Positions 1 to 64,000 of a stretch of 64,000 nt of DNA are shown here, in pieces (the first letter of the stretch is position 1; each line of letters begins with the position of its first letter). The notes below the pieces were generated by a model. The model was not told where the DNA came from and made no database searches. It saw only the letters and a program-made list of their open reading frames with translations. A program made the position numbers and the translations under genes. The DNA is from Sulfurospirillum diekertiae (GTDB taxonomy: Bacteria > Campylobacterota > Campylobacteria > Campylobacterales > Sulfurospirillaceae). The stretch covers positions 1,240,001 through 1,304,000 of the forward strand of contig NZ_CP039734.2 in the NCBI RefSeq assembly GCF_011769985.2. The letters are read 5' to 3'.

Positions 1-40
1 AGCTTGGGAAGCTAACACTCTACCAATGAGTTACACCCGC
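1..40 (-). tRNA. tRNA-Gly (CCC), 3' part cut by window edge
   Basis: Read on the minus strand, the sequence starts with the acceptor strand GCGGGTG, passes through a D-arm with the usual TGGTAGA, and reaches an anticodon stem-loop in which AGC and GCT enclose the loop TTCCCAA, giving anticodon CCC. This matches the 5' half of a glycine tRNA that decodes GGG. The T-arm and 3' end lie outside the window. The identity rests on the anticodon loop and the typical glycine acceptor sequence. Confidence 0.85.
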
Positions 41-82
41 ATTTTAGAGGTGACATTATAGCATATCAAACTGATGTATACT

Positions 83-94
83 TTTACATGTAAA
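83..94. repeat. TTTACATGTAAA palindrome, intergenic copy
   Basis: Perfect 12-bp copy extended to a 14-bp palindrome (82-95). It lies between the tRNA and the rubrerythrin-VIT1 gene, about 22 bp upstream of a TATAAT box, so here it could overlap a promoter or operator. Confidence 0.9.
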
Positions 95-115
95 AATTTT
101 AGTTTGAAAGTGGAG

Positions 116-121
116 TATAAT
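116..121 (+). promoter_or_regulatory. Candidate -10 box for the rubrerythrin-VIT1 gene
   Basis: TATAAT lies 30 bp upstream of the ATG at 152. No convincing -35 hexamer is seen at normal spacing, which is usual for sigma-70 promoters in Campylobacterota, where AT-rich periodicity replaces it. Confidence 0.45.
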
Positions 122-151
122 GTTTGAGCATTAAATGGCAAAGGAGCTAAA

Positions 152-1024
152 ATGACACACGGTATAAACGTTAAAAAGGCATTGAAGCAGCAACAAAATG
201 AACTCGATGATTTTACAATTTACAGTATGCTCTCCAAGTCTGATAAAAATGGAGCCAATCAAACCATTTTTCACAAAATTGCTGAAGAAGAGAAAAGACA
301 TTACCTCTATCTCAAAACCTATACGAATCAAGAACAACGACCTCGTCCTCACGTTGTTTTCTTTTATCTTTTACTTTCCAAAATTGTGGGTATCTCTTTT
401 ACGCTCAAATTTTTAGAGAAACGTGAAGAGGGTGCTAAAGCATTTTATCAAGAGCTTATCGCCATCGATCCTAAAGCAGAAGGTATTTTTGAACAGGAAA
501 TGCACCATGAAATAGAGCTCATTGACATGTTGCATGACAAAAAGCTCCTCTATGCCGGTGCTATTGTTTTAGGAATGAACGATGCCTTGGTTGAGTTAAC
601 AGGAACACTCAGTGGTATTGCTTTGGCATTTGATCGAAGTATTGTGGTAGGTGTTACGGGGCTTATTATGGGTATTGCAGCAGCACTGTCGATGGCAGGT
701 TCTGCCTATTTGGAATCCAAAGAAAATATAGGGGATGAAGTCAAACCCTTGACGTATGCTCTTTATACAGGCATTTCGTATATTTTGACAACAGCACTGC
801 TTGTTGCGCCTTTTTTTATCATAAATCAGATATCTGTAGCGATTATTTGGATGTTTATTGGAGCAATATTAACCATTTTTTTATACAATTTTTATATTTC
901 GGTCGCAAAAGACTTGTCGTTTTGGCTACGTGTGCGTGAAATGTCTTATATTACCTTTGGTGTTGCGCTGATCTCATTTGGTATTGGTTATGTGGTTAAA
1001 CACTATTTTGGCATTGAAATATAA
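152..1024 (+). CDS. Rubrerythrin-VIT1 fusion, membrane-bound ferritin-like iron transporter
   Basis: 290 residues. The N-terminal half (about 1-130) is a ferritin-like/rubrerythrin domain with diiron-type residues: Glu around 17, an EEExxH stretch near 45-49, and an EMHHE stretch near 115-119. The C-terminal half (about 135-290) is a VIT1/CCC1 membrane domain with around five hydrophobic helices. Fusions of this kind (MbfA type) sense or oxidise Fe(II) in the cytoplasm and move iron across the inner membrane, often as export during iron or peroxide stress. The ATG at 152 follows AGGAG at about 140. It is a single gene between a tRNA and fumC. The family call is firm; transport direction is inferred. 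Confidence 0.85.
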   Translation: MTHGINVKKALKQQQNELDDFTIYSMLSKSDKNGANQTIFHKIAEEEKRHYLYLKTYTNQEQRPRPHVVFFYLLLSKIVGISFTLKFLEKREEGAKAFYQELIAIDPKAEGIFEQEMHHEIELIDMLHDKKLLYAGAIVLGMNDALVELTGTLSGIALAFDRSIVVGVTGLIMGIAAALSMAGSAYLESKENIGDEVKPLTYALYTGISYILTTALLVAPFFIINQISVAIIWMFIGAILTIFLYNFYISVAKDLSFWLRVREMSYITFGVALISFGIGYVVKHYFGIEI

Positions 1025-1117
1025 GATGAATGATAGAATTTTGATGTAATTTTAAAAGAGAGATTTTTTTAAAACTTGCCTGTGCCATAATGACTCATAT
1101 GAGATAAAGGAGTTACT

Positions 1118-2509
1118 ATGGATTATAGAATTGAAAAAGATACTATGGGTGAGATCAAAGTTCCTAATGAGCGTTACTGGGGAGCTCAAACTGAGAGAAG
1201 TTTGGAAAATTTTAAAATAGGTACAGAAAAGATGCCAAAAGAGCTTATCCGAGCCTTTGCTCTTTTAAAACGCTCTTTAGCAACGGTTAATCAAAAACTG
1301 AAAAAACTGGATGGCACAAAAGCAGAGGCGATCGTTCAAGCGTGTGATGAAATTCTTGCTGGCAAATTTGATGGTGAATTTCCTCTTGCCATCTAGCAAA
1401 CAGGTAGTGGTACACAGACCAATATGAACCTAAACGAAGTTATCGCTAACCGTGCAACTGAGATTTTAGGAGGAGATTTCCGAAAAGAAAAACTCATCCA
1501 TCCTAATGATCATGTCAATATGTCTCAAAGCTCAAACGATACGTTTCCAACAGCCATGCACATTGCCAGTGTTATTGAAATAGAAGAGCAACTGCTTCCT
1601 TCACTTGAAAAGCTCAAGGAAGCACTACAGGCGAAAGAAAATGAGTTTGCTGGCATCATTAAGATTGGTCGAACACATTTACAAGATGCAACACCCCTGA
1701 CGCTTGGACAAGAGTTTAGCGGGTATCGAAGTATGTTAGAACACTCTTCTTCGCACATTTTACAAGCACTGGAATCTTTACGTGAACTTGCGATTGGAGG
1801 CACAGCTGTAGGAACAGGTATTAATGCGCACCCCAAACTCAGCGAATTTGTCAGTGAAGAGCTGAGCAAACTGACAGGGAAACATTTTGTCTCAGCTCCC
1901 AATAAATTTCATGCTTTAACATCCCATGATGCCCTTGTCTTTGCAAGTGGTGCCAATAAAGGCTTAGCAGCAAACTTGATGAAAATTGCCAATGACATTA
2001 GGTGGTTGGCTTCAGGTCCAAGATGTGGCATCGGTGAACTCTCTATTCCTGAAAATGAACCAGGAAGTTCCATTATGCCCGGTAAAGTCAATCCGACTCA
2101 AGCCGAAGCGGTAACGATGGTCGCCTGTCAAGTATTTGGTGCTGACACTGCTATTGCCTTTGGTGCAAGTCAAGGAAACTTTGAACTCAATGTCTTTAAA
2201 CCAGTTATTATCCTCAATTTTTTGCAACAAGTCAGGCTTTTGAGCGATGTGATGGAGTCATTTAGAATACATTGTGTGGAAGGTATTGAAGCCAATAGCG
2301 AAAAGATTGCGTTCAATCTTCACAATTCATTAATGCTCGTCACGGCACTTAATCCCTATATCGGCTACGAAAATGCAGCAAAAGTCGCCAAATTAGCGCA
2401 TAAAGAGCATTCAAGTCTTAAAGAGGCATGTGTGAAACTTTCACTTTTGACACCAGAAGAGTTTGATCGTTATGTCATTCCTTCTGAAATGATCCATCCT
2501 AAAGCGTAA
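1118..2509 (+). pseudogene. fumC: Class II fumarate hydratase, interrupted by an in-frame amber codon
   Basis: Fumarase C interconverts fumarate and malate in the TCA cycle. The reading frame from ATG 1118 (GGAG upstream) is a full-length FumC of about 463 codons, but codon 93 (1394-1396) is TAG. The context is [20 protein letters not shown], where FumC proteins normally have Trp, so a single TGG to TAG change explains it. Downstream the frame is intact, with the [12 protein letters not shown] signature at about 2069-2100. Restarting at ATG 1424 would lose the substrate-binding TGSGTQTN segment and has no ribosome site. It is either a recent nonsense mutation, a sequencing error, or read through by a suppressor tRNA. 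As written, the gene should not yield active enzyme. Confidence 0.9.
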
Positions 2510-2518
2510 AAAATGTAG

Positions 2519-2548
2519 AGCGTAGTAACTTCTTTTTGCTACTACGCT
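2519..2548 (+). terminator. Hairpin terminator after fumC
   Basis: AGCGTAGTA (2519-2527) pairs perfectly with TACTACGCT (2540-2548) around a 12-nt loop. It runs directly into TTTACATGTAAT (2548-2559), one of the degenerate copies of the iterated palindrome, rather than a clean T-run. Confidence 0.6.
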
Positions 2549-2618
2549 TTACATGTAATAGTTTTGTGACTACGGTATGCCTTTTGCATAAACTCCTTTA
2601 AATTTTTAAGGAGTGATT

Positions 2619-3116
2619 ATGGAAACAATCATCAAAGGTGTCAGCAAACCATTATTGAAAAATGAGCGGAAAATAGGCTCAGAGGCTCCTGCAATCATTT
2701 TAGAAATGCTCAATGGTGAGATGAAAGTCATCGGTATGATGGCAACCAAAGTGCAAGTGATGATCACCTTACCTTTTCAAAATTCATTGAGTAAAGAGCT
2801 TTTAAACATCATTGAGAAATACCAAGAACAAGCATTTATTTATCTTATCTGTAGTACCAAATTAGAAGAAGAGGTCAATATAGAAAATTCATCTGTTGAT
2901 TTTGTAGAATTTTCAAAGAAATTTGGGGTTTATATTGATGAAACACTCTGTGCAAAATCTCTTTTTATCATCAACAAAGATGGTCAATTTGTCTATAAAG
3001 AGATCACCAAGGATGTTGAAGATGCATTTGATCTTGAGATGTTTGAGACAAAGCTTGATGAAGCGATTCATTTCAAGAAAAAAGGGCACGTACATGAGAC
3101 TTGGATGGGCGCATGA
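2619..3116 (+). CDS. Thiol peroxidase/peroxiredoxin-like protein lacking the peroxidatic cysteine
   Basis: 165 residues from ATG 2619, which sits 5 nt after AAGGAG (2608-2613); the GTG at 2613 is too close to that site to be the start. The order of elements matches the Tpx/AhpC thioredoxin fold: GSEAP near residue 22, a beta-strand MITLPF, helix, then a late SLFIINKDGQFVYKEI strand pair. Where peroxiredoxins carry the T/S-xx-C active site (after the MITLP strand), this protein has QNSLSKE and no cysteine. Cysteines occur only in LICST and ETLCAK. It may be a binding or regulatory relative rather than a peroxidase. Its stop overlaps the next start (ATGA), so the two are probably co-translated. 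Confidence 0.6.
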   Translation: METIIKGVSKPLLKNERKIGSEAPAIILEMLNGEMKVIGMMATKVQVMITLPFQNSLSKELLNIIEKYQEQAFIYLICSTKLEEEVNIENSSVDFVEFSKKFGVYIDETLCAKSLFIINKDGQFVYKEITKDVEDAFDLEMFETKLDEAIHFKKKGHVHETWMGA

Positions 3117-3553
3117 GTGAGCAAACTTTACTTTGGCTTTCAGCTAATGGCTATGATGCCAATGATTTAAATTTCGTTGGTAAGTATGGTAACTCTGCAC
3201 TGATGAAAGCAGTGCGGGAAGCCAATATTTCCGTTACCAAAGAGCTCATCGAAGCGGGAGTGGATCTGGAACTTAAAAATATTGATGGCAATACCGCCAT
3301 TTGGAATGCCTGTTTTGGTGGGGACTTCACCTGTGTGGAACTTTTGGTAAAAGCGGGTATCCAACTGGATAATCAAAATGACAATGGTGTAACGGCATTG
3401 ATGTACTGTGCCAGTTCAGGGAAAGAGGAAATGACAAAGCTTTTGTTGGCATCTCATGCTGATACAACCATCGCGAATTTAGATGGCTTTAAAGCAATTG
3501 ATCTCGCGAGCACACCGACTATTTATAAGATGCTAAAAGCAAGTATTCACTAA
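3113..3553 (+). CDS. Ankyrin-repeat protein
   Basis: 146 residues, with about four ankyrin repeats recognisable by GN-ALM-A, DGNTAIWNAC, NGVTALMYCA and DGFKAIDLA. ATG 3113 overlaps the upstream stop by 4 nt. No signal peptide. Ankyrin proteins mediate protein-protein contacts. In Campylobacter an ankyrin protein next to catalase helps deliver heme, so a partner role for the preceding peroxiredoxin-like protein is a reasonable inference but is not shown here. Confidence 0.85.
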   Translation: MSEQTLLWLSANGYDANDLNFVGKYGNSALMKAVREANISVTKELIEAGVDLELKNIDGNTAIWNACFGGDFTCVELLVKAGIQLDNQNDNGVTALMYCASSGKEEMTKLLLASHADTTIANLDGFKAIDLASTPTIYKMLKASIH

Positions 3554-3561
3554 AAAATATC

Positions 3562-3573
3562 TTTACATGTAAA
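3562..3573. repeat. TTTACATGTAAA palindrome between convergent genes
   Basis: Part of an 18-bp perfect palindrome (3559-3576, ATC...GAT) that fills the 30-bp gap between the ankyrin gene and the convergent outer-membrane factor gene. Confidence 0.9.
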
Positions 3574-3583
3574 GATGGTTGGC

Positions 3584-4885
3584 TCACTGTTGAGTGAGGA
3601 CTTTTTTTTCAAAAATGCCCCAACCACACTCAAGCCAGAGACGTGCACTTTGATTAAATAGTTCACTTTGTAGGGTTGCTACTTTAGCTTTTGTACTTGC
3701 CAAGTTGGCAATAGCACGGCTAAGTTCATCGGCACTGATGAGTTGGTTATCAAAACGTCCTTGTGTAAGGTTGGTATAGGATTCACTGGCTTTTTCTTCG
3801 AGTTTTGCGCTTTGAAGCTCGGCATTAAGTGTTTTAATCTCAAGCTCTGTATTTTCCACTTCAAGGGCGACTTGTTGCTTGTATTCTTCTAAATTGAAAA
3901 AAGCAGACATCTTAGAAGCGCGTGCTGCATCAATGGTATGTGTATCACTAAAGCCATTAAATAGATTCCATGAAGCACTCAATCCTACATAACTTTTATC
4001 AGCATTGGTATAGCCATCACCATTGAGCTCGAGTGAGTCACCTTGCCCCTTCAAAACACCCACCATCGCAATGGTGGGATAATTTTTACTTTTGGCAAGC
4101 TCAACACTGCTTTGTGCGACGTCAATCGCTTTTGCCATGACATGTAAATCTTCACGTTCATTTAAGGCGATCTCTTTTGCTCCATCACCATTGGGTATTT
4201 CAAAGGTTTGAAGGGTATTTGCTTGAAGCGTTTCTATTTTGGTATTGACGATCAGTGAGAGTTGGTTGAGAAGCTGTTTTTTTTGATTTTGATGGTGAAG
4301 CAGTTGCGCTTCAATATCATATTTTTTAGCTTCGATCGCGTAGAGTTCGCTTTGAGCCAAAAGTCCATTGGTGTAAAATCCTTTGGCTTTTTGATATGCT
4401 TGATTAATGGCAAGCTCTGAGCTTTTTAAAGCGTCAATAACTCTCTCTTCAGCGATAATAGCGCTAAAAAGTTGCGTGACATGCATGGCAAGATTTCGCT
4501 TCAGATTGGTCAGTTTAAGCATTGCTTGCTCATTTTCTAAGCGGGCTTTATCAATGGTTGCTGAAATAGCAAAACCCGTAAAAAGTGGATAACTTAAAAT
4601 GAGTGCACCCTCAAGATGTCTACGTGTCCCCACATCGGCTTTGGTAACAGGAAAAGAGGGAAGATGGAGCGTCATGTTAGGAATTTCATTAAACTCAATG
4701 GCGCTCAGTGTAGCATCCAAGGCTGGAAGGTTTTTCCCTAGTGCTGCTTGATAGAGTGATTCTGAAGCACTTTCAAGTTCTTTAGCACTTTTATAGCTAT
4801 TACTTTTCTCCAACAAATTTAAAAGTTCCGTGTATGTTTGTGCACAAAGACACAAAGGAAATAAAAGTAGCAGTAAACGTCGCAT
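3584..4885 (-). CDS. TolC-like outer membrane efflux protein
   Basis: 433 residues. An N-terminal signal peptide ends at about LCLCA-QT. It is followed by two OEP-type halves, with long heptad-rich helices alternating with short beta segments (TRRHLEGALILSYPLF near 90 and KSYVGLSASWNLFNGF near 300). The length is typical for the TolC/OEP family. It forms the trimeric outer-membrane and periplasmic exit duct of a tripartite exporter. It is divergent from the adaptor/ATPase/permease operon starting at 5016, and the two very probably make one machine sharing the 130-bp regulatory gap. Confidence 0.88.
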   Translation of the reverse strand: MRRLLLLLFPLCLCAQTYTELLNLLEKSNSYKSAKELESASESLYQAALGKNLPALDATLSAIEFNEIPNMTLHLPSFPVTKADVGTRRHLEGALILSYPLFTGFAISATIDKARLENEQAMLKLTNLKRNLAMHVTQLFSAIIAEERVIDALKSSELAINQAYQKAKGFYTNGLLAQSELYAIEAKKYDIEAQLLHHQNQKKQLLNQLSLIVNTKIETLQANTLQTFEIPNGDGAKEIALNEREDLHVMAKAIDVAQSSVELAKSKNYPTIAMVGVLKGQGDSLELNGDGYTNADKSYVGLSASWNLFNGFSDTHTIDAARASKMSAFFNLEEYKQQVALEVENTELEIKTLNAELQSAKLEEKASESYTNLTQGRFDNQLISADELSRAIANLASTKAKVATLQSELFNQSARLWLECGWGIFEKKVLTQQ

Positions 4886-4912
4886 GAACCGTCCTTGCGA
4901 AACATCATGATT

Positions 4913-4942
4913 ATAGTGTTAATAGTATTGCTAATAGCGTTA
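4913..4942. promoter_or_regulatory. Tandem ATAG-type repeats in the exporter control region
   Basis: Three similar 9-mers, ATAGTGTTA (4913-4921), ATAGTATTG (4922-4930) and ATAGCGTTA (4934-4942), lie between the divergent outer-membrane factor and adaptor genes. They could bind a local repressor, but no regulator gene is adjacent. Confidence 0.3.
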
Positions 4943-4982
4943 AATTGCTCTTAATTTAGGTAAAAATATACCAAAGAAGTTA

Positions 4983-4988
4983 TATAAT
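4983..4988 (+). promoter_or_regulatory. Candidate -10 box for the exporter operon
   Basis: TATAAT within TTATATAATAG, 27 bp upstream of the ATG at 5016. AAGGAG at about 5006-5011 supplies the ribosome site. Confidence 0.5.
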
Positions 4989-5015
4989 AGTTTACTCTTC
5001 AACCAAGGAGCGTGA

Positions 5016-6173
5016 ATGTTAGAAAAACTCAAACAGTATCGTTTAGGTGTGGCTATTTTAGCTTTGGTCTTAATTGCTTCGGGACTTATTATCCATAAAC
5101 TCATTGCTCCAACGCTTGCAGCCAATTTAGTTCAAGGTTCTGGACGTATGGATGGTGATTTGATAAATTTAAATGCCAAGTATGCAGGGCGTATTTCTAC
5201 TTTAAACATTCAAGAAGGGCAACACGTTGAGCTAGGTCAAAACATAGCCGTCCTTGCAAGCGAGGAATATGAAGCGCAAAAGGCACAAATAGAAGCCCAA
5301 ATAAGTGCACGAACACAAGAGTTAAACGCCAAAGAGACAGAGCTTGAAATTGCTTCCAAAACCATTCCTGAAACACTCTCAAAAGCCAAAGACAATCTCT
5401 CTATTAAACAACATCAACGCACAGAACTTGATAAAAATATCGCCTCACAAACCAGTATTTTAGCGCAAGACAAGCACGATCTTGAGCGTATGAAAAATTT
5501 GTTTGAACACAATCTCATCGAAAAGCGTCAGGTAGAAACCGCAGTGCTCAAATTCCAAACCAGTGGCGATTTACTGGCAGGATTACAACAAAAAAGAGAG
5601 CAACTCAGTCTTGCAATCAATGTTGCCAACAGCGAGCTCATCGAAGCAACAGCGCATCAAAAAACATTACGTGCCTTGGAACAAGGTATCGAGGCACTCA
5701 AGTCATCCCTGAAAGCGTTAGAAGCGTCTAAAACTCAAATCGAAGCGATCTTACATGAGATGATATTGCGTTCTTCTGTGAATGGCGTTGTCGTGGAAAA
5801 AATTGCCAATCAAGGTGAAGTCATCGGGGCTGGAAGTGTGGTTGCTACCTTGCTTGATCCAAACTCCCTTTATCTAAAAATATTTGTCGATACCAAACAA
5901 AATGGAAACCTTCAGGTTGGCAATGATGCCGTCATCTTTTTAGATGGAAAACCCAATGAACCCATCCAAGCTAAAGTCGTGCGCATTGAGCAAAAAGCGG
6001 AGTTTACTCCCAAAGAGGTCAGTGTTCCGAGTGATCGCATTCAAAGGGTTTTTGCTTTACATGTAAAACCCCTTTCACCACAACCAACGCTCAAACTGGG
6101 CATTCCTGCTGTTGGTGTTGTCTCCATGGATGGCAAAGGGTTACCAAAGAGTTTAAACAACGTTCCTGAATGA
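5016..6173 (+). CDS. HlyD-family periplasmic adaptor protein
   Basis: 385 residues. It has one N-terminal membrane helix (about 11-31), a biotinyl-lipoyl-like half (GRISTLNIQEGQHVELGQNIAVL, about 60-85), a long alpha-helical hairpin (about 90-250), the second lipoyl half (VVVEKIANQGEVIGAGSVV) and a beta-barrel. This is the membrane-fusion protein that bridges the inner-membrane ABC permeases and the TolC-like duct. The ATG follows AAGGAG. The next gene starts 7 nt after the stop. A copy of the iterated palindrome near the 3' end encodes Leu-His-Val-Lys. Confidence 0.9.
   Translation: MLEKLKQYRLGVAILALVLIASGLIIHKLIAPTLAANLVQGSGRMDGDLINLNAKYAGRISTLNIQEGQHVELGQNIAVLASEEYEAQKAQIEAQISARTQELNAKETELEIASKTIPETLSKAKDNLSIKQHQRTELDKNIASQTSILAQDKHDLERMKNLFEHNLIEKRQVETAVLKFQTSGDLLAGLQQKREQLSLAINVANSELIEATAHQKTLRALEQGIEALKSSLKALEASKTQIEAILHEMILRSSVNGVVVEKIANQGEVIGAGSVVATLLDPNSLYLKIFVDTKQNGNLQVGNDAVIFLDGKPNEPIQAKVVRIEQKAEFTPKEVSVPSDRIQRVFALHVKPLSPQPTLKLGIPAVGVVSMDGKGLPKSLNNVPE
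6056..6067. repeat. TTTACATGTAAA palindrome inside the adaptor gene
   Basis: Perfect copy in coding sequence, read in the frame that gives Leu-His-Val-Lys (context FALHVKPL). Confidence 0.9.
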
Positions 6174-6180
6174 GTCTAGT

Positions 6181-7794
6181 ATGGAATTAAACGTTCATAA
6201 CGTCAGTGTCCATCATAAAAAACGTTTAGGCATTGCTGGGGCAAATTTATCTGCACAAGAGGGTGAGATCATCGGCTTTATTGGTGCGGATGGTGCTGGT
6301 AAAAGTTCTCTTATTCATGCTATAGCAGGGGTTATTCCATTTGAAGGTGATGTCACATTTAACGGAGTGACATACCATTCACCTAAAGAGGCTGAACCGC
6401 TTAAAGCCTCCATCGGACTGATGCCTCAGGGTATTGGGTTGGTGCTGTATGAACTTTTAACCATTGATGAGCATCTTCGTTTTTTTGCCAATATTCACAA
6501 TATCTATCAAGACAGTGTCTTTGAAGCCTACAAGCTACGTCTTTTAAAAATGGCTGGTCTGGATGCCTTTCAAGATCGTCAAGCAGGAAAACTGAGTGGT
6601 GGTATGATGCAAAAGCTCTCACTGATCTGTACACTCTTACACCGTCCCAAACTACTCCTTTTGGATGAGCCGACCACAGGTGTTGATCCATTGAGCCGTA
6701 TTGAGCTCTGGGAAATTCTTGATGAGATACGCAAGTCTGAAGGAACAATCTCTATCATCAGCACTGCGTACATGCAAGAAGCTGCTAAGATGGATAGAAT
6801 CTTACTCTTTGACGAGCAAGAGATCATTGCGCAAGGTACTTCAAGTGAATTGATAGATTCTGTTCGATCAATGAGTTATGTTGAGGGTATCACAACAGAA
6901 GAACCTTGCATTCATACCTTACATGCGACTTATTGTCTGAGTGCTTTAGAGGAAAGACATATCGAACCGAGTCTTGAAGCGCTCTTTTTTGTTAATGCCC
7001 TTCAAAAAGGCAGAAAAATGCCCCTCATTGAGATTACCAATAAAGAAAAAACCATTGATTTACCCGATATTGTTATGGAAGCCAAAGGACTCACCAAAAT
7101 TTTTGGTAGTTTTATTGCCAATGAAAATGTCGATATGACACTTCATAAAGGTGAAATTTTAGGACTTTTGGGTGCAAATGGTGCAGGAAAAACGACATTT
7201 ATCAAAATGCTTTTAGGACTTTACCCGATTGATGGAGGAGAGTTAACGCTTCTTGGAAAATCCATTCAAACGCAAGAAGATAGACAAGCACTGAAAGCGA
7301 GCATTGGTTATGTGAGTCAACATTTTGCACTTTACAATGATATGAGTGTTGAGGAAAATCTACTGTATGCTGCATCGATGCGGGGTATTACAAACGATGT
7401 TGCCAAAAGCCGTATTGCACGTTATGCGTTAGAACTTGGATTTGATGAATTTCTAAACTCGATGCCTCAAGAACTGCCTCTAGGTATCAATCAGCGCTTT
7501 TCGATCGCTTCCGCACTCTTGCATGAACCAGTTATTTTATTTTTAGATGAACCTACTTCTGGGGTTGATTCCATTGCAAGAGCAAAATTTTGGGAGCTAT
7601 TAAAGCTTCTTAAAGAGCGCTGGGAAATCGCTATTTTGATCACCACCCATTATATGAGTGAAGCCGAATTTTGTGATCGTGTCGTATTGTTGCGTCAAGG
7701 CAAAAAGATCGCCGATCATACGATTGCGGAGTTTTACGCCAAACACCCTAATGCGCAAAGTTTTGAGGAGATTTTCTTGGAGTATTACCGATGA
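6181..7794 (+). CDS. ABC transporter ATPase with two nucleotide-binding domains (YbhF-like)
   Basis: 537 residues. Two fused ABC domains: the first has Walker A GADGAGKSS (about 35-43), signature LSGGMMQ and Walker B LLLLDEPTTGVD; the second has Walker A GANGAGKTT (about 336-344) and Walker B LFLDEPTSGVD. In the second domain the signature is LPLGINQR instead of LSGGQ, so one of the two ATP sites may be degenerate, as in other YbhF-type exporters. It powers the two ABC-2 permeases encoded next; its stop overlaps the first permease start by 4 nt. Confidence 0.9.
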   Translation: MELNVHNVSVHHKKRLGIAGANLSAQEGEIIGFIGADGAGKSSLIHAIAGVIPFEGDVTFNGVTYHSPKEAEPLKASIGLMPQGIGLVLYELLTIDEHLRFFANIHNIYQDSVFEAYKLRLLKMAGLDAFQDRQAGKLSGGMMQKLSLICTLLHRPKLLLLDEPTTGVDPLSRIELWEILDEIRKSEGTISIISTAYMQEAAKMDRILLFDEQEIIAQGTSSELIDSVRSMSYVEGITTEEPCIHTLHATYCLSALEERHIEPSLEALFFVNALQKGRKMPLIEITNKEKTIDLPDIVMEAKGLTKIFGSFIANENVDMTLHKGEILGLLGANGAGKTTFIKMLLGLYPIDGGELTLLGKSIQTQEDRQALKASIGYVSQHFALYNDMSVEENLLYAASMRGITNDVAKSRIARYALELGFDEFLNSMPQELPLGINQRFSIASALLHEPVILFLDEPTSGVDSIARAKFWELLKLLKERWEIAILITTHYMSEAEFCDRVVLLRQGKKIADHTIAEFYAKHPNAQSFEEIFLEYYR

Positions 7795-8909
7795 AATTGG
7801 GTGTCATCAAGGCCTATGTGCTCAAAGAGCTTACGGAGATTGTACGATCTCGCCTGATTATTATGGTTTATTTGTTACCTACGATGGTATTGGTGCTCTT
7901 TGGGTATGGTATTCGAATGGAAGTAACGGGTGCACGTACACTTATTATTGACAACGATCAGAGTCATTATTCACAGCTACTTGTGAGTAAGTTTGAACAC
8001 TCTAAATACTTTGATTCCACTATTGAAAAACGAGGTGAAGCCAAGGCACTTGATGAAATTCATAAAGCTAAAAGTGACATTCTCATCATCATCCCTGAGA
8101 GCTTTGAGAAGCGGCTTTTACATGGGCAATCTACCCAAATCGGTGTCTTTGTGGATGCCGCTTTCCCGATGCGAGGCTCAACAATGGAGAGTTATGTCAA
8201 AGGTGTTGTCCTAGATGCTGCCAGTCAGATGTTGGAGCGCTTAGGAGGCAATGCTCCAACGATTAGCATTAACCAGAGGACACTCTTTAACCAAGCAATG
8301 CGTGATGAAGATGCTATCGTTCCAGGACTTATTGGGCTTGTTTTACTCATTGCTCCAGCTATTTTGGCTGCCCTTTTGATCGTTAAAGAGAAAGAGCGAG
8401 GGACTATTTTTAATTTTTATGCATCACCACTTTCGAAAGGGGAGTTTATTGCGGCTAAGCTGATTCCTGTTTTTTTACTGCATTCGATCAATATTTTTAT
8501 CCTTTTTCTTTGGGCAACATATCTGTTTGAAGTGCCGTTTCGAGGTAGTTTCTTGCTCTATTGGCTCACGTCTGAGCTCTATTTGATGATTAGTCTCTCC
8601 ATTGGGATGCTGATTTCTATCGTAACCAGTACGCAAATTGTAGCGGTGGTTTTAACGGTCATTGTGACCATCATTCCTGGATTTTTGTATTCAGGTATTT
8701 TGATGCCGATCTCTTCAATGATTGGTGTTTCACGCTATGAAGCGCACATTTTTCCGGTGATGTACTACAACCATATTCTTTACGATGTCTTTTTAGTGGG
8801 AGAAGGGCTGGCTTCGTCTAAAACTGTAATGTACATTGTTATTTTGGCCTTTTATGCTTTTTTTATGCTGACTCTTGGAAGTTTTTTACTTAAAAAGGAG
8901 CTCAAATGA
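7791..8909 (+). CDS. ABC-2 type permease (YbhS/YbhR-like), first subunit
   Basis: 372 residues. One N-terminal membrane helix (about 20-40), a large periplasmic segment (about 45-175), then five helices from about 175 to the C-terminus, with the ABC-2 motif VKEKERGTIFNFYASPLSKGEF. It forms half of the inner-membrane channel. It is coupled to the ATPase upstream and the second permease downstream through 4-nt ATGA overlaps. The substrate is unknown; relatives export drugs, organic cations or hydrophobic compounds. Confidence 0.9.
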   Translation: MKLGVIKAYVLKELTEIVRSRLIIMVYLLPTMVLVLFGYGIRMEVTGARTLIIDNDQSHYSQLLVSKFEHSKYFDSTIEKRGEAKALDEIHKAKSDILIIIPESFEKRLLHGQSTQIGVFVDAAFPMRGSTMESYVKGVVLDAASQMLERLGGNAPTISINQRTLFNQAMRDEDAIVPGLIGLVLLIAPAILAALLIVKEKERGTIFNFYASPLSKGEFIAAKLIPVFLLHSINIFILFLWATYLFEVPFRGSFLLYWLTSELYLMISLSIGMLISIVTSTQIVAVVLTVIVTIIPGFLYSGILMPISSMIGVSRYEAHIFPVMYYNHILYDVFLVGEGLASSKTVMYIVILAFYAFFMLTLGSFLLKKELK

Positions 8910-9985
8910 AAATATTTTGGGCTGTTGTTGGGAAAGAGTTACTGAGCTTTATACGTTCATGGCAGTTGGTTTTTGTTGTGCTTTACGCCTTTAGTTTTGA
9001 AGTTTACATTGCTGGCAGTGGCATTGAACTTAAACCTCGTAATATTGCCGTTGGGTATATAGACAGTAGCGGAGGAGGACTCAGTCAGAAGTTTTTGAGT
9101 TACTTCCATGCGCCTGAATTTTTAGAACCCGTTTTATTTGAGTCACAAGAAAAACTCTCTCAAGCGGTATTTGATAAAGAGATCATGGTAGGCTTAGTAT
9201 TTGATGATACGTTTGAGCAAAATTTTCGTAAAAAACATGCGACTACTTTGAATGTTTTACTTGATGCCACAGCAGCATCACAAGCCTTTACAGCTCTAAG
9301 TTATTTGCAAAATATCGCGATTAATTTCACAGCACGTTCCTTTCCTGTGGAACTTGTGACCCACAAACTCTTTAATGAAAACGCCGATAACCACACTTTT
9401 ATGGCGCTGACAGAACTGCTCTCGATCACAACGCTTTTATCGGTCATTTTAACCGCCGTCGTGTTTGTGAAAGAGAAAGAGGAGGGGACATGGGACATTA
9501 TGCTTTTGATGCCAGTGAATGCAAAAATTATCATTTTAGCAAAGTCTTTTTCACAGGTGATTATTGTGATGGTGGGCATTGTTATCTCGGTGGGCTTTGT
9601 GATTTTTGGAGTGTTTAATACGCCAATTAATGGTTCGTTTTTTGCCTTTTTACTGCTCAGTTTTCTCTATGCTTTTACAGGCGCTGGTATTGGACTTTTC
9701 ATTGCAGCGATTGCTAAAGATGTCATGCAAGTCGCACAACTTGCCATCGTCATCATGCTTCCTCTCATTTTTCTCAGCGGTGCGTGGACGCCCATTTATG
9801 CGATGCATCCGTTGTTGCAGAAGTTCTCACTCATCTCGCCACTGCGGTATTACATCGAAGGAACGGAGAGTATTTTCTTTCGTGGAACACCTGTTTTGGA
9901 GCTTTACCCGTATTTCTTGGGGGTAACAGTAGTCGGGAGCGTGCTTTATTTTATTGGTTTTCGTAAGATTGGGCGATTGTTTTGA
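8906..9985 (+). CDS. ABC-2 type permease (YbhS/YbhR-like), second subunit
   Basis: 359 residues with the same topology as the preceding gene: N-terminal helix, periplasmic domain, five C-terminal helices and the motif VKEKEEGTWDIMLLMPVNAKIIILAK split by a helix turn. It is the last gene of the adaptor-ATPase-permease operon. The two permeases are paralogues and likely form a heterodimer. Confidence 0.9.
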   Translation: MKIFWAVVGKELLSFIRSWQLVFVVLYAFSFEVYIAGSGIELKPRNIAVGYIDSSGGGLSQKFLSYFHAPEFLEPVLFESQEKLSQAVFDKEIMVGLVFDDTFEQNFRKKHATTLNVLLDATAASQAFTALSYLQNIAINFTARSFPVELVTHKLFNENADNHTFMALTELLSITTLLSVILTAVVFVKEKEEGTWDIMLLMPVNAKIIILAKSFSQVIIVMVGIVISVGFVIFGVFNTPINGSFFAFLLLSFLYAFTGAGIGLFIAAIAKDVMQVAQLAIVIMLPLIFLSGAWTPIYAMHPLLQKFSLISPLRYYIEGTESIFFRGTPVLELYPYFLGVTVVGSVLYFIGFRKIGRLF

Positions 9986-10023
9986 TGTTACTGAAACTTG
10001 TCGATTACCATTGGCAGAATCTT

Positions 10024-10035
10024 TTTACATGTAAA
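10024..10035. repeat. TTTACATGTAAA palindrome between convergent genes
   Basis: Sits 2 bp from the stop of the MarC gene in the 52-bp gap between the exporter operon and marC, flanked by AATCTT and AGATT. Confidence 0.9.
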
Positions 10036-10037
10036 GA

Positions 10038-10643
10038 TTAATGTAAGAAATTTTTGATACCTGTAAAAATGAGCTGAGCTGAGAGTGCAGAAAGAACCAG
10101 TCCTGTTACTTTACTAAAGACAACAAGTCCCGTGCGCCCAATGAGCCTTTCGATATGCCCTGAGAGATACAATAATAACCCAATGCTAAAAATAGCCACT
10201 AAAAGTGCGCTTGAGCCTAAGATAAGATCTTCAAAACCATCCATATCGGCTCCCATAACCATTAAAGCACCCACGGTTCCAGGTCCTACGGTAACTGGTA
10301 TTGCCAAAGGCACAACGGCATGTTTTAAGATATCGGCTTTACATGTTGGTTCTGCATTAATGTCTTTTTGAACCAAATCAACAGCGGTTAAAAAAAGTAG
10401 AGCACCAGCTCCAATACGAAATGCATCAAGGGTAATGCCAAAGAGTTCAAAAATATATTTTCCGAAAAAAAGAATAATAAGACATGTAATAGAAATAGCC
10501 AATGTCACTTTAACTGCAAGGCGCTTTTTATCGCTCTCATCAATTCCTTTTGTCATCGACAAAAAGATGGTCGTAACAAAAAATGGTGTCATAATAAAAA
10601 AGAATTTGACATAAATTGCAAAAAAAGTTGAGAGGTGAATCAT
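10038..10643 (-). CDS. MarC family integral membrane protein
   Basis: 201 residues with six hydrophobic segments in the MarC/UPF0056 pattern: an N-terminal FIMTPFFVTTIFLSMT helix, the AFRIGAGALLFLTAVDLV helix, and a conserved AIPVTVGPGTVGALMVMG loop in the middle. It lies in the inner membrane and its function is not established (the original link to multiple antibiotic resistance was not supported). AAGGAG lies 5 nt before the ATG. It is divergent from the following hypothetical gene. Confidence 0.88.
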   Translation of the reverse strand: MIHLSTFFAIYVKFFFIMTPFFVTTIFLSMTKGIDESDKKRLAVKVTLAISITCLIILFFGKYIFELFGITLDAFRIGAGALLFLTAVDLVQKDINAEPTCKADILKHAVVPLAIPVTVGPGTVGALMVMGADMDGFEDLILGSSALLVAIFSIGLLLYLSGHIERLIGRTGLVVFSKVTGLVLSALSAQLIFTGIKNFLH

Positions 10644-10708
10644 GTATGCTCCTTAAAAAGAGTTGGCATTATAGCACTTTTTCAGTTCCTCTTTGGCAGA
10701 ATAGGGGC

Positions 10709-11314
10709 ATGAAAAAAGAGATCCTTTACCTAACCGAATACTTAGCTAAAAGTGAAAGCGAGCAAGAGCGAACTTTTTATGCACTATTGATTCAAAACCT
10801 TGCCGACTTAGAGGTGTACTCACCGACTAAATTGACACAAGCGCAGATTGCCTCTTTGATGTCACGACAAGGATTGAGCGTTCCTTCTAGTTTTAAAGAG
10901 GGAATTCAAGCACTCGATACTTTATTTGAATCATTCATTCCAAAGCCACTTCAAGAGGCAAAAAAAACTCTTTTTATGACTCTTCTTCATGCAAACTTTC
11001 CTAAAAAGAAAGGTTTTTTGAGTGTCTCTTTAGAGCTTTTTCTCTCACAACTAGAACCTGTTGAAATGAGCATCTATGAGAGCCTATTAGCCTATGTTGC
11101 TGGACTCAACCGTGCTCTTGCTCTTTTCTTTATCTTAGGTAAAGAAGATACTCAAAACTTTACACCTGAGCGTTTAGTTGCTTTTGGAGAATCTTTACAT
11201 GGTAAACTTTTAGCATTTCTTTTTAATGAAGAAGAGACGGCACTTTTGAATCAAGGTCTTAAAGAATTACTGGGTGTTTACCTCAGTTTATATGGCAAAT
11301 ATCTTTACATGTAA
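10709..11314 (+). CDS. Conserved-looking protein of unknown function
   Basis: 201 residues from ATG 10709 (AGGGGC upstream); the frame is open further 5' but would then overlap marC. The sequence is mostly helical and soluble, with several leucine-rich amphipathic helices and no cysteine, signal peptide or recognised motif. The last three residues and the stop codon are supplied by a copy of the TTTACATGTAAA palindrome. No family could be assigned. Confidence 0.65.
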   Translation: MKKEILYLTEYLAKSESEQERTFYALLIQNLADLEVYSPTKLTQAQIASLMSRQGLSVPSSFKEGIQALDTLFESFIPKPLQEAKKTLFMTLLHANFPKKKGFLSVSLELFLSQLEPVEMSIYESLLAYVAGLNRALALFFILGKEDTQNFTPERLVAFGESLHGKLLAFLFNEEETALLNQGLKELLGVYLSLYGKYLYM

Positions 11315-11315
11315 A
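11304..11315. repeat. TTTACATGTAAA palindrome forming a stop codon
   Basis: Spans the end of the upstream gene: it encodes Leu-Tyr-Met and the TAA stop. This is the only in-gene copy in the stop-bearing frame, and it is at the gene end. Confidence 0.9.
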
Positions 11316-11384
11316 TCGAAAACAGTCAATTTTAGTCTTTTGCTTACGTTATAATTGTCATTATAAATTCTAAAGGTTTAGAAA

Positions 11385-12044
11385 ATGAATGAAGAAGAAA
11401 AAGAACTCAGTTGCGCTGAATGTGGAACACTGAATTGCCATAAACATGATAGTAGATATCCTAAATTTTGTTTAACAACCAATGTTGATGAGCAGATGCT
11501 AGAAGAATCTCTTGCCTGTTATAAAGAAGAAGAGGGAATGGATCGCAAAATTGCACTGGCCGCTGCTGATATTGAAGGTAAATACTATGGACAATTAACA
11601 CGTGTTGAAGAAATATTAGCCTTTGCAAGACGCATTGGTGCAAAGAAAATTGGTATTGCATCCTGTGTTGGCTTAGCTGCCGAGTCCAAAATTTTTGCTG
11701 AGATTCTTAAAGTCAATGGATTTGATGTTTTTATGGCAATTTGTAAAGTAGGTTCTCGTGATAAATGCGATATTGGGCTTGAAGAAGAGCAAAAAATTCG
11801 CCCAAACACGTTTGAGCCGATGTGTAATCCTATTCTTCAAGCCAAATACCTCAATAAAGCAAAGACAGATCTGAATGTGATTATGGGGTTGTGTGTTGGA
11901 CATGACTCATTGTTTATCAAATATGCGAAAGCAACCACAACGTATCTTGTAGTCAAAGATCGTGTTTTGGGGCACAATCCTATTGCCGCATTGCATTTAA
12001 CACAGACGTACTATAAAAAACTTTTAACACCTAAAGCGTATTAA
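11385..12044 (+). CDS. DUF1847 cysteine-rich, probably metal-binding protein
   Basis: 219 residues. The N-terminus carries a CAECGTLNCH cluster followed by C29, suggesting a zinc or Fe-S site, then a Rossmann-like core with conserved cysteines in ASCVG, AICKVG, EPMCNP and GLCVGHD. This matches the DUF1847 family, common in anaerobes and without known function. Cytoplasmic, no signal peptide. The 70-bp gap upstream contains TTATAAT-like sequence. The family call comes from the motif pattern. Confidence 0.75.
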   Translation: MNEEEKELSCAECGTLNCHKHDSRYPKFCLTTNVDEQMLEESLACYKEEEGMDRKIALAAADIEGKYYGQLTRVEEILAFARRIGAKKIGIASCVGLAAESKIFAEILKVNGFDVFMAICKVGSRDKCDIGLEEEQKIRPNTFEPMCNPILQAKYLNKAKTDLNVIMGLCVGHDSLFIKYAKATTTYLVVKDRVLGHNPIAALHLTQTYYKKLLTPKAY

Positions 12045-12092
12045 TTGGTTATACTCTATCAATAAAGAGAATTGAAAGGCGGAAAATACAAA

Positions 12093-13472
12093 ATGTATTT
12101 TTGGATAATGATGATATTTTTCGTACCATTTTCTCTTTTTGGTGTTGAACTATCGTTAGATGAAAATACTTATCTTAAAAAACTAGGCACTGTTAACGTC
12201 TGTGTTGATCCCGATTGGGAACCTTTTGAGATGATAGATCAAAAAGGGAATTATACAGGTATTGGTGCTGATCTTTTGCATCTGGTTGCCCAACGCATTG
12301 GGCTTAAGATTACTGTTTTGCCGACAAAAGATTGGGACGAGAGTATTGCGTATTCCAAAGCAGGTAAATGTCAAATCATTAGCTTTCTCAATCAATCTCC
12401 TTACCGAGATACATGGCTTTTGTTTACAAAACCACATTTTAGTGATCCCAATGTTTTTATTACTCGAGAAGAGCACTCTTTCATTGGTGATCCTCATGAT
12501 TTGGTCAATGAAAGCATTGTTTTTCCCACAGGAACAGCGATGGAAGAGCTTGTTCGCACAGAGTATCCAAATCTCAACATTATAACCACGCACTCTGAAA
12601 TGGATGCTTTCCAACTGGTCTCCAATAAAAAAGCAGACATCGCAATGCGCTCACTCATTGTGGCAGCGTATACACTGAAAAAAGAAGGAATGTTTAATCT
12701 CAAAATTGCAGGGCAATTACCCGATTATATCAATAAAATGCACATGGGAGTCATACAAAGTGAACCGATGCTTCGGGACATTTTAGACAAAGGTATTGCA
12801 ACCATTAGTGCTGAAGATCGAGCGAATATTGTCAATAAATATGTGGCAATTAAAGCTCAAACCGTTTACGATTATAGCTTACTCTTGAAAATTGTTTTTG
12901 GGTTTATGATTTTGGGTCTATTGTTTCTATGGCGTTATTATGAGCTCAAAAAATATACTAAAGAGTTATTGTACCTTTCAGAAACAGACATTCTTACCAA
13001 AATGTACAATCGAATGAAGATCGAAAAAGAGTTGGTTATGCAAGTTGAGCGTGCTAAAGCCATGAAATATTCTTTTTCTATATTATTGATTGATTTTGAT
13101 TTTTTTAAGATCATCAATGACACCTTTGGTCATCCTATTGGTGACAAAGTCTTGATTGAAATGGCAGACCTTATTAAGCGAAGTATTCGCTCTGATGATA
13201 GGATTGGACGTTGGGGTGGAGAAGAGTTTTTAGTGCTTTGTCCACAGAGTAATGAAGATGAAGCACTAAATATTGCCAGACGTATTCAAATGGCAATTCA
13301 TACAGGTGTTTTTTCGACCCATAAACATCATACGGTTAGTATTGGTATACGAACATTAACAGATGAAGACACACCTTATACGCTAATATCACATGCTGAT
13401 GACGCACTGTATAAAGCAAAAAATACAGGTCGCGATACAATTTGTTGTTCTTCTTCTAGCACATCTATTTAA
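12093..13472 (+). CDS. Membrane diguanylate cyclase with periplasmic amino-acid-binding-type sensor
   Basis: 459 residues from ATG 12093 (AAGGCGG upstream; TTG 12072 is less likely). Order: signal or anchor (1-18), SBP_bac_3 domain sensing a ligand in the periplasm (about 30-255), one membrane helix (about 268-288), then GGDEF (about 300-455) with the catalytic GGEEF in GRWGGEEFLV. It should make cyclic di-GMP in response to a small solute such as an amino acid. No RxxD inhibition site is obvious five residues before GGEEF. The 3' end overlaps the convergent PLP protein gene by 8 nt. Confidence 0.9.
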   Translation: MYFWIMMIFFVPFSLFGVELSLDENTYLKKLGTVNVCVDPDWEPFEMIDQKGNYTGIGADLLHLVAQRIGLKITVLPTKDWDESIAYSKAGKCQIISFLNQSPYRDTWLLFTKPHFSDPNVFITREEHSFIGDPHDLVNESIVFPTGTAMEELVRTEYPNLNIITTHSEMDAFQLVSNKKADIAMRSLIVAAYTLKKEGMFNLKIAGQLPDYINKMHMGVIQSEPMLRDILDKGIATISAEDRANIVNKYVAIKAQTVYDYSLLLKIVFGFMILGLLFLWRYYELKKYTKELLYLSETDILTKMYNRMKIEKELVMQVERAKAMKYSFSILLIDFDFFKIINDTFGHPIGDKVLIEMADLIKRSIRSDDRIGRWGGEEFLVLCPQSNEDEALNIARRIQMAIHTGVFSTHKHHTVSIGIRTLTDEDTPYTLISHADDALYKAKNTGRDTICCSSSSTSI

Positions 13473-14142
13473 ATAAAATACTTCCCAAACGAATCATGTT
13501 AGAACCACAGGCAATTGCTAATTCAAAATCTCCACTCATACCCATTGAACAATATTTCGCACCATAATTTTGGAGTGATTCAAAGATTTTATGCGTGGTT
13601 TCAAAGCTCTTTTGAATAACAGCGCACTCTTCGGTATGTGCACCAATACTCATGACACCTTTAAGCTGAAGGTGTTTACATGTAAGCACGATTTGTTCAT
13701 ACACTTCGATTGCTTGCTCAGGCAGAACACCCGCTTTTTGTTCTTCATAGGCACTGTTGATTTGAAGCAGAACGTTCATGGTTTTATTCTTTACATGTAA
13801 ACGTTTGTCGATCTCTTGGGCAAGCTCTAAAGAGCTTAGAGAGTGCATCAATGATGGCTCTAAATCGATGAGTTGGTTGATTTTGTTGGTTTGTAATCGT
13901 CCTATAAAATGCCATTCAAGTGGGAGGCGTGAAAGTGCATGAACTTTGTCACTCATATCTTGAATTTTATTTTCACCAAAACAACGTTGACCTGCATGGT
14001 ACATCGCTTCAATCATAGAAGGATCAGCGCTTTTACTTGCTGCAACAATCTTAACAATCAAGTGTTGATCGACACTCAAACGCGCTTTTTCAACGCGTGT
14101 GAGAATATCATCCAAAGTATTTACAAAATTTTTAGTTTCCAT
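13465..14142 (-). CDS. YggS/PLPBP family pyridoxal-phosphate homeostasis protein
   Basis: 225 residues in an alanine racemase-like TIM barrel. The PLP lysine is in IVAASKSAD (about residue 33), followed by the family hallmark CFGENKIQD and, near the end, SMGMSGDFELAIACGSNMIRLGS with the phosphate-binding segment. The family has no enzymatic activity and keeps free PLP and amino-acid pools in balance. Its start lies inside the end of rseP (11-nt overlap). It contains one perfect and one imperfect copy of the iterated palindrome. Confidence 0.92.
   Translation of the reverse strand: METKNFVNTLDDILTRVEKARLSVDQHLIVKIVAASKSADPSMIEAMYHAGQRCFGENKIQDMSDKVHALSRLPLEWHFIGRLQTNKINQLIDLEPSLMHSLSSLELAQEIDKRLHVKNKTMNVLLQINSAYEEQKAGVLPEQAIEVYEQIVLTCKHLQLKGVMSIGAHTEECAVIQKSFETTHKIFESLQNYGAKYCSMGMSGDFELAIACGSNMIRLGSILFK
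13790..13801. repeat. TTTACATGTAAA palindrome inside the yggS-like gene
   Basis: Perfect coding copy giving Leu-His-Val-Lys on the minus strand (context RLHVKNK). A second, TTTACATGTAAG, lies 104 bp away at 13675-13686. Confidence 0.9.
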
Positions 14143-15190
14143 TGGTTAGCCTGTAAATATCATTAAAAATACTCAAAGCCATAAGGCTGAGTAAAAATAT
14201 CCATCCCATTGACGTCATAGCCGTAAGTACACGCTCACTGGGTGCTTTTTTGGTCAACATTTCGTAGGCATTAAACATAATGTGTCCACCATCAAGGGCA
14301 GGAATTGGTAAAAGATTGAGAACGCCAAGGTTAACAGAAATAAGTGCCGTCAATGCAAAAAGCGCCACAAGACCAGCAGCGCTCGCCTCTGAAGTGACTT
14401 GAACAATCGAGATGATACCCCCTAACTCTTTAGGTGAAACAACCCCTTCAATGAGTTTTTGAAGACTGGTTAAAATAAGTGTGGTTGCCTTTATGGTTTG
14501 TTCATAAGCAAATCCTGGAAGTTCACTGATGCTATAAACCATTTCAATCGTTTTACCGCTTGGGAGAACACCAATCATTTTTTTCTGTTTTGTCTCTCCA
14601 AACATATTTTTGTATTCACTAATTTTTGGTGACAAAACAATCGTTTGTACGCTTCCTGCTCGCTCAACTTTCATTTGCATTGAACCACTATTTTTTTGAA
14701 TGAGTATACTCACTTCATCCCAAGTTTCAATGAGTTCGTTATTAATCATTACAATGCGGTCATTCTCTTGGAGACCTGCTTCTAAAGCAGGGGAGTTTGG
14801 ACTAATTTTACCAATAATTGGAGCAAATTTTGTTACTCCCATCGTCCCTACAGCAAGAAAAAGCAAGAAAGCAAGTAAGAAGTTCGCAAAGGGACCTGCA
14901 AAAAGGATAATAATACGTTTCCATGGTGCTTTGGTTGTATAACTGTCAGCATCATAACTGACTTTTGTTGGATCACGATCGTCTTGTCCCTTCATCTGCA
15001 CATAGCCACCTAACGGAATGAGACTTAGACAATACTCTGTATGACCAACGATTTTTGAAAAGATCTTTTTTCCAAATCCAATGCTGAAAACTTCAACGTG
15101 AACACCAAAAAATCGAGCGGCAAGAAAATGTCCTAATTCATGAAAAAAAATGAGAAACGAGAGAACCAATATTGAGGTCAGTGTACCCAT
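14132..15190 (-). CDS. rseP: Site-2 intramembrane metalloprotease RseP
   Basis: 352 residues. Helix 1 holds the zinc motif HELGHF (about 17-22), one PDZ domain lies in the middle (about 115-200), and a late helix has the third zinc ligand in NLLPIPALDGGH. It cuts transmembrane segments of anti-sigma factors or signal peptides within the inner membrane. It has only one PDZ domain where the E. coli enzyme has two, as usual for this phylum. It overlaps yggS and touches pgsA (ATG directly at the pgsA stop). Confidence 0.92.
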   Translation of the reverse strand: MGTLTSILVLSFLIFFHELGHFLAARFFGVHVEVFSIGFGKKIFSKIVGHTEYCLSLIPLGGYVQMKGQDDRDPTKVSYDADSYTTKAPWKRIIILFAGPFANFLLAFLLFLAVGTMGVTKFAPIIGKISPNSPALEAGLQENDRIVMINNELIETWDEVSILIQKNSGSMQMKVERAGSVQTIVLSPKISEYKNMFGETKQKKMIGVLPSGKTIEMVYSISELPGFAYEQTIKATTLILTSLQKLIEGVVSPKELGGIISIVQVTSEASAAGLVALFALTALISVNLGVLNLLPIPALDGGHIMFNAYEMLTKKAPSERVLTAMTSMGWIFLLSLMALSIFNDIYRLTNGN

Positions 15191-15732
15191 CAGTTGCTCT
15201 CTATTTTTGTGTAGCCAATGATATATTCATAACCAGAGTACAATGTAAGTCCAACAGCAACCCATAAAAGTAACTCAGCATAAGGCCAGTTCATCATTAA
15301 AAAGCCAATGGCAATCATCTGAAAAACAGTTTTGACTTTACCCGCCATACTCGCAGCAATATTCTTACCTTCACCCATTGCCGCTACACGAAGTCCTGTA
15401 ATAAAAAATTCACGTGTTAGGATAAGAAAAATGGCCCAAGGGTTAGCCCGATCAATCATCATCAGTCCCAAAAATGCCGCTAAGGTAAGCATTTTATCAG
15501 CAAGTGGATCAAGAATAGCACCCAGTTGTGTTTTCTGATTCCAATTACGTGCAATATAGCCATCAAAAAAATCTGTTGCGCTCGCAATAACAAAAATAAG
15601 TGCAGCAAAGTAATCTAACCAACTTACATGTAAGCCCTTAAACAAGGGTAAATCACGATTGACTAAAAGAATAAACATAAGGGGTGCTAAGCCAATACGC
15701 ATAGAGGCTAGAAGGTTTGGAAGATTCATCAT
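15190..15732 (-). CDS. pgsA: CDP-diacylglycerol--glycerol-3-phosphate 3-phosphatidyltransferase
   Basis: 180 residues, inner membrane. The CDP-alcohol phosphotransferase motif is complete: DFFDGYIAR, eight residues, GAILDPLADK. The enzyme makes phosphatidylglycerol phosphate for phospholipid synthesis. The start is one of two adjacent ATGs that overlap the stop of the upstream enoyl reductase gene. About four to five membrane helices. It contains CTTACATGTAAG at 15623-15634. Confidence 0.92.
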   Translation of the reverse strand: MMNLPNLLASMRIGLAPLMFILLVNRDLPLFKGLHVSWLDYFAALIFVIASATDFFDGYIARNWNQKTQLGAILDPLADKMLTLAAFLGLMMIDRANPWAIFLILTREFFITGLRVAAMGEGKNIAASMAGKVKTVFQMIAIGFLMMNWPYAELLLWVAVGLTLYSGYEYIIGYTKIESN

Positions 15733-16496
15733 TTAAACGTTGTACCACCATCAATCAGCATGGTGTGCCCTGTAATCCATGATGCCTTATCTGAACAAAG
15801 GAATAAACAAGCTCCAGCTAAGTCTTGTGGTTGCCCCATACGACCTAAAGGTGAAAGTTTAGCGGTGATATCACGAACCTCTTCATAGTTAGTAAAAGCT
15901 CTTAAAGCATCGGTTTCGATAGGCCCACCACTCACAGCATTGACACGAATACCTTTACAACCAAGTTCCGCTGCAGCATAACGAACCATTGTCTCAACAG
16001 CCGCTTTTGCGGTACCATGACCTGCATAATTTTCAATATAAACGAGATTTCCAGTAGATGAAAGAGAGATAATACTTCCCCCTCCAATTTTTTCCATACG
16101 TTTAGCCGCTTCTTGTGCACCCACGACAAAAGCATTGACCGTTGCTGTAAAGATGTTGTTAATACCACGAGGTTTAAGTTTCATAAACTTGGTATATCCA
16201 CCCACAACTGGTCGACCAGAAATGATCGCGTTAGAGATAAAAAAGTCTACACGATCAAAATCTTTGTCAATTTCCAAGAAAAGATCTTTATAGGTCTCTG
16301 GTTCTAAAATATTGAGAGGATATGCTTTGGCTTTAATGCCAAATTTTTCTTCTAAATCTTTCACTTGCTCTTGTGCTAACGCTTCATTTGAATTGTACGT
16401 AAATGCAATATTCACACCTGCTTGGGCAAATTCATGAACAATGGCTTGACCGATACCTCTGGTACCGCCGCTAATGACAAGTGTTTTTCCCTTCAT
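15729..16496 (-). CDS. Enoyl-ACP reductase of the FabL type (SDR)
   Basis: 255-residue short-chain dehydrogenase. NADPH site GGTRGIGQA (about 10-18). The catalytic pair is Tyr-x6-Lys (YAGHGTAK), the spacing of enoyl-ACP reductases, not the Tyr-x3-Lys of ordinary SDRs. The segment NAVSGGPIETDALRAF closely follows the FabL pattern of Bacillus. It would reduce enoyl-ACP in fatty acid elongation. Its place between dapA and pgsA suggests envelope supply. TAATG overlap with dapA. Substrate is inferred from motifs; a different carbonyl reductase is possible. Confidence 0.75.
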   Translation of the reverse strand: MKGKTLVISGGTRGIGQAIVHEFAQAGVNIAFTYNSNEALAQEQVKDLEEKFGIKAKAYPLNILEPETYKDLFLEIDKDFDRVDFFISNAIISGRPVVGGYTKFMKLKPRGINNIFTATVNAFVVGAQEAAKRMEKIGGGSIISLSSTGNLVYIENYAGHGTAKAAVETMVRYAAAELGCKGIRVNAVSGGPIETDALRAFTNYEEVRDITAKLSPLGRMGQPQDLAGACLFLCSDKASWITGHTMLIDGGTTFK

Positions 16497-17389
16497 TAAA
16501 ATCCTTTAATCGTATATTTTTTAAGTGTATTTTCAATGCGTTTCATATTGTCGTTGCTTGGAGCACACAGAGGCAAACGATATTCCAGTGTTTCAAGCAA
16601 ACCAGCAATATACATTGCCGCTTTTATAGGAATAGGATTACTTTCGCAGAAAAGTGTTTTATTGATCTCATACAGTGAATCATTAATGGCTTTTGCCCCA
16701 TGAAAATCACCTTTAAGCGCTAAGTGTGTAAGCTCTGCAATTTGGTCAGGTAGAATATTTGATGTGACGGAAATTACACCTGAGCCTCCATTGGAAAGAA
16801 TAGGGTAATTGATCGCATCTTCACCGCTAAAGACAGAGAGTTGCGGCTGATGTGCGAGTAAATCTACACAACGATCAATCGAGCCTGTTGCCTCTTTGAC
16901 ACCAAAAATATTAGGACAAGCACCAAAAAGTCTAAAGATGGTATCGGGGAGTAAATCACATCCTGTACGTCCTGGGACATTGTACAACAACACAGGAATA
17001 TCAACAGAACCTGCAATCGCTTTATAATGTTGAAAAAGACCTTCTTGTGTTGGTTTGTTATAGTATGGTGTTACAGAAAGAATAGCATGCGCTCCATGTG
17101 CTTGTGCAAATTTAGCCAATCCAATGGCTTCATGGGTTGCATTACTTCCAGCGCCTGCAAGAACTTTGACAGCACTATGTGAGCAAACATCGACTGCTAT
17201 TTCAATACAACGGCGGTGTTCATCATGATCTAGTGTTGCACTTTCACCTGTTGTTCCAACAGGGACAACAACATCTATGCCATTTTTAATCTGTCTTTCT
17301 ATGAGTTTTGCATATTGAACTTCATCGAGTTTTCCATTTTTAAAGGGTGTGATAAGAGCGGTCATCGCTCCTTGTAACGCCTGTTGCAT
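16496..17389 (-). CDS. dapA: 4-hydroxy-tetrahydrodipicolinate synthase
   Basis: 297-residue TIM-barrel enzyme that condenses pyruvate with aspartate semialdehyde, the first step toward diaminopimelate and lysine. Visible residues: GTTGESATL (pyruvate-binding Thr pair), Tyr in [10 protein letters not shown], and the Schiff-base Lys in FGVKEATGS. It lies in a minus-strand operon, 1 nt after the M16 protease gene and overlapping the enoyl reductase gene. Confidence 0.95.
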
Positions 17390-17390
17390 T

Positions 17391-18692
17391 TTAATAATCC
17401 TTTCTTAATATAACTGTGGTAGATGATTGTGGAACTAAATATTTATTGACAACTTTAATTATATCTTCTTTTTTGAGCTTGTTAATCCCCTCTTCATAGT
17501 TCAAAAGAGGTGTAATGTCACCTTTTGCAAAATAGGAACCAAAAAGGGTTGCAAGATCGCTAGAACTTTCTAAATTATGAATAAAATCAGCTTTTGTATT
17601 GATCTTAATCTTTTCAATATCTTTATCACTGACATCGTCTTTTTTAAGGCTATCAATAATTTTGAGTATTTCAGTTTCAACACTTTCTGCTTTTACACCT
17701 GGATTACAGACCGCTAAAAATAAAAAGACAGAGGGATCTTTTGCTTCCATTGCATAGCCATAGATTTGATTGACCAGTTTCTTTTCATCTACTAAAATAC
17801 GGTGTAGCTTGCTACTTTTTCCACTGCTTAAAAGCTCACTTAAAGCAGAAAGTGCCACTTGGTCTTCGTGTAGAAAATTTGGAATTTTATAGGCAATAGC
17901 CACCATTTCAACTTCACTCTCTTTTTTAATAAAAAGACGTTTTGCACCATCTTGTTGTGGTTCAACTTGATGATGTACCTTTGGAAGAGGCGTAGAATTT
18001 TTAATGTCACCAAAATATTTTGTAACATTTTTGAAAACATCTTCGGGTTCAATGTCACCCGCAACCACAACAATGGCATTTGAAGGTTGATAGTATTTTG
18101 AGTGAAAACTACGAATATCTTCAATGCTCCAATTTTTTATATCATCTATAAAACCAATGGGTGTCCAATGGTATGGATGGTAGGTAAAGGCATTATTGAA
18201 AAGTCTAAAGTAGAGATAACCAATGGGTGAATTATCCGTTCTCCATAGCCTCTCTTCTAGAACAACATTACGTTCTGGTTGAAATTCTTCATCAGTGAGT
18301 TTAAGATTTTGCATCAGTTCTGCAAAAAGCTCCAATGATTTTGGTAAATTTTTGGATGAACTTTTGATGAAGTAATGCGTGTAATCAAAACCTGTTGATG
18401 CGTTATTCACGCCACCAAAGCCTTTAACAATTTCATCAAATTCACCGGTCTTAAGGTTCTTAGTCGATTTAAAATTAAGGTGTTCAAGCATGTGGGCTAT
18501 ACCACTTTTACCCATAATCTCATTGCCGCTACCGACTTTATAAAAAATATCTGTCGTAATAACATCGCTTTTATTATGCATGGGAATGACAACAATTTGA
18601 AGTCCATTCTCCAATGTTTTAGTAAAGTGCTCAGGTAGAGAGTTAGCCATTAATGCTCCTAAAAATAGTAAAAATAGTAGTATCTGTTTCAT
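17391..18692 (-). CDS. M16 family zinc protease, secreted
   Basis: 433 residues with an N-terminal signal peptide (about 1-16). The inverted zinc motif HMLEH (H-x-x-E-H) lies at about residues 68-72, with the distal Glu in NVVLEERL about 75 residues later. The second, inactive-type M16 domain follows. Single-unit members about this length act as dimers in the periplasm, processing peptides. Six nt separate it from pyrD upstream. Confidence 0.9.
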
Positions 18693-18698
18693 TGTTTA

Positions 18699-19763
18699 TC
18701 ATCTCCTATCGCTTCCTATAACTTCACTAATATGATTAAATCCATCTTTTTCCATGCGCTCCAAAATACCAAGATTGATTGCACGGTTAAGAGAAGGTCC
18801 TTTAAAAATGAATGCCGAATAAATTTGAATCAAACTTGCTCCCGCTTTCAGTCTTCGGTAGGCTTCATCCGCTGAATCAATACCCCCAACTGAAATGAGT
18901 GTCGTTTTGCCAAAAAACTCTTTCGCGAGAGCTTCAAACATGACAAAACTTTTTTCTGTTAGCACTTTGCCGCTCAGACCACCAAAGTCTCTTGCATTGG
19001 GAATCAAAGAATAGTCAACGGTTGTGTTGGTTGCTACGATTCCCGCAGCTCCATTTTCAAGGGCCGTTGAGCTTACATGTAAAGCATCATTGATCTCAAG
19101 ATCGGGTGCAATTTTAAGAAGTACCGGTTTTAAGGTTAACTCTTTTGCCATCACAAAAAGATCTTTAATAAATTGCTCATTCTGCAAATCTCGAAGACCT
19201 GGAGTATTCGGAGAAGAGATATTGATGACCAAATAATCGCTTAAATCTTTAAAGCGTTTAATTAACTTTTCGTAGTCTTTGAGTGCATTTTCAACCGTAG
19301 TCGTTTTGTTTTTTCCTATATTGGCACCTAAAGGTGTTGCAAAGGGGTAAAGTGACTCTAAGCGCGTGCCGACTTTATACATACCTTCATTGTTAAATCC
19401 CATTGCATTTTGAATGGATTCTTGTTCTACGTAGCGAAATAACCTTGGTTTTGCATTGCCATTTTGTGGCTCAGGCGTAATCGTTCCATACTCAATATGA
19501 CCAAATCCAAGAGCGGTAAGCATTTGAATCATCGTTGCATTTTTATCAAAACCTGCACCAAGACCCAGAGGATTTAAAAATGTTTTACCAAAAATAGTTT
19601 GTTCCAAACGTTTATCATGAATAAAAAAATGCTCAGCCAATGGTGAAAGAATAAAAGGAGCATAGGTGGCACCATTCTTAAAGAAAAATTCTGCAATATG
19701 GTGGGCATTCTCAGGAGAGAAGTTAAACATGAATTTTTTCATCAGGCCATAATAATCAAACAT
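18699..19763 (-). CDS. pyrD: Dihydroorotate dehydrogenase, class 2 (quinone-linked)
   Basis: 354 residues. The N-terminal amphipathic helices (about 1-40) dock the enzyme on the inner membrane. The barrel carries FMN contacts such as NPLGLGAGFDKNA and NAMGFNNEG, the catalytic Ser segment VINISSPNTPGLR, and the late ISVGGIDSADEAYRRLKAGA phosphate site. It oxidises dihydroorotate to orotate with quinone in pyrimidine synthesis. It contains CTTACATGTAAA (19072-19083). Confidence 0.95.
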   Translation of the reverse strand: MFDYYGLMKKFMFNFSPENAHHIAEFFFKNGATYAPFILSPLAEHFFIHDKRLEQTIFGKTFLNPLGLGAGFDKNATMIQMLTALGFGHIEYGTITPEPQNGNAKPRLFRYVEQESIQNAMGFNNEGMYKVGTRLESLYPFATPLGANIGKNKTTTVENALKDYEKLIKRFKDLSDYLVINISSPNTPGLRDLQNEQFIKDLFVMAKELTLKPVLLKIAPDLEINDALHVSSTALENGAAGIVATNTTVDYSLIPNARDFGGLSGKVLTEKSFVMFEALAKEFFGKTTLISVGGIDSADEAYRRLKAGASLIQIYSAFIFKGPSLNRAINLGILERMEKDGFNHISEVIGSDRR

Positions 19764-19837
19764 CTTCTATTTCCTTCAATATAAAGTACGCGATTATACT
19801 CCACTAAAGATAAAAGATGGTTGATTTTAGCCCTTTT

Positions 19838-21553
19838 CTAGTGCTGTAAACCTTTGAGCTTAAGATACTCTTGGGAGTTAGCCAATAGCTCCTCGTCACT
19901 TCCAATGGCACAAATTTTACCATGTTTAAGAAGCGCAATTTTATCTGCTTTTTTGATGGTACTCAGGCGATGGGCAATGACAAAAGTAATTTTATCTTTG
20001 ATGAGATTTTCAATCGCCTCCGTAATTTTTTGCTCACTTTGAGAATCAAGTGCCGAGGTTGCTTCATCTAAAATAAGCACTTGAGGATTGGTATAAATGG
20101 CACGGGCTATGGCAATACGTTGCCTCTGTCCTCCTGAAAGGTTCGTTCCAAATTCATCCAAATGCGTATGAATACCTTCAGGAAGGTTTTGAATAAATTC
20201 GTAAGCATTTGCTTTTTTCAGAGCATCAATCACGTTATTTTCATTGATTTCTTTACCATAAGCAACATTGGCAGCAACACTATCATGAAAAATATAAACA
20301 CGCTGTGTTACCATGGCAATATTGTGACGTAAATCGTGAAGATCAAAAGATTTAAGATCAATGCCATTGATACAAACACTTCCTGATGTTGGATCATAAA
20401 AACGCATCAGCATATTCATTAAGGAGCTTTTCCCTCCACCACTATCACCAATGAGAGCTATCATTTCGCCCGATTTTGCTTCAAGACTCACATTCTGTAA
20501 AGCTTCTTTTTCGCCATAACAGAGAGAGACATTATGAAAAGAAATCGTATCGATTTTAGAAGGTAACATTTTTGTTCCAACGGGGATAGATGAGCGTTGA
20601 TCTAGTAAAAAGAAAATACGTTCACTGGCAACTAATGCATCTTGCATTTTGTTATAAAGTCCTGATATTCTCTTAATAGGTGTGTAAAGCATAAAAAGAG
20701 CTGTTAAAAAAGAGAAAAATGCTCCAACACTCATACCTCCTTCAATAACCTCTTTACCACCTACGAGAATCACTACGGCAACACCAATAGAACCTAATGT
20801 TTCCATTACAGGACTGACAAGTTCATTGACTTTAACCGATTTCATCGTCAGTTTGAAGTAACGCTCATTGTCTTTTTTGAAAAGTTCGTGCTCGTATGTT
20901 TGTGCATTATTGGCTTGAATAATCTCAATATTGTTAAAAATTTCACTGAGTTTTGCTGTGATATCCGAAACTTTTTCTTGCGATTGACGTGAGACTTTTT
21001 TCATTTTTTTAGAAAGCACACTCAAAGGGTAGATTGCTAAAGGCATAATAATGAGTGCATAAAAAGCAAGTTCAGGACTTTGGTAGATGACAACACCAAT
21101 CAAGCCAAAAATAGTCAGCGTTTGGCTTAGAAATTCAGGAATGAGATTGGAGACAACGGTTCTAACACGCTCTACATCATTCGTATTACGACTGATCAGC
21201 TCGCCCGTTCGGTACTCATGAAAAAAGGAGAGGTCAAGTTTTAAAAGATTTTCCAAAATCATGTCACGAAAGCGTTTGATAATATCCTGGCCAATATAGG
21301 CGGTATAGTACGCTTGTGTATAACGACCTGCTTCTTTGAGTGCATAAACAGCGATAATCGCATAGGGCAAAAGTTCAAGCATCTCTTTATCTTTGGCAAT
21401 GAAAATTTCATCCAAAAGAGGCTTTACAAGATACGCTGAATAGGCAGTTCCTCCACTGGAGAGAAGCATTCCAAAAATCGCTAAGAGAAAATAGGGGATA
21501 TAGTCCTTAAAAAAAGGAGAAAAACGGGCTAATACACCTTTAATACCGAGCAT
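19838..21553 (-). CDS. MsbA-like lipid/lipid A ABC exporter
   Basis: 571 residues: a six-helix type IV ABC exporter domain (about 1-310) fused to an ATPase with Walker A GDSGGGKSS (about 367-375), signature LSGGQRQR and Walker B VLILDEATSALD. It is a homodimeric inner-membrane flippase; the MsbA role (lipid A-core) is inferred from length and its place in an envelope gene cluster. Its start directly abuts the cysS stop. Confidence 0.88.
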   Translation of the reverse strand: MLGIKGVLARFSPFFKDYIPYFLLAIFGMLLSSGGTAYSAYLVKPLLDEIFIAKDKEMLELLPYAIIAVYALKEAGRYTQAYYTAYIGQDIIKRFRDMILENLLKLDLSFFHEYRTGELISRNTNDVERVRTVVSNLIPEFLSQTLTIFGLIGVVIYQSPELAFYALIIMPLAIYPLSVLSKKMKKVSRQSQEKVSDITAKLSEIFNNIEIIQANNAQTYEHELFKKDNERYFKLTMKSVKVNELVSPVMETLGSIGVAVVILVGGKEVIEGGMSVGAFFSFLTALFMLYTPIKRISGLYNKMQDALVASERIFFLLDQRSSIPVGTKMLPSKIDTISFHNVSLCYGEKEALQNVSLEAKSGEMIALIGDSGGGKSSLMNMLMRFYDPTSGSVCINGIDLKSFDLHDLRHNIAMVTQRVYIFHDSVAANVAYGKEINENNVIDALKKANAYEFIQNLPEGIHTHLDEFGTNLSGGQRQRIAIARAIYTNPQVLILDEATSALDSQSEQKITEAIENLIKDKITFVIAHRLSTIKKADKIALLKHGKICAIGSDEELLANSQEYLKLKGLQH

Positions 21554-22951
21554 TTAGTTCACCTTTTCCCACTGTGTCCCCATCGCTGTATCCATGAGTT
21601 GTATCTGCTTGGACTCTAGTAGTGTGCGAATTTCATCTGCTTTTGCAAAATCTTTGGCTTTTTTGGCAACTATTCGGTTTTCAATCAATGCTTCAATCTC
21701 CGCTTTTTCAGCGTCACTAACACCGATTTGAAAGTACATGTAAGGATTGTAAAGTCCAATGCCTAGGAGCAATTCAATCCATTGTAAATTGGCATGTGTG
21801 GTTGCTTTGAGTGCTTTATCTTTAGGATTAAGATCGAGCATTTCATTCGCTGAAGTGATCATCTCATCCAAACTTGCAAGGGCTTTGGAAATATTAAGAT
21901 CATCACTGAGTGCTTCCAGCATTGCCTCTTTAAAAGGAGCCGAGACTTCACTTGGTATGTTTTCAAAAACTCTCTTTTTCAATCGATAGAGTTTATCAAG
22001 GCGTTTTTTGGTGTTTAATAGATCTTCTTCGGAAAAATTGAAATTCGCACGATAATGTGTTGCAAGCAAGTAAAAGCGAAGCACTTCGCCACTGTAAATG
22101 GCAAGTGCATCTTTTAAAAAGAAACTATTTCCTAGTGATTTACTCATTTTTTCGCCGCTAATGGTGACAAAGCCATTGTGCATCCAGTATTTGGCGAGTT
22201 CTTGATGACTTTTACATCTGGTTTGTGCCGCTTCATTTTCGTGGTGTGGGAAGAGAAGATCGGCACCTCCTGCATGAATATCGATCTGAAAATTGCCACT
22301 GCTCGCAAGATGTTTTTCAATCATCGCAGAACACTCAATATGCCATCCCGGGCGTCCTACACCAAATGGGGCAGAGTAGCTAGGTTCATTGGCTTTTGAG
22401 AATTTCCACAATGCAAAATCTTTTTGATCTTTTTTCTCTTCTTTTTGCTCGACGCGTGATTGACTCGCATCTTCTTCAATGTTGCGGTGACTGAGGCTAA
22501 GGTATTTGGCATCTTTTGAGGTATCAAAATAGATCCCATCACTGGTTGCATAAGCGACTTTTTTGCGAAGCATTTCATCCACAAACGAAATGATTTCCGA
22601 CACCGTCTCCGTCGCCTTTGGTTCAATGTCCGCATCCTTTACATGTAAAGCATGCATTTCATTTTTGTAGCGCTCAATGTAAAAAGAGGTAATCTCCTCA
22701 AGTGACTTTCCACTCTCTTTCATTTTGTTAATAATTTTATCATCAATATCAGTGAAGTTCTTAACAAACGTTACGTGATAACCAAGAGCAATAAATACAC
22801 GACGTAAAAGATCAAAAGCAATAGCACTTCTTGCGTGTCCTAAATGAGCATCATCATATACAGTTGGACCGCAGACATAAATTTTAACTTCATTCTCTTG
22901 AATAGGAATAAACGATACTTTTTTCTTCTGTACTGAATCATAAATAAACAT
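21554..22951 (-). CDS. cysS: Cysteinyl-tRNA synthetase
   Basis: 465-residue class I synthetase. Zinc and ATP sites are seen in [16 protein letters not shown] (about 27-42, HIGH-type), [14 protein letters not shown] and KMSKS (about 268). The length is normal. It overlaps the 3' end of murJ by 14 nt. A perfect coding copy of the iterated palindrome is at 22638-22649. Confidence 0.96.
22638..22649. repeat. TTTACATGTAAA palindrome inside cysS
   Basis: Perfect coding copy giving Leu-His-Val-Lys (context HALHVKDA) in a surface-type region between conserved blocks. Confidence 0.9.
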
Positions 22952-24347
22952 GCATAAGTTCCTTTACATAGAGTAATACACCCCATTCTACAACAAGGAG
23001 TATGACTAAAATAGCTAATTTTTTAGTATATAGTATAGCAAAAAACTTTCCTAGCCCAAATGATCGGAGCGTAAAAAAGAGTAGAACAAACGCTGAAAGC
23101 GATCCAGCAAGAGCAAGGCCTGCAGCGCCCATAGGCTTGATAAGGCTAAAGGAAAAGATTAGGTTGGCAATGAGTGAATACATTGCGATAATGGCCGCTT
23201 CTTTTTGTCTCATCCCTGCATAAAGCCAAAGGGAGAAGAGTTTTGCTAAACCAAAAGGGATCAGTCCTATCATATACATTGCTAAAACAAAACCTGTATT
23301 AGCTGTATCTTGAGTCGAAAAAGAACCATGTTGAAACAGTAATTTAACAATTTCTTCACTGAGGATAAAACCACCCAATGTTGATGTTGTGAGTAAAAAC
23401 GCTAAAATCCAAAAGCCTTGAGAAAGTAAATTGGAAGCTTCTTCCTCTTTATTGGCTTTGAGGAGTCGGCTAATTTTTGGAAAAATTCCTGTGGTGAGTG
23501 CTATCGCAAAAAGAGCCAATGGAAGTTGAAAAATACGGTTCCCATAGTAGAGATAACTAATACTACCTGTCACTAAAAAGCTTGCCAGTGTTGTATCGAC
23601 AAAAGAGACGATTTGTGGTGTTGAATTTCCAATAACAGAGTGCCAAAAAGAGCGATTAAAGTTTTTGTTGCTCTCTTCTAATGCCGCATCTCTCTTATGA
23701 CGATACTTAAAACCCAGCGCTAAAAATTTAAAAAAACGCTCTTTCTTAAGTGCAAAAAGATGGGCAATCACTTGCAATACGCCACCCACTAAAACACCAT
23801 AGCTTAAAGCATAAACGATCGTTTTACGATCATACCCTTGAAAAAGAAGGAGGGCACCTATCATACCGATGTTAAGGAGTGCTGTTGAAAATGCTGAAAC
23901 GGCAAAATGGTGCTTGTATTGAAGCAATGACCCAAAAAGGGTGACACAGAAAATAAGAGGTAAATAGTAAAAGTTAATAGCAACAAAAGGTGCTGAGAGT
24001 GCTACCGTTTCATCATCAAAGCCAAAGGCAATTATTTTGGCAAAAGATTCGCTAAAAAGTGTAACAATCAATGAGAAAATAATAAGAAAAAGTAAAAAGC
24101 GTGAGAAAATAGTATAGGTAAAAAGTGCCTTACGTGATGTTTTAATAAAACTCGGGATAAAGCTCTGTGTAAAAGCGCCTTCTGCAAAAATACGGCGAAA
24201 AAGATTAGGAAATTTAAACGCCACGAAAAAAATATCGCTATAGATATTTGCTCCTAAAATTGAAGCACTCAGTATATCGCGAATAAAGCCAAATATACGA
24301 GAAACAAGGGTTCCAATACTGTTTGTGAAAAATGATTTAATAAGCAT
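22938..24347 (-). CDS. murJ: Lipid II flippase MurJ (MviN)
   Basis: 469 residues from ATG 24347; a TTG five codons upstream is possible but less like relatives, which begin with a MLxxFFTNS-type end. MOP-superfamily protein with about 13-14 helices; the start segment [23 protein letters not shown] and the [14 protein letters not shown] loop are typical. It flips lipid-linked peptidoglycan precursor across the inner membrane. It is divergent from the DUF342 gene. Confidence 0.93.
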
Positions 24348-24478
24348 TGCGTATCTTATCAAAAAATGGTTTAAACAATATTTTTATCTATTTTTCGCTA
24401 AGATTTCCTAACATTATAAGCAACATTTGTCGATATTAGAGCAAAATTGAGAGTTTATTCAAAAAACAGAGGTGCACA

Positions 24479-26410
24479 TTGGGGCTATTTGATAAGATTA
24501 AAGGTCATAATACGGATACGGGTACACAAAATGATGGTGACGTGTCTGAATTTAAATCTATTGTTATAGACACTATTAACGTCATCAAAGAACTAAAAAA
24601 TGTTGCTATTGCAAGTCATCTGAAGCCTTCTGAACTCTCTTTTAAGCTTCTACGTACAACAACGTACTACAGTGATGAAAAGAGTGAAAATAATGAGATG
24701 AATGAAGAAGAGTTAAAGCTTTTATCGGATGATAACTTTTTACTCAATCCCAATCTCAAACTAACACAGCATTATCGTGTTGAAATTTACAAAATTGCCG
24801 ATCAAGAAGAAGATCATACGATTCTTCCTGATATAACACTCAGTGGAAATAAAACTTTAACCAAGATTATTGCAATGGTTGCAAAAAACCATGATGTCAA
24901 ATATACCTCAAAACTTGAAGAAAAAATAATCGAAGATATTCAGATCAAAAAGATTAAAGCAGGTATTTTAGTAGGTATTCGCGATCAGAATATGTACAAA
25001 GAAGTCAAAAAAATTGTAGCTAATATTCGGGTGAATGGAATCATCGATCAAAATCAGACCTTTGTTGTCTGTCAAGGCGTGGATGAGATACCTTCCATCA
25101 ATGATGATCTTATTTATCATTATAAGAAGAAAATCAATGCTAAAAGTACCGATGGCAAAATTGACTATGCTAAACGAGGATACGTATTAGCTGTCGATAA
25201 AGATGAATGTATTATTGAATATATTAAACCGCAGCTTGGGACTCCTGGACGTAACTGTAGAGGAGCATTTTTGCCAGTGAAAGAGCCTCGCAAGTCAAAT
25301 GATACACCCATTGCCATTACGGCTAATCTCGTTAAAAAAGAGAGCGAAACCAGTATCAAATATATTGCAAATCGCGGTGGATATGTCAATTTTGACAAAG
25401 GCACTTATGATATACAAGATCAAATGGAGATCAACGAAATCAGCTTTAGATCCACGGGTTCTATCGATGCAAGTTTGGGATCAAACATCAAAATTAATAT
25501 CAAAGAAAGTGATATTCTTAAAGATGCCATAGGTGCTGGTATGAGTGTTGAAACTTCCGAAGTGCATGTTCAAGGCAACATTGGAAGTGGTGCTAAAATT
25601 AAAGCAAAGATTGCTGAAATTGGTGGACAAACACATCAGAGTGCCTATATTGAGGCGGATAAAATTATTATTTCAGTTCATCGTGGTGAAGCCAATGGTC
25701 AAGACATCGAAATTGATCGTTTGGAAGGTGGAAAAGTCATTGGTCATACGGTGCATGTTAAACAGATGATTGGTGGCGAAATTATTGCCAATAGCGTTAA
25801 AATTGACAATCTTCTTTCCAATGCAAAAATAACAGCGTGTGATCTTATCGAAATAACAGAACTCAAAGGCAATAACAATAAACTTATTATTGATCCAAGT
25901 GTCACAAAAGAGTTCAATGAAATGATTGATACGATTAATGCTAAGATTGAAAAACTTGAAGAAGAGCTCAAAGCCTATCCAAGGCAACTCAGTTCTAAAA
26001 AAGAGTTTATCGATAAAAATAAACCTATGGCAGAGATGGTTAAAGATAAGATTATGGAGCTTAAACGTAATGGCGTTGAACCGCCTATGACACTTTTTGC
26101 TAAGATCAAAGATTTTCAAGAAAAAGTGATTGACTATAATACGTTTTTGCAGACCTTTAAAGATAAAAAAGAGGAGTTGCAAGAGTATCGTAAAGAGCTC
26201 AATCAAGTCCAAAATAAAGTGTTCTCTGCCAAAATCATTAACCATTCTGCTTGGAAAGAGTTTAATGAAGTACGATTTAGACTCATTTCTCCACCCAAAG
26301 ATATTACCTACAATCCAAAAGAGCATGAAATTGTACGTGAAATTACGCTCAAAGATATGGGCAATGGTGAGCATAGAGTAATGCGTTCCGCGGAGTATAG
26401 TAGCAAATGA
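24479..26410 (+). CDS. DUF342/FapA family protein
   Basis: 643 residues from TTG 24479 (AGAGGTG upstream). The middle (about 200-470) is the DUF342 region, containing a repetitive glycine-rich beta-helix (GSIDASLGSNIKINI, VQGNIGSGAKI, GQDIEIDRLEGG, MIGGEIIAN). A coiled coil follows at about 495-590. The family polymerises or acts in cell-surface and flagellar polarity functions, and its exact role is unknown. It is co-translated with ruvA (ATGA overlap), as its relatives in Campylobacter are. Confidence 0.8.
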   Translation: MGLFDKIKGHNTDTGTQNDGDVSEFKSIVIDTINVIKELKNVAIASHLKPSELSFKLLRTTTYYSDEKSENNEMNEEELKLLSDDNFLLNPNLKLTQHYRVEIYKIADQEEDHTILPDITLSGNKTLTKIIAMVAKNHDVKYTSKLEEKIIEDIQIKKIKAGILVGIRDQNMYKEVKKIVANIRVNGIIDQNQTFVVCQGVDEIPSINDDLIYHYKKKINAKSTDGKIDYAKRGYVLAVDKDECIIEYIKPQLGTPGRNCRGAFLPVKEPRKSNDTPIAITANLVKKESETSIKYIANRGGYVNFDKGTYDIQDQMEINEISFRSTGSIDASLGSNIKINIKESDILKDAIGAGMSVETSEVHVQGNIGSGAKIKAKIAEIGGQTHQSAYIEADKIIISVHRGEANGQDIEIDRLEGGKVIGHTVHVKQMIGGEIIANSVKIDNLLSNAKITACDLIEITELKGNNNKLIIDPSVTKEFNEMIDTINAKIEKLEEELKAYPRQLSSKKEFIDKNKPMAEMVKDKIMELKRNGVEPPMTLFAKIKDFQEKVIDYNTFLQTFKDKKEELQEYRKELNQVQNKVFSAKIINHSAWKEFNEVRFRLISPPKDITYNPKEHEIVREITLKDMGNGEHRVMRSAEYSSK

Positions 26411-26964
26411 TTGTGGGTATTGAAGGAAAAGTTGTTAAAAAAGAGGTGACGTTTGTCCATATTAAAACAGCTGCAGGACTAACGTATAAAGTGTTTGTTT
26501 CATTATCGTGTCTTGGAAAAATCAGCAGTGAAATAATCTCTTTACATGTAAGCCAAATTATCAGAGAAGATCAGCACAGTTTGTATGGTTTTATCGACGA
26601 AAATGAGAAAAAAGTATTTGACACACTTATTAAACTAAATGGTATTGGACCATCAACGGCTTTAGCGGTTTGTTCGACGCTCAGTCCCGATGATTTTGCA
26701 CAAGCCTTGGTGAGTCAAAATGTTCAAGCTTTTCAAAAAGTTCCTGGCATTGGACCCAAGAGTGCCAAACGTATTTTAGTAGAACTGAGTGATTTTTCGT
26801 TGCAACTTAGTTCTGATGAGCATAACTCGAGTAGTATGATTGAAGCCTCTTTAGCCCTTGAAAGTCTTGGATTTAAAAAAGAGATGATTAAAAAAGCATT
26901 GAGTACCTGTCAAGGGGTAGATACTCAAACACTTATCAAAGAAGCTCTTAGAAAGCTTAGTTAA
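26407..26964 (+). CDS. ruvA: Holliday junction DNA helicase subunit RuvA
   Basis: 185 residues: N-terminal OB domain (MIVGIEGKVVKKE), two helix-hairpin-helix motifs (LIKLNGIGPSTALAV and FQKVPGIGPKSAKRI) and a small C-terminal domain for RuvB contact. It binds and holds four-way junctions for RuvB. ATG overlaps the DUF342 stop. It carries TTTACATGTAAG at 26541-26552, encoding Leu-His-Val. Confidence 0.95.
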   Translation: MIVGIEGKVVKKEVTFVHIKTAAGLTYKVFVSLSCLGKISSEIISLHVSQIIREDQHSLYGFIDENEKKVFDTLIKLNGIGPSTALAVCSTLSPDDFAQALVSQNVQAFQKVPGIGPKSAKRILVELSDFSLQLSSDEHNSSSMIEASLALESLGFKKEMIKKALSTCQGVDTQTLIKEALRKLS

Positions 26965-26977
26965 ATAAAGGATGAAA

Positions 26978-28012
26978 ATGACTATAGCCGTTTTGTTTGG
27001 CGCCCAAAGTTTTGAGCATGAGATTAGCGTGGTAAGTGCCATTGCTCTCAAAAAAGTGCTAAAAAGTGACATTGTTTATATTTTTTGTGATTATTACCGT
27101 AATTTTTATTTGATTCCAACCGATAAAATTACTTCAAAACGTTTTAGCAGTGGTGAATATAAAAAAGATAAACTGCTTTATCTTAAGCAAGGTGGTTTTT
27201 ACGCTAAAAAGATGTTGGGTGAAGAGAAAATAATCTTCGATGTCATGATTAACCTCGTGCATGGCATGGACGGAGAAGATGGAAAACTCAGTTCTATGCT
27301 TGATTTCTTTAGTGTACCCTATATTGGGCCTCGGATGGAAGGTAGTTGTATCAGTTATAACAAACTTTTTACAAAGCTGTATGCCAAGGAAGTGGGTGTT
27401 AATGTTTTAGACTACCAAGTGCTTCGTAAAGGAAGTGGTGAATCAATTAAAATTGCTTATCCATTTATCGTCAAGCCTCTACGACTAGGAAGTTCCATTG
27501 GAATAGGGATTGTTAAAGAAGAAAAAGAGCTTGCATACGCACTTGATGTTGCTTTTGAATTTGATGATAGTGTCCTAATAGAACCGTTCATAAGTGGTGT
27601 AAAAGAGTACAATCTTGCAGGTTGTAAGACCGATATATTCCACTTTTCTATTATAGAAGAGCCTCAAAAAGAAGAATTTTTAGATTTCGATAAAAAATAT
27701 TTAGATTTTTCTCGTACAAAAAGAGTGAATGAGGCTACACTAGATATCAAAGCAGAAGAGGGAATTCGAGACGCATTTATGAAGCTTTATGATCCACTTT
27801 TTTTAGGTGCACTTATTCGTTGTGATTTTTTTGTGATTGATGGAATGACGTATCTTAATGAAATCAACCCAATCCCTGGTAGTATGGCCAATTATCTTTT
27901 TGATGATTTTGACAGAATAATTAAAAATCTTTCAAAATGGTTGCCAAAAAGTATCACGATTCCAAAAGAATACCGCTATATCAACTCCATTCAAGCAGCT
28001 AAAGGTAAGTAA
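26978..28012 (+). CDS. ddl: D-alanine--D-alanine ligase
   Basis: 344 residues from ATG 26978, seven nt after AAAGGA; an in-frame ATG at 26972 is too close to that site. ATP-grasp enzyme: FGAQSFEHEISVVSA N-terminus, VKPLRLGSSIGIGIV ATP loop, and the metal/ATP end motif EINPIPGSM. It makes the D-Ala-D-Ala dipeptide that MurF, encoded 1.3 kb downstream, adds to UDP-MurNAc-tripeptide. Confidence 0.95.
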   Translation: MTIAVLFGAQSFEHEISVVSAIALKKVLKSDIVYIFCDYYRNFYLIPTDKITSKRFSSGEYKKDKLLYLKQGGFYAKKMLGEEKIIFDVMINLVHGMDGEDGKLSSMLDFFSVPYIGPRMEGSCISYNKLFTKLYAKEVGVNVLDYQVLRKGSGESIKIAYPFIVKPLRLGSSIGIGIVKEEKELAYALDVAFEFDDSVLIEPFISGVKEYNLAGCKTDIFHFSIIEEPQKEEFLDFDKKYLDFSRTKRVNEATLDIKAEEGIRDAFMKLYDPLFLGALIRCDFFVIDGMTYLNEINPIPGSMANYLFDDFDRIIKNLSKWLPKSITIPKEYRYINSIQAAKGK

Positions 28013-28065
28013 AAGTCTTGTTTATGTAGGATATTACATAAAATTTTGCACAAAGGCTCGAATCG

Positions 28066-28290
28066 ATGACCTATGCTAAAAACGAGATAATGACTGCAAC
28101 AGACATGGTGCGCAACTTTAGTTCTGTGTTGGGTAGTATTACCAAAGGGAAAAGTAAACGTGTGGTCATCGTGAAAAATAACCGTTTTGAAGCGGTTATG
28201 ATCACGGTGGATGAATACGAAAAAATGAGTGAAGCCGTTAATATTTTGGAAAAAATCTATGCCAACACGAAAAAGAAGAGTGATGGCTAA
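28066..28290 (+). CDS. Phd/YefM-type antitoxin-like DNA-binding protein without a toxin
   Basis: 74 residues with the Phd/YefM pattern: TATDMVRNFSSVLGSI (DNA-binding fold) then RVVIVKNNRFEAVMITVDEYEKM. No toxin of the Doc or YoeB kind follows. Instead the stop overlaps the start of an alpha/beta hydrolase gene by 8 nt. It may act as a stand-alone transcription regulator. It is small but has the codon use of its neighbours and a plausible AAAGG site. Confidence 0.75.
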   Translation: MTYAKNEIMTATDMVRNFSSVLGSITKGKSKRVVIVKNNRFEAVMITVDEYEKMSEAVNILEKIYANTKKKSDG

Positions 28291-29002
28291 GAAAGAGATC
28301 GTATTTCAAAATACTTCTTACGAATTATCGTATGAGTTGTTAAACCAAAACCAACCGCAAACCATTCTTTTTTTACATGGTTGGGGCAGTAATAAAGAGA
28401 TTATGAAGCAAGCGTTTGGGAAGACGTTTTCTCAGTACCAACATCTCTATCTTGATCTTCCTGGTTTTGGGCACTCTTCAATTCATGATGTCATCACTAC
28501 AGGAACTTACTCAGACATTGTATCTGTCTTCTTAAAAGCGTTACATGTAAAACCTCTTATCATTGTGGGACACTCGTATGGTGGTAAAGTGGCAACATTG
28601 CTGCAACCAGAGGTCTTGGTTTTGCTCTCAAGCGCTGGTATTGTTCCACCAAAATCTTTGAAAGTCAAACTAAAAATAGCGCTTTTCAAACTGCTAAAAC
28701 CCTTTGCTCCACGCTCTTTTTACCGCTTTTTTGCGACCAAAGATGTGGAAGGGATGAGCCAAACCATGTACGAAATTATCAAGCGGGTCGTCAATGAAGA
28801 CTTTAGTGAGCAATTTCTTACATGTAAAGCAAAAACGTTTCTGTTTTGGGGCAAAGAGGATAGTGCAATGCCACTTTTCTGTGGAGAAAAGATGCACTCT
28901 CTCATTAAGGGAAGTCACTTTTACCCGATGGAGGGTGATCATTTCTTTTTTATGAATCAAGCAAAACAGATCGAAAAGACACTTGGGGAGTTTGGATTTT
29001 GA
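28283..29002 (+). CDS. Alpha/beta hydrolase
   Basis: 239 residues from ATG 28283 (AAGAAG upstream). Oxyanion segment FLHGWGSN (about 32-39), nucleophile elbow GHSYGG (Ser near 96), catalytic Asp in FWGKEDSAMP and His in EGDHFFF. Substrate unknown; esterase or peptidase are both possible. It sits between ddl and acyP/murF, an arrangement shared with Campylobacter. It contains two near-perfect palindrome copies (28540 and 28817). Confidence 0.85.
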   Translation: MAKKEIVFQNTSYELSYELLNQNQPQTILFLHGWGSNKEIMKQAFGKTFSQYQHLYLDLPGFGHSSIHDVITTGTYSDIVSVFLKALHVKPLIIVGHSYGGKVATLLQPEVLVLLSSAGIVPPKSLKVKLKIALFKLLKPFAPRSFYRFFATKDVEGMSQTMYEIIKRVVNEDFSEQFLTCKAKTFLFWGKEDSAMPLFCGEKMHSLIKGSHFYPMEGDHFFFMNQAKQIEKTLGEFGF

Positions 29003-29268
29003 GTACTTATAGATTGATTGTAACAGGACGCGTACAAGGTGTTAATTTTCGCCGATTTGTTGTTGATATAGCGCATGCATTGAATTATGTGGGGTATGTC
29101 AAAAATAGTGCCGATGGCAGTGTTGAAGTTGTGATTAACTCTGCTTATGAGGAAGATTTGGAATTTTTTATTAGTAAACTCTATGATGGTTCAATGTTTT
29201 CAGATGTTCAAGACGTTACATGTCAGAAGATTGAAAGTATGATCTTTGATGATTTTGAGAAGAGATAA
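28999..29268 (+). CDS. acyP: Acylphosphatase
   Basis: 89 residues from TTG 28999, overlapping the hydrolase stop. The catalytic Arg is in GRVQGVNFRRF and the catalytic Asn in YVKNSADGSVEVV, both as in the family. Cytoplasmic enzyme that hydrolyses acyl phosphates such as carbamoyl or acetyl phosphate. Normal length. Confidence 0.92.
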   Translation: MSTYRLIVTGRVQGVNFRRFVVDIAHALNYVGYVKNSADGSVEVVINSAYEEDLEFFISKLYDGSMFSDVQDVTCQKIESMIFDDFEKR

Positions 29269-29273
29269 AGAGC

Positions 29274-30713
29274 ATGGAAATAATGGTTACAAGCATCACT
29301 CACCTCTGTTTTATTTTAGGGCTTAGCTACTACTTTATAATAGCAATGCAATGGTACAGTTATAGGCTAGAGCGTATTTTATTTCACTACAATCGTTATG
29401 ATTGGCACGTGTTCTACTTTTTAGTTCCTTTAGTAGGTTACTACCTTCTAAACGGTGTTGTACTTTCTCTTTTTGTTGCACTTTTTTTGATCTCCCTTTT
29501 CATATGGCAGAAAAAAATGGACAAAAAACTTGTTTGGACAGCACGAGTAAAGCGATTTTTTCTCTTTTTAGTTTTAGCGACTCTTTTTCAAGATCTTTTG
29601 TGTACGGTATTGGTTGCATCATGCTTGAAGTTAGGTGTCATTATTCCTTTAATGGTGGCACAAATAGCAAGTATGTTCTATGAAAAGATGCTTTTTCTTA
29701 GCTTTAAAAAAGAGGCTCAGAAAAAATTGATGGCAAACAGTGCGTTAAAAGTAGTTGCCATTACAGCGAGTTATGGTAAAACCAGTATTAAAAACTTTTT
29801 AGCACAAATTCTTTCCACAAAGTTTAATGTCTATAAAACACCACGTAGTGTCAATACAATAGGTGGCATTATTAAGGATATTAACAACGATTTGCCTGAA
29901 CAATGTGATGTTTATATTGTTGAAGCGGGTGCTCGAGCTCGTGGAGATATTGATGAAATTGCGAGACTTGTCAATCCACACATTGCCGTTGTTGGGTGTA
30001 TTGGCGAGCAACATATTGAGTATTTTAAAACATTGGAAAATATCCGAAATACAAAGATGGAACTCCTTCACTCCTCTAGGCTTGAAAAAGCATTTGTGCA
30101 TGAAAGTACCAATGTCAAAGGATCAGAATCTATTCTTTCTTTTGGCGCTGAGCTTAGTGATGTTGAGGCTTCTTTGCAAGGGCTAAGTTTTTCAATGCTC
30201 CTAAATGGCGTAAAAGAGAGTTTTACATGTAAACTTTTGGGTGCTTTTAATGCGATTAATATAGCAGCAGCCATTCACGTTGCACGCACACTAGGGCTCT
30301 CTATTGAAGAGATTAGGTCTGCCGTATCGCATTTAGAAGGGGTTGAGCATCGTCTTCAAAAAATTGAAGCAGGTGGAAAGCTCATTATTGATGATAGTTT
30401 TAATGGTAATTTAGAAGGCATGTTAAGTTCCTATAATCTGGTTTCACAGCATCAAGGGCGTAAAGTGATTATTACGCCAGGTATTGTTGAAAGTACCGAA
30501 GAAGCGAATAGGATACTTGCCAAAAAAATTGATGATGTCTTTGATCTTGTCATGATTACAGGTAAAATAAACGTTACTATTTTACACGATAACATTCATA
30601 AAGCTCAAAAAATTATCATTTCCGATAAATCAAAGCTCCAAGAGACCTTATCAGAACAGACATATGCAGGAGATGTGATACTTTTCTCCAATGATGCACC
30701 AACTTTTCTCTAA
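29274..30713 (+). CDS. murF: UDP-N-acetylmuramoyl-tripeptide--D-alanyl-D-alanine ligase
   Basis: 479 residues. An unusual N-terminal extension (about 1-140) has three to four hydrophobic helices, as in Campylobacter MurF, suggesting membrane attachment. Then the Mur ligase ATP loop ITASYGKTSIKN (about 163-174), a central domain, and the C-terminal DDSFNGNLEGM segment. It completes the pentapeptide precursor using the product of ddl. A perfect palindrome copy (30222) encodes Phe-Thr-Cys-Lys. Confidence 0.92.
   Translation: MEIMVTSITHLCFILGLSYYFIIAMQWYSYRLERILFHYNRYDWHVFYFLVPLVGYYLLNGVVLSLFVALFLISLFIWQKKMDKKLVWTARVKRFFLFLVLATLFQDLLCTVLVASCLKLGVIIPLMVAQIASMFYEKMLFLSFKKEAQKKLMANSALKVVAITASYGKTSIKNFLAQILSTKFNVYKTPRSVNTIGGIIKDINNDLPEQCDVYIVEAGARARGDIDEIARLVNPHIAVVGCIGEQHIEYFKTLENIRNTKMELLHSSRLEKAFVHESTNVKGSESILSFGAELSDVEASLQGLSFSMLLNGVKESFTCKLLGAFNAINIAAAIHVARTLGLSIEEIRSAVSHLEGVEHRLQKIEAGGKLIIDDSFNGNLEGMLSSYNLVSQHQGRKVIITPGIVESTEEANRILAKKIDDVFDLVMITGKINVTILHDNIHKAQKIIISDKSKLQETLSEQTYAGDVILFSNDAPTFL
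30222..30233. repeat. TTTACATGTAAA palindrome inside murF
   Basis: Coding copy in the Phe-Thr-Cys-Lys frame (context SFTCKLL), the second of the two stop-free frames through the motif. Confidence 0.9.
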
Positions 30714-30784
30714 TAATCGTATCCTTTTTATATTCCTATTATCTGTTGTAAAGTATGATGGGCAATCAATTTAAAAGGAGTGAG

Positions 30785-32893
30785 ATGAAAAGTAAGAGTT
30801 TGTATATCTCATCGCTTGCACCTGCCGCAGGCAGTTTGATTGTAGCGATGGGCATTATGGAACTATTAAAAGGGCGTCTTGGTAAGGTTGCTTTTTTTAG
30901 ACCGGTTATTTTAGATGCGAATGAAGTTGATAAAGACATTGATTTCATGCTGGAATATTATGCCCTTAAAATGGACTATAACGCTACTTATGGTTACACT
31001 GTTCATGAAGTTGAAAGTTTAATTGCTGAAAATAAATACAATGAAGTTTTGGAAAATCTTATTGATAAATTCAAAATTTTAGAGAGCCAGTATGACTTTG
31101 TACTCATTGAAGGACTTAACCAAGCGAATTTTTCACAAACTCTTGATTTTGATATTAATCTTTCAATCGCTAAAAACTTGAGTAGCCCTTTTATCAGTGT
31201 TTTAAAAGGTAAGCAAAAAAGTGTTAAAGAGGTATTGGATGAAATATCTATCGAGGCAGATGCCATTAAGGGTGCTGGATGCCAACATTTTGCGACATTT
31301 GTCAATCGTTTAGGTGACCAAGAGGTTCAAGAGCTTAAAGAGCTCAATCGCGCTAAACCAATTCAAAATGTTCCTGTCTATTTTTTACCTGAGGTGCCAG
31401 AGCTTGACACTCCGACTGTTGCTGAGATAAAAAATAAGCTAGGTTGTTCCCATATCTATGGTGAAGAAAAAGATTTACGTAGAGTTGTCAAGCAGAGTAA
31501 AATCGCTGCAATGAAACTTGATAATTTCTTAGAATATATTGAAGATGGTGACTTGGTCATAACTTCAGGGGATAGATCAGATATTATCGTAGGATGTCTT
31601 AGTACCGTATTTTCTAATAATTATCCAAATATCTCCGGCATTTTATTGACTGCAGGGATGATGCCCCATAAGTCCATTAACAAACTTATTGCTGGGTTTA
31701 AAGACCTTTCCATTCCTATTTTAAGTGTCGACAATGGTACTTTTGATACTGCTGTCAATGTCTCCAATGTTCCAGCGACAATTACACCACAAAGTGTACG
31801 CAAAATTGCATTGGCTATGGGACTTTTCTCTTCAAATGTCAATATTGAAGAAATCGAAAAAAGTATTGATACTGAATCCACCACGAGTTCTATTACTCCA
31901 ATTATGTTTGAGTATGCTCTTTTTGAACGCGCAAGGAGAAATCGTAAAAAAATTCTTCTTCCTGAGAGTAATGATGAGCGTATTCTTCGAGCAACGGAGA
32001 TTTTATTACGTCGTGATGTAGCTGATATTATCCTTTTAGGTGTTGAAGAAGAAGTACGTCGAAAGAGTGCAACACTTGGACTTGATATAAGTAAAGCGAC
32101 TATCATTGATCCTTTAACATCACCTCTAATGGAAGAGTTTGTCACTTCTTTCTATGAAATGCGTAAAGCCAAAGGATTGAGCTTAGATGTTGCTCGTGAT
32201 AGTATGATGATGAAAAATTATTTTGGAACAATGATGGTTTACCTAGGTTATGCCGATGGCATGGTCTCAGGTGCGATTCATACAACCCAAGAGACGATTC
32301 GTCCAGCACTTCAGATTATCAAAACCAAACCAGGTATTTCCATTGTTTCAAGCCTTTTCTTTATGTGTTTAGATACAAGAGTCTTAGTTTACGGTGATTG
32401 TGCCGTCAATCAAGATCCAAATGCGGAAGAGTTGGCTCAAATTGCTATTTCTTCTGCAGATACGGCTAAGATATTTGGTATATCTCCAAAAATTGCAATG
32501 CTCTCGTATTCTACAGGTGATTCAGGGAAGGGTGAAGAGGTTGAAAAAGTGCGTTTAGCCACTAAAATCGTTAAAGAAACACGACCTGATCTTTTGGTAG
32601 AAGGACCTATTCAATACGACGCAGCCATTGATCCTATTGTTGCTAAAACAAAATTACCGAATAGTAAAGTCGCTGGTGAAGCCACCATCTTCATCTTTCC
32701 AGATCTTAATACTGGTAACAACACCTATAAAGCGGTTCAAAGAAGTTCAGGTGCTGTTGCTATTGGCCCTGTACTCCAGGGACTTCGAAAACCCGTTAAT
32801 GATCTCAGTCGAGGTTGTTTAGTTCCAGATATTGTCAATACCGTCGCCATTACAGCTATTCAAGCACAAACCAATGATGGAGCTAATAAGTGA
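30785..32893 (+). CDS. pta: Phosphate acetyltransferase, long form
   Basis: 702 residues from ATG 30785 with AAAGGAG just upstream. The N-terminal part (about 1-220) is a P-loop-like DRTGG/BioD-type domain, the middle (about 220-350) a DRTGG domain, and the C-terminal part (about 375-695) the PTA catalytic domain (LLPESNDERILRA, YADGMVSGAIHTT, YDAAIDPIVA). It converts acetyl-CoA to acetyl phosphate. It is translationally coupled to ackA. Confidence 0.95.
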   Translation: MKSKSLYISSLAPAAGSLIVAMGIMELLKGRLGKVAFFRPVILDANEVDKDIDFMLEYYALKMDYNATYGYTVHEVESLIAENKYNEVLENLIDKFKILESQYDFVLIEGLNQANFSQTLDFDINLSIAKNLSSPFISVLKGKQKSVKEVLDEISIEADAIKGAGCQHFATFVNRLGDQEVQELKELNRAKPIQNVPVYFLPEVPELDTPTVAEIKNKLGCSHIYGEEKDLRRVVKQSKIAAMKLDNFLEYIEDGDLVITSGDRSDIIVGCLSTVFSNNYPNISGILLTAGMMPHKSINKLIAGFKDLSIPILSVDNGTFDTAVNVSNVPATITPQSVRKIALAMGLFSSNVNIEEIEKSIDTESTTSSITPIMFEYALFERARRNRKKILLPESNDERILRATEILLRRDVADIILLGVEEEVRRKSATLGLDISKATIIDPLTSPLMEEFVTSFYEMRKAKGLSLDVARDSMMMKNYFGTMMVYLGYADGMVSGAIHTTQETIRPALQIIKTKPGISIVSSLFFMCLDTRVLVYGDCAVNQDPNAEELAQIAISSADTAKIFGISPKIAMLSYSTGDSGKGEEVEKVRLATKIVKETRPDLLVEGPIQYDAAIDPIVAKTKLPNSKVAGEATIFIFPDLNTGNNTYKAVQRSSGAVAIGPVLQGLRKPVNDLSRGCLVPDIVNTVAITAIQAQTNDGANK

Positions 32894-34101
32894 AAATTTT
32901 AGTCTTAAATGCGGGTAGTTCTTCTGTCAAATATCAACTCTTTAATATGGCCAATAATGAGGTTTTGGCCAGTGGAGTGATTGAGCAAATTGGCGAAAAA
33001 GAGTCAATGGCTAAAATAAAATATAAAAAGCCAGCTGGTGATGAGCAAAAAAGAGAAGAAAAATGCTCCATCCACGATCATGATGCAGCCTTAACATGGA
33101 TGAGTGAGGCATTGATCCAATCAGGTGTTATTCACAATCTTAATGACCTTGATGGGATTGGTCATCGTGTTGTTCAAGGTGGTTCTTCGTTTCAGGAACC
33201 AGCAATGGTTGATGACTATGTGATGTCAGAGATTGAGCGTTTAATTCCACTTGGACCATTGCACAATCCAGGTCATCTTGCCGGTATGAAAGTTTCGGTA
33301 CATCAAAGCCCTAATGTTCCCCAAGTGGCTGTTTTTGATACCGCATTTCACTCGACATTACCTAACTATGCTTACATGTATGCTATTCCTTACAAATACT
33401 ATGAGGAATTACGCATTAGACGTTATGGCTTTCATGGAACTTCGCACTATTACGTTACCAAAGTAGCTGCAAAATATTTGAAGCAAGACATCAATACACT
33501 TAATGCCATTACGCTTCATTTAGGAAATGGTGCAAGTGTTGCAGCGATTGAAAATGGTCAAAGTGTTGATACATCAATGGGCTTAACACCACTGGAAGGG
33601 CTCATTATGGGAACACGAAGTGGTGACCTTGATCCAGCTATTCTCTTCTATTTAGCACGTAAACGTGGACTTACTCTTGATGAACTGGATAAAATGCTCA
33701 ATAAAGAGAGTGGATTAAAAGGAATATGCGGAAGTAATGATATGCGTGAAATTACACGTATGGCAGAGGAGGGTGATGAAAGAGCACAGCTTGCCTGTGA
33801 TATGTTCAATTATCGCCTTAAAAAATACATTGGTTCTTATTCTGCTGTTCTTGGGCGGGTAGATTGTATTGTTTTTACAGGAGGTATTGGCGAAAATGCA
33901 AATGATGTTCGCCTCAAGTCTTGTGAAAAATTGGAGAATTTTGGCATCAAAATAGACCCAATACTCAATAGTGTTCGATCAAGTGAAATTAGAACGATTA
34001 GTGCAGATGATAGCAAAGTAAAAGTTTTGGTTATTCCAACCAATGAAGAGCTTGAAATTGCAATAGAAACTTTGGAAATGATCCAAAAGCATCACTCGTA
34101 A
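32890..34101 (+). CDS. ackA: Acetate kinase
   Basis: 403 residues from GTG 32890, overlapping the pta stop (GTGA). Family signatures VLNAGSSSVKYQLF at the start and GFHGTSHYYV near 180, with the FTGGIGENA adenosine site late. It makes ATP from acetyl phosphate, the substrate-level phosphorylation step of acetate formation, or runs in reverse for acetate uptake. Ends at a palindrome-pair hairpin. Confidence 0.96.
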   Translation: MKILVLNAGSSSVKYQLFNMANNEVLASGVIEQIGEKESMAKIKYKKPAGDEQKREEKCSIHDHDAALTWMSEALIQSGVIHNLNDLDGIGHRVVQGGSSFQEPAMVDDYVMSEIERLIPLGPLHNPGHLAGMKVSVHQSPNVPQVAVFDTAFHSTLPNYAYMYAIPYKYYEELRIRRYGFHGTSHYYVTKVAAKYLKQDINTLNAITLHLGNGASVAAIENGQSVDTSMGLTPLEGLIMGTRSGDLDPAILFYLARKRGLTLDELDKMLNKESGLKGICGSNDMREITRMAEEGDERAQLACDMFNYRLKKYIGSYSAVLGRVDCIVFTGGIGENANDVRLKSCEKLENFGIKIDPILNSVRSSEIRTISADDSKVKVLVIPTNEELEIAIETLEMIQKHHS

Positions 34102-34109
34102 AATATGTG

Positions 34110-34121
34110 TTTACATGTAAA
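34110..34121. repeat. TTTACATGTAAA palindrome, left arm of hairpin
   Basis: First of two perfect copies separated by 7 bp between ackA and yqeY. Confidence 0.9.
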
Positions 34122-34128
34122 GATTTTC

Positions 34129-34140
34129 TTTACATGTAAA
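34129..34140. repeat. TTTACATGTAAA palindrome, right arm of hairpin
   Basis: Second copy. Its flanking C on both sides, against G on both sides of the first copy, makes the pair a longer inverted repeat. Confidence 0.9.
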
Positions 34141-34149
34141 CCTTCTTTT

Positions 34150-34596
34150 TTAGCTCAAAAGTTCTTTCGCAATCGTATTAATACGTTTACCATCAGCTAC
34201 GCCTTCACATTCAGCAAGAACTCCAGCCATGATCTTACCAATTTCTTTTAAACTCGTTGCTCCAGTTGCAAGAATGTGCTTTTGAATGATGACTTTAAGA
34301 CTTTCATCACTGAGTTGCTGCGGTAAATAACTTTTTAAAATCATTGCTTCTGCCAACTCTTTTTCATAAAGATCTTCTCTTCCTGCATCTTTAAAAGCAG
34401 ATAAGGCATCTTCGCGTTGCTTGAGTGATTTTTGGATAATTTTTACAATATCAGAATCACTAAGCTCTTTACGTTCATCGACTTCAATTTGTTTAAGTGC
34501 ACTCATCAAAAAACGGATAACATCACGTTTAAAAGTATCTTTGGTTTTCATCGCATCTTTTAGATCATCTTGAAGTTTTGACTTGAGTTCTGACAT
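34150..34596 (-). CDS. GatB/YqeY domain protein
   Basis: 148 residues, all helical, matching the stand-alone YqeY family: LKDAMKTKDTFKRDVIRFLMSALKQIEVD at the start and IGKIMAGVLAECEGVADGKRIN at the end, the tRNA-binding tail of GatB. Probably related to amide aminoacyl-tRNA quality; the precise role is not known. Single gene, divergent from flgH. Confidence 0.88.
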   Translation of the reverse strand: MSELKSKLQDDLKDAMKTKDTFKRDVIRFLMSALKQIEVDERKELSDSDIVKIIQKSLKQREDALSAFKDAGREDLYEKELAEAMILKSYLPQQLSDESLKVIIQKHILATGATSLKEIGKIMAGVLAECEGVADGKRINTIAKELLS

Positions 34597-34643
34597 CTTT
34601 TTTCCTTAGAACATAATTTACTTTAGAGGTGAGTATTTTATAG

Positions 34644-34649
34644 TATAAT
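34644..34649 (+). promoter_or_regulatory. Candidate -10 box for flgH
   Basis: TATAAT 29 bp before the ATG at 34678. It looks like a sigma-70 promoter rather than the sigma-54 GG-N10-GC type used by many hook/rod genes. Confidence 0.45.
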
Positions 34650-34677
34650 AGTAAAAAATAGAATAAAACGGAGTCGT

Positions 34678-35385
34678 ATGAGAGTTTTTACATGTAGCTT
34701 TGTAGCCGCTCTTTTTTTGGCAGGCTGCTCAGTACATCCAGCTGATCCAAAAATTAGTATGAAAGCACCTGTATATGTTGATGAAACGCCTTCCAAAGTG
34801 AATGAAGTGATGCCAACAAATCCAGGTAGCCTTTTTGGACAAGGTGACAACCCTTTATTTGCCGATCTTAAAGCAATGCATGTTAATGACGTTGTAACTG
34901 TTACCATTACTGAAAAAACAGCACAAACATCTACGGGTAAAAAAGCTTTAACAAAACAAAGTAGTGATTCTCTTGGTGCTGGTATTACCACTGCTGCAGG
35001 TGGTGGTGTTTTAGGTACAGTATCAAAAAATTTAAATGATGTTGGTAATATTGGTTTTACGACAGGATCCAATAACTCTTTTACAGGCAATGGAAGCAAT
35101 ACTCGTAACGAAACCTTTAGTACGACTATTTCGGCACGTGTCATCAAGATTTTAAATAATGGACATTACTTTATTGAGGGTAGTCGCGAATTATTAATTA
35201 ATGGTGAAAAGCAAATTATTCAAGTGAGTGGCGTTATTCGACCTTATGACATTGATAAAAATAACAACATTGATTCAAAATACATTGCGGATGCAAAAAT
35301 TCTTTACAAAACAGAAGGTGATATAGATCAAACTACGACTAAGCCATGGGGTGCCAAATTTATGGAAACCATTTGGCCATTTTAA
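34678..35385 (+). CDS. flgH: Flagellar L-ring protein FlgH, lipoprotein
   Basis: 235 residues. Lipobox FLAGC (Cys about residue 19) after a short signal peptide. The typical FlgH blocks are present: LFADLKAMHVNDVVTVTI, a low-complexity Gly/Ser/Asn stretch (about 95-140), then FSTTISARVIKILNNGHYFIEGSRELLINGEKQIIQVSGVIRP split by short turns. It forms the outer-membrane ring around the flagellar rod. A near copy of the palindrome (TTTACATGTAG) falls in the signal peptide. Confidence 0.93.
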   Translation: MRVFTCSFVAALFLAGCSVHPADPKISMKAPVYVDETPSKVNEVMPTNPGSLFGQGDNPLFADLKAMHVNDVVTVTITEKTAQTSTGKKALTKQSSDSLGAGITTAAGGGVLGTVSKNLNDVGNIGFTTGSNNSFTGNGSNTRNETFSTTISARVIKILNNGHYFIEGSRELLINGEKQIIQVSGVIRPYDIDKNNNIDSKYIADAKILYKTEGDIDQTTTKPWGAKFMETIWPF

Positions 35386-35409
35386 TGTAACTATACTAAA
35401 GGATATTTT

Positions 35410-35853
35410 TTGGAAAACAGTAACCCACCTAAGTTTATTGAAAGAGACAAAATTTTTAAGGCAAAAGATATTATTGTTGCACTTAAATATTTTGGTGTCA
35501 GTTTTGATAAACTTAAAACAAATACACCCAATCGTGCTCGTGCCATCGTTCTAGGCTATAAAGCATGGCGATTAGGATTGAATGAAACACAATTACGTTC
35601 TGTCATTGAACGCAAAATTGATGATAAAGAAATTATTGAGATTCTTGAATATAAAGAAAAAAAAAGTATTCGAAGTTGGAGTATTTTTACTAAAATTAAA
35701 GAAGATGACTATAAAATTAAAGTTGAACGTTTATGGTGTAAAAAGCTAGGAGCACTTTGCTTAATTGCAAAAATAGGGCAAAAAGAACTTATTACGCTCG
35801 CATGCGAAACATTCAAAGATCAATTAGATTGCACAATTCCTAAAGAGTTTTAA
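35410..35853 (+). CDS. Unknown protein downstream of flgH
   Basis: 147 residues from TTG 35410 (AAAGGA 8 nt upstream). Basic and soluble, with no signal peptide or membrane helix, and a helical N-terminal half with many Lys/Arg and Ile. No known motif is recognised. It is 24 nt after flgH and ends in a stem-loop, so it is probably in the flgH transcript. A flagellar link is only positional. Confidence 0.6.
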   Translation: MENSNPPKFIERDKIFKAKDIIVALKYFGVSFDKLKTNTPNRARAIVLGYKAWRLGLNETQLRSVIERKIDDKEIIEILEYKEKKSIRSWSIFTKIKEDDYKIKVERLWCKKLGALCLIAKIGQKELITLACETFKDQLDCTIPKEF

Positions 35854-35859
35854 ACCCAA

Positions 35860-35891
35860 TTTGCCTTACATGTAAAACCATATAAGGCAAA
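35860..35891 (+). terminator. Stem-loop terminator with a palindrome copy in its loop side
   Basis: TTTGCCTTA (35860-35868) pairs with TAAGGCAAA (35883-35891), followed by ATTCTCTCTTTT. CTTACATGTAAA (35865-35876), a near copy of the iterated palindrome, overlaps the left arm and loop. It separates convergent genes. Confidence 0.65.
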
Positions 35892-35901
35892 ATTCTCTCT
35901 T

Positions 35902-37143
35902 TTATGATTTAACAGCTTTTGCCATATCCCACATAGGCATGAAAATACCTAAGGCCATCAAAAGTACCATAGCTGCAATAAAGCCCAAAAGAATAGGCTC
36001 AATATAACTTGCGATATTGTCGATAATTTGGCTAAAACGTGATTTGAAATAAAGGGTGACTTTTTCCAGCATTTTATCCAGAGTACCACTTTGTTCACCT
36101 GCTTGAATCATTTGAATAAGCATACCTTCAAAAAGTCCTGTATCACGAAATGATTCTGTTAAAGAAATACCTCTTTGTACTGAGATCTTAACACTAGAAA
36201 GTTTCTTTTTAAGATGGGTGTTTTCTAACGTTAATAAAGCTGTATCGAGCGCATCTGCAATAGGAATACCTGCACGAATAAGTTCCGTAAAAACAAGGCA
36301 AAAACGGCTCAGTGTTGCATAAAAAATAATATTTCCAATTAAATAGACCTTAAGAATATAGATATCAAATTTTTTCTTAAAGTCTTCATTATTTTTGAGT
36401 AAATACTGAAATAGTAGAATAGTGCCAATAATGCCAGATAGAAGGTAGAGACCATAATGATTAATAAGGTTTTCCATAAAAAGAAGGATTTTGGTTGGTA
36501 GGGGCAATTCCGCTTTAAGTTGAGCAAAAATTTCTTTAAATTTTGGGACAACATAGATCATAAGTATTGAAAAAGCAACAGCAATTGCAATAACAACCGT
36601 AATAGGGTATCGCATCGCTTTTTTAAACTTTTGTCTATTTTCTTCAATTTCTTCAAGAATTTCTGAAAGTTTTTCTAAAGATTCTGCCATATTTCCTGTA
36701 CTCTCACCTAACTCAACCATAGCAAGGGTCACGTCACCTACTTCATTGCGATATGTCATCAATGATTGCGTAAGGCTAAGTCCAGAGTTTAGATCATCAT
36801 TAACGCTGTTAAATATTTCCTTCAGTGTCTTGTCTACGGTAGCATTTGCAACTTCTTTAACACTATCATGAATAGAAATACCAGCATTGGTCATAACACT
36901 GAGCTGTCTCATTGCAGCAATAAGGTTTGGCATTTTTATTTTTTTGCGAAAGAGAGCATTCATGATTTGATCTTTTAATTCACCTAACTGATCTTCAAGG
37001 GGTGCCGAAGTTTCTTTAATATTTAAAATTACGCCTGGTATTTTTAATTTTGCTATTGATATTGCATCATTTCGTGTGGGCGATTTGACAACGGTTTTAG
37101 TCTTTTGCCCTTTGAATAGGTAGTTTACTTCAAAATATTTCAT
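35902..37143 (-). CDS. Type II secretion/type IV pilus inner-membrane protein (GspF/PilC, CtsF-like)
   Basis: 413 residues with two T2SSF domains (about 68-190 and 270-400) and three membrane helices (about 170-190, 220-240, 380-400). Motifs MRQLSVMTNAGISIHDSV and LVFTELIRAGIPIADAL mark the two repeats. It is the platform protein on which the ATPase acts to move pseudopilin. Last gene of the uptake operon; 4-nt overlap with the ATPase gene. Relatives in Campylobacter are needed for natural transformation. Confidence 0.88.
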   Translation of the reverse strand: MKYFEVNYLFKGQKTKTVVKSPTRNDAISIAKLKIPGVILNIKETSAPLEDQLGELKDQIMNALFRKKIKMPNLIAAMRQLSVMTNAGISIHDSVKEVANATVDKTLKEIFNSVNDDLNSGLSLTQSLMTYRNEVGDVTLAMVELGESTGNMAESLEKLSEILEEIEENRQKFKKAMRYPITVVIAIAVAFSILMIYVVPKFKEIFAQLKAELPLPTKILLFMENLINHYGLYLLSGIIGTILLFQYLLKNNEDFKKKFDIYILKVYLIGNIIFYATLSRFCLVFTELIRAGIPIADALDTALLTLENTHLKKKLSSVKISVQRGISLTESFRDTGLFEGMLIQMIQAGEQSGTLDKMLEKVTLYFKSRFSQIIDNIASYIEPILLGFIAAMVLLMALGIFMPMWDMAKAVKS

Positions 37144-38891
37144 TCTTTTGCCACCCTTATGATTTCATCTAGCGTTGTAATGCCATGTGCAGCTCGGGTA
37201 ATACCATCTTGGAACATATCGACAAAGCCTTCTTTGATTGCCTGCTCTTTAATATCACTTTTACTGCCACCTTGTGCAATCATACTTGAAATTTTTTCAC
37301 TTATAGGAAGAATTTCAGAGATCATTTCACGCCCTAAATAGCCTGTTTGTGAACATTTTTCACAACCATTATTTTTATAGAATTGAAAATTTTCAGGAAG
37401 CATATCTTTAATTTCATCATGAGCAGTTTTTGGTAGTGTATATTTTGTTTTGCAATAAGGGCACAATTTACGTACTAGCCTTTGTGCTTCAATCGCAATT
37501 AATGATCCACTAATTAAATACGGTTCAATTCCCATATCTACAACTCTTGTAACGGCACTGATTGAATCATTTGTGTGAAGCGTTGAAAAAACCAAGTGAC
37601 CTGTAAGTGCTGCTTGCACTGCAATACGAAGGGTTTCAGTGTCACGAATCTCACCAATCATAATAATATCTGGATCTTGTCTTAAGATAGAACGTAATGC
37701 CGTTGCAAACGTTAAATTAGCCTTTTCATTAACTTGTACCTGTTGCGTTAAATTGAGTTGGTACTCCACTGGGTCTTCGACGGTAATAATTTTACTTTGC
37801 ACACTTTTAATAGCATTTAAAGCCGCATAAAGCGTTGTGGTTTTACCACTTCCTGTTGGCCCTGTAACTAAGATAATACCATAGGGAGACTTCATAGCTT
37901 GTGCAAACTTAATGTAGTTATTAGGATGCATACCAAGATCTTCAATTTTAATCATCACTTTAGATTTATCTAAAATACGAATTACAATGGATTCTCCATT
38001 AATTGTAGGCAATGCAGAGATCCTGAAATCATACTCACGGCCTAGAATCGTAGCTGAAAAACGACCATCTTGAGGCTTTCTCTTTTCAGCAATATCCATA
38101 TTGGAAAGCAACTTCATCCGTGAGCCCAGAGGAGGGTATATATCTTTATCAAAAATGAATGTTTCTGTGAGCATTCCATCAATACGGCTACGAACAATGC
38201 AATTGTTCTCTGTTGGTTCAATGTGAATATCACTAGCACGTGCCAAAATAGATGTTTTAAGGATAATTTCTATGAGTTTTAAAATCCCAGAAGATTCTTG
38301 TGGATTTTCAGCAGCACTGGAAGTAATCTCTTTGCGAATTTCGCCAATGAGTCCTTTGATACTTTCACCTAACTCCATTTTAATCAGGTATTTATCAATT
38401 TGTGTAGGCTCTGCAATGATAACTTTGAGTAGTTTTCGTGGAAAAATTCTTTGAACGCCTTCTTGAGCATTGATGTCCAATGGATCTTTTAATGCAACAA
38501 AAATATTAATTTCATCTTCTCTAATAGGGAGTGCTTTAAATTTCTTGAGTTGAGCAAAAGGAAGTTTTGAGGCAAGACGATAATCAATGTCTATTGAATC
38601 AAGATCAAGGTACTCATAATTAAGATTTTTAGCCAAAGATTGTAAAAACTTTTCACTGTCAATTGCAAAATTAGCGTTAACATCTTCTAAATTTAGATAC
38701 CCTTTTTTAAAAAATTCAATGACTAAAATAAGAAGATCTTCTTTTGTAAAAAAATTATTTTCTAAAAGAATTTCACCTAATACTTTATGATTATTCTGTT
38801 GTGTTTCTTCTCTTATTTTAGCAGCACTATGTTCATCAATTATACGGTTGTGAATAAGATATGTTAAAAGTGTTGTTGTAATATCATTCAT
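37140..38891 (-). CDS. Type II secretion/type IV pilus assembly ATPase (GspE/PilB, CtsE-like)
   Basis: 583 residues: N-terminal MshEN-like domain (about 1-170), then the ATPase with Walker A GPTGSGKTTT (about 345-354), Asp box and Walker B IMIGEIRDTETL, His-box HTNDS, and a four-cysteine zinc site (CPYC and CEKC, about 475-510). Hexameric motor that drives assembly through the platform protein encoded next. 63 nt separate it from the preceding gene. Confidence 0.92.
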   Translation of the reverse strand: MNDITTTLLTYLIHNRIIDEHSAAKIREETQQNNHKVLGEILLENNFFTKEDLLILVIEFFKKGYLNLEDVNANFAIDSEKFLQSLAKNLNYEYLDLDSIDIDYRLASKLPFAQLKKFKALPIREDEINIFVALKDPLDINAQEGVQRIFPRKLLKVIIAEPTQIDKYLIKMELGESIKGLIGEIRKEITSSAAENPQESSGILKLIEIILKTSILARASDIHIEPTENNCIVRSRIDGMLTETFIFDKDIYPPLGSRMKLLSNMDIAEKRKPQDGRFSATILGREYDFRISALPTINGESIVIRILDKSKVMIKIEDLGMHPNNYIKFAQAMKSPYGIILVTGPTGSGKTTTLYAALNAIKSVQSKIITVEDPVEYQLNLTQQVQVNEKANLTFATALRSILRQDPDIIMIGEIRDTETLRIAVQAALTGHLVFSTLHTNDSISAVTRVVDMGIEPYLISGSLIAIEAQRLVRKLCPYCKTKYTLPKTAHDEIKDMLPENFQFYKNNGCEKCSQTGYLGREMISEILPISEKISSMIAQGGSKSDIKEQAIKEGFVDMFQDGITRAAHGITTLDEIIRVAKE

Positions 38892-38954
38892 TTTTTACCA
38901 CTATTTATAAATTTTTCTATTGTACCATTTATTAAAAAAAGAAAACAAATTCAT

Positions 38955-39836
38955 TTAGTCAATAACTTCACCTACACTAATTTGATTCAGTAGACTTTGA
39001 GCTGCTTTTGATTTATTACTTTTTAGGTAGGCTTGAAGCGCAAGGACAGCATCTTCTTTATGACCAAGTTTAACTTTAGATTTAGCAAACCAAATCCAAC
39101 TTTTTTCACTATCAGGATCTGCATTGTTGGCCATAAGAGCCCATTTATTACATTCCGTATAGTTTTTCATTGCATAATATTCTTCTGCGAGCATTAATGC
39201 AAAAGTAATGTTGTGTGTTTTCTCAAATTTATCTTTAAGATATTGTACAGAATTTACCTCATGCGTCTCAATTTTTATAAGACCCTTTGGTTTTGGTTCA
39301 TCTAGTAGAGGAGGGGGCAAAAGAGCTGTGTCAACTTTGTCCTCTTTATTGCGATAAAAATTTTCATCATCAATAGTTGGCATTTTACGCATTAAAACTT
39401 TATTGTCAAGTTCTTCTTCTTGAATACCAAAATTTGTTTTTTTCTCAGGAGTTTCTGGTATATAAGAGGACTTTTTTTCTGCTTTATTTCTATTAATAGT
39501 TGGAAGTTGGAGAAAAAGTGTTTGATTTTCTTGTTCATTCATCACAATAGGTGGAGTATATTTCTTCACACCAATATTCACATCAGGAACATTTAAGGGC
39601 TGTTCTTGAATACTAGTACTGTTAGTATCAAGAGGTTTTATTGTTTCTGCTGTTGTTTGAACATCAGATAATGACGTATTGGTATCTGTCCCATGAATAA
39701 TCGTAGGATAAGAGTAAATGGCAATAGCCCCTATTAGTAAAATAATGACACTAATAATGATGTAATGTATTCTTTGTTTAAGTCTATATTTGAAGACTCT
39801 TTTTTCGAGCTCCATAATTTCTACAGCACTAAGCAT
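38955..39836 (-). CDS. Membrane protein with periplasmic TPR-like domain, uptake operon
   Basis: 293 residues: basic cytoplasmic N-terminus (about 1-27), one membrane helix (about 28-46), a long proline/threonine-rich linker (to about 185), then helical repeats of TPR type (about 195-285: YLKDKFEKTHNITFALMLAEEYY...). A single-pass partner protein. In Campylobacter the comparable position in the cts operon is held by a membrane protein needed for transformation; I infer the same here. Overlaps the ATPase-like gene upstream by 8 nt. Confidence 0.65.
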   Translation of the reverse strand: MLSAVEIMELEKRVFKYRLKQRIHYIIISVIILLIGAIAIYSYPTIIHGTDTNTSLSDVQTTAETIKPLDTNSTSIQEQPLNVPDVNIGVKKYTPPIVMNEQENQTLFLQLPTINRNKAEKKSSYIPETPEKKTNFGIQEEELDNKVLMRKMPTIDDENFYRNKEDKVDTALLPPPLLDEPKPKGLIKIETHEVNSVQYLKDKFEKTHNITFALMLAEEYYAMKNYTECNKWALMANNADPDSEKSWIWFAKSKVKLGHKEDAVLALQAYLKSNKSKAAQSLLNQISVGEVID

Positions 39837-40638
39837 GGATCATTCCTAGACTTATACCTGCCATTTCAATATATTTTACATGTAAAGCATTTGTTTTGAT
39901 AAGGGAGGGTTGATGCATATCGTAATATTCCAAAATTTCAAAAAGTTTGTACATTAGTTTATTAATAGTTCTCAAATTTCCATCCGTAACTTTTAAAATA
40001 AGTTTATAGTGCTTATCTCTAAAAAGGTTGAGATATTCAAAGCGATTATGGAAGAGGAGTTTTTTTTCAATATATGTTTTAATTTCATTCTTTGAAGCAT
40101 TGTCAATTTCAATTGTTTCCCAAATACGTGTCTGAAAATAGTCTTTAGCTAAAACATCTTCTTTTTCTGTTTTATGAACCGTAAATAAAAATTTAAATAA
40201 ACGCGAATCTGCCATCAGACGAATTTTTTCAATCAAATCTGTTGGATAAAGCTGTGCTTCATCAATTAATACGGTAATAGATTGATCTGTAGATGTAATA
40301 TGCTTGCTTAAGAGTGCTAAAAATTCATTGTAATTTGAAAATCCAGGAGATTTCTTTGCAAAAATATGCTCAAACAATGCATCAATAAAAACTTTTTCTT
40401 CAAAAAAAGGTCTTGGAAAAAAAATAATCCGTTTTTTTGTTCTTAAATCATTAAAAATTTTTTGGAGTAAAAAAGTTTTACCCGTTCCTGGCTTGCCATA
40501 AAAAAGGATTAACTTTAGAGGTTTATCTAAAGTCTGTACCAACTTATCATACGTTGTTGCAGACTTATCAAGATTGACATAATCAAAAACTTCACCATCA
40601 ACAAAGATAGTTTTAAGATCACTGTAATGGCTATTCAT
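39829..40638 (-). CDS. AAA/P-loop ATPase of the uptake operon (CtsP/ExeA-like)
   Basis: 269 residues. Walker A FYGKPGTGKTF (about 48-56) and Walker B VLIDEAQL (about 120-127), followed by an ORC/ExeA-like helical end (NLRTINKLMYKLFEIL). Cytoplasmic. Similar to the nucleotide-binding CtsP of Campylobacter transformation and to GspA/ExeA ATPases that help place the secretin. It overlaps both neighbours by 8 nt. The palindrome copy at 39875 gives Leu-His-Val-Lys. Confidence 0.82.
   Translation of the reverse strand: MNSHYSDLKTIFVDGEVFDYVNLDKSATTYDKLVQTLDKPLKLILFYGKPGTGKTFLLQKIFNDLRTKKRIIFFPRPFFEEKVFIDALFEHIFAKKSPGFSNYNEFLALLSKHITSTDQSITVLIDEAQLYPTDLIEKIRLMADSRLFKFLFTVHKTEKEDVLAKDYFQTRIWETIEIDNASKNEIKTYIEKKLLFHNRFEYLNLFRDKHYKLILKVTDGNLRTINKLMYKLFEILEYYDMHQPSLIKTNALHVKYIEMAGISLGMIHA
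39875..39886. repeat. TTTACATGTAAA palindrome inside the CtsP-like gene
   Basis: The only core copy within the eight-gene uptake operon itself (context NALHVKYI, near the C-terminus). Confidence 0.9.
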
Positions 40639-42175
40639 TTATCTTTTGACTGTACCCAAGATCTTTAAGTGTTGCTTTATCTGTGCCTTTTGCTCCGATA
40701 ATACGTGGTGTGATTACAAAAACAAGTTCATTGCTAGACAATGTATCAGCCGAATGTTTAAAGGCTTCTCCCAGCAGAGGAATACTACTGAGTAGCGGTA
40801 CACTCGTATCTTGTTTAGATTTATTATTTGTTATAAGACCACCTAAAATAATCGTTGAGCCATCTTTAACTTTTACAACTGTTGAGAGTTTTTTCTCAGA
40901 AGTATCTGGTGCAATAACTCTAGGGTCAGTCGTTTTAACATCATCTGCTGTGTATTTAAACGTACTAACAGATGGATTTATCCTAAGAATAATTTCATTG
41001 TCTTCAGAAATTTCAGGAGTAATATTCAAAAGAACACCAATAAAAATAGAATAATTAGTATAGGTTGTTGCCAATGTAGCGGTTCCAGTTGTGCTAGCTG
41101 CATTGGTTGTTTCAGGAACACGGTAATTAACATTATCACCAATAGTAATGAGTGCTTGTTGATTATTCATTGTTAAGACTTTTGGACTAGATACAACTTT
41201 TGTTTCACCACTTGAACCTAGAAAATCAATCAGTCCTGCAATAGAAAAAGATACGTCATTGACAACTGTTAAATTATTGAGATTGCTTGATGCATTTGCA
41301 GTACCAGTACTGGCTGAATTATATAAAGTATTTGGATTGCTAGCAGATAATGTTCCTTGATTGCTGTTGTTAAAAATAGAGTTACTACCAATATTTAAAG
41401 AAAATTTACTCCAATCAACACCTGATGTATTACTATTATTTAATAATACTGAGACAATTGAAACATCAATTAACACTTGCCTATGAAGTCTCTCTTTAAG
41501 TACATCTATATATTCACTGACACGGTCTAATTGCCTTTTTGTAGCTGTAACAGTAATCATACCTGCATTGATATTGATAATAGGTGATTGTGCTTTATAC
41601 GTTTCACCTCCCGTATTTAAAACGGAGGTAAGTTCTGTTGCAATAGTTTTCCAAAAATCAAAAGATTCATTTGAAGAAATTGTATTTTGACCTTGTGTTG
41701 CTGTATTTTTTGTGCCACTGGTACTTGTTTCAGTCGGTGTAGCATCGACTGAAGCATTGATAACCGCTTTACCTTCTCGAATTGATGAAATGTAATCTAC
41801 TTTAAAAGATTTTGTTGATAAAGCTGAAATCTTTAAATAGTTCTTATCATAAGTATAAAAAAGATCATTATCTTGAATAATTATTTGAAAAACTTCATCC
41901 AAAGAGAGATTTTTGATATTAACCCCATTAAGATTTTTAGCAAGCACCTTTTCTGCTTCAGTATCTTTGACAACAATACTAAAATCACAAACTTCTGCAA
42001 GCTCGCCTAAAAGTTCTAACCCTGTTGCTTTGTTATTTGTTTTAATGTTAAATGTACGATACTCACATGATGAACGATTATTTTTTTCTGCTGCATGTAA
42101 AGGCAAAAGAGCAATCGTGAAAACTGCAACCAATGCAATAATTTTACTTGGAAAATATTTTAATATTGCTATCAT
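40631..42175 (-). CDS. Secretin, outer-membrane channel (PilQ/GspD, CtsD-like)
   Basis: 514 residues with a signal peptide (about 1-28). An STN-like domain and short N-domains (about 40-230), a Ser/Thr/Asn-rich insert (about 265-300), then the secretin domain: VVSSPKVLTMNNQQALITIG and the end motif STVVKVKDGSTIILGGLI...VPLLSSIPLLGEAFKH. It forms the outer-membrane pore for DNA or pseudopilus passage. ATG 42175 follows AAGGAC and overlaps the upstream gene by 32 nt. Confidence 0.92.
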   Translation of the reverse strand: MIAILKYFPSKIIALVAVFTIALLPLHAAEKNNRSSCEYRTFNIKTNNKATGLELLGELAEVCDFSIVVKDTEAEKVLAKNLNGVNIKNLSLDEVFQIIIQDNDLFYTYDKNYLKISALSTKSFKVDYISSIREGKAVINASVDATPTETSTSGTKNTATQGQNTISSNESFDFWKTIATELTSVLNTGGETYKAQSPIININAGMITVTATKRQLDRVSEYIDVLKERLHRQVLIDVSIVSVLLNNSNTSGVDWSKFSLNIGSNSIFNNSNQGTLSASNPNTLYNSASTGTANASSNLNNLTVVNDVSFSIAGLIDFLGSSGETKVVSSPKVLTMNNQQALITIGDNVNYRVPETTNAASTTGTATLATTYTNYSIFIGVLLNITPEISEDNEIILRINPSVSTFKYTADDVKTTDPRVIAPDTSEKKLSTVVKVKDGSTIILGGLITNNKSKQDTSVPLLSSIPLLGEAFKHSADTLSSNELVFVITPRIIGAKGTDKATLKDLGYSQKINE

Positions 42176-42572
42176 CTTTTGTCCTTATTACAAGTTCTTT
42201 TTTTTCAATTTCATTCTGAAGAATAACACTATTGCGTGTAATTTTTATTAGCATATAAGATCCTATAAGATCATTTTTTTTGTACCAATTACCATTTATT
42301 TTTGCTTTTTGATCAAAAGTAGCTTCTAAAACATAAGTAGATGCTTGTGCGGTTGCATTGTTTTCACTCTCATTTTGTTCTGAAGAAAGAATAATAAAAG
42401 GATTTTCGAGCTTATCAATCATAATCGAATCAGCACCTGATCTTCTTTCCGCAATTTTTTCAAAAATTTTATCATACTCTTTGACTTCACTGCTCGCAGG
42501 CAATTTATCTTGTGCTTCTATAACAGTAAACATAAGCAATAATCCTAAAATAGGCTTCATTAAAGTTTTCAA
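42144..42572 (-). CDS. Small secreted protein of the uptake operon (CtsR/PilP-like position)
   Basis: 142 residues from TTG 42572, which overlaps the upstream stop (TTGA) and follows GGGGGA; ATG 42560 is an alternative. Signal peptide about 1-20, then a short disordered part and a beta-rich end (INGNWYKKNDLIGSYMLIKITRNSVILQN) that resembles the HR/PilP-type domain that touches the secretin. Function inferred from position between the PilO-like protein and the secretin. Confidence 0.6.
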   Translation of the reverse strand: MKTLMKPILGLLLMFTVIEAQDKLPASSEVKEYDKIFEKIAERRSGADSIMIDKLENPFIILSSEQNESENNATAQASTYVLEATFDQKAKINGNWYKKNDLIGSYMLIKITRNSVILQNEIEKKELVIRTKDDSNIKIFSK

Positions 42573-43216
42573 TATTTCATCCCCCAAACAGCAATATTGA
42601 ATTGACCCTCAATATCTTTTTGACCTGTACAGTTGAGCTCATAAATATCAACAACCAATTCACTTTCTTCGATAGCATTCATATACTTCATTGTATTGGC
42701 GAAAGAACCATTAAAAGAAACTTTTAGAGTTAAAATTTGCTCTATTTTTTGAATACTTGGCTCGTTGATTTTATTTTCAATAACTTTAATACGAACAGAA
42801 TATTTTTGTGCCAATTGGCTAATTGTATTAAGAAATTTTGCCCAATTTTCATCATTGAATAACAGATAGGAGAGATCTTTGAGTTTATTATCTACGTAAT
42901 CATTCATATAAATTGTTTTTTCTAAAAGGAGTTTAGAATTTTCAATATCTGACTTAACTTTTTTAATTAAAAAAGTTGCATCTCCATCTCTCGATACAGA
43001 AGTCAAGTAAGCTTGTTCATCATGAAGCTTCTTTTCAATGTCTTTTGCACTTCGCATTGACTGATTCAATATTTTTTCTGTTACAGGATAAAGATAGCTG
43101 TAGAAAATAAATCCAATGACGACAAAGGCCATCGCAAAAATTAAGTAAATTTCGTTATTTTTTTTATCTTTAAAAAAAAGATCAATTTTATCTAAAAGTG
43201 AATCAATACTATTCAT
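42569..43216 (-). CDS. PilO-like pilus assembly protein
   Basis: 215 residues: short cytoplasmic start, one membrane helix (about 25-45), a coiled coil (about 50-105) and a ferredoxin-like end (about 130-213) with FNGSFANTMKYMNAIEES, the PilO pattern. It belongs to the inner-membrane alignment complex with the PilM/PilN-like protein encoded just upstream (8-nt overlap). Confidence 0.75.
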   Translation of the reverse strand: MNSIDSLLDKIDLFFKDKKNNEIYLIFAMAFVVIGFIFYSYLYPVTEKILNQSMRSAKDIEKKLHDEQAYLTSVSRDGDATFLIKKVKSDIENSKLLLEKTIYMNDYVDNKLKDLSYLLFNDENWAKFLNTISQLAQKYSVRIKVIENKINEPSIQKIEQILTLKVSFNGSFANTMKYMNAIEESELVVDIYELNCTGQKDIEGQFNIAVWGMKY

Positions 43217-44735
43217 TGCTCAATCCTATAGAGATTTTACTGGTATAGAGTTTAATCTTGTCATCCTGTATAATCTTTTCCGTATTGACTTTATATTTTT
43301 TTAGAGCTGTTAAATCTTTAATAAATTCTGTAATCTTTTTTTCATTTTTATTTCGAACAAAAAAATCAAGTTGCTGGTTTTTGAACTCAATTGCCTCGAC
43401 TTTACAACCATTTTGATTTGAAAGCTGAAATATTTCTAGTAGCATTAGTGCTTTCATAGGATATGATATTTTTTTATTATAAATTTCACTTAAAAGCTTT
43501 TTTCTAAATTCAAACTTCGTTGTTTCATTCTTAACCAAACCATCAACTTTTTCTTTCTCAGTTTTTAAAAGAGATAGTTGTTGCCTGATATCAGATGTCT
43601 GTTTGTATAACTCATTATACTCACTTGTCTGTTTTACAATTATCAAACTTAAAAAAGTATGGTATGCAAATTGATAAGCAGGATATGCGAGACTAATAAT
43701 AACACTTGCTGCCATAATGCCAAGAAATTTTCCTGAAGCTCTGTATTTAAGAGGAGGGGGTCTTTTATAAATGGAAAAATTAAGATTATCATCTGGATTT
43801 TCAATATAAAGTTGTGCACTAAGCATCATCAAAATATGAATTTGATCAATATACCACTCTTTGGAATTAATCGCTATACTAAAATTAAATTCATATGACT
43901 CTAATCCGAGATAGCTTTTCCCATATTCTTCAATACCCGAAAAAGTACCAATCTCTGATCCTAAATAGATTTTATCAATAAAATCTATATTGTAAGAACG
44001 TTTTGTAAAAACTAATACATCATTAATATAAAGGAATATCTCACCAAAAAGCTGCATTAAGCTTTGTTGATATTGGCTATTGGTAGCTCTTAATCCCTCG
44101 TTAGTAAGAAGTTTATAGAAATCTTCTTCATCAACACGCTCGCCGATCAGTTCACAAAATTTTTCATTAATCTCTTTTAATGAATAATGAAGTGATTTAG
44201 AATAAACATATTCACCATTTTTGTAAATTGCTAAAAAAGCATCTGTCTTTTGGAAATAAACAAAACAGTGTGTTCCATCTGCTTCAATAAAATTTTTGCG
44301 ATATAAAGCTTTAATAAGAAAAGGTGCAGAGGTTACATAATCAATATAACGTGTTTTTTCTTTAATGGGTGTCAATTTTGTATAAATAAGTGCTGCATCA
44401 ATAATAAAAACATTAAAAGAGCGATTTTTAGAATCTTTTGATTCTGTTTCAATATAACTTATAGAGTATTCGATAGCAGAATCAAGGGCTAATTCATCAT
44501 ATACTTTTATTTCAATAGCATCTTTAAGATCGCTATCAGGAATATTCCGACTTACATCAATAGTAGCACTAATAACATCACGCGTTTGAAGATATGAGGT
44601 ATAAAACGCATTCTTATCACTTTTTTCTAGTTTGTTAAGTTTGATTTCATTTTTTGAATAGGTATAAGAGACAAGTGATAAAGGGTCTATTGATACAATT
44701 TCTGAGCTAAAACGTCTATCCTCAGTTACGGCCAT
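43209..44735 (-). CDS. PilM-PilN-like fused alignment protein
   Basis: 508 residues. The first about 320 residues have no membrane segment and look like a degenerate actin-type (PilM/GspL) domain, with alternating beta strands such as HCFVYFQKTDAFLAIYKNGEYV. After NFSIYKRPPPLKYR (a PilN-like N-terminal segment with prolines) comes one membrane helix (about 342-360), a coiled coil and a ferredoxin-like end. In most systems PilM and PilN are two proteins. First gene of the uptake operon, 58 nt after era. Domain call is by topology and gene order. Confidence 0.65.
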   Translation of the reverse strand: MAVTEDRRFSSEIVSIDPLSLVSYTYSKNEIKLNKLEKSDKNAFYTSYLQTRDVISATIDVSRNIPDSDLKDAIEIKVYDELALDSAIEYSISYIETESKDSKNRSFNVFIIDAALIYTKLTPIKEKTRYIDYVTSAPFLIKALYRKNFIEADGTHCFVYFQKTDAFLAIYKNGEYVYSKSLHYSLKEINEKFCELIGERVDEEDFYKLLTNEGLRATNSQYQQSLMQLFGEIFLYINDVLVFTKRSYNIDFIDKIYLGSEIGTFSGIEEYGKSYLGLESYEFNFSIAINSKEWYIDQIHILMMLSAQLYIENPDDNLNFSIYKRPPPLKYRASGKFLGIMAASVIISLAYPAYQFAYHTFLSLIIVKQTSEYNELYKQTSDIRQQLSLLKTEKEKVDGLVKNETTKFEFRKKLLSEIYNKKISYPMKALMLLEIFQLSNQNGCKVEAIEFKNQQLDFFVRNKNEKKITEFIKDLTALKKYKVNTEKIIQDDKIKLYTSKISIGLSNE

Positions 44736-44793
44736 TTTAAAAACCCCTTTTTAAATAATTATATCTCTAGATAACGATGATATTACAGTAACT

Positions 44794-45684
44794 TTATTCT
44801 ACTATATAACCAATTTTCTTCAACATTTCTTTATCTTGACTCCAACCCTGCTTCACGACAACAACAAGTTTCAGAAAGACACGTTTTTGTGACAAGGATT
44901 CAATGAGCAAACGAGCGCTAGAACCGATTCTTTTGATCGTTTGACCTTCTTTACCAATCACAATACCTTTTTGACTTTTTTTATCAACAATAATAGTAGC
45001 ATAAATATTATCGATTGTCTCTTTTTCGTCTACCTTATCAATGATTACATCCGCAAAATAGGGGATTTCATCACTCGTATTTTCAAAAATAGCCTCTCGA
45101 ATCAACTCTTTATAAATATCACGTGAACGCTCTGTTGTAAGAATTTCAGGGTCATAAAGATAAGGATGTTCTGGCATGTATTTAGAGATTGCTTCTAAAA
45201 GATAGGATTGTGAGATTCCTTTTTTAACTGAAACAGGAATGAGTGCTACAAATTTATCTTGATAGGCTTGATATTCTGTAATCTTATCAAAAAGTGCTGT
45301 TTGAGAAACACTGTCTGTTTTTGTAAGGAGAACCATGTGTGGAATATTGTTTTTATTGAGGGATAAAAAATCTACATAGTGCTGAAGCGCATCGCTTGCT
45401 GGAGCTAAAAAGAGAATAAGATCACAATCACCCATCGCTTTCATTGCTTCTTCAAGCATAAATTGGTTTAACAAACGTTCTTGTTCATGAATACCTGGCG
45501 TGTCAATAAAAATAATTTGTGTATTTTCGTGCATTGCAATGATGTTTAAACGTTTTCGTGTTGCATTGGCTTTGTGTGAAACCATCGCCAGTTTTTCACC
45601 TACAAGCCAGTTTAATAGGGAACTTTTCCCCGCATTAGGTCTGCCAATAACGGCAACATACCCTGTTTTTGTTTTTTCGCTCAT
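44794..45684 (-). CDS. era: GTPase Era
   Basis: 296 residues: GTPase domain with G1 GRPNAGKSS (about 14-22), G3 DTPGIHEQ and G4 TKTD (TKTD in place of the usual NKxD), then a KH domain with IVIGKEGQTIKRIG. It binds the 3' end of 16S rRNA and helps mature the small subunit at the membrane. It follows hslU by 13 nt. Confidence 0.95.
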   Translation of the reverse strand: MSEKTKTGYVAVIGRPNAGKSSLLNWLVGEKLAMVSHKANATRKRLNIIAMHENTQIIFIDTPGIHEQERLLNQFMLEEAMKAMGDCDLILFLAPASDALQHYVDFLSLNKNNIPHMVLLTKTDSVSQTALFDKITEYQAYQDKFVALIPVSVKKGISQSYLLEAISKYMPEHPYLYDPEILTTERSRDIYKELIREAIFENTSDEIPYFADVIIDKVDEKETIDNIYATIIVDKKSQKGIVIGKEGQTIKRIGSSARLLIESLSQKRVFLKLVVVVKQGWSQDKEMLKKIGYIVE

Positions 45685-45697
45685 TTCTCTTCTTTGG

Positions 45698-47023
45698 TTA
45701 TAAAATATAGCGACTACTATCTTCGCTTTCTACGATGGCATCAAGTTTTGCATGGACGAGTTCTTTGGTTACATGTAATGTCTCACCTTCGTGCTCATCG
45801 GCTGTATAACTGATATCTTCTAATACTTTTTCTATAATGGTATGCAATCTTCTTGCTCCAATATCTTCTGTTTTTTCATTGGTAATTTGTGCAATTTTTG
45901 CAATGGAAGCAATAGCATCATCATCAAAAACAAGTTCAACACCTTCAGTTTTTAAAAGGGCTTGGTATTGGCGCAAAAGCGAGTTTTTGGGTTGTGTTAA
46001 AATTTGGTAGAGAACTTCTTCTGTCAATGAACTGAGCTCAACGCGCAGTGGAAAACGTCCTTGAAGCTCAGGAATAAGATCACTGGGTTTACTCAAATGA
46101 AAAGCACCTGCTGAAATAAAGAGAATATGGTCGGTTTTAATGCTACCGTATTTGGTATTGACATCACTGCCTTCAACAATAGGCAAAAGATCGCGTTGAA
46201 CACCCTCTTTGCTTGGATCGCTTCGGTGAGATTGTGAAGAGCTTACCGCGATTTTATCAATCTCATCAATAAAAATAATACCACCATTTTGAGCACGCTC
46301 TCTGGCTTCACTTTTGACAGCTTCCATGTCCAGAAGTTTTTCGCTTGCTTCAATTTTAAGTGCCTCTTTGGCATCTTTGACTTTCATCTCTTTTTTAATA
46401 TTACCCTGACCCGCACCCAAGATTTTAATAAAAGACTCTTGCACTTTAATCATTTCAGGTGGTAAGGATGAATCCCCTAAATCATTATTGTTTTGAGAAA
46501 TCTCCACTTCAATTTTCAGATCATCGAGTTCGCCATCACGAAGTCTTTGTCGCATCTTTTCATAACTTTTTTCATAGTCAGCTTTTTTCTCTTCACTTAC
46601 GCCTTTTGGAAGTGGTGGAAGCAGTTTTTCAATGATAGCTTTTTCTACATGTAAAGCAATATCATCTTGATTTTTCTCTTTGTGCTCTGCTTTGACAAGG
46701 TTAATGGACGCCATCATAAGATCACGTACCATTGACTCAACATCACGTCCCACAAAACCTACTTCGGTGTATTTGCTGGCTTCTACTTTGACAAAAGGAA
46801 GCGAGAGCATTTTTGCCATACGACGTGCTATTTCTGTTTTTCCTACACCTGTTGAGCCAATCATTAAAATATTTTTTGGCATCACTTCTTCTGCCATTTC
46901 ACCTTCAAGCTTCAATCTCCGATATCGATTTCGAAGGGCAATAGCAATAGATTTTTTTGCATTAAATTGTCCGATGATATACTCATCTAAGTAAGCAACG
47001 GTTTGTTTGGGTGTTAAATTCAT
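45698..47023 (-). CDS. hslU: HslU, ATPase of the HslUV protease
   Basis: 441 residues. Walker [10 protein letters not shown] (about 57-65), the I domain (about 110-240, here with a charged insert), Walker [12 protein letters not shown], sensor [12 protein letters not shown] and the C-terminal tail ending SSRYIL that docks in HslV. It unfolds and threads proteins into HslV. 4-nt overlap with hslV. It contains TTACATGTAA at 45769-45778. Confidence 0.96.
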
Positions 47024-47565
47024 GCTTCTTTACTCTCTAAAACATATGTTTTGATGTTGTCGTTAGTATAAATACAAAGCTCACTGGCAATTTTCAAACT
47101 TTCTTTTACGATTGTTTCTTCATCAAGATTGGTATGGCGATCCAATGCACGTGCAGCTGATATGGCGTAGTTTCCACCACTGCCAATCGCTGCAATTTTG
47201 CCATCTTCTGGTTCAACCACATCTCCATTACCACTTAAAATAAAAATATGCTCACAATCTAAAACAATCATCATCGCTTCTAAACGACGCAACATTTTAT
47301 CTTTACGCCACTCTTTTGAAAACTCAATCACTGATTTGTACAAATCACCTTTTTTTTGTTCCAAAATACCTTCGAACATATCAAAAAGGTTAAACGCATC
47401 CGCTGTGCTTCCTGCAAATCCTGCTAGGATTTTGCCACTAAAGAGTTTACGAATTTTTGTGGCATTGTTTTTAAGCACGGTATTGCCAAAAGTGACCTGC
47501 CCATCACCGCCAATAACTGCTTTCTTATCACCGCGACACGCAAGGATAGTAGTTGCTTCAAACAT
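47020..47565 (-). CDS. hslV: HslV, peptidase of the HslUV protease
   Basis: 181 residues. N-terminal-nucleophile threonine peptidase: the MFEA leader must be removed to expose Thr in ATTILACRG; Lys in the later TKIRKLF and the GDGQ loop complete the active site. The four-residue leader differs from E. coli, where Thr directly follows Met, but is usual in Campylobacterota. Forms double hexameric rings capped by HslU. Confidence 0.96.
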
Positions 47566-47570
47566 AGAAT

Positions 47571-48017
47571 TTATTCTCCAAGAATAATAAGTGTTAAGGT
47601 AGCGTGAATACCGTGCCCTAACTTAATACTCACACTAAAATTGCCCGTTGTTTTGATCGCTTGCTCAAGTTCAACAGTTTTTTTATCAATTTCAATTTTA
47701 TACTGCTCTTTAAGTTCGTGTGCAATTTCATCTTTGGTAACGGCGCCAAAAAGACTTCCGTTTGCACCCAATTTACGTTTAACCGTAAGTTTAAGTTCAC
47801 CAAGTTTTTTTTCAATGGATTTAAGATTTGCAATTTCTTCAGCTTCTGCTGCTGCTTTTTTACGTTGATCTGATTCATATTTTCGCATGACTTCGTTGGT
47901 CGCTAAAAGCGCAAACCCTTTACCAATGAGGAAGTTTTGACCATAACCGTCTTTTACCTCTTTGATTTCGCCTTTTTTACCTAAATCTTTGACATCTTTA
48001 ATCAATAATACTTTCAT
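47571..48017 (-). CDS. rplI: Ribosomal protein L9
   Basis: 148 residues from ATG 48017 with AAAGGAAA upstream; the open frame extends 15 codons further 5' but L9 proteins start MKVLLIKDV. The N-terminal domain has the signature [25 protein letters not shown], then the connecting long helix and C-terminal domain. Large-subunit protein near the L1 stalk. Between a rhodanese gene and hslV. Confidence 0.96.
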
Positions 48018-48030
48018 TTTTTTCCTTTTA

Positions 48031-48414
48031 TCATGATCGAATATTTTTGGGAAATGGGGCATTTTTCAGTTTTTCACCGTGAAAGGCATCAATGCCGCCA
48101 CTGAGATGGGCAATATTTGAAAAGCCCATTCTTCGTAAAATAAATATCATTTGTGCTGTGCGCCCACCGGTATGGCAGTAAAAAATCAAAAGCTTACTCG
48201 CAAGTTTTTTAAGTTCATCCATGTGTTGATGAATGGTTGAAGTCGGTAATAGCATGTCTGTACCTTTGATACAAGACAGTGAGAACTCATACATCTCTCG
48301 AATATCGACCAGCACAAAATCAAGTTTTTTTTGTGCTCTTAAATTCAGCATTACATGTAACTCTTCACCACTGACTTCACAGCTTCTCGTTACTGTTTTA
48401 ACTAAATTCATCAT
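48031..48414 (-). CDS. Single-domain rhodanese-like protein
   Basis: 127 residues if started at ATG 48414 (GGAG and GAAG upstream); GTG 48453 would add 13 residues but has no ribosome site. Catalytic loop [11 protein letters not shown] carries the persulfide Cys, and [10 protein letters not shown] is the usual entry motif. It likely transfers sulfane sulfur in the cytoplasm. Lies between argG and rplI. TTACATGTAA (48351-48360) is in its coding sequence. Confidence 0.85.
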
Positions 48415-48459
48415 GGCTTCTTCACTCCATTCATCATTGTTTGGCTTATCCACTTTGGT

Positions 48460-49689
48460 TTAAGCTTTGCCTTGATTTCTTCTGTTTTTACCACTAATGA
48501 TAAAGCGTAGCGCGTTCAGCTTAATAAAGCCTGCAGCGTCTTTTTGGTTATACACTTCATCCTCTTCAAAGGTGCAGAATGCTTCGCTGAAGAGATTATT
48601 GGTTTTAGAATCTCTACCGATGACTGAAACATTCCCTTTGTAGAGTTTAAGTTTAACCGTGCCATTGACGGTCTCTTGCGATTTATCAATCGCTGCTTGC
48701 ATCATCTCTCGCTCTGGTGAAAACCAAAATCCGTTGTAAATGGTTTTGGCATACGTTGGCATAATTTCGTCTTTAAAGTGAGCCGCTTCACGATCCAGTG
48801 TAATGCTTTCAATGGCACGGTGTGCACGAAGCATAATTGTACCACCCGGTGTTTCGTAACACCCTCTACTTTTCATACCGACAAAACGGTTTTCAACGAT
48901 GTCAATACGACCAATGCCGTGTTTGCAACCCAGTTCATTCAGTTTTGCCAGCATCGTTGCGGGACTGAGTTTAACACCATTGAGTGCGACTGGATCACCT
49001 TTTTCATAGGTAATTTCAATGACTTCAGACTGGTCAGGTGCTTTTTCAGGGCTTACTGTCCAGCGCCACATATCTTCTTCTGGCTCTGCCGCTGGATTTT
49101 CCAAGACAAGTCCCTCATAAGAAATATGAAGAAGGTTTGCATCCATAGAGTAGGGTGATTTACCTGGTTTTTTCTCAATCACGATACCGTTTTTCTCTGC
49201 ATAGGCAAGGAGTTTTTCACGAGAGTTCAAATCCCATTCTCTCCACGGTGCAATGATGACAAGGTCTGAATTCATACTCAAATATCCCATCTCAAAACGG
49301 ACTTGATCATTTCCTTTACCCGTAGCACCATGACTGACACCGTCAGCTCCCACCATCGCAGCAATCTCTGCTTGACGTTTAGCAATTAAAGGTCTAGCAA
49401 TAGAGGTGCCTAAAAGGTATTCGCCCTCGTAAATGGCATTCGCTCTAAACATAGGGAATACATAATCTTTTACAAACTCTTCTTTTAAATCTTCAATAAA
49501 AATATTTTCTGGTTTAATGCCCAAAGAGATAGCTTTCTTACGCGCTGGCTCTAACTCTTCGCCTTGACCGATGTCGGCTGTAAAAGTGACAACTTCACAT
49601 TTATACTCATCTTGGAGCCATTTTAAAATAATACTGGTATCGAGCCCACCTGAATAGGCTAAAACTACTTTTTTGACACTTTTTTTCAT
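48460..49689 (-). CDS. argG: Argininosuccinate synthase
   Basis: 409 residues from ATG 49689 (GAGGA upstream; in-frame codons further 5' lack support). ATP loop [12 protein letters not shown] at the start, [15 protein letters not shown] (citrulline/aspartate site) near 115, and the late [15 protein letters not shown]. It joins citrulline and aspartate with ATP in arginine synthesis. Head gene of the minus-strand run toward rplI and hslVU. Confidence 0.96.
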
Positions 49690-49771
49690 AATACGAATCC
49701 TCACAGAATTTATAGAATTGCGTGATGGTAGCGCAACTTTGTAAAAACTTTGCTTATGCTTTAGGGGAGAC

Positions 49772-49783
49772 TTTACATGTAAA
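49772..49783. repeat. TTTACATGTAAA palindrome between divergent genes
   Basis: Lies in the 156-bp gap between argG and the S4 gene, 63 bp before the S4 start. Extends to a 14-bp palindrome with C/G at the ends. Confidence 0.9.
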
Positions 49784-49845
49784 GATAAAAAAGCAAGTTT
49801 AAATATTCTTTTGATAGAATGGGGATTAAATCCTAAGGATGGGGT

Positions 49846-50091
49846 ATGCGAGTCGATAAATTTTTAAACAGTGTCAATATTACGAAACGTCGCGCAATAT
49901 CGGAAGATATGTGCAAAAATGGCGTTGTCTGCATCAACAGTGTGGTTGTTAAGCCTGCAAAAGATGTCAAAGTCGGTGATATTATTACGATTAATTATCT
50001 TGAAAAAACAGTCAAATACGAGGTTTTGCAAATTCCTGAAGCCAAAACCATTCCAAAAACGAAACAAAACGAATACGTAAGGGAAGTGTGA
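49846..50091 (+). CDS. S4-domain RNA-binding protein (HslR-like)
   Basis: 81 residues, one S4 fold: [31 protein letters not shown], with the conserved Arg pair and the beta strand [14 protein letters not shown]. Members bind structured RNA, as E. coli Hsp15 does on stalled 50S subunits. Four-base overlap type junction (TGATG) with trpD. Confidence 0.88.
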
Positions 50092-51074
50092 TGAATTACC
50101 AAGAGGCCTATCAACAGTTTAATGCGCTTTTTGAAAATGAGCTGAGCCCAGAAGCAGCAGCACAATTTTTAGTTGAGCTTTACGAGCGAGGTGAGAGTTT
50201 TGAGGAGATCGCCGCAGCTGCAAATGTTATGCGCGAGCACAGTGTTAAACTGGACATCCCGGAGCATTTGAAAAGAGAACTTATTGATATTGTTGGAACG
50301 GGTGGCGATAAAAGTGGCACGTTTAACATCTCCACAACAACGTCCATTGTTTTAGCCACTCTTGGTTGTAAAGTTGCCAAACACGGCAGCGGTTCTGCCA
50401 CTTCACTCTCTGGCAGTGCCGATGTACTTAAAGCCTTAGGACTCAACCTTAGTTTAACACCCGAAAAACAGATTAAAATGCTCGAAGGATGTGGTTTTGT
50501 CTTTATGTTTGCGATGAATCACCATCCATGCATGAAGCATATTATGCCCATTCGTAGAAGTCTCTCACATCGAACCATTTTCAATATGTTAGGACCCCTT
50601 GCCAATCCTGCAAGTGCTCAAAAACAGATGGTGGGAGTGTTCCATGTGGATTACATTGATCGTTTTAGTCAAGCATTAAGGGAGCTAGGCACAACAAAGA
50701 GCATGGTGGTAAGTTCTCTGGATGGTTTGGATGAAGTGAGTATTACGGCACCAACACGTTACACGATGATTGAAAACAAAATCATTACAGAAGGTGAAAT
50801 CAATCCAGAAGCGTTTGGTTTTACCTTTGCTCCACTTGAGGCAATTAAAGGTGGTGATAGCATTCAAAATGCTGAAATTACGCGTGCGATTTTACGAGGC
50901 GATGAAAAGGGTGCAAAACTCGATGTTGTCCTTTTAAATGGGGCATGCGCTTTAATGATCGATGGAAAAGCAAGAGATATGCAAGAAGGAATTGAGCTCA
51001 TGCGAGATGCCATTGAAAGCAAAAAAGCATGGGATAAACTGGGCGAAATTATTAAGCTCTCTTATCTTATATGA
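50091..51074 (+). CDS. trpD: Anthranilate phosphoribosyltransferase
   Basis: 327 residues from ATG 50091, with AAGGGA upstream. Glycosyltransferase family 3: PRPP loop VGTGGDKSGTFNISTTTS (about 68-85), HGSGSATSLSGSADVL and the anthranilate site MNHHPCMKHIMPIRRSL. Tryptophan synthesis step two. The gene stands without other trp genes; it is coupled to tsaE by a 4-nt overlap. Confidence 0.94.
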   Translation: MNYQEAYQQFNALFENELSPEAAAQFLVELYERGESFEEIAAAANVMREHSVKLDIPEHLKRELIDIVGTGGDKSGTFNISTTTSIVLATLGCKVAKHGSGSATSLSGSADVLKALGLNLSLTPEKQIKMLEGCGFVFMFAMNHHPCMKHIMPIRRSLSHRTIFNMLGPLANPASAQKQMVGVFHVDYIDRFSQALRELGTTKSMVVSSLDGLDEVSITAPTRYTMIENKIITEGEINPEAFGFTFAPLEAIKGGDSIQNAEITRAILRGDEKGAKLDVVLLNGACALMIDGKARDMQEGIELMRDAIESKKAWDKLGEIIKLSYLI

Positions 51075-51502
51075 GTCAATGTTATGAAAAAGTGTGCGAT
51101 TTAGCGCACTTAACTGCTTTTGCCGACGAGATAAAAAGTAAACTTGGAGATTCAGGCGTACTCTTATTACGAGGGAATCTCGCTAGCGGAAAGACCGCTT
51201 TTGTTAAAGCGTTTGCTAAAATATTAGGTATAGAAGAAGCGATCTCATCGCCAACCTTTTCGATTTTACATGAGTATGATGAAAAACTATTTCACTACGA
51301 TATTTACCAATGCGGAAGCAATGGTTTTTTACAAAGTGGATTGATCGAAAAATTAGATGCTGAAGGTTACCATCTCATTGAATGGGGTGATGCTGAATTT
51401 GAAAAATTACTACACCATTTTGGTGTTGACTATAGTACAATAGATATTGAGACAATGGATTTAAAACGCAATTATAAGGTTCACATTAATGCATACGCTT
51501 AA
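51071..51502 (+). CDS. tsaE: tRNA threonylcarbamoyladenosine synthesis ATPase TsaE
   Basis: 143 residues with Walker A RGNLASGKTAFVK (about 34-46), ISSPTF motif and the WGDAEF Glu/Trp end typical of TsaE (YjeE). It drives t6A formation on tRNA together with TsaB and TsaD. ATG overlaps the trpD stop; lptB starts 14 nt before its own stop. Confidence 0.93.
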   Translation: MSQCYEKVCDLAHLTAFADEIKSKLGDSGVLLLRGNLASGKTAFVKAFAKILGIEEAISSPTFSILHEYDEKLFHYDIYQCGSNGFLQSGLIEKLDAEGYHLIEWGDAEFEKLLHHFGVDYSTIDIETMDLKRNYKVHINAYA

Positions 51503-52211
51503 AGTTCAAGAATTACAAAAAGTGATTAAAAAAACGGAAATTATTAAAGGAGTTTCCCTTGATGTTCAAAGTGGTGAAGTTGTAGGTCTTTTAGGACCCA
51601 ATGGTGCAGGTAAAACAACAATGTTTTATATGATTTGTGGTCTTATCCCTCCAAGCTCTGGCGTTGTTTTTTTAGATAATCAAGATGTCACTCAAATACC
51701 TTTACATGTAAGAGCAAAACTGGGTATTGGTTACCTTCCTCAAGAATCAAGTATTTTTAAAGATTTGAGTGTGGAAGAGAACATTATGCTTGCTGCTGAA
51801 ATTGTTTATCCCAATAAAGAAAATGCAATGAAGCGCGTGGAAGAGCTTTTAAATTTGCTCAATATTGAACCGATTCGTAAACGAAATGGCGTCAGTCTGA
51901 GCGGTGGTGAAAGACGCCGTTGTGAAATTGCACGTTCCTTGGTCTTAAAACCCAAATTTCTTCTTCTTGATGAACCTTTTGCGGGTGTCGATCCTATCGC
52001 TGTATCAGACATTCAAGGTATTGTACAAGAGCTTGCAAAATTGGATATTGGTGTTTTGATTACGGACCATAATGTACGCGAGACCCTCGCCATTTGTGAT
52101 AGGGCATATGTACTTAAAGATGGAGCTCTTTTGGCGAGCGGTAGCAGTGAAGAAGTTGCTCAAAACAAACTGGTGAAGACCTATTATCTTGGTGAAGATT
52201 TCAGGTTTTAA
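51489..52211 (+). CDS. lptB: Lipopolysaccharide export ATPase LptB
   Basis: 240 residues: Walker A GPNGAGKTT (about 36-44), Q-loop LPQESSIFKDLSVEEN, signature LSGGERRR, Walker B FLLLDEPFAGVDP and switch His in TDHN. It powers LPS extraction by LptFG from the inner membrane. The order tsaE-lptB-rpoN is conserved. TTTACATGTAAG at 51701-51712 encodes Leu-His-Val-Arg. Confidence 0.95.
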   Translation: MHTLKVQELQKVIKKTEIIKGVSLDVQSGEVVGLLGPNGAGKTTMFYMICGLIPPSSGVVFLDNQDVTQIPLHVRAKLGIGYLPQESSIFKDLSVEENIMLAAEIVYPNKENAMKRVEELLNLLNIEPIRKRNGVSLSGGERRRCEIARSLVLKPKFLLLDEPFAGVDPIAVSDIQGIVQELAKLDIGVLITDHNVRETLAICDRAYVLKDGALLASGSSEEVAQNKLVKTYYLGEDFRF

Positions 52212-52229
52212 CCCACAAGGAGATTGGTT

Positions 52230-53501
52230 TTGAAACTTAGGGTTTCTAGCACACAAACAACCAAACAAAAGTTCTCCTCAACTCTTAGAGGTTGGCTTCC
52301 TATACTTCAAGCCAATTTAGATAGTTTGGTGGAAACACTGGAACCCTTTGTGCAAGAAAATCCTTTCATCAGTGTTAAATCAGGTTCAGAAACACCCGAT
52401 AAACGTTTTGAAAAGAAAAGCTTTTTCTCCGAAGTTGCAAAAACATCGGTTTCTGATACCATTGAAGCACTGACTTTAGATAAAAAATCGCTCTATCAAG
52501 TCCTTAATGAGCAGGTAAATCCACCCCTTTTCCCTACTGAAAAATCACAACGAATTGCGTATGAAATTATTGAAAATATTAATTCAGAAGGATATTTTGA
52601 AGCTCAAGCATTGAGTGAGATTGCAAAAAAGTTGGATGTTAAAATCGAAGACGTGGAAAAGATAAGACAACGCTTTGCTTACCTTGAGCCTTTGGGCATT
52701 GGGGCACTTGATTTAAAAGAGACCTTTTTATTTCAACTCCAAGACCTTTCTTTAGAGAATGAACTCTATGACATGGTTGAAATGCTGATTATCAACTTTG
52801 ATACTATCGAATCGTTCGGCAAAGAACCCCTGTTTCATGATGCCCTCGCTATTATTAAGCGGTTTCACAATCCACCCGCAATCGATTTTATGGAAGATGA
52901 GAAAGAGGTTATCCCTGATATTTTTATCTATAATCTTGAAGGTGCGATTGAAGTGAGACTCAATGATGCTTATTATCCTGAAGTGATACTTGATACGGAA
53001 GGGCTGGATGTTGATCATAGTTTTGTTTCTCAAAAAATTAAAGATGCTAAAGATCTTATTGATGCTCTTGAGATGCGTAAAGCAACGCTTTATAAAATCG
53101 GATTGATGATCGTAGAATATCAGTATGATTTTTTCTTTGGCAAAGCGATAAAACCGATGAAACTTAAAGACTTAGCCGATGATCTAGGGCGAAATCCTTC
53201 GACTATTTCACGTGCCATTGCGGGAAAATACCTTTCCTGTAGCCGTGGTGTGATTCCTTTAAAACAGTTTTTCGCAACGGCATTGGAAGAAGATATTTCC
53301 AATAGCGCTATTAAAGAATATATGATTGAACTTGTTAAAAATGAGAGTAAAATAAAACCTCTGAGTGATATTAAACTTTTAGAACTGATAGAAGGAAAAT
53401 TTAACATCAAAATGGTGCGAAGAACCATTACCAAATACCGACAACAGTTTAATATCGCAAGCTCATCCGAGCGTAAAAAACTCTACACTCTTCAATTTTA
53501 A
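52230..53501 (+). CDS. rpoN: RNA polymerase sigma-54 factor
   Basis: 423 residues from TTG 52230, 7 nt after AAGGAG (52217-52222). Region I is Gln/Leu-rich (TLRGWLPILQANLDSLVETL), then the core-binding domain (about 80-250), a helix-turn-helix (LADDLGRNPSTISRAI) and the RpoN box near 400 (VRRTITKYRQQF) that reads the -24 element. It directs flagellar and other genes with enhancer-binding proteins. Its 3' end overlaps the convergent DnaJ-like gene by 4 nt. Confidence 0.95.
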   Translation: MKLRVSSTQTTKQKFSSTLRGWLPILQANLDSLVETLEPFVQENPFISVKSGSETPDKRFEKKSFFSEVAKTSVSDTIEALTLDKKSLYQVLNEQVNPPLFPTEKSQRIAYEIIENINSEGYFEAQALSEIAKKLDVKIEDVEKIRQRFAYLEPLGIGALDLKETFLFQLQDLSLENELYDMVEMLIINFDTIESFGKEPLFHDALAIIKRFHNPPAIDFMEDEKEVIPDIFIYNLEGAIEVRLNDAYYPEVILDTEGLDVDHSFVSQKIKDAKDLIDALEMRKATLYKIGLMIVEYQYDFFFGKAIKPMKLKDLADDLGRNPSTISRAIAGKYLSCSRGVIPLKQFFATALEEDISNSAIKEYMIELVKNESKIKPLSDIKLLELIEGKFNIKMVRRTITKYRQQFNIASSSERKKLYTLQF

Positions 53502-54328
53502 GCACTTTTTGCATCGGCATGTCTGAAGTGCATTTTAAGCATTTCATAGGCATTTTGAACCTCTTGAAACTTCGCAACATACTTTACATGTAAATCGCCA
53601 TCGTAAAGCCCACAACTATCCGGATGATATTTTTTAACCAGTGTAAGATAATTGCTACGAATCATATCAAAGGAGTCTTCCATCTTACATCCAAGAACAC
53701 CAAAATACTCTTCAAGTAAAGAGAAGAGGGCATTATGTCGGCTTCGTTTAGCACGTTTGGATACAAAACTCTTTTTATAGGCTAAAAAATCGTCCATAGA
53801 ATAAGAAAACTCTACAAAACACCCAAAAAGCTCCTTTTGTGCCAAGAGTTTCTCTAAAAGACATACCGTAATCTCTGAGTTTGGATAGAGCGTAATGGTG
53901 CCATTCTTGGGGCGAATTCTGACTAAATGGTCTTTAAAATAGCTTTTCAGGTAGGACGCAAAAAGCGTGTTATGTGAACCCATATAAAAGACAACTGCAT
54001 AATTGTCTTCAATGCAGAGTTGAATGTTCATTTTTTGAAGGACTTGATTGGATTTTAGAAGCGAAATCTTGATACTTTTATCGATTGTATTTTCGATGAT
54101 ACGTGCTTGTTCCACATTACCCGTTTTTCGTAGATAAATTTTACTGATCAATTTTAAAAAGTAACGGCGTTGCACTAACTCATCTTGCTCTTTAAAAATA
54201 ATCATCTTATCTTTGCGTCCAATCTTCTTTTGAAAGTTTTTATCGGCAATATTTTGTAAAAAATAAAAGGTTTTTGAATCTTCTTCTATCGTAAGAGCTA
54301 GCATATCATGAGAGAGAGAAAGGTGCAT
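53498..54328 (-). CDS. DnaJ-domain protein, membrane-free
   Basis: 276 residues. The J domain is at the C-terminus (about 208-272) with the HPD motif in LVKKYHPDSCG, which should stimulate a DnaK. The first 200 residues, rich in aromatic and basic residues, match no family I recognise. The layout (unknown N-terminal part, J domain at the end) and its place beside bpt are also seen in Campylobacter. Perfect palindrome copy at 53583. Confidence 0.85.
   Translation of the reverse strand: MHLSLSHDMLALTIEEDSKTFYFLQNIADKNFQKKIGRKDKMIIFKEQDELVQRRYFLKLISKIYLRKTGNVEQARIIENTIDKSIKISLLKSNQVLQKMNIQLCIEDNYAVVFYMGSHNTLFASYLKSYFKDHLVRIRPKNGTITLYPNSEITVCLLEKLLAQKELFGCFVEFSYSMDDFLAYKKSFVSKRAKRSRHNALFSLLEEYFGVLGCKMEDSFDMIRSNYLTLVKKYHPDSCGLYDGDLHVKYVAKFQEVQNAYEMLKMHFRHADAKSA
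53583..53594. repeat. TTTACATGTAAA palindrome inside the DnaJ-like gene
   Basis: Coding copy giving Leu-His-Val-Lys (context DLHVKYV), a few residues after the HPD motif. Confidence 0.9.
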
Positions 54329-54391
54329 CTATCCATCCTTTTGTATCAAGTTATTTACCTTGAAGCAAAAAGAATTCCAAGTTTTAAAACG

Positions 54392-55117
54392 TTATATCCA
54401 AATGGCATCTTCATCTAAATTTGGATTGCCTTGAAGCGTCTGATAAGGGGCATAGGATGCTTTATATTTAAGGCTTTGACACTCTTTGACGTAATAACCA
54501 AGATAGATCCATTCAAGATCATACTCTTTTGCCAAAATAATCTGCTCGTAGATGGAAAGTCGGCCTAAAGAGAGTTTTTCAAAATCGGGATCGTAGTAAA
54601 AATAGATTGAAGAGATACCATCATCTAAGAAGTCAATGAGATCAACACCAATAAGCTTTTCACCCTGAAAATAAAGCACCTCTTTGCCAAAATTATGTGC
54701 GCCACTTACATAGAGTTCGTGGTAACTTTGTGGCTTCAGGTTGTAGTATTGCCAGCCTCGTTTTTGTTCCATATGCCGATGATATTTGTCATAAAGTTCA
54801 AGATGTTCCGTGCTAATTGTTGGTGCTTGAATGACATAACGAATACCTTCTGCTTTTTTGAAAACACGCTTAGCCGAACGTGAAAAATTGTAATTTTTAA
54901 CATCAATACGAAGGCTTAAACATAATTTACACTTTTGACATTGTGGTCTTGAGTAGTAGTTTCCAAAACGTCTCCAACCGCGTTCAATCAGTTCTTGATT
55001 GAGCTCCATTGTTGCATTTTCAATGTACTTATATTCCATACGTGTTTTACAGTCATCAAGGTATGAACATTTCGTTTCTAATGTTGAAAATTCAATAATG
55101 CGTGAAAATGATCTCAT
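54392..55117 (-). CDS. bpt: Aspartate/glutamate leucyltransferase (Bpt, ATE family)
   Basis: 241 residues of the bacterial aminoacyl-tRNA-protein transferase family: RFGNYYSRPQCQKCKLCLSLRI cysteine pairs (about 53-70), and the GNAT-like end FYYDPDFEKLSLGRLSIYEQI with the YLGYYVKECQSLKYKA motif. It adds leucine to N-terminal Asp/Glu of proteins, marking them for ClpAP-type degradation. Three nt after the small coiled-coil gene. Confidence 0.9.
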   Translation of the reverse strand: MRSFSRIIEFSTLETKCSYLDDCKTRMEYKYIENATMELNQELIERGWRRFGNYYSRPQCQKCKLCLSLRIDVKNYNFSRSAKRVFKKAEGIRYVIQAPTISTEHLELYDKYHRHMEQKRGWQYYNLKPQSYHELYVSGAHNFGKEVLYFQGEKLIGVDLIDFLDDGISSIYFYYDPDFEKLSLGRLSIYEQIILAKEYDLEWIYLGYYVKECQSLKYKASYAPYQTLQGNPNLDEDAIWI

Positions 55118-55120
55118 TGA

Positions 55121-55291
55121 TTAGTCTAGTTTTCTAACTCCAGAGTTTTGCATAAACTTTTCAAATTGGTCATGAAGTTTTTTTTCTTTTTCTTGCTTTT
55201 GTTCTATAATAAGTTTTTCTTGAACATTTTTTTCTTCTTGACTTATTTTCTCTTTGAGTAATTTAAGATCATCAAATAAAATTCCTTGCAT
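55121..55291 (-). CDS. 56-residue Lys/Glu-rich coiled-coil protein
   Basis: Frame from ATG 55291 to TAA 55121. It begins MQGILFDDLKLLKEKISQ, then is almost entirely charged helix (long Glu/Lys/Gln stretch), ending NSGVRKLD. AAAGG lies 8 nt before the start, and the stop is 3 nt before bpt, so co-transcription with bpt and the DnaJ-like gene is likely. No family recognised; the hydrophobic start and heptad pattern suggest a small adaptor. Real-gene support is spacing, RBS and operon position. Confidence 0.6.
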   Translation of the reverse strand: MQGILFDDLKLLKEKISQEEKNVQEKLIIEQKQEKEKKLHDQFEKFMQNSGVRKLD

Positions 55292-55301
55292 TGCATATGC
55301 C

Positions 55302-55313
55302 TTTACATGTAAA
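55302..55313. repeat. TTTACATGTAAA palindrome upstream of the small gene
   Basis: Ends 10 bp before the ATG at 55291 (minus strand); its TAAA merges with the AAAGG ribosome site, so it may be in the leader of the bpt operon. It is the last copy before the accessory region. Confidence 0.9.
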
Positions 55314-55385
55314 AATAAACAAGGTTAGATTATAGCAAAATTTCGTGTGAAGAAGTTGCAATACATCTTAACAATGTTTAATTGA

Positions 55386-55979
55386 TTGACAAGCGAAGCA
55401 CAGAGATCGCTAGTTATTACATTGAGACGTATCGTTGATGTCTTTAGTGAAGAAAAGCGCAAATTGCTTATTGAACATTCAAGTGGGCAACTTCATAACC
55501 TGATTCAGTTTGTTTTTTACAGCGGACTGAGAGCAGGGGAGATAATAGGCCTTAAGTGGGACAATATAGACTTTGACAAAAACAAGATTGATGTCTATAT
55601 GAGAGTCCGAAAAGGTACTGTTGATCTGCCAAAAGGCGATAAAATCCGTTTGATTGATCTGTTACCGCAAGCGAAGCAAGCGCTTCTTGTACAAAGACAG
55701 CTAACAGGTCTTTCGACCTTTGTGTTTCATTCAAGAGAAGGTAAACCCTATTTTAGTGAAACAAGTATTACGCAATCTATTCAAGAGTTGTGTAAAAAGC
55801 TAGGGATTGAAAGTGGTGGTGGATTACAAAAGATGAGGCGAACGCATAACACAATGCTTAAGCAATGTGGTTTACCTCTTGATTGGATTCCTCATCAAAT
55901 GGGTCATGAAACGGATGAAGTTAATCGAAATCATTATACGGGAACTATTACGGTAGATGTAAGTAAAATTATTGCGTAA
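55386..55979 (+). pseudogene. Truncated tyrosine recombinase (integrase) remnant
   Basis: 197 residues covering only the catalytic domain; the N-terminal arm-binding and core-binding domains are missing, and DNA just upstream belongs to the bpt region. Visible: first Arg in SGLRAGEIIGLKW, second Arg in KMRRTHNTM, His in HQMGHE, and Tyr in NHYTG. The H of the usual HxxR is replaced by Gln. The TTG 55386 has no ribosome site. Most likely the leftover of an integrated element. Direct repeats start at its stop codon. Confidence 0.75.
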
Positions 55980-56007
55980 CTGACATTTACTGACACTCGT
56001 ACTGACA
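55979..56007. repeat. Three ACTGACA direct repeats after the integrase
   Basis: ACTGACA at 55979-55985, 55989-55995 and 56001-56007, spaced 10 and 12 bp (about one helix turn). Short direct repeats directly downstream of int are typical of arm-type binding sites of tyrosine recombinases. Candidate only. Confidence 0.45.
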
Positions 56008-56672
56008 CCGTGTATATTGTAGGTTGGGAATATCGTATTTTAGGGATTTAGGGTGGTACTGAGGCCGGACTAAAATATATGCTTCAACTACAGTAATATC
56101 AGTCTTTAATTATTTTAATGTGGACAAGTACTGTCAAAAGTACTGTTATTTTAAAGTGTTTCAACTATCAGCTTATGCGTGATCTAGTTTTTAGGATGGG
56201 AACATAATTGTTATATTATTTTAATAGTAAAATACAAAAATCACTTCATTCAGTTAAAACAATATAATCTGCGATTCGTTTTATAACCCCAAATTAAATA
56301 CTTTTTCTGAACCAATACTCATTTAACTATAAAATATTTTAATTAATAAAAAAAATTGAAGTATTTAAAACTTATCTACAATTTCCCTACAACTTAAATG
56401 TATATTTACCATGAAAATATATAAATTTAGATTAATAATGATGAAAAATAGTTAGAAGGAGGATTATATAAGTTCGGTTAGTTATTGTTTTGTTGACTTA
56501 CTGTTTGTAGTTTGCTCTCTTTAATTTTAGTGTTTTACTATTGATTAAGAGTATTGGTGACGTCTTTTTGTTTTGCTGTATGTTACCAATTGTTAAAAAA
56601 CGAACAAGTAACTTTTTTTATGGATCTGTGGTAGTTACAATTATCATAGGTCTTCATGTTAGCGTTAATAAA
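56008..56672. other. AT-rich stretch without recognisable genes
   Basis: About 0.67 kb between the integrase remnant and the insertion sequence. Both strands are dense in stops, no frame gives a recognisable protein, and base composition is more AT-rich than neighbours. It holds the tRNA-like piece at 56054-56071 and nothing else I can name. It looks like decayed mobile DNA. Confidence 0.6.
56054..56071 (-). other. tRNA 3'-end-like segment, candidate att core
   Basis: Read on the minus strand it is AGTCCGGCCTCAGTACCA, like the end of a T-arm, acceptor strand and encoded CCA of a tRNA; the 5' part of a tRNA is absent. With the integrase and its repeats 50-80 bp away, it could be the core left by insertion into a tRNA gene. 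Confidence 0.3.
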
Positions 56673-56689
56673 TAGACATCTTGCAAAAC

Positions 56690-57154
56690 TCATTTGTATT
56701 CCACAGCAAAACCACGGTCAAAGTTGATTAATCCACATATCAAATTAAAGCGTAGATTGAATCGTTTTCTTCTGTTTCTGTATTTTTGGGTGAGTATCTG
56801 AAATGTTTTGATTTTAGCATTCACATGTTCAACACATATTCTAGCACTTGCTTTTTGTCTGTTTTCCTCTTTTTGCTCCTCACTCAAAGGATGAAGTTTG
56901 GAGGCTTTATGGGGAATTTGACAATGGCTATGTTCTTTGGCAATACCCAGATATCCCAAATCAACATAAACACAGGTCTTGGGCATCAAGGGGAGATTAG
57001 ATTCTTGAAACAGTCTAAAATCATGTGTCGTACCTTTAGCGGTATGCACACACATAATCCTCTCCTCTTTATCAATCACAATCTGTCCTTTAAGGGTATG
57101 ACGCTTTTGCTTACCTGAGTAGTACTCTCTTTGCTTTTTTTGGGTCTTTGACAA
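56690..57154 (-). CDS. IS5-type transposase, second frame (catalytic C-terminal part)
   Basis: 154-residue frame that continues the transposase after a -1 shift. It contributes REYYSGKQKRHTLKGQIVID, the second catalytic Asp in YVDLGYLG, and the catalytic Glu in ICVEHVNAKIK, so the DDE triad is complete when joined to the first frame. It has no ribosome site of its own, so expression depends on frameshifting at A7 (57135-57141). Confidence 0.88.
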   Translation of the reverse strand: MSKTQKKQREYYSGKQKRHTLKGQIVIDKEERIMCVHTAKGTTHDFRLFQESNLPLMPKTCVYVDLGYLGIAKEHSHCQIPHKASKLHPLSEEQKEENRQKASARICVEHVNAKIKTFQILTQKYRNRRKRFNLRFNLICGLINFDRGFAVEYK

Positions 57155-57537
57155 GGCGTTTCTGTCGCATCAATGACAACAAAAGAGAGGGCAACATCAC
57201 TTTTATAGAGTTCTCTCTTGCTTGGCAATGAAAATCTACCAGACTTAATCAACACTTCTTCTACTTCACATACAATCCTTGAAGCCGTTGATTCACTCAC
57301 ACCATAATCAAATCCAATATGTTCAAGGGTGCGATACTCACGATAATAGCCAAGCATCAAAAGTACTTTATTTTCTGGTGAAAGAGATCTCCTCCCTCCT
57401 ACACCTAATCCTTTTTTACGATTCTCATCGTATTGCCTAAACACCTCTATCATTGCGTTAAATGTCTCTTCATTAACGCCAATATGGCGCTTAAAATCTT
57501 TGGGTTTATGCTTTTGCATTTGTTCATATTTTTTCAT
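57076..57537 (-). CDS. IS5-type transposase, first frame (DNA-binding part and first Asp)
   Basis: 153 residues from ATG 57537 (a TTG four codons upstream is possible). Helix-turn-helix region LEHIGFDYGVSESTASRI and the first catalytic Asp in FVVIDATETPCQRPKK. At CQRPKK the sequence contains A7 followed by G (A-AAA-AAG type); a -1 slip there joins the second frame. Unshifted, it ends about 20 residues later as a DNA-binding-only product that may limit transposition. Confidence 0.88.
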   Translation of the reverse strand: MKKYEQMQKHKPKDFKRHIGVNEETFNAMIEVFRQYDENRKKGLGVGGRRSLSPENKVLLMLGYYREYRTLEHIGFDYGVSESTASRIVCEVEEVLIKSGRFSLPSKRELYKSDVALSFVVIDATETPCQRPKKSKESTTQVSKSVIPLKDRL

Positions 57538-57705
57538 GCCTCTTGCCAAGCATTTTTAGTGCCTTTTATTTGAGTTTTGCAAGATGTCTAATATTTATTA
57601 GCAAATAAATACAAAAATCAAGGTGCTAGCCCTATTACTTTCAGATATATATCAAAGTAAAGGTTAATTTAAGATTCAAATGAGATTTTAATTAGAATAT
57701 GTTTT

Positions 57706-57711
57706 TATACT
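57706..57711 (+). promoter_or_regulatory. Candidate -10 box and strong ribosome site for the porin gene
   Basis: TATACT 35 bp before ATG 57746. The ribosome site AGGAGG (57733-57738) is among the strongest in the window, in line with an abundant outer-membrane protein. The insertion sequence ends 115 bp upstream. Confidence 0.45.
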
Positions 57712-57745
57712 AGTTGAAACAAAACTATTTTTAGGAGGAGTTTAT

Positions 57746-59003
57746 ATGAAATTAGCAAAGTTAAGTTTGGCGACATTGATCGCTATGAGTTCAGTTGTGT
57801 ATGGCGCGGATACACTGGAAGATGCATTTAAAAATGGTAAGGTTAACGGGGAAATTAGAGCATTTTATTTTGGTCGTGATTATGATGCTGCTGCACATGG
57901 TGGTCCTGGAGCAACAGATTCTTCGTTAATGGCTTTTGGTCTAAGACTAAGCTATGAGGACGGCTGAATTAAAAGGATTTAGAGTAGGATTAGGTTTTCA
58001 AGGACAAAGTACTCCATGGGCTGATACTGATACGAAGCTGGACCATATGTTACCATGGGATTTAGGTGCATCAGGTGCTATTTTATCTGAAGCATACCTT
58101 TCTTACACTATGAATAAAACAGTCGTTAAAGTTGGTCGTCAGTACTTTGATAAGCCACTTATGAGCAGCGATAATCATGACGTAATAAAACAAGCAATTG
58201 AAGGTGTTACAATTGTTAGCAATGACATTCCTGATACAACACTTTATGCAGCGTATGCATGGAGAATGTCTTGGATGAAGGATAATGGGGTTAATAATGA
58301 TTTTGCAAATTTTGGCAAGTTTGGCCTTTTGTATAATGTTATTCCTGGTGCTGAAGGTGGCGACTATGCTTATGTGGTGGGTGCGATCAATAAATCACTT
58401 CCAGATACAACATTGACATTGGCTTATGGTGAGGAAGATAAATCTCATTCTCTTTTTTTAGCACAAGCTGATTATATGCCAAAGATTAATGATAGCGTAA
58501 CGTTAGTCACAGGTCTTCAGTTCTGGAATACAGAATTAGATGAAAGAAGTGTGGCTTGGGCAGATTCAACGGTTTACTCAGCCAAACTTGGTCTTAATGT
58601 TGGACCTGTTGGGGCTTATGTAGCGTATGCTAAGATTAATGATGGACGTGGCGCTTGGGGCGTTGGTATGACAGATGATCGCCCAAGACTGTATACTTCA
58701 ACACTTACAGATGCTGGACAATTTGAAGCGTCAACTCAGTATGCTGTTGATGTACATGCATTTGTTCCTCAAATCGCAACCGTTCTTGGCGTGCGTTATG
58801 TCAATATTGATTTAGATGAAAAAGGTGCAGCATCATCACAGGTTGGTATTGGAAAGATTGATCAAACAGGTTTCTATGCTATACACAACTTCAGCGGTTC
58901 ACTCAAAGGTCTCTACTGTATGGGCTTTTATGAAATTGCAAATAATAGTAATGATGCATATAGCAGAGATGAAATCCGTTTTAGAGTTGGTTACGAATTT
59001 TAA
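57746..59003 (+). pseudogene. Outer membrane porin, broken by a one-base insertion
   Basis: Two frames together make one OprD-type/Campylobacterota porin of about 418 residues. The first (57746-57967) has the signal peptide (1-20, ending VVYGA) and first strands; the second (57954-59003) has the barrel and ends in RFRVGYEF, the C-terminal Phe signature. At about 57957-57960 GAGGACG would restore YETAELKGF if one G were removed. The upstream frame stops at 57965. It could be a real mutation, phase variation in a short G run, or a sequencing error. Function: passive diffusion channel. Confidence 0.85.
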
Positions 59004-59050
59004 TAGCAATATATTTTTTCTAACGAAACAAGTATAGATCTCCTTGTAAT

Positions 59051-59088
59051 AAAATGGGTTTTGCATGTAAGTATGCAACGCCCATTTT
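59051..59088 (+). terminator. Rho-independent terminator of the porin gene
   Basis: AAAATGGG (59051-59058) and TTGCAT (59061-59066) pair with ATGCAA (59073-59078) and CCCATTTT (59081-59088) around the loop GTAAGT, with a 2-by-2 internal mismatch. T6 follows. Confidence 0.85.
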
Positions 59089-59091
59089 TTA

Positions 59092-59103
59092 TTTACATGT
59101 AAA
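59092..59103. repeat. TTTACATGTAAA palindrome, first of an inverted pair
   Basis: With TTTACATGTAAC at 59120-59131 it forms a 13-bp stem (TTACATGTAAAGC 59093-59105 with GCTTTACATGTAA 59118-59130) around 12 bp, immediately after the porin terminator and before the chemoreceptor gene. Confidence 0.9.
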
Positions 59104-59159
59104 GCTTTAAATGTATGGCTTTACATGTAACTAAAAATACATGCTCAAGGATTACAGAT

Positions 59160-61046
59160 ATGAAATTGCAACAGAAGATTACACTTTCTATTGTGTTAGG
59201 ATTGGTCACTGGATTTGTTGTTTTTTTAGTCATTAACCATTCGATGATGAAAGAAACGACAAGTTCAGAAATTTATGAAAAGCTTAAAGATAAGTCATTT
59301 GGGTTGACTCAAAACATACAAAATTGGTTTGAATCAAAGCAACAAATCGCAAGTGCGTTAGCAGATGTTGCGCAAAAGATTGAAGATAGATCCCCTGAAA
59401 ATTTACGAAGCTATTTGAATCTTGTCAATAAATCTGCGAAGATAGATGCTTCTATGGTTTACTATAAAGGTATGCCACTTCGTCATACCGATCCTAACTG
59501 GGCACCTTCTCCTGAGCAAGAAGAAGCCAATATGCCATATCAAATGATGCTCTCCAAAAAATTTAAAGAACAAGCGATCAGTCCTATTATTAAAAGTCCT
59601 ATCGATAAAGTGACTGATTTGTTGGTTATTGTCTCTCCTTTTAATGGTGACAGTGAAGTGACCTTGGTTGTTGAGATTAAAGATATTAATGAAAAAGTAC
59701 GTGAGAGTAAGTTTGAAGGTGGTTATGCTGCGTTGATAGGGGCTGATCACAAAATTATTGTTGATCCAAATGTAAAGATGCAAGGGAAGTCACTTTCTGA
59801 AAATGCTCCTGAATTAAAGTGGCTGGAAGAGGAAATTTTTTCTAAAAAATCAGGTTTAGCTGACTATAAAATGGCGGGGAAAGAATGGATAGCAGTATTT
59901 GATACCGTTGAAGCTACCGGCTGGAAAGTTGTCGTGACCGTAGACAAAGAAATTGCTTTTTCTAATCTAAATGCGCAAACTCAAAAATTACTCTTTATTA
60001 GTTTTGGCTTTTTCTTGTTAGGTTTGATTGGAATTTATGCTCTTTTAAAATGGCAGTTTAAACCACTGCACGCATTGCAGACGATGGTGAAAGATTTGTC
60101 ATCAGGAGAAGGGGATCTCACTCAGCGTTTGAAAGTGCAAAGCAAGGATGAGTTAGCGGATATTGCTACTTCAGTAAACCTTTTTATTGAAAAGATTCAA
60201 ATTTTACTTACCAACTCAAAAGAAAGTAGCAGTGAAAATGCATCGATTGCGCATGAACTTTCTACCACCTCTTTATCGGTAGGGAAACGCTCAGAAGAAG
60301 AGAGTTTAATCGTTTCCGCTTCCGTTACAGAGGGGCGCAATGTTTTGCAAGAAGTACAAAACGCTGTGAGTATTATCAAACATAACAGTGAACAATTAGA
60401 TTTGGCAAATGTAAATTTTAAAACTATTCAAAAAGAGATGGATACAGTCAATTCAATACTACAAGTGGGTTCGAAAAAAGAAATAGAATTAGCAAAAAAA
60501 CTTCAAGTTACTTCTGAGAATACAGAAGAAATAAAATATGTCCTAACCGTTATCGCTGATATTGCGGATCAAACCAACTTGCTTGCACTTAATGCCGCCA
60601 TTGAAGCTGCACGAGCTGGAGAGCACGGACGAGGTTTTGCTGTGGTCGCTGATGAAGTTAGAAAATTAGCAGAACGCACTCAAAAAAGTTTGAGTGAAAT
60701 TAATACCACCATTAATGTTGTTGTTCAATCAATTGCTGATGCAAGTGGAGAGATGGATTTTAACTCTAAAGAGATATTTAAACTTGCAGAGTTATCCTCA
60801 GAGCTCAAAACTATTGTAGGTGATAATGCAAAAATACTTGAATCTACAATTGCGAACAATCGTCAAAGTGTTCAAGACTTTGTACACGTCAATGAATCAG
60901 TCGATACTATGATTAAAAAAATACAAGAAGTAGATACTATTGCAAGTGCTAATGCTAGAAGTATTGAAGAGGTAGCAAGTGCTAGTGATCACCTCTCTTC
61001 GATGACTAATAAACTCGATAATGAACTTAAAAAGTTTAAAGTTTAA
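59160..61046 (+). CDS. Methyl-accepting chemotaxis protein with Cache-type sensor
   Basis: 628 residues from ATG 59160 (AAGGA upstream). One membrane helix (about 9-27), periplasmic Cache-like domain (about 30-270) with [16 protein letters not shown], second helix (about 277-297), HAMP (about 298-350), and the signalling hairpin tip at about 480-515 ([26 protein letters not shown]...[10 protein letters not shown]). It controls the CheA kinase and motility. No CheR docking pentapeptide at the end. Its sensor is paralogous to that of the kinase at 62420. The HD-GYP gene follows 2 nt after the stop. Confidence 0.93.
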
Positions 61047-61048
61047 GC

Positions 61049-61681
61049 ATGTCAGATATGTCTTCATTTTTGTGTCAAGACTGTATTGTTGATTTTAAGC
61101 AAGATGTGATGAATATGCTAATTCACACCATAGAACTAAAAGATATCTATACATCAGGCCATTCAGAGCAAGTGGCTCGTTATTGTTGTTCAATTGGTAA
61201 TGCTCTTAACTTAGGGTTAAAGGATACAATTCTTTTATACCAATCTGCTTTTATGCATGACATAGGAAAAATTCTTATTGATCCTAAAATTTTGCAAAAA
61301 AATGATTATTTGACGAAAGAAGAATATGAGAGTGTTAAAAAACATTCTACTTTTGGAGCTCAAATGCTTCAAAATATCAATTTATTTCAAGAGCATGCTC
61401 AAATCGTTAAACATCATCATGAAAGATGGGATGGAACAGGCTATCCAGATGGTCTTACAAATAAAAAGATACCATTTTTTTCCAGAATCATTGCGATAGT
61501 TGATGCTTTTGATGCTATGACATCTATGCGAAATTATAAAAATAAATGCACATTTGATGAAGCTCTTAATGAGTTGGATCGTTGCAGTGGAACGCAGTTT
61601 GATCCGGAACTTGTTTCAATTTCCGTGAAAGTCCTCAGTGCATTTATTAACAACAACGCATTCAATAAAAAAATATGTTAA
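61049..61681 (+). CDS. HD-GYP cyclic di-GMP phosphodiesterase, stand-alone
   Basis: 210 residues, almost only an HD-GYP domain: HSEQVARYC, HDIGKI (metal-binding HD), HHERWDGTGYPDG (HHExxDGxGYP) and the late SAFIN end. All metal ligands and the GYP residues are present, so an active c-di-GMP phosphodiesterase is expected. No receiver or sensor domain of its own. Two nt after the chemoreceptor gene and presumably regulated with it. Confidence 0.92.
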   Translation: MSDMSSFLCQDCIVDFKQDVMNMLIHTIELKDIYTSGHSEQVARYCCSIGNALNLGLKDTILLYQSAFMHDIGKILIDPKILQKNDYLTKEEYESVKKHSTFGAQMLQNINLFQEHAQIVKHHHERWDGTGYPDGLTNKKIPFFSRIIAIVDAFDAMTSMRNYKNKCTFDEALNELDRCSGTQFDPELVSISVKVLSAFINNNAFNKKIC

Positions 61682-61727
61682 AGTTTAATAATGACATATA
61701 ATAAAGTTTGATGAATAAAGGAAGACT

Positions 61728-62381
61728 ATGTTAGATGAAATAAGAACAATTACCATCAAAGAATTAAAAGAAGAGATCAAAGAAAATCTAGAATATGCTC
61801 ATCCCGAAAAAAATGAAAGTGTAGCTGCTGCCAATGCCTTTGGTGTACACTATGGATTTAAACCCTATGTAAATGATATTTTTTTTGCAACAGAAGATGA
61901 AGCGGTTGCCTATACGTTTAACACAGAAACAATCTATCAAAACATTAAAGAGCTTAATGATAGTGCAAAAGTTATTGAAAGTTATGATGATACAGAAGAT
62001 ACCTTGTGCTATGCTATTTTTAATGATATTGATAAAATTGCTCTTAAACAAGTCTTTTTTAGCCCCAAATCACAAAATGAAATTACAATCAAATTTCTCT
62101 TTGAAGAAGAGCAACTTTGTGTCTCTGATGAGAGTTCTCTAATGTTTACATGTAAACTAATGGATAGCGGTGAGACTGTATGGAACGAGGAAGAAAGTAT
62201 TGAATTAATGTTCGAAAAAGAAGGGATTTTATACCCTGAGAATATTCGTAAGTTAGTAGAGGGCTTGTGGCTTTCTTGGAGAAACTATGAAAGAACTCTT
62301 GAAGAACTTGAAAAAGATCTAAATGCTTTAGTAGCATGGATTAATGCAATGACAAAAACAAAGCCCAATTTTATAGAATAA
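61728..62381 (+). CDS. Acidic protein of unknown function in the sensory cluster
   Basis: 217 residues, Glu-rich, soluble, no signal peptide (AAAGGAAG before ATG). Only sparse cysteines and no known motif. The late segment LVEGLWLSWRNYERTLEELEKDL is a clear amphipathic helix. It lies between an HD-GYP gene and a histidine kinase in one direction, so a signalling or adaptor role is plausible but not shown. Perfect palindrome copy at 62145. Confidence 0.65.
   Translation: MLDEIRTITIKELKEEIKENLEYAHPEKNESVAAANAFGVHYGFKPYVNDIFFATEDEAVAYTFNTETIYQNIKELNDSAKVIESYDDTEDTLCYAIFNDIDKIALKQVFFSPKSQNEITIKFLFEEEQLCVSDESSLMFTCKLMDSGETVWNEEESIELMFEKEGILYPENIRKLVEGLWLSWRNYERTLEELEKDLNALVAWINAMTKTKPNFIE
62145..62156. 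repeat. TTTACATGTAAA palindrome inside the unknown gene
   Basis: Coding copy in the Phe-Thr-Cys-Lys frame (context MFTCKLM). Confidence 0.9.
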
Positions 62382-62419
62382 GTTGAAAGTTTTTATAATT
62401 CATGAGAAAGGAAAGCTAA

Positions 62420-64000
62420 ATGAAGTTGGAAAAAAAGATTATCCTTTCTATTATGGGAGGTATGCTCTTAGGATTTACGGCATTTCTTAGTATCAACTAT
62501 TCTATGATGTATGAAACAACCAGTACAGAAATCTATGATAAACTTAAAGGTAAATCTGCTGATTTAACACGAGATATTGAAGAATGGTTGGGAGATAAGC
62601 AGCGAACAGCTCTTGCTTTGGCTCGGCGTGCACAGAATCTTCAAGATAGATCACCTGCTAATGTACGAAACTATCTCTACCTCGTCAATCAATCTGCCAA
62701 TATTGATGCTTCTATGGTTTACTACAAAGGTCAAACCCTCATTCATACAGAACCTGACTGGGCACTTACTCCACAAGAGGAAGAAGCCAATATGCCTTAT
62801 CAAACGATGTTGGCTAATGGTTTTAATCCTACAATCAGTAAAGTTTTTAAAAGCCCTATTAATAAAATTGATAATATGGTTGCGGCGATTGCTCCTTTTA
62901 ATGGAGATAGTGTGGCAACGTTGGTTGTTGAGATTAAAGATGTGGAAGAAAAAGTTTCTTCGAGTAACTTGGATGGAGGTTTTGCAGCACTTATCGATGT
63001 AGACCGAAGACTTCTTGTTGATCCAAATCCTAATTTTATCGGTAAGAAAATTTCTGAATTTAATCCAGAACTTGGCTGGATGGAAGAAAAAATATTTGCA
63101 CTAAAGTCAGGATATATTGAATACCTTGTAAAGGGGAAAGTTTATTTGGCTTTTTTTGATACGATTGAATCTACAGGATGGAAAGTGGTACTCACGTTAA
63201 AAAAAGAAACTGCTTTTGCAAATTTGACGGTGCAAACAAAGAAGTTGATCTTGATTAGTGTAATCTTTTTTATTCTAGGTGCTATATTTATTGTTATCAT
63301 TAATATTTTACATGAATATTGGAGACGCGAAATTGAGCTGAAACGAGATGAATATGAGTTTATTTTAGCACATCGTTCTCGCATCAGTGAGATAGGTGAA
63401 CTCATCTCTGGGATTAATCATCAATTGCATCAACCTTTGAATTCTTTAAGTCTTTTATCCTCTTCAATGCTTTCCAAATCAAAAAATAAAACACTGACTT
63501 CTGAAGTTTTAGAAGAGAACCTTATCATGTCTCAAAAAGCTATTGCGCTTATGTCTACGACTATTGGGATGTTTCGAAACTTTTATAGGTTTGATGGAAA
63601 TGCCACTACTTTTTGCTTAAAACAGTGTATAGACGGGGTTTTACAAGTTCTTTATATTGATTTTTCTCGTCACAATATCAGTGTTGAGATTGACTGTGAT
63701 AGATGTGACATGTTAAACATTACTTCTGTAGATAACTTCATTCAACAAGTATTACTGGTTCTGCTTCAAAATGCAAAAGAAGCATTACTGATGACGAATG
63801 ACAGAATAGATAATAAAATACAAATCCATGTTTCTCTTGATGGTGAATTAGTCAACGTTGATATTGCAGATTGGGGAGAGGGAATTAGTAAAGCGATTGA
63901 AGAAAAACTTTTTGACAATATTAAAAGTTCTAAAAAAACTTTAGGCAGTGGTATTGGGCTTTATTTTGCAAGAAAATTAGCCAGAGAAAAACTCAAAGGT
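62420..64000 (+). CDS. Sensor histidine kinase, 3' end outside window
   Basis: 527 codons are present, open to the edge. ATG 62420 follows AAAGGAAAG. Helix (about 9-28), Cache-type periplasmic domain (about 30-270) very like that of the chemoreceptor at 59160 ([32 protein letters not shown]), second helix (about 275-297), H-box GINHQLHQPLNSL with phospho-His at 63419-63421 (residue 334), N-box LLQNAKEA, and G-boxes DWGEGIS and GSGIGLYFARK. The residue after the His is Gln where Glu is usual. A partner regulator is not in the window. Confidence 0.9.
   Translation, partial: MKLEKKIILSIMGGMLLGFTAFLSINYSMMYETTSTEIYDKLKGKSADLTRDIEEWLGDKQRTALALARRAQNLQDRSPANVRNYLYLVNQSANIDASMVYYKGQTLIHTEPDWALTPQEEEANMPYQTMLANGFNPTISKVFKSPINKIDNMVAAIAPFNGDSVATLVVEIKDVEEKVSSSNLDGGFAALIDVDRRLLVDPNPNFIGKKISEFNPELGWMEEKIFALKSGYIEYLVKGKVYLAFFDTIESTGWKVVLTLKKETAFANLTVQTKKLILISVIFFILGAIFIVIINILHEYWRREIELKRDEYEFILAHRSRISEIGELISGINHQLHQPLNSLSLLSSSMLSKSKNKTLTSEVLEENLIMSQKAIALMSTTIGMFRNFYRFDGNATTFCLKQCIDGVLQVLYIDFSRHNISVEIDCDRCDMLNITSVDNFIQQVLLVLLQNAKEALLMTNDRIDNKIQIHVSLDGELVNVDIADWGEGISKAIEEKLFDNIKSSKKTLGSGIGLYFARKLAREKLKG

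What the first reader, a model, noticed from the sequence alone, without database searches (positions are those of the whole stretch)
83..62156. A 12-bp palindrome, TTTACATGTAAA, iterated across the whole window
Perfect 12-mers start at 83, 3562, 6056, 10024, 11304, 13790, 22638, 30222, 34110, 34129, 39875, 49772, 53583, 55302, 59092 and 62145 (16). The 10-bp core TTACATGTAA also occurs with other flanks at 2549, 13676, 15624, 19073, 26542, 28541, 28818, 35866, 45769, 48351, 51702 and 59121, making 28 in 64 kb. Assuming about 37% GC and independent bases, I estimate about 0.2 for the core. It is embedded in unrelated genes, where it reads only as Leu-His-Val-(Lys) or Phe-Thr-Cys-(Lys), because the third frame has a stop. 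The flanking TT/AA are conserved, while bare ACATGT without them is much rarer. This behaves like cyanobacterial HIP1 or a DNA uptake sequence: a site kept for its DNA, not for protein. I know of no description in this phylum.
Basis: partly seen in the sequence, partly recalled or inferred. Interest (0 to 1): 0.93.

Follow-up and report, generated by a model that had tools for sequence, protein, structure and literature searches.

The report
Genome-wide palindrome in Sulfurospirillum
In the free-living bacterium Sulfurospirillum and a scatter of its relatives the palindrome TTACATGTAA is written hundreds to over a thousand times per genome and stays at the same places while the DNA around it changes; it likely works as a 'self' mark, predicted to be methylated at its centre, that would let cells recognise their own DNA when they take DNA up.

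Summary
Genome-wide there are 791 12-mers against 1 for the reversed control, and 1220 10-mers against 8. The genome is a Sulfurospirillum diekertiae. The word occurs across the genus and patchily in the phylum: 25 of 397 genomes have at least 100 copies. It bends protein sequence (LHV 95 seen, 19 expected) and is kept at orthologous places (22/24, 21/24, 16/20 sites in three species; control 10-mers 24%, 30%, 9%). S. cavolei has a looser dialect. G009 has lost the word (0/22 kept; ACATGT 562, control 563), although cts-like, comEC and dprA genes are present. Its orphan NlaIII-type (CATG) methyltransferase gene is cleanly missing from its conserved locus, as in two other site-poor genomes examined. 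The four lowest genus genomes all lack this gene, but G013 and genomes in other genera keep the word without it. No MutL passed the cut-off, so HIP1's mismatch-repair model does not fit. Best reading: an uptake-sequence-like self mark with a methylated core. Main rival: a HIP1-like word without an uptake role. No methylation or uptake data.

The parts
83..94 (.). TTTACATGTAAA, upstream of ORF 152-1024
   Evidence: gap in the alignment to G005 and G006
2549..2558 (.). TTACATGTAA, intergenic between co-directional genes
   Evidence: perfect in G005 and G006
3562..3573 (.). TTTACATGTAAA, intergenic between convergent genes
   Evidence: 10-mer perfect in G005 and G006
6056..6067 (.). TTTACATGTAAA inside ORF 5016-6173, read Leu-His-Val
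   Evidence: changed in G009
10024..10035 (.). TTTACATGTAAA, intergenic between convergent genes
   Evidence: 10-mer perfect in G005 and G006
11304..11315 (.). TTTACATGTAAA at the 3' end of ORF 10616-11314, read Tyr-Met-stop
   Evidence: perfect in G002, changed in G005, G006 and G009
13676..13685 (.). TTACATGTAA inside ORF 13465-14142 (-), read Thr-Cys-Lys
   Evidence: perfect in G005, G006, G002; changed in G009
13790..13801 (.). TTTACATGTAAA inside ORF 13465-14142 (-), read Leu-His-Val
   Evidence: perfect in G005, G006, G002; changed in G009
15624..15633 (.). TTACATGTAA inside ORF 15190-15732 (-), read Leu-His-Val
   Evidence: perfect in G005, G006, G002; changed in G009
19073..19082 (.). 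TTACATGTAA inside ORF 18699-19763 (-), read Leu-His-Val
   Evidence: perfect in G005, G006; changed in G002, G009
22638..22649 (.). TTTACATGTAAA inside ORF 21554-22951 (-), read Leu-His-Val
   Evidence: perfect in G005, G006, G002; changed in G009
26542..26551 (.). TTACATGTAA inside ORF 26407-26964 (+), read Leu-His-Val
   Evidence: perfect in G005, G006, G002; changed in G009
28541..28550 (.). TTACATGTAA inside ORF 28229-29002 (+), read Leu-His-Val
   Evidence: perfect in G005, G006, G002; changed in G009
28818..28827 (.). TTACATGTAA inside ORF 28229-29002 (+), read Thr-Cys-Lys
   Evidence: perfect in G005, G006, G002; changed in G009
30222..30233 (.). TTTACATGTAAA inside ORF 29274-30713 (+), read Phe-Thr-Cys-Lys
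   Evidence: 10-mer perfect in G005, G006; changed in G002, G009
34110..34121 (.). TTTACATGTAAA, first of a pair 19 bp apart between convergent genes
   Evidence: predicted folding energy of the pair -17.5 kcal/mol
34129..34140 (.). TTTACATGTAAA, second of the pair
35866..35875 (.). TTACATGTAA, intergenic between convergent genes, at the 3' end of the cts-like operon
   Evidence: perfect in G005, G006, G002
39875..39886 (.). TTTACATGTAAA inside ORF 39829-40638 (-), read Leu-His-Val
   Evidence: perfect in G005, G006, G002; changed in G009, G010
45769..45778 (.). TTACATGTAA inside ORF 45698-47023 (-), read Leu-His-Val
   Evidence: perfect in G005, G002; changed in G006, G009, G010
48351..48360 (.). 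TTACATGTAA inside ORF 48031-48453 (-)
   Evidence: perfect in G005, G006, G002; changed in G009
49772..49783 (.). TTTACATGTAAA, intergenic between divergent genes
   Evidence: perfect in G005, G006, G002
51702..51711 (.). TTACATGTAA inside ORF 51489-52211 (+), read Leu-His-Val
   Evidence: perfect in G005, G006, G002; changed in G009, G010
53583..53594 (.). TTTACATGTAAA inside ORF 53498-54328 (-), read Leu-His-Val
   Evidence: perfect in G005, G006, G002; changed in G009, G010
55302..55313 (.). TTTACATGTAAA, intergenic between divergent genes
   Evidence: perfect in G005, G006, G002
59092..59103 (.). TTTACATGTAAA, intergenic, in the block identical to G005/G006
   Evidence: pair with 59121, spacing 28 bp
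59121..59130 (.). TTACATGTAA at the start of ORF 59115-61046 (start codon uncertain)
62145..62156 (.). TTTACATGTAAA inside ORF 61728-62381 (+), read Phe-Thr-Cys-Lys
35902..44735 (-). [quoted passage not shown] Its make-up recalls the Campylobacter cts transformation operon (name recalled, not tested); a possible reader of the word
   Evidence: all eight genes found over their full length in G009 (63-95% identity) although G009 has lost the word

Best explanation
TTACATGTAA (full form CTTTACATGTAAAG) is a genome-wide word that Sulfurospirillum keeps against mutation and that likely serves as a self mark for DNA uptake: the pilus-type competence machinery would favour DNA carrying it, and its CATG centre is predicted to be adenine-methylated by an orphan NlaIII-type methyltransferase. 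Shown: the excess, the conservation of individual sites, the dialects, the loss in G009, and the absence of the methyltransferase gene from its conserved locus in three site-poor genomes. Inferred: that this absence is a deletion, that the enzyme acts on CATG, that the mark is read during uptake, and that recombination with preferentially taken-up kin DNA restores mutated sites and so keeps the word abundant. On this reading, loss of the methyltransferase removes the mark, the drive stops, and sites decay even though the competence genes remain.
For: Copy number and layout resemble known uptake sequences: 1220 copies in 2.78 Mb; 125 of 187 sampled sites in genes, intergenic density about 7 times higher, densest between convergent and least dense between divergent genes; no trend along the chromosome. 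For comparison, passages of PMC1939737 give 65% of H. influenzae and 35% of N. gonorrhoeae sites in ORFs, with a non-coding excess. Individual sites are held: 22/24, 21/24 and 16/20 in G005, G006 and G002 against 24%, 30% and 9% for control 10-mers (three sites in a 100%-identical block dropped for G005 and G006). Single-base variants of the inner 8 bp show almost no excess (29 seen, 20 expected, beside 187 perfect). 12 neighbour pairs 16-22 bp apart among 416 sites from ten genomes (about 1.3 expected); at least two are orthologues of another, and G000 alone has five. Methyltransferase link: 17 of 24 genus genomes carry the ~325-aa gene and all 17 have ACATGT at about 3.4 times the control or more; the four lowest genomes (1.0, 1.5, 1.7, 2.6) all lack it; in G009, G017 and G021 its locus is intact without it (G022 not examined). 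Immediate neighbours in G000, G002, G010 and G014 show no restriction-enzyme family. Three relatives at 55% identity are named 'Modification methylase NlaIII'. Precedent: C. jejuni uptake needs a CtsM-methylated motif (PMC8468864, passages). A related genome, G032, carries a different, non-palindromic word, TGCGTGAG: 962 copies against 33 for its control. The window suggests homologous exchange between species.
Against: No uptake or methylation data. Competence genes do not separate rich from poor genomes: cts-like, comEC and dprA genes are present in poor G009, while rich G001 and G013 have dprA hits in two separated pieces and rich G011 has an apparently broken ctsX-like gene. The methyltransferase is neither necessary nor sufficient: G013 (934 copies) has none, nor have G184, G149, G317 and G377 in other genera; 222 of 397 phylum genomes have a relative, and only 18 of those 222 have 100 copies or more. 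Known uptake words are not palindromes, and the same paper argues that most are not inverted repeats (PMC1939737, passages). The genus association rests on few independent losses, placed by one gene tree, and its rank test ignores kinship.
Confidence: 0.45

Rival explanations
1. A HIP1-like word: the orphan NlaIII-type methyltransferase (or another with the same core) methylates CATG, and some methylation-dependent process other than uptake (repair bias, gene or chromosome regulation) creates and keeps the flanked palindrome.
For: Palindrome with a predicted 4-bp methylated centre, like GATC in GCGATCGC. Deviations fall on the outer bases, as reported for HIP1 (PMC4390886, section 2.6 and the first part of 3.4). 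Site decline goes with absence of the methyltransferase. Genomes with a divergent methyltransferase (G010, G014) have a looser dialect.
Against: No MutL over the cut-off in any of 24 genus genomes, so the proposed mismatch-repair ratchet lacks a part. Sites persist without the methyltransferase in G013 and in other genera; many genomes have a relative and no word. ACATGT outside the word is at expectation, and CATG in genes is only slightly over it (1537 vs 1468).
Confidence: 0.27
2. Binding site of an abundant dimeric DNA-binding protein that organises or segregates the chromosome, or silences or insulates genes; lost or altered in G009, G017, G021 and G022.
For: Symmetric 10-14 bp site with graded flank preference, about one per 2.5 kb, individually conserved, with flank dialects.
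Against: No trend with distance from the start of C1, taken as the origin because the GC skew changes sign near 1.4 Mb, and no regular spacing; least dense in divergent (promoter) gaps. Complete loss in G009 would mean abandoning a structural system, and no candidate protein was sought or found. Only 4 sites on the 39.9-kb plasmid (16 expected).
Confidence: 0.18
3. By-product of codon use, protein repeats, a mobile element or a terminator family.
For: Some pairs look like terminators.
Against: 122 genic copies against 9.9 in synonymous shuffles; sits in unrelated genes in two frames; flanks beyond 2 bp are near background, so there is no larger element; pairs are few (12 of 416).
Confidence: 0.02

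Closest known systems
DNA uptake sequences of Neisseriaceae and Pasteurellaceae (DUS/USS)
   Same: 10-12 bp word, about one per 2-2.5 kb here, found in genes with a non-coding excess, some pairs as inverted repeats, bends proteins, lineage dialects (dialects, copy numbers and protein effects of DUS/USS are recalled; ORF share, non-coding excess and about 10% inverted repeats from PMC1939737 passages)
   Different: Palindromic, so without orientation; a different phylum; predicted methylated core; uptake role untested; reader protein unknown
HIP1 (GCGATCGC) of cyanobacteria and its alternates
   Same: Iterated palindrome, orphan methyltransferase for the centre generally present, outer bases vary most, replaced or lost in some lineages (PMC4390886 abstract and sections named above)
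   Different: AT-rich 10-14 bp; no MutL over the cut-off, so no ready mismatch-repair mechanism; the methyltransferase is not required in all bearers
CtsM methylation-gated uptake of Campylobacter jejuni
   Different: The motif there is RATTY as that paper prints it (RAATTY as recalled), a different and shorter sequence
NlaIII/HpyI-type CATG methyltransferases
   Same: The ~325-aa protein is a D12-class adenine methyltransferase with relatives named NlaIII (HpyI recalled)
   Different: No restriction-enzyme family among its immediate neighbours in four genomes; specificity not measured

Membership tests
DNA uptake sequence (DUS/USS) | Short word in great excess over composition, genome-wide | tested here: met
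   791 vs 1 and 1220 vs 8 against the reversed control; 122 vs 9.9 in synonymous shuffles
DNA uptake sequence (DUS/USS) | Host has competence genes | tested here: met
   cts-like operon in the window, ComEC in 23 of 24 and DprA in 24 of 24 genus genomes; that they work is not shown
DNA uptake sequence (DUS/USS) | DNA bearing the word is preferentially taken up | not testable with these tools
   needs an uptake assay
DNA uptake sequence (DUS/USS) | Word lost when competence is lost | tested here: inconclusive
   G009 lost the word with cts-like, comEC and dprA genes present; G001, G011 and G013 keep it with a split or broken gene
DNA uptake sequence (DUS/USS) | Non-palindromic word | tested here: not met
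   perfect palindrome; known ones are not palindromes (PMC1939737 passages)
HIP1-type highly iterated palindrome | Overabundant perfect palindrome in coding and non-coding DNA | tested here: met
HIP1-type highly iterated palindrome | Orphan methyltransferase for the centre generally present where the word abounds | tested here: inconclusive
   17 of 24 in the genus; among genomes without decline only G013 and two incomplete ones (G018, G019) lack it; 17 of 25 rich genomes phylum-wide at 45% identity or more
HIP1-type highly iterated palindrome | Deviations concentrated at the outer bases | tested here: met
   outer base of the 10-mer 27 vs 2.6 expected, inner bases 29 vs 20
HIP1-type highly iterated palindrome | Methylation-directed mismatch repair available (Elhai model) | tested here: not met
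   MutL TIGR00585 over cut-off in 0 of 24 genomes, in 11 of 14 controls; MutS was not searched
HIP1-type highly iterated palindrome | Centre is methylated in vivo | not testable with these tools
   needs long-read modification data
Transcription-factor regulon | Sites in promoter regions | tested here: not met
   least dense between divergent genes; two thirds in genes

The most novel reading that the evidence does not exclude
Free-living Campylobacterota carry lineage-specific, genome-wide self words: TTACATGTAA with an ACATGT dialect in S. cavolei, and unrelated TGCGTGAG in a member of another family. These words gate DNA uptake through the Cts pilus, and in Sulfurospirillum the gate reads a methylated palindrome, uniting what were thought separate things: neisserial uptake sequences, cyanobacterial HIP1 and C. 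jejuni's methylation check.
Probability: 0.3. Interest if true: 0.92.

Novelty: new variant of a known kind. Interest (0 to 1): 0.78.

Why it matters
Uptake sequences are established in two proteobacterial families (recalled), and the function of HIP1 is still open. Another phylum with a conserved, dialect-forming, individually preserved palindrome, a natural loser of the word (G009) and genomes that lack a candidate methyltransferase gives a ready comparative system for asking how a thousand dispersed sites arise, are maintained and collapse, and whether methylation and uptake are the same story. It would also offer a practical lead for transforming dechlorinating Sulfurospirillum.

Tried and rejected
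Simple competence-loss model: comEC, dprA and cts-like genes do not track the word. A methyltransferase as the phylum-wide determinant: rejected, relatives are widespread without the word and absent in some bearers. Dialect switch in G009: no other word of comparable strength in 100 kb, and ACATGT equals its control genome-wide; it is not below the control, so purging by a new restriction enzyme is unlikely. Terminator family: only a minority of sites. Ori/ter or segregation signal: no trend. Mismatch-repair ratchet: no MutL over the cut-off. PF12836 (ComEA-like HHH) was searched, but its strong hits lie mostly in open frames of about 660-740 aa (two shorter) and were not interpreted; the strong hit is missing in G013, G019 and G022. 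The ctsX-like gene tree holds 20 rows; G011, G015, G019 and G020 were left out, I did not check the frame or ends of every row, and G001 and G002 have long branches; only the groupings G009+G017 (support 82/81) and G021+G022+G013+G018 (83/69, inside a 100/99 group with G023) are used. Max-order Markov expectation is uninformative for a word enriched as a whole; order-3 Markov, the reversed control and synonymous shuffles were used instead. Enrichment of GCAATTGC in L032, L040 and L044 shrank under codon shuffling (15 vs 7.7, one frame) and was dropped. In the conservation test three sites (59092, 59121, 62145) were dropped from the G005 and G006 counts because they lie in a 100%-identical block; with them the counts are 25/27 and 24/27; the control 10-mers still include that block. 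From G010's own sites none could be aligned to a relative. One search read the methyltransferase ORFs on the wrong strand for some loci and was redone. Three phylum-rich genomes (G149, G317, G377) are taken to lack the methyltransferase because they are not among the 222 matched genomes listed.
Full report
Identity. The window is bases 1,240,001-1,304,000 of a 2.78-Mb, two-contig genome. Its protein at 14132-15190 is 97% identical to that of Sulfurospirillum diekertiae JPD-1, and G004, listed as the same species, has that record's contig length of 2,814,086. Other G names are not known to me from calls.

Observation. All coordinates in the finding are right. Genome-wide counts are 791 (12-mer; control 1) and 1220 (10-mer; control 8). 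In 400 kb of sampled stretches the top-scoring 10-mer is TTACATGTAA. In 464 kb (with the window) its outer bases are soft (T before it in 76%, C at -2 in 49%), while single changes in the inner 8 bp show almost no excess over an order-3 Markov model (29 vs 20), beside 187 perfect sites. ACATGT outside the word is at expectation (75 seen, 77 expected).

Where it sits. 125 of 187 sampled sites are in predicted ORFs and 62 are intergenic (0.29 vs 2.06 per kb). By intergenic space, convergent gaps are richest (16 sites in 3.8 kb) and divergent ones poorest (9 in 7.4 kb) (ORFs by a simple longest-ORF rule, so edges are approximate). In genes it reads Leu-His-Val (76) or Thr-Cys (45), and once the stop frame. 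Leu-His-Val is seen 95 times where 19 are expected, 84 of them written TTACATGTA; Phe-Thr-Cys 33 vs 3.8. Counts per 20-kb stretch are not overdispersed. The plasmid has 4 where 16 would be expected. Across 416 sites from ten genomes, 12 neighbouring pairs are 16-22 bp apart (about 1.3 expected), with predicted folding energies of -11 to -20 kcal/mol. Some are orthologues of one another (the window's 34110/34129 pair recurs in G005 and G006), so fewer than 12 are independent; G000 alone has five. The window's pair lies between convergent genes.

Conservation. Aligning the window to the orthologous regions of five relatives: sites are perfect in 22/24 (G005, 84% identity), 21/24 (G006, 85%) and 16/20 (G002, 77%), while control 10-mers are perfect in 24%, 30% and 9%. 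In G009 (80%) 0/22 are perfect (control 11%), and in G010 0/7. From the other side, sites of G005, G006 and G002 are perfect in G000 in 24/29, 24/29 and 16/20. Single sites, not just the family of sites, are therefore preserved, and preservation has ceased in G009.

Distribution and dialects. In 24 genus genomes the 10-mer count runs from 49 (G009) to 1496 (G005). ACATGT against its reversed control is 562/563 in G009, 746/495 in G022, 805/462 in G017, 1436/561 in G021, 1566/440 in G013, 2031/330 in G010 and 1703/261 in G014. So G010 and G014 have not lost the word: they keep the ACATGT core with looser flanks (TKACATGTMA in G010). Phylum-wide, 25 of 397 genomes have 100 or more copies, 8 have 15-99, and 364 have 11 or fewer. 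The rich ones are 19 of the 22 sampled genomes of family f1, plus five of f8 and one of f3. G204 of f8 shows a further flank variant, ACATGTAG (8 seen, 0.5 expected in 20 kb).

Methyltransferase. PF02086 hits in the genus include a ~325-aa protein present in 17 of 24 genomes (in G012 only a fragment at a contig end; G018 and G019, counted as without it, are 86% and 77% complete). It sits between a response-regulator gene and a transglutaminase-like gene in most of the loci compared (in G002, G003 and G016 the upstream neighbour differs; in G010 and G014 the locus differs). A Pfam scan of immediate neighbours in G000, G002, G010 and G014 found response regulators, kinases, a chemoreceptor, a permease, transglutaminase, MerT and HMA proteins and some without a family, but no restriction enzyme. 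Three of the 120 listed relatives, all at 55% identity and from one uncultured Thioglobus name, are called Modification methylase NlaIII, so CATG is the predicted target; H. pylori HpyI as a further CATG relative is recalled. All 17 carriers have an ACATGT/control ratio of about 3.4 or more; the 7 without it have 1.0, 1.5, 1.7, 2.6, 3.5, 3.6 and 3.8 (Mann-Whitney p 0.002, not corrected for kinship). On a ctsX-like gene tree six of the seven fall into two groups, G009+G017 and G021+G022+G013+G018 (G019 was not in the tree). In G009, G017 and G021 the locus was fetched: flanking genes and a small neighbour gene are there, the methyltransferase is not, and no remnant is detectable. Against a causal role: G013 keeps 934 copies without it, and 7 of the 25 rich genomes phylum-wide have no relative at E 1e-20 (G346 has one at 39% identity); 222 of 397 genomes have a relative.

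Competence. The window holds a pilus/secretion-type operon (35902-44735) that I recognise from memory as the cts type. All eight genes are found at full length in G009. ComEC was found in 23 of 24 genomes, DprA in 24 of 24, though in two separated pieces in G001 and G013. The ctsX-like gene was found in 23 of 24 and looks broken in G011. Thus competence genes alone do not predict the word.

Mechanism. HIP1's proposed model needs methylation-directed mismatch repair; no genome of the genus has MutL over the cut-off (18 of 24 have weak hits to short parts of the model, mostly about residues 20-80, which I read as kinases). Known uptake sequences share the copy number (recalled), the non-coding excess, some inverted pairs, and (recalled) protein bending and dialects, but are not palindromic. 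C. jejuni shows that uptake in this phylum can be gated by a methylated motif. Joining these, I commit to a methylated self word read during DNA uptake, at 0.45; the steps 'methylated' and 'read during uptake' are both inferred. Supporting context: a genome of another family carries an unrelated iterated word, TGCGTGAG in G032 (962 copies against 33; 16-42 in nine other genomes), and the identity profile of the window suggests homologous exchange with G006.

Literature. Searches for the 12-mer and 10-mer letters and for Sulfurospirillum with methylome, uptake sequence, or overrepresented palindromic found no description of this word (listings only, apart from the papers named here). The one paper pairing Sulfurospirillum with overrepresented and palindromic concerns restriction sites (PMC4687349), and its main text does not contain CATG (passages). 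Most subscription papers and REBASE were not searchable.

Noticed in passing
G032 (family f8), whole genome; L223: A non-palindromic word, TGCGTGAG, occurs 962 times against 33 for its reversed control; nine other genomes searched, eight of them from the same genus, have 16-42. It occurs in several reading frames (10 vs 0.65 in synonymous shuffles of one 20-kb stretch).
   Followed up: partly
L215, L217, L218 (G329, G343, G353; family f8): AGATGC is 2.5-2.8 times over the synonymous-shuffle expectation (53 vs 19, 40 vs 14, 44 vs 18 in 20 kb each), while TGATGC is below it.
   Followed up: partly
L086 (Helicobacter bilis), 21 kb: AGATTCTA occurs 32 times in genes against 3.9 in synonymous shuffles.
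   Followed up: no
window 56000-64000 and 44250-55300: In aligned columns the right-hand 8 kb is 100% identical to G005 and G006 while most of the window is 73-86%; the 11 kb to its left is 84-99% identical (per 250 bp) to G006, mostly above its sister G005. This suggests recent transfer between species with homologous flanks.
   Followed up: partly
G001:C4:153796-177886 and G013:C8:271719-306839: DprA hits fall in two pieces about 24 and 35 kb apart, as if an element had inserted into dprA.
   Followed up: no
G011:C1:1481474-1482999: The ctsX-like gene matches in two overlapping frames with stops, so it is probably broken, in a word-rich genome.
   Followed up: no
G000:C2:1692-2600 (plasmid): The plasmid carries a second methyltransferase of the same type, closer to the S. 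cavolei version (61%) than to the chromosomal one (54%).
   Followed up: no
L107 6759-7451 and window 56690-57549: Transposase-like ORFs (judged by eye); L107 has a single site in 20 kb, the lowest of the 20 stretches.
   Followed up: no
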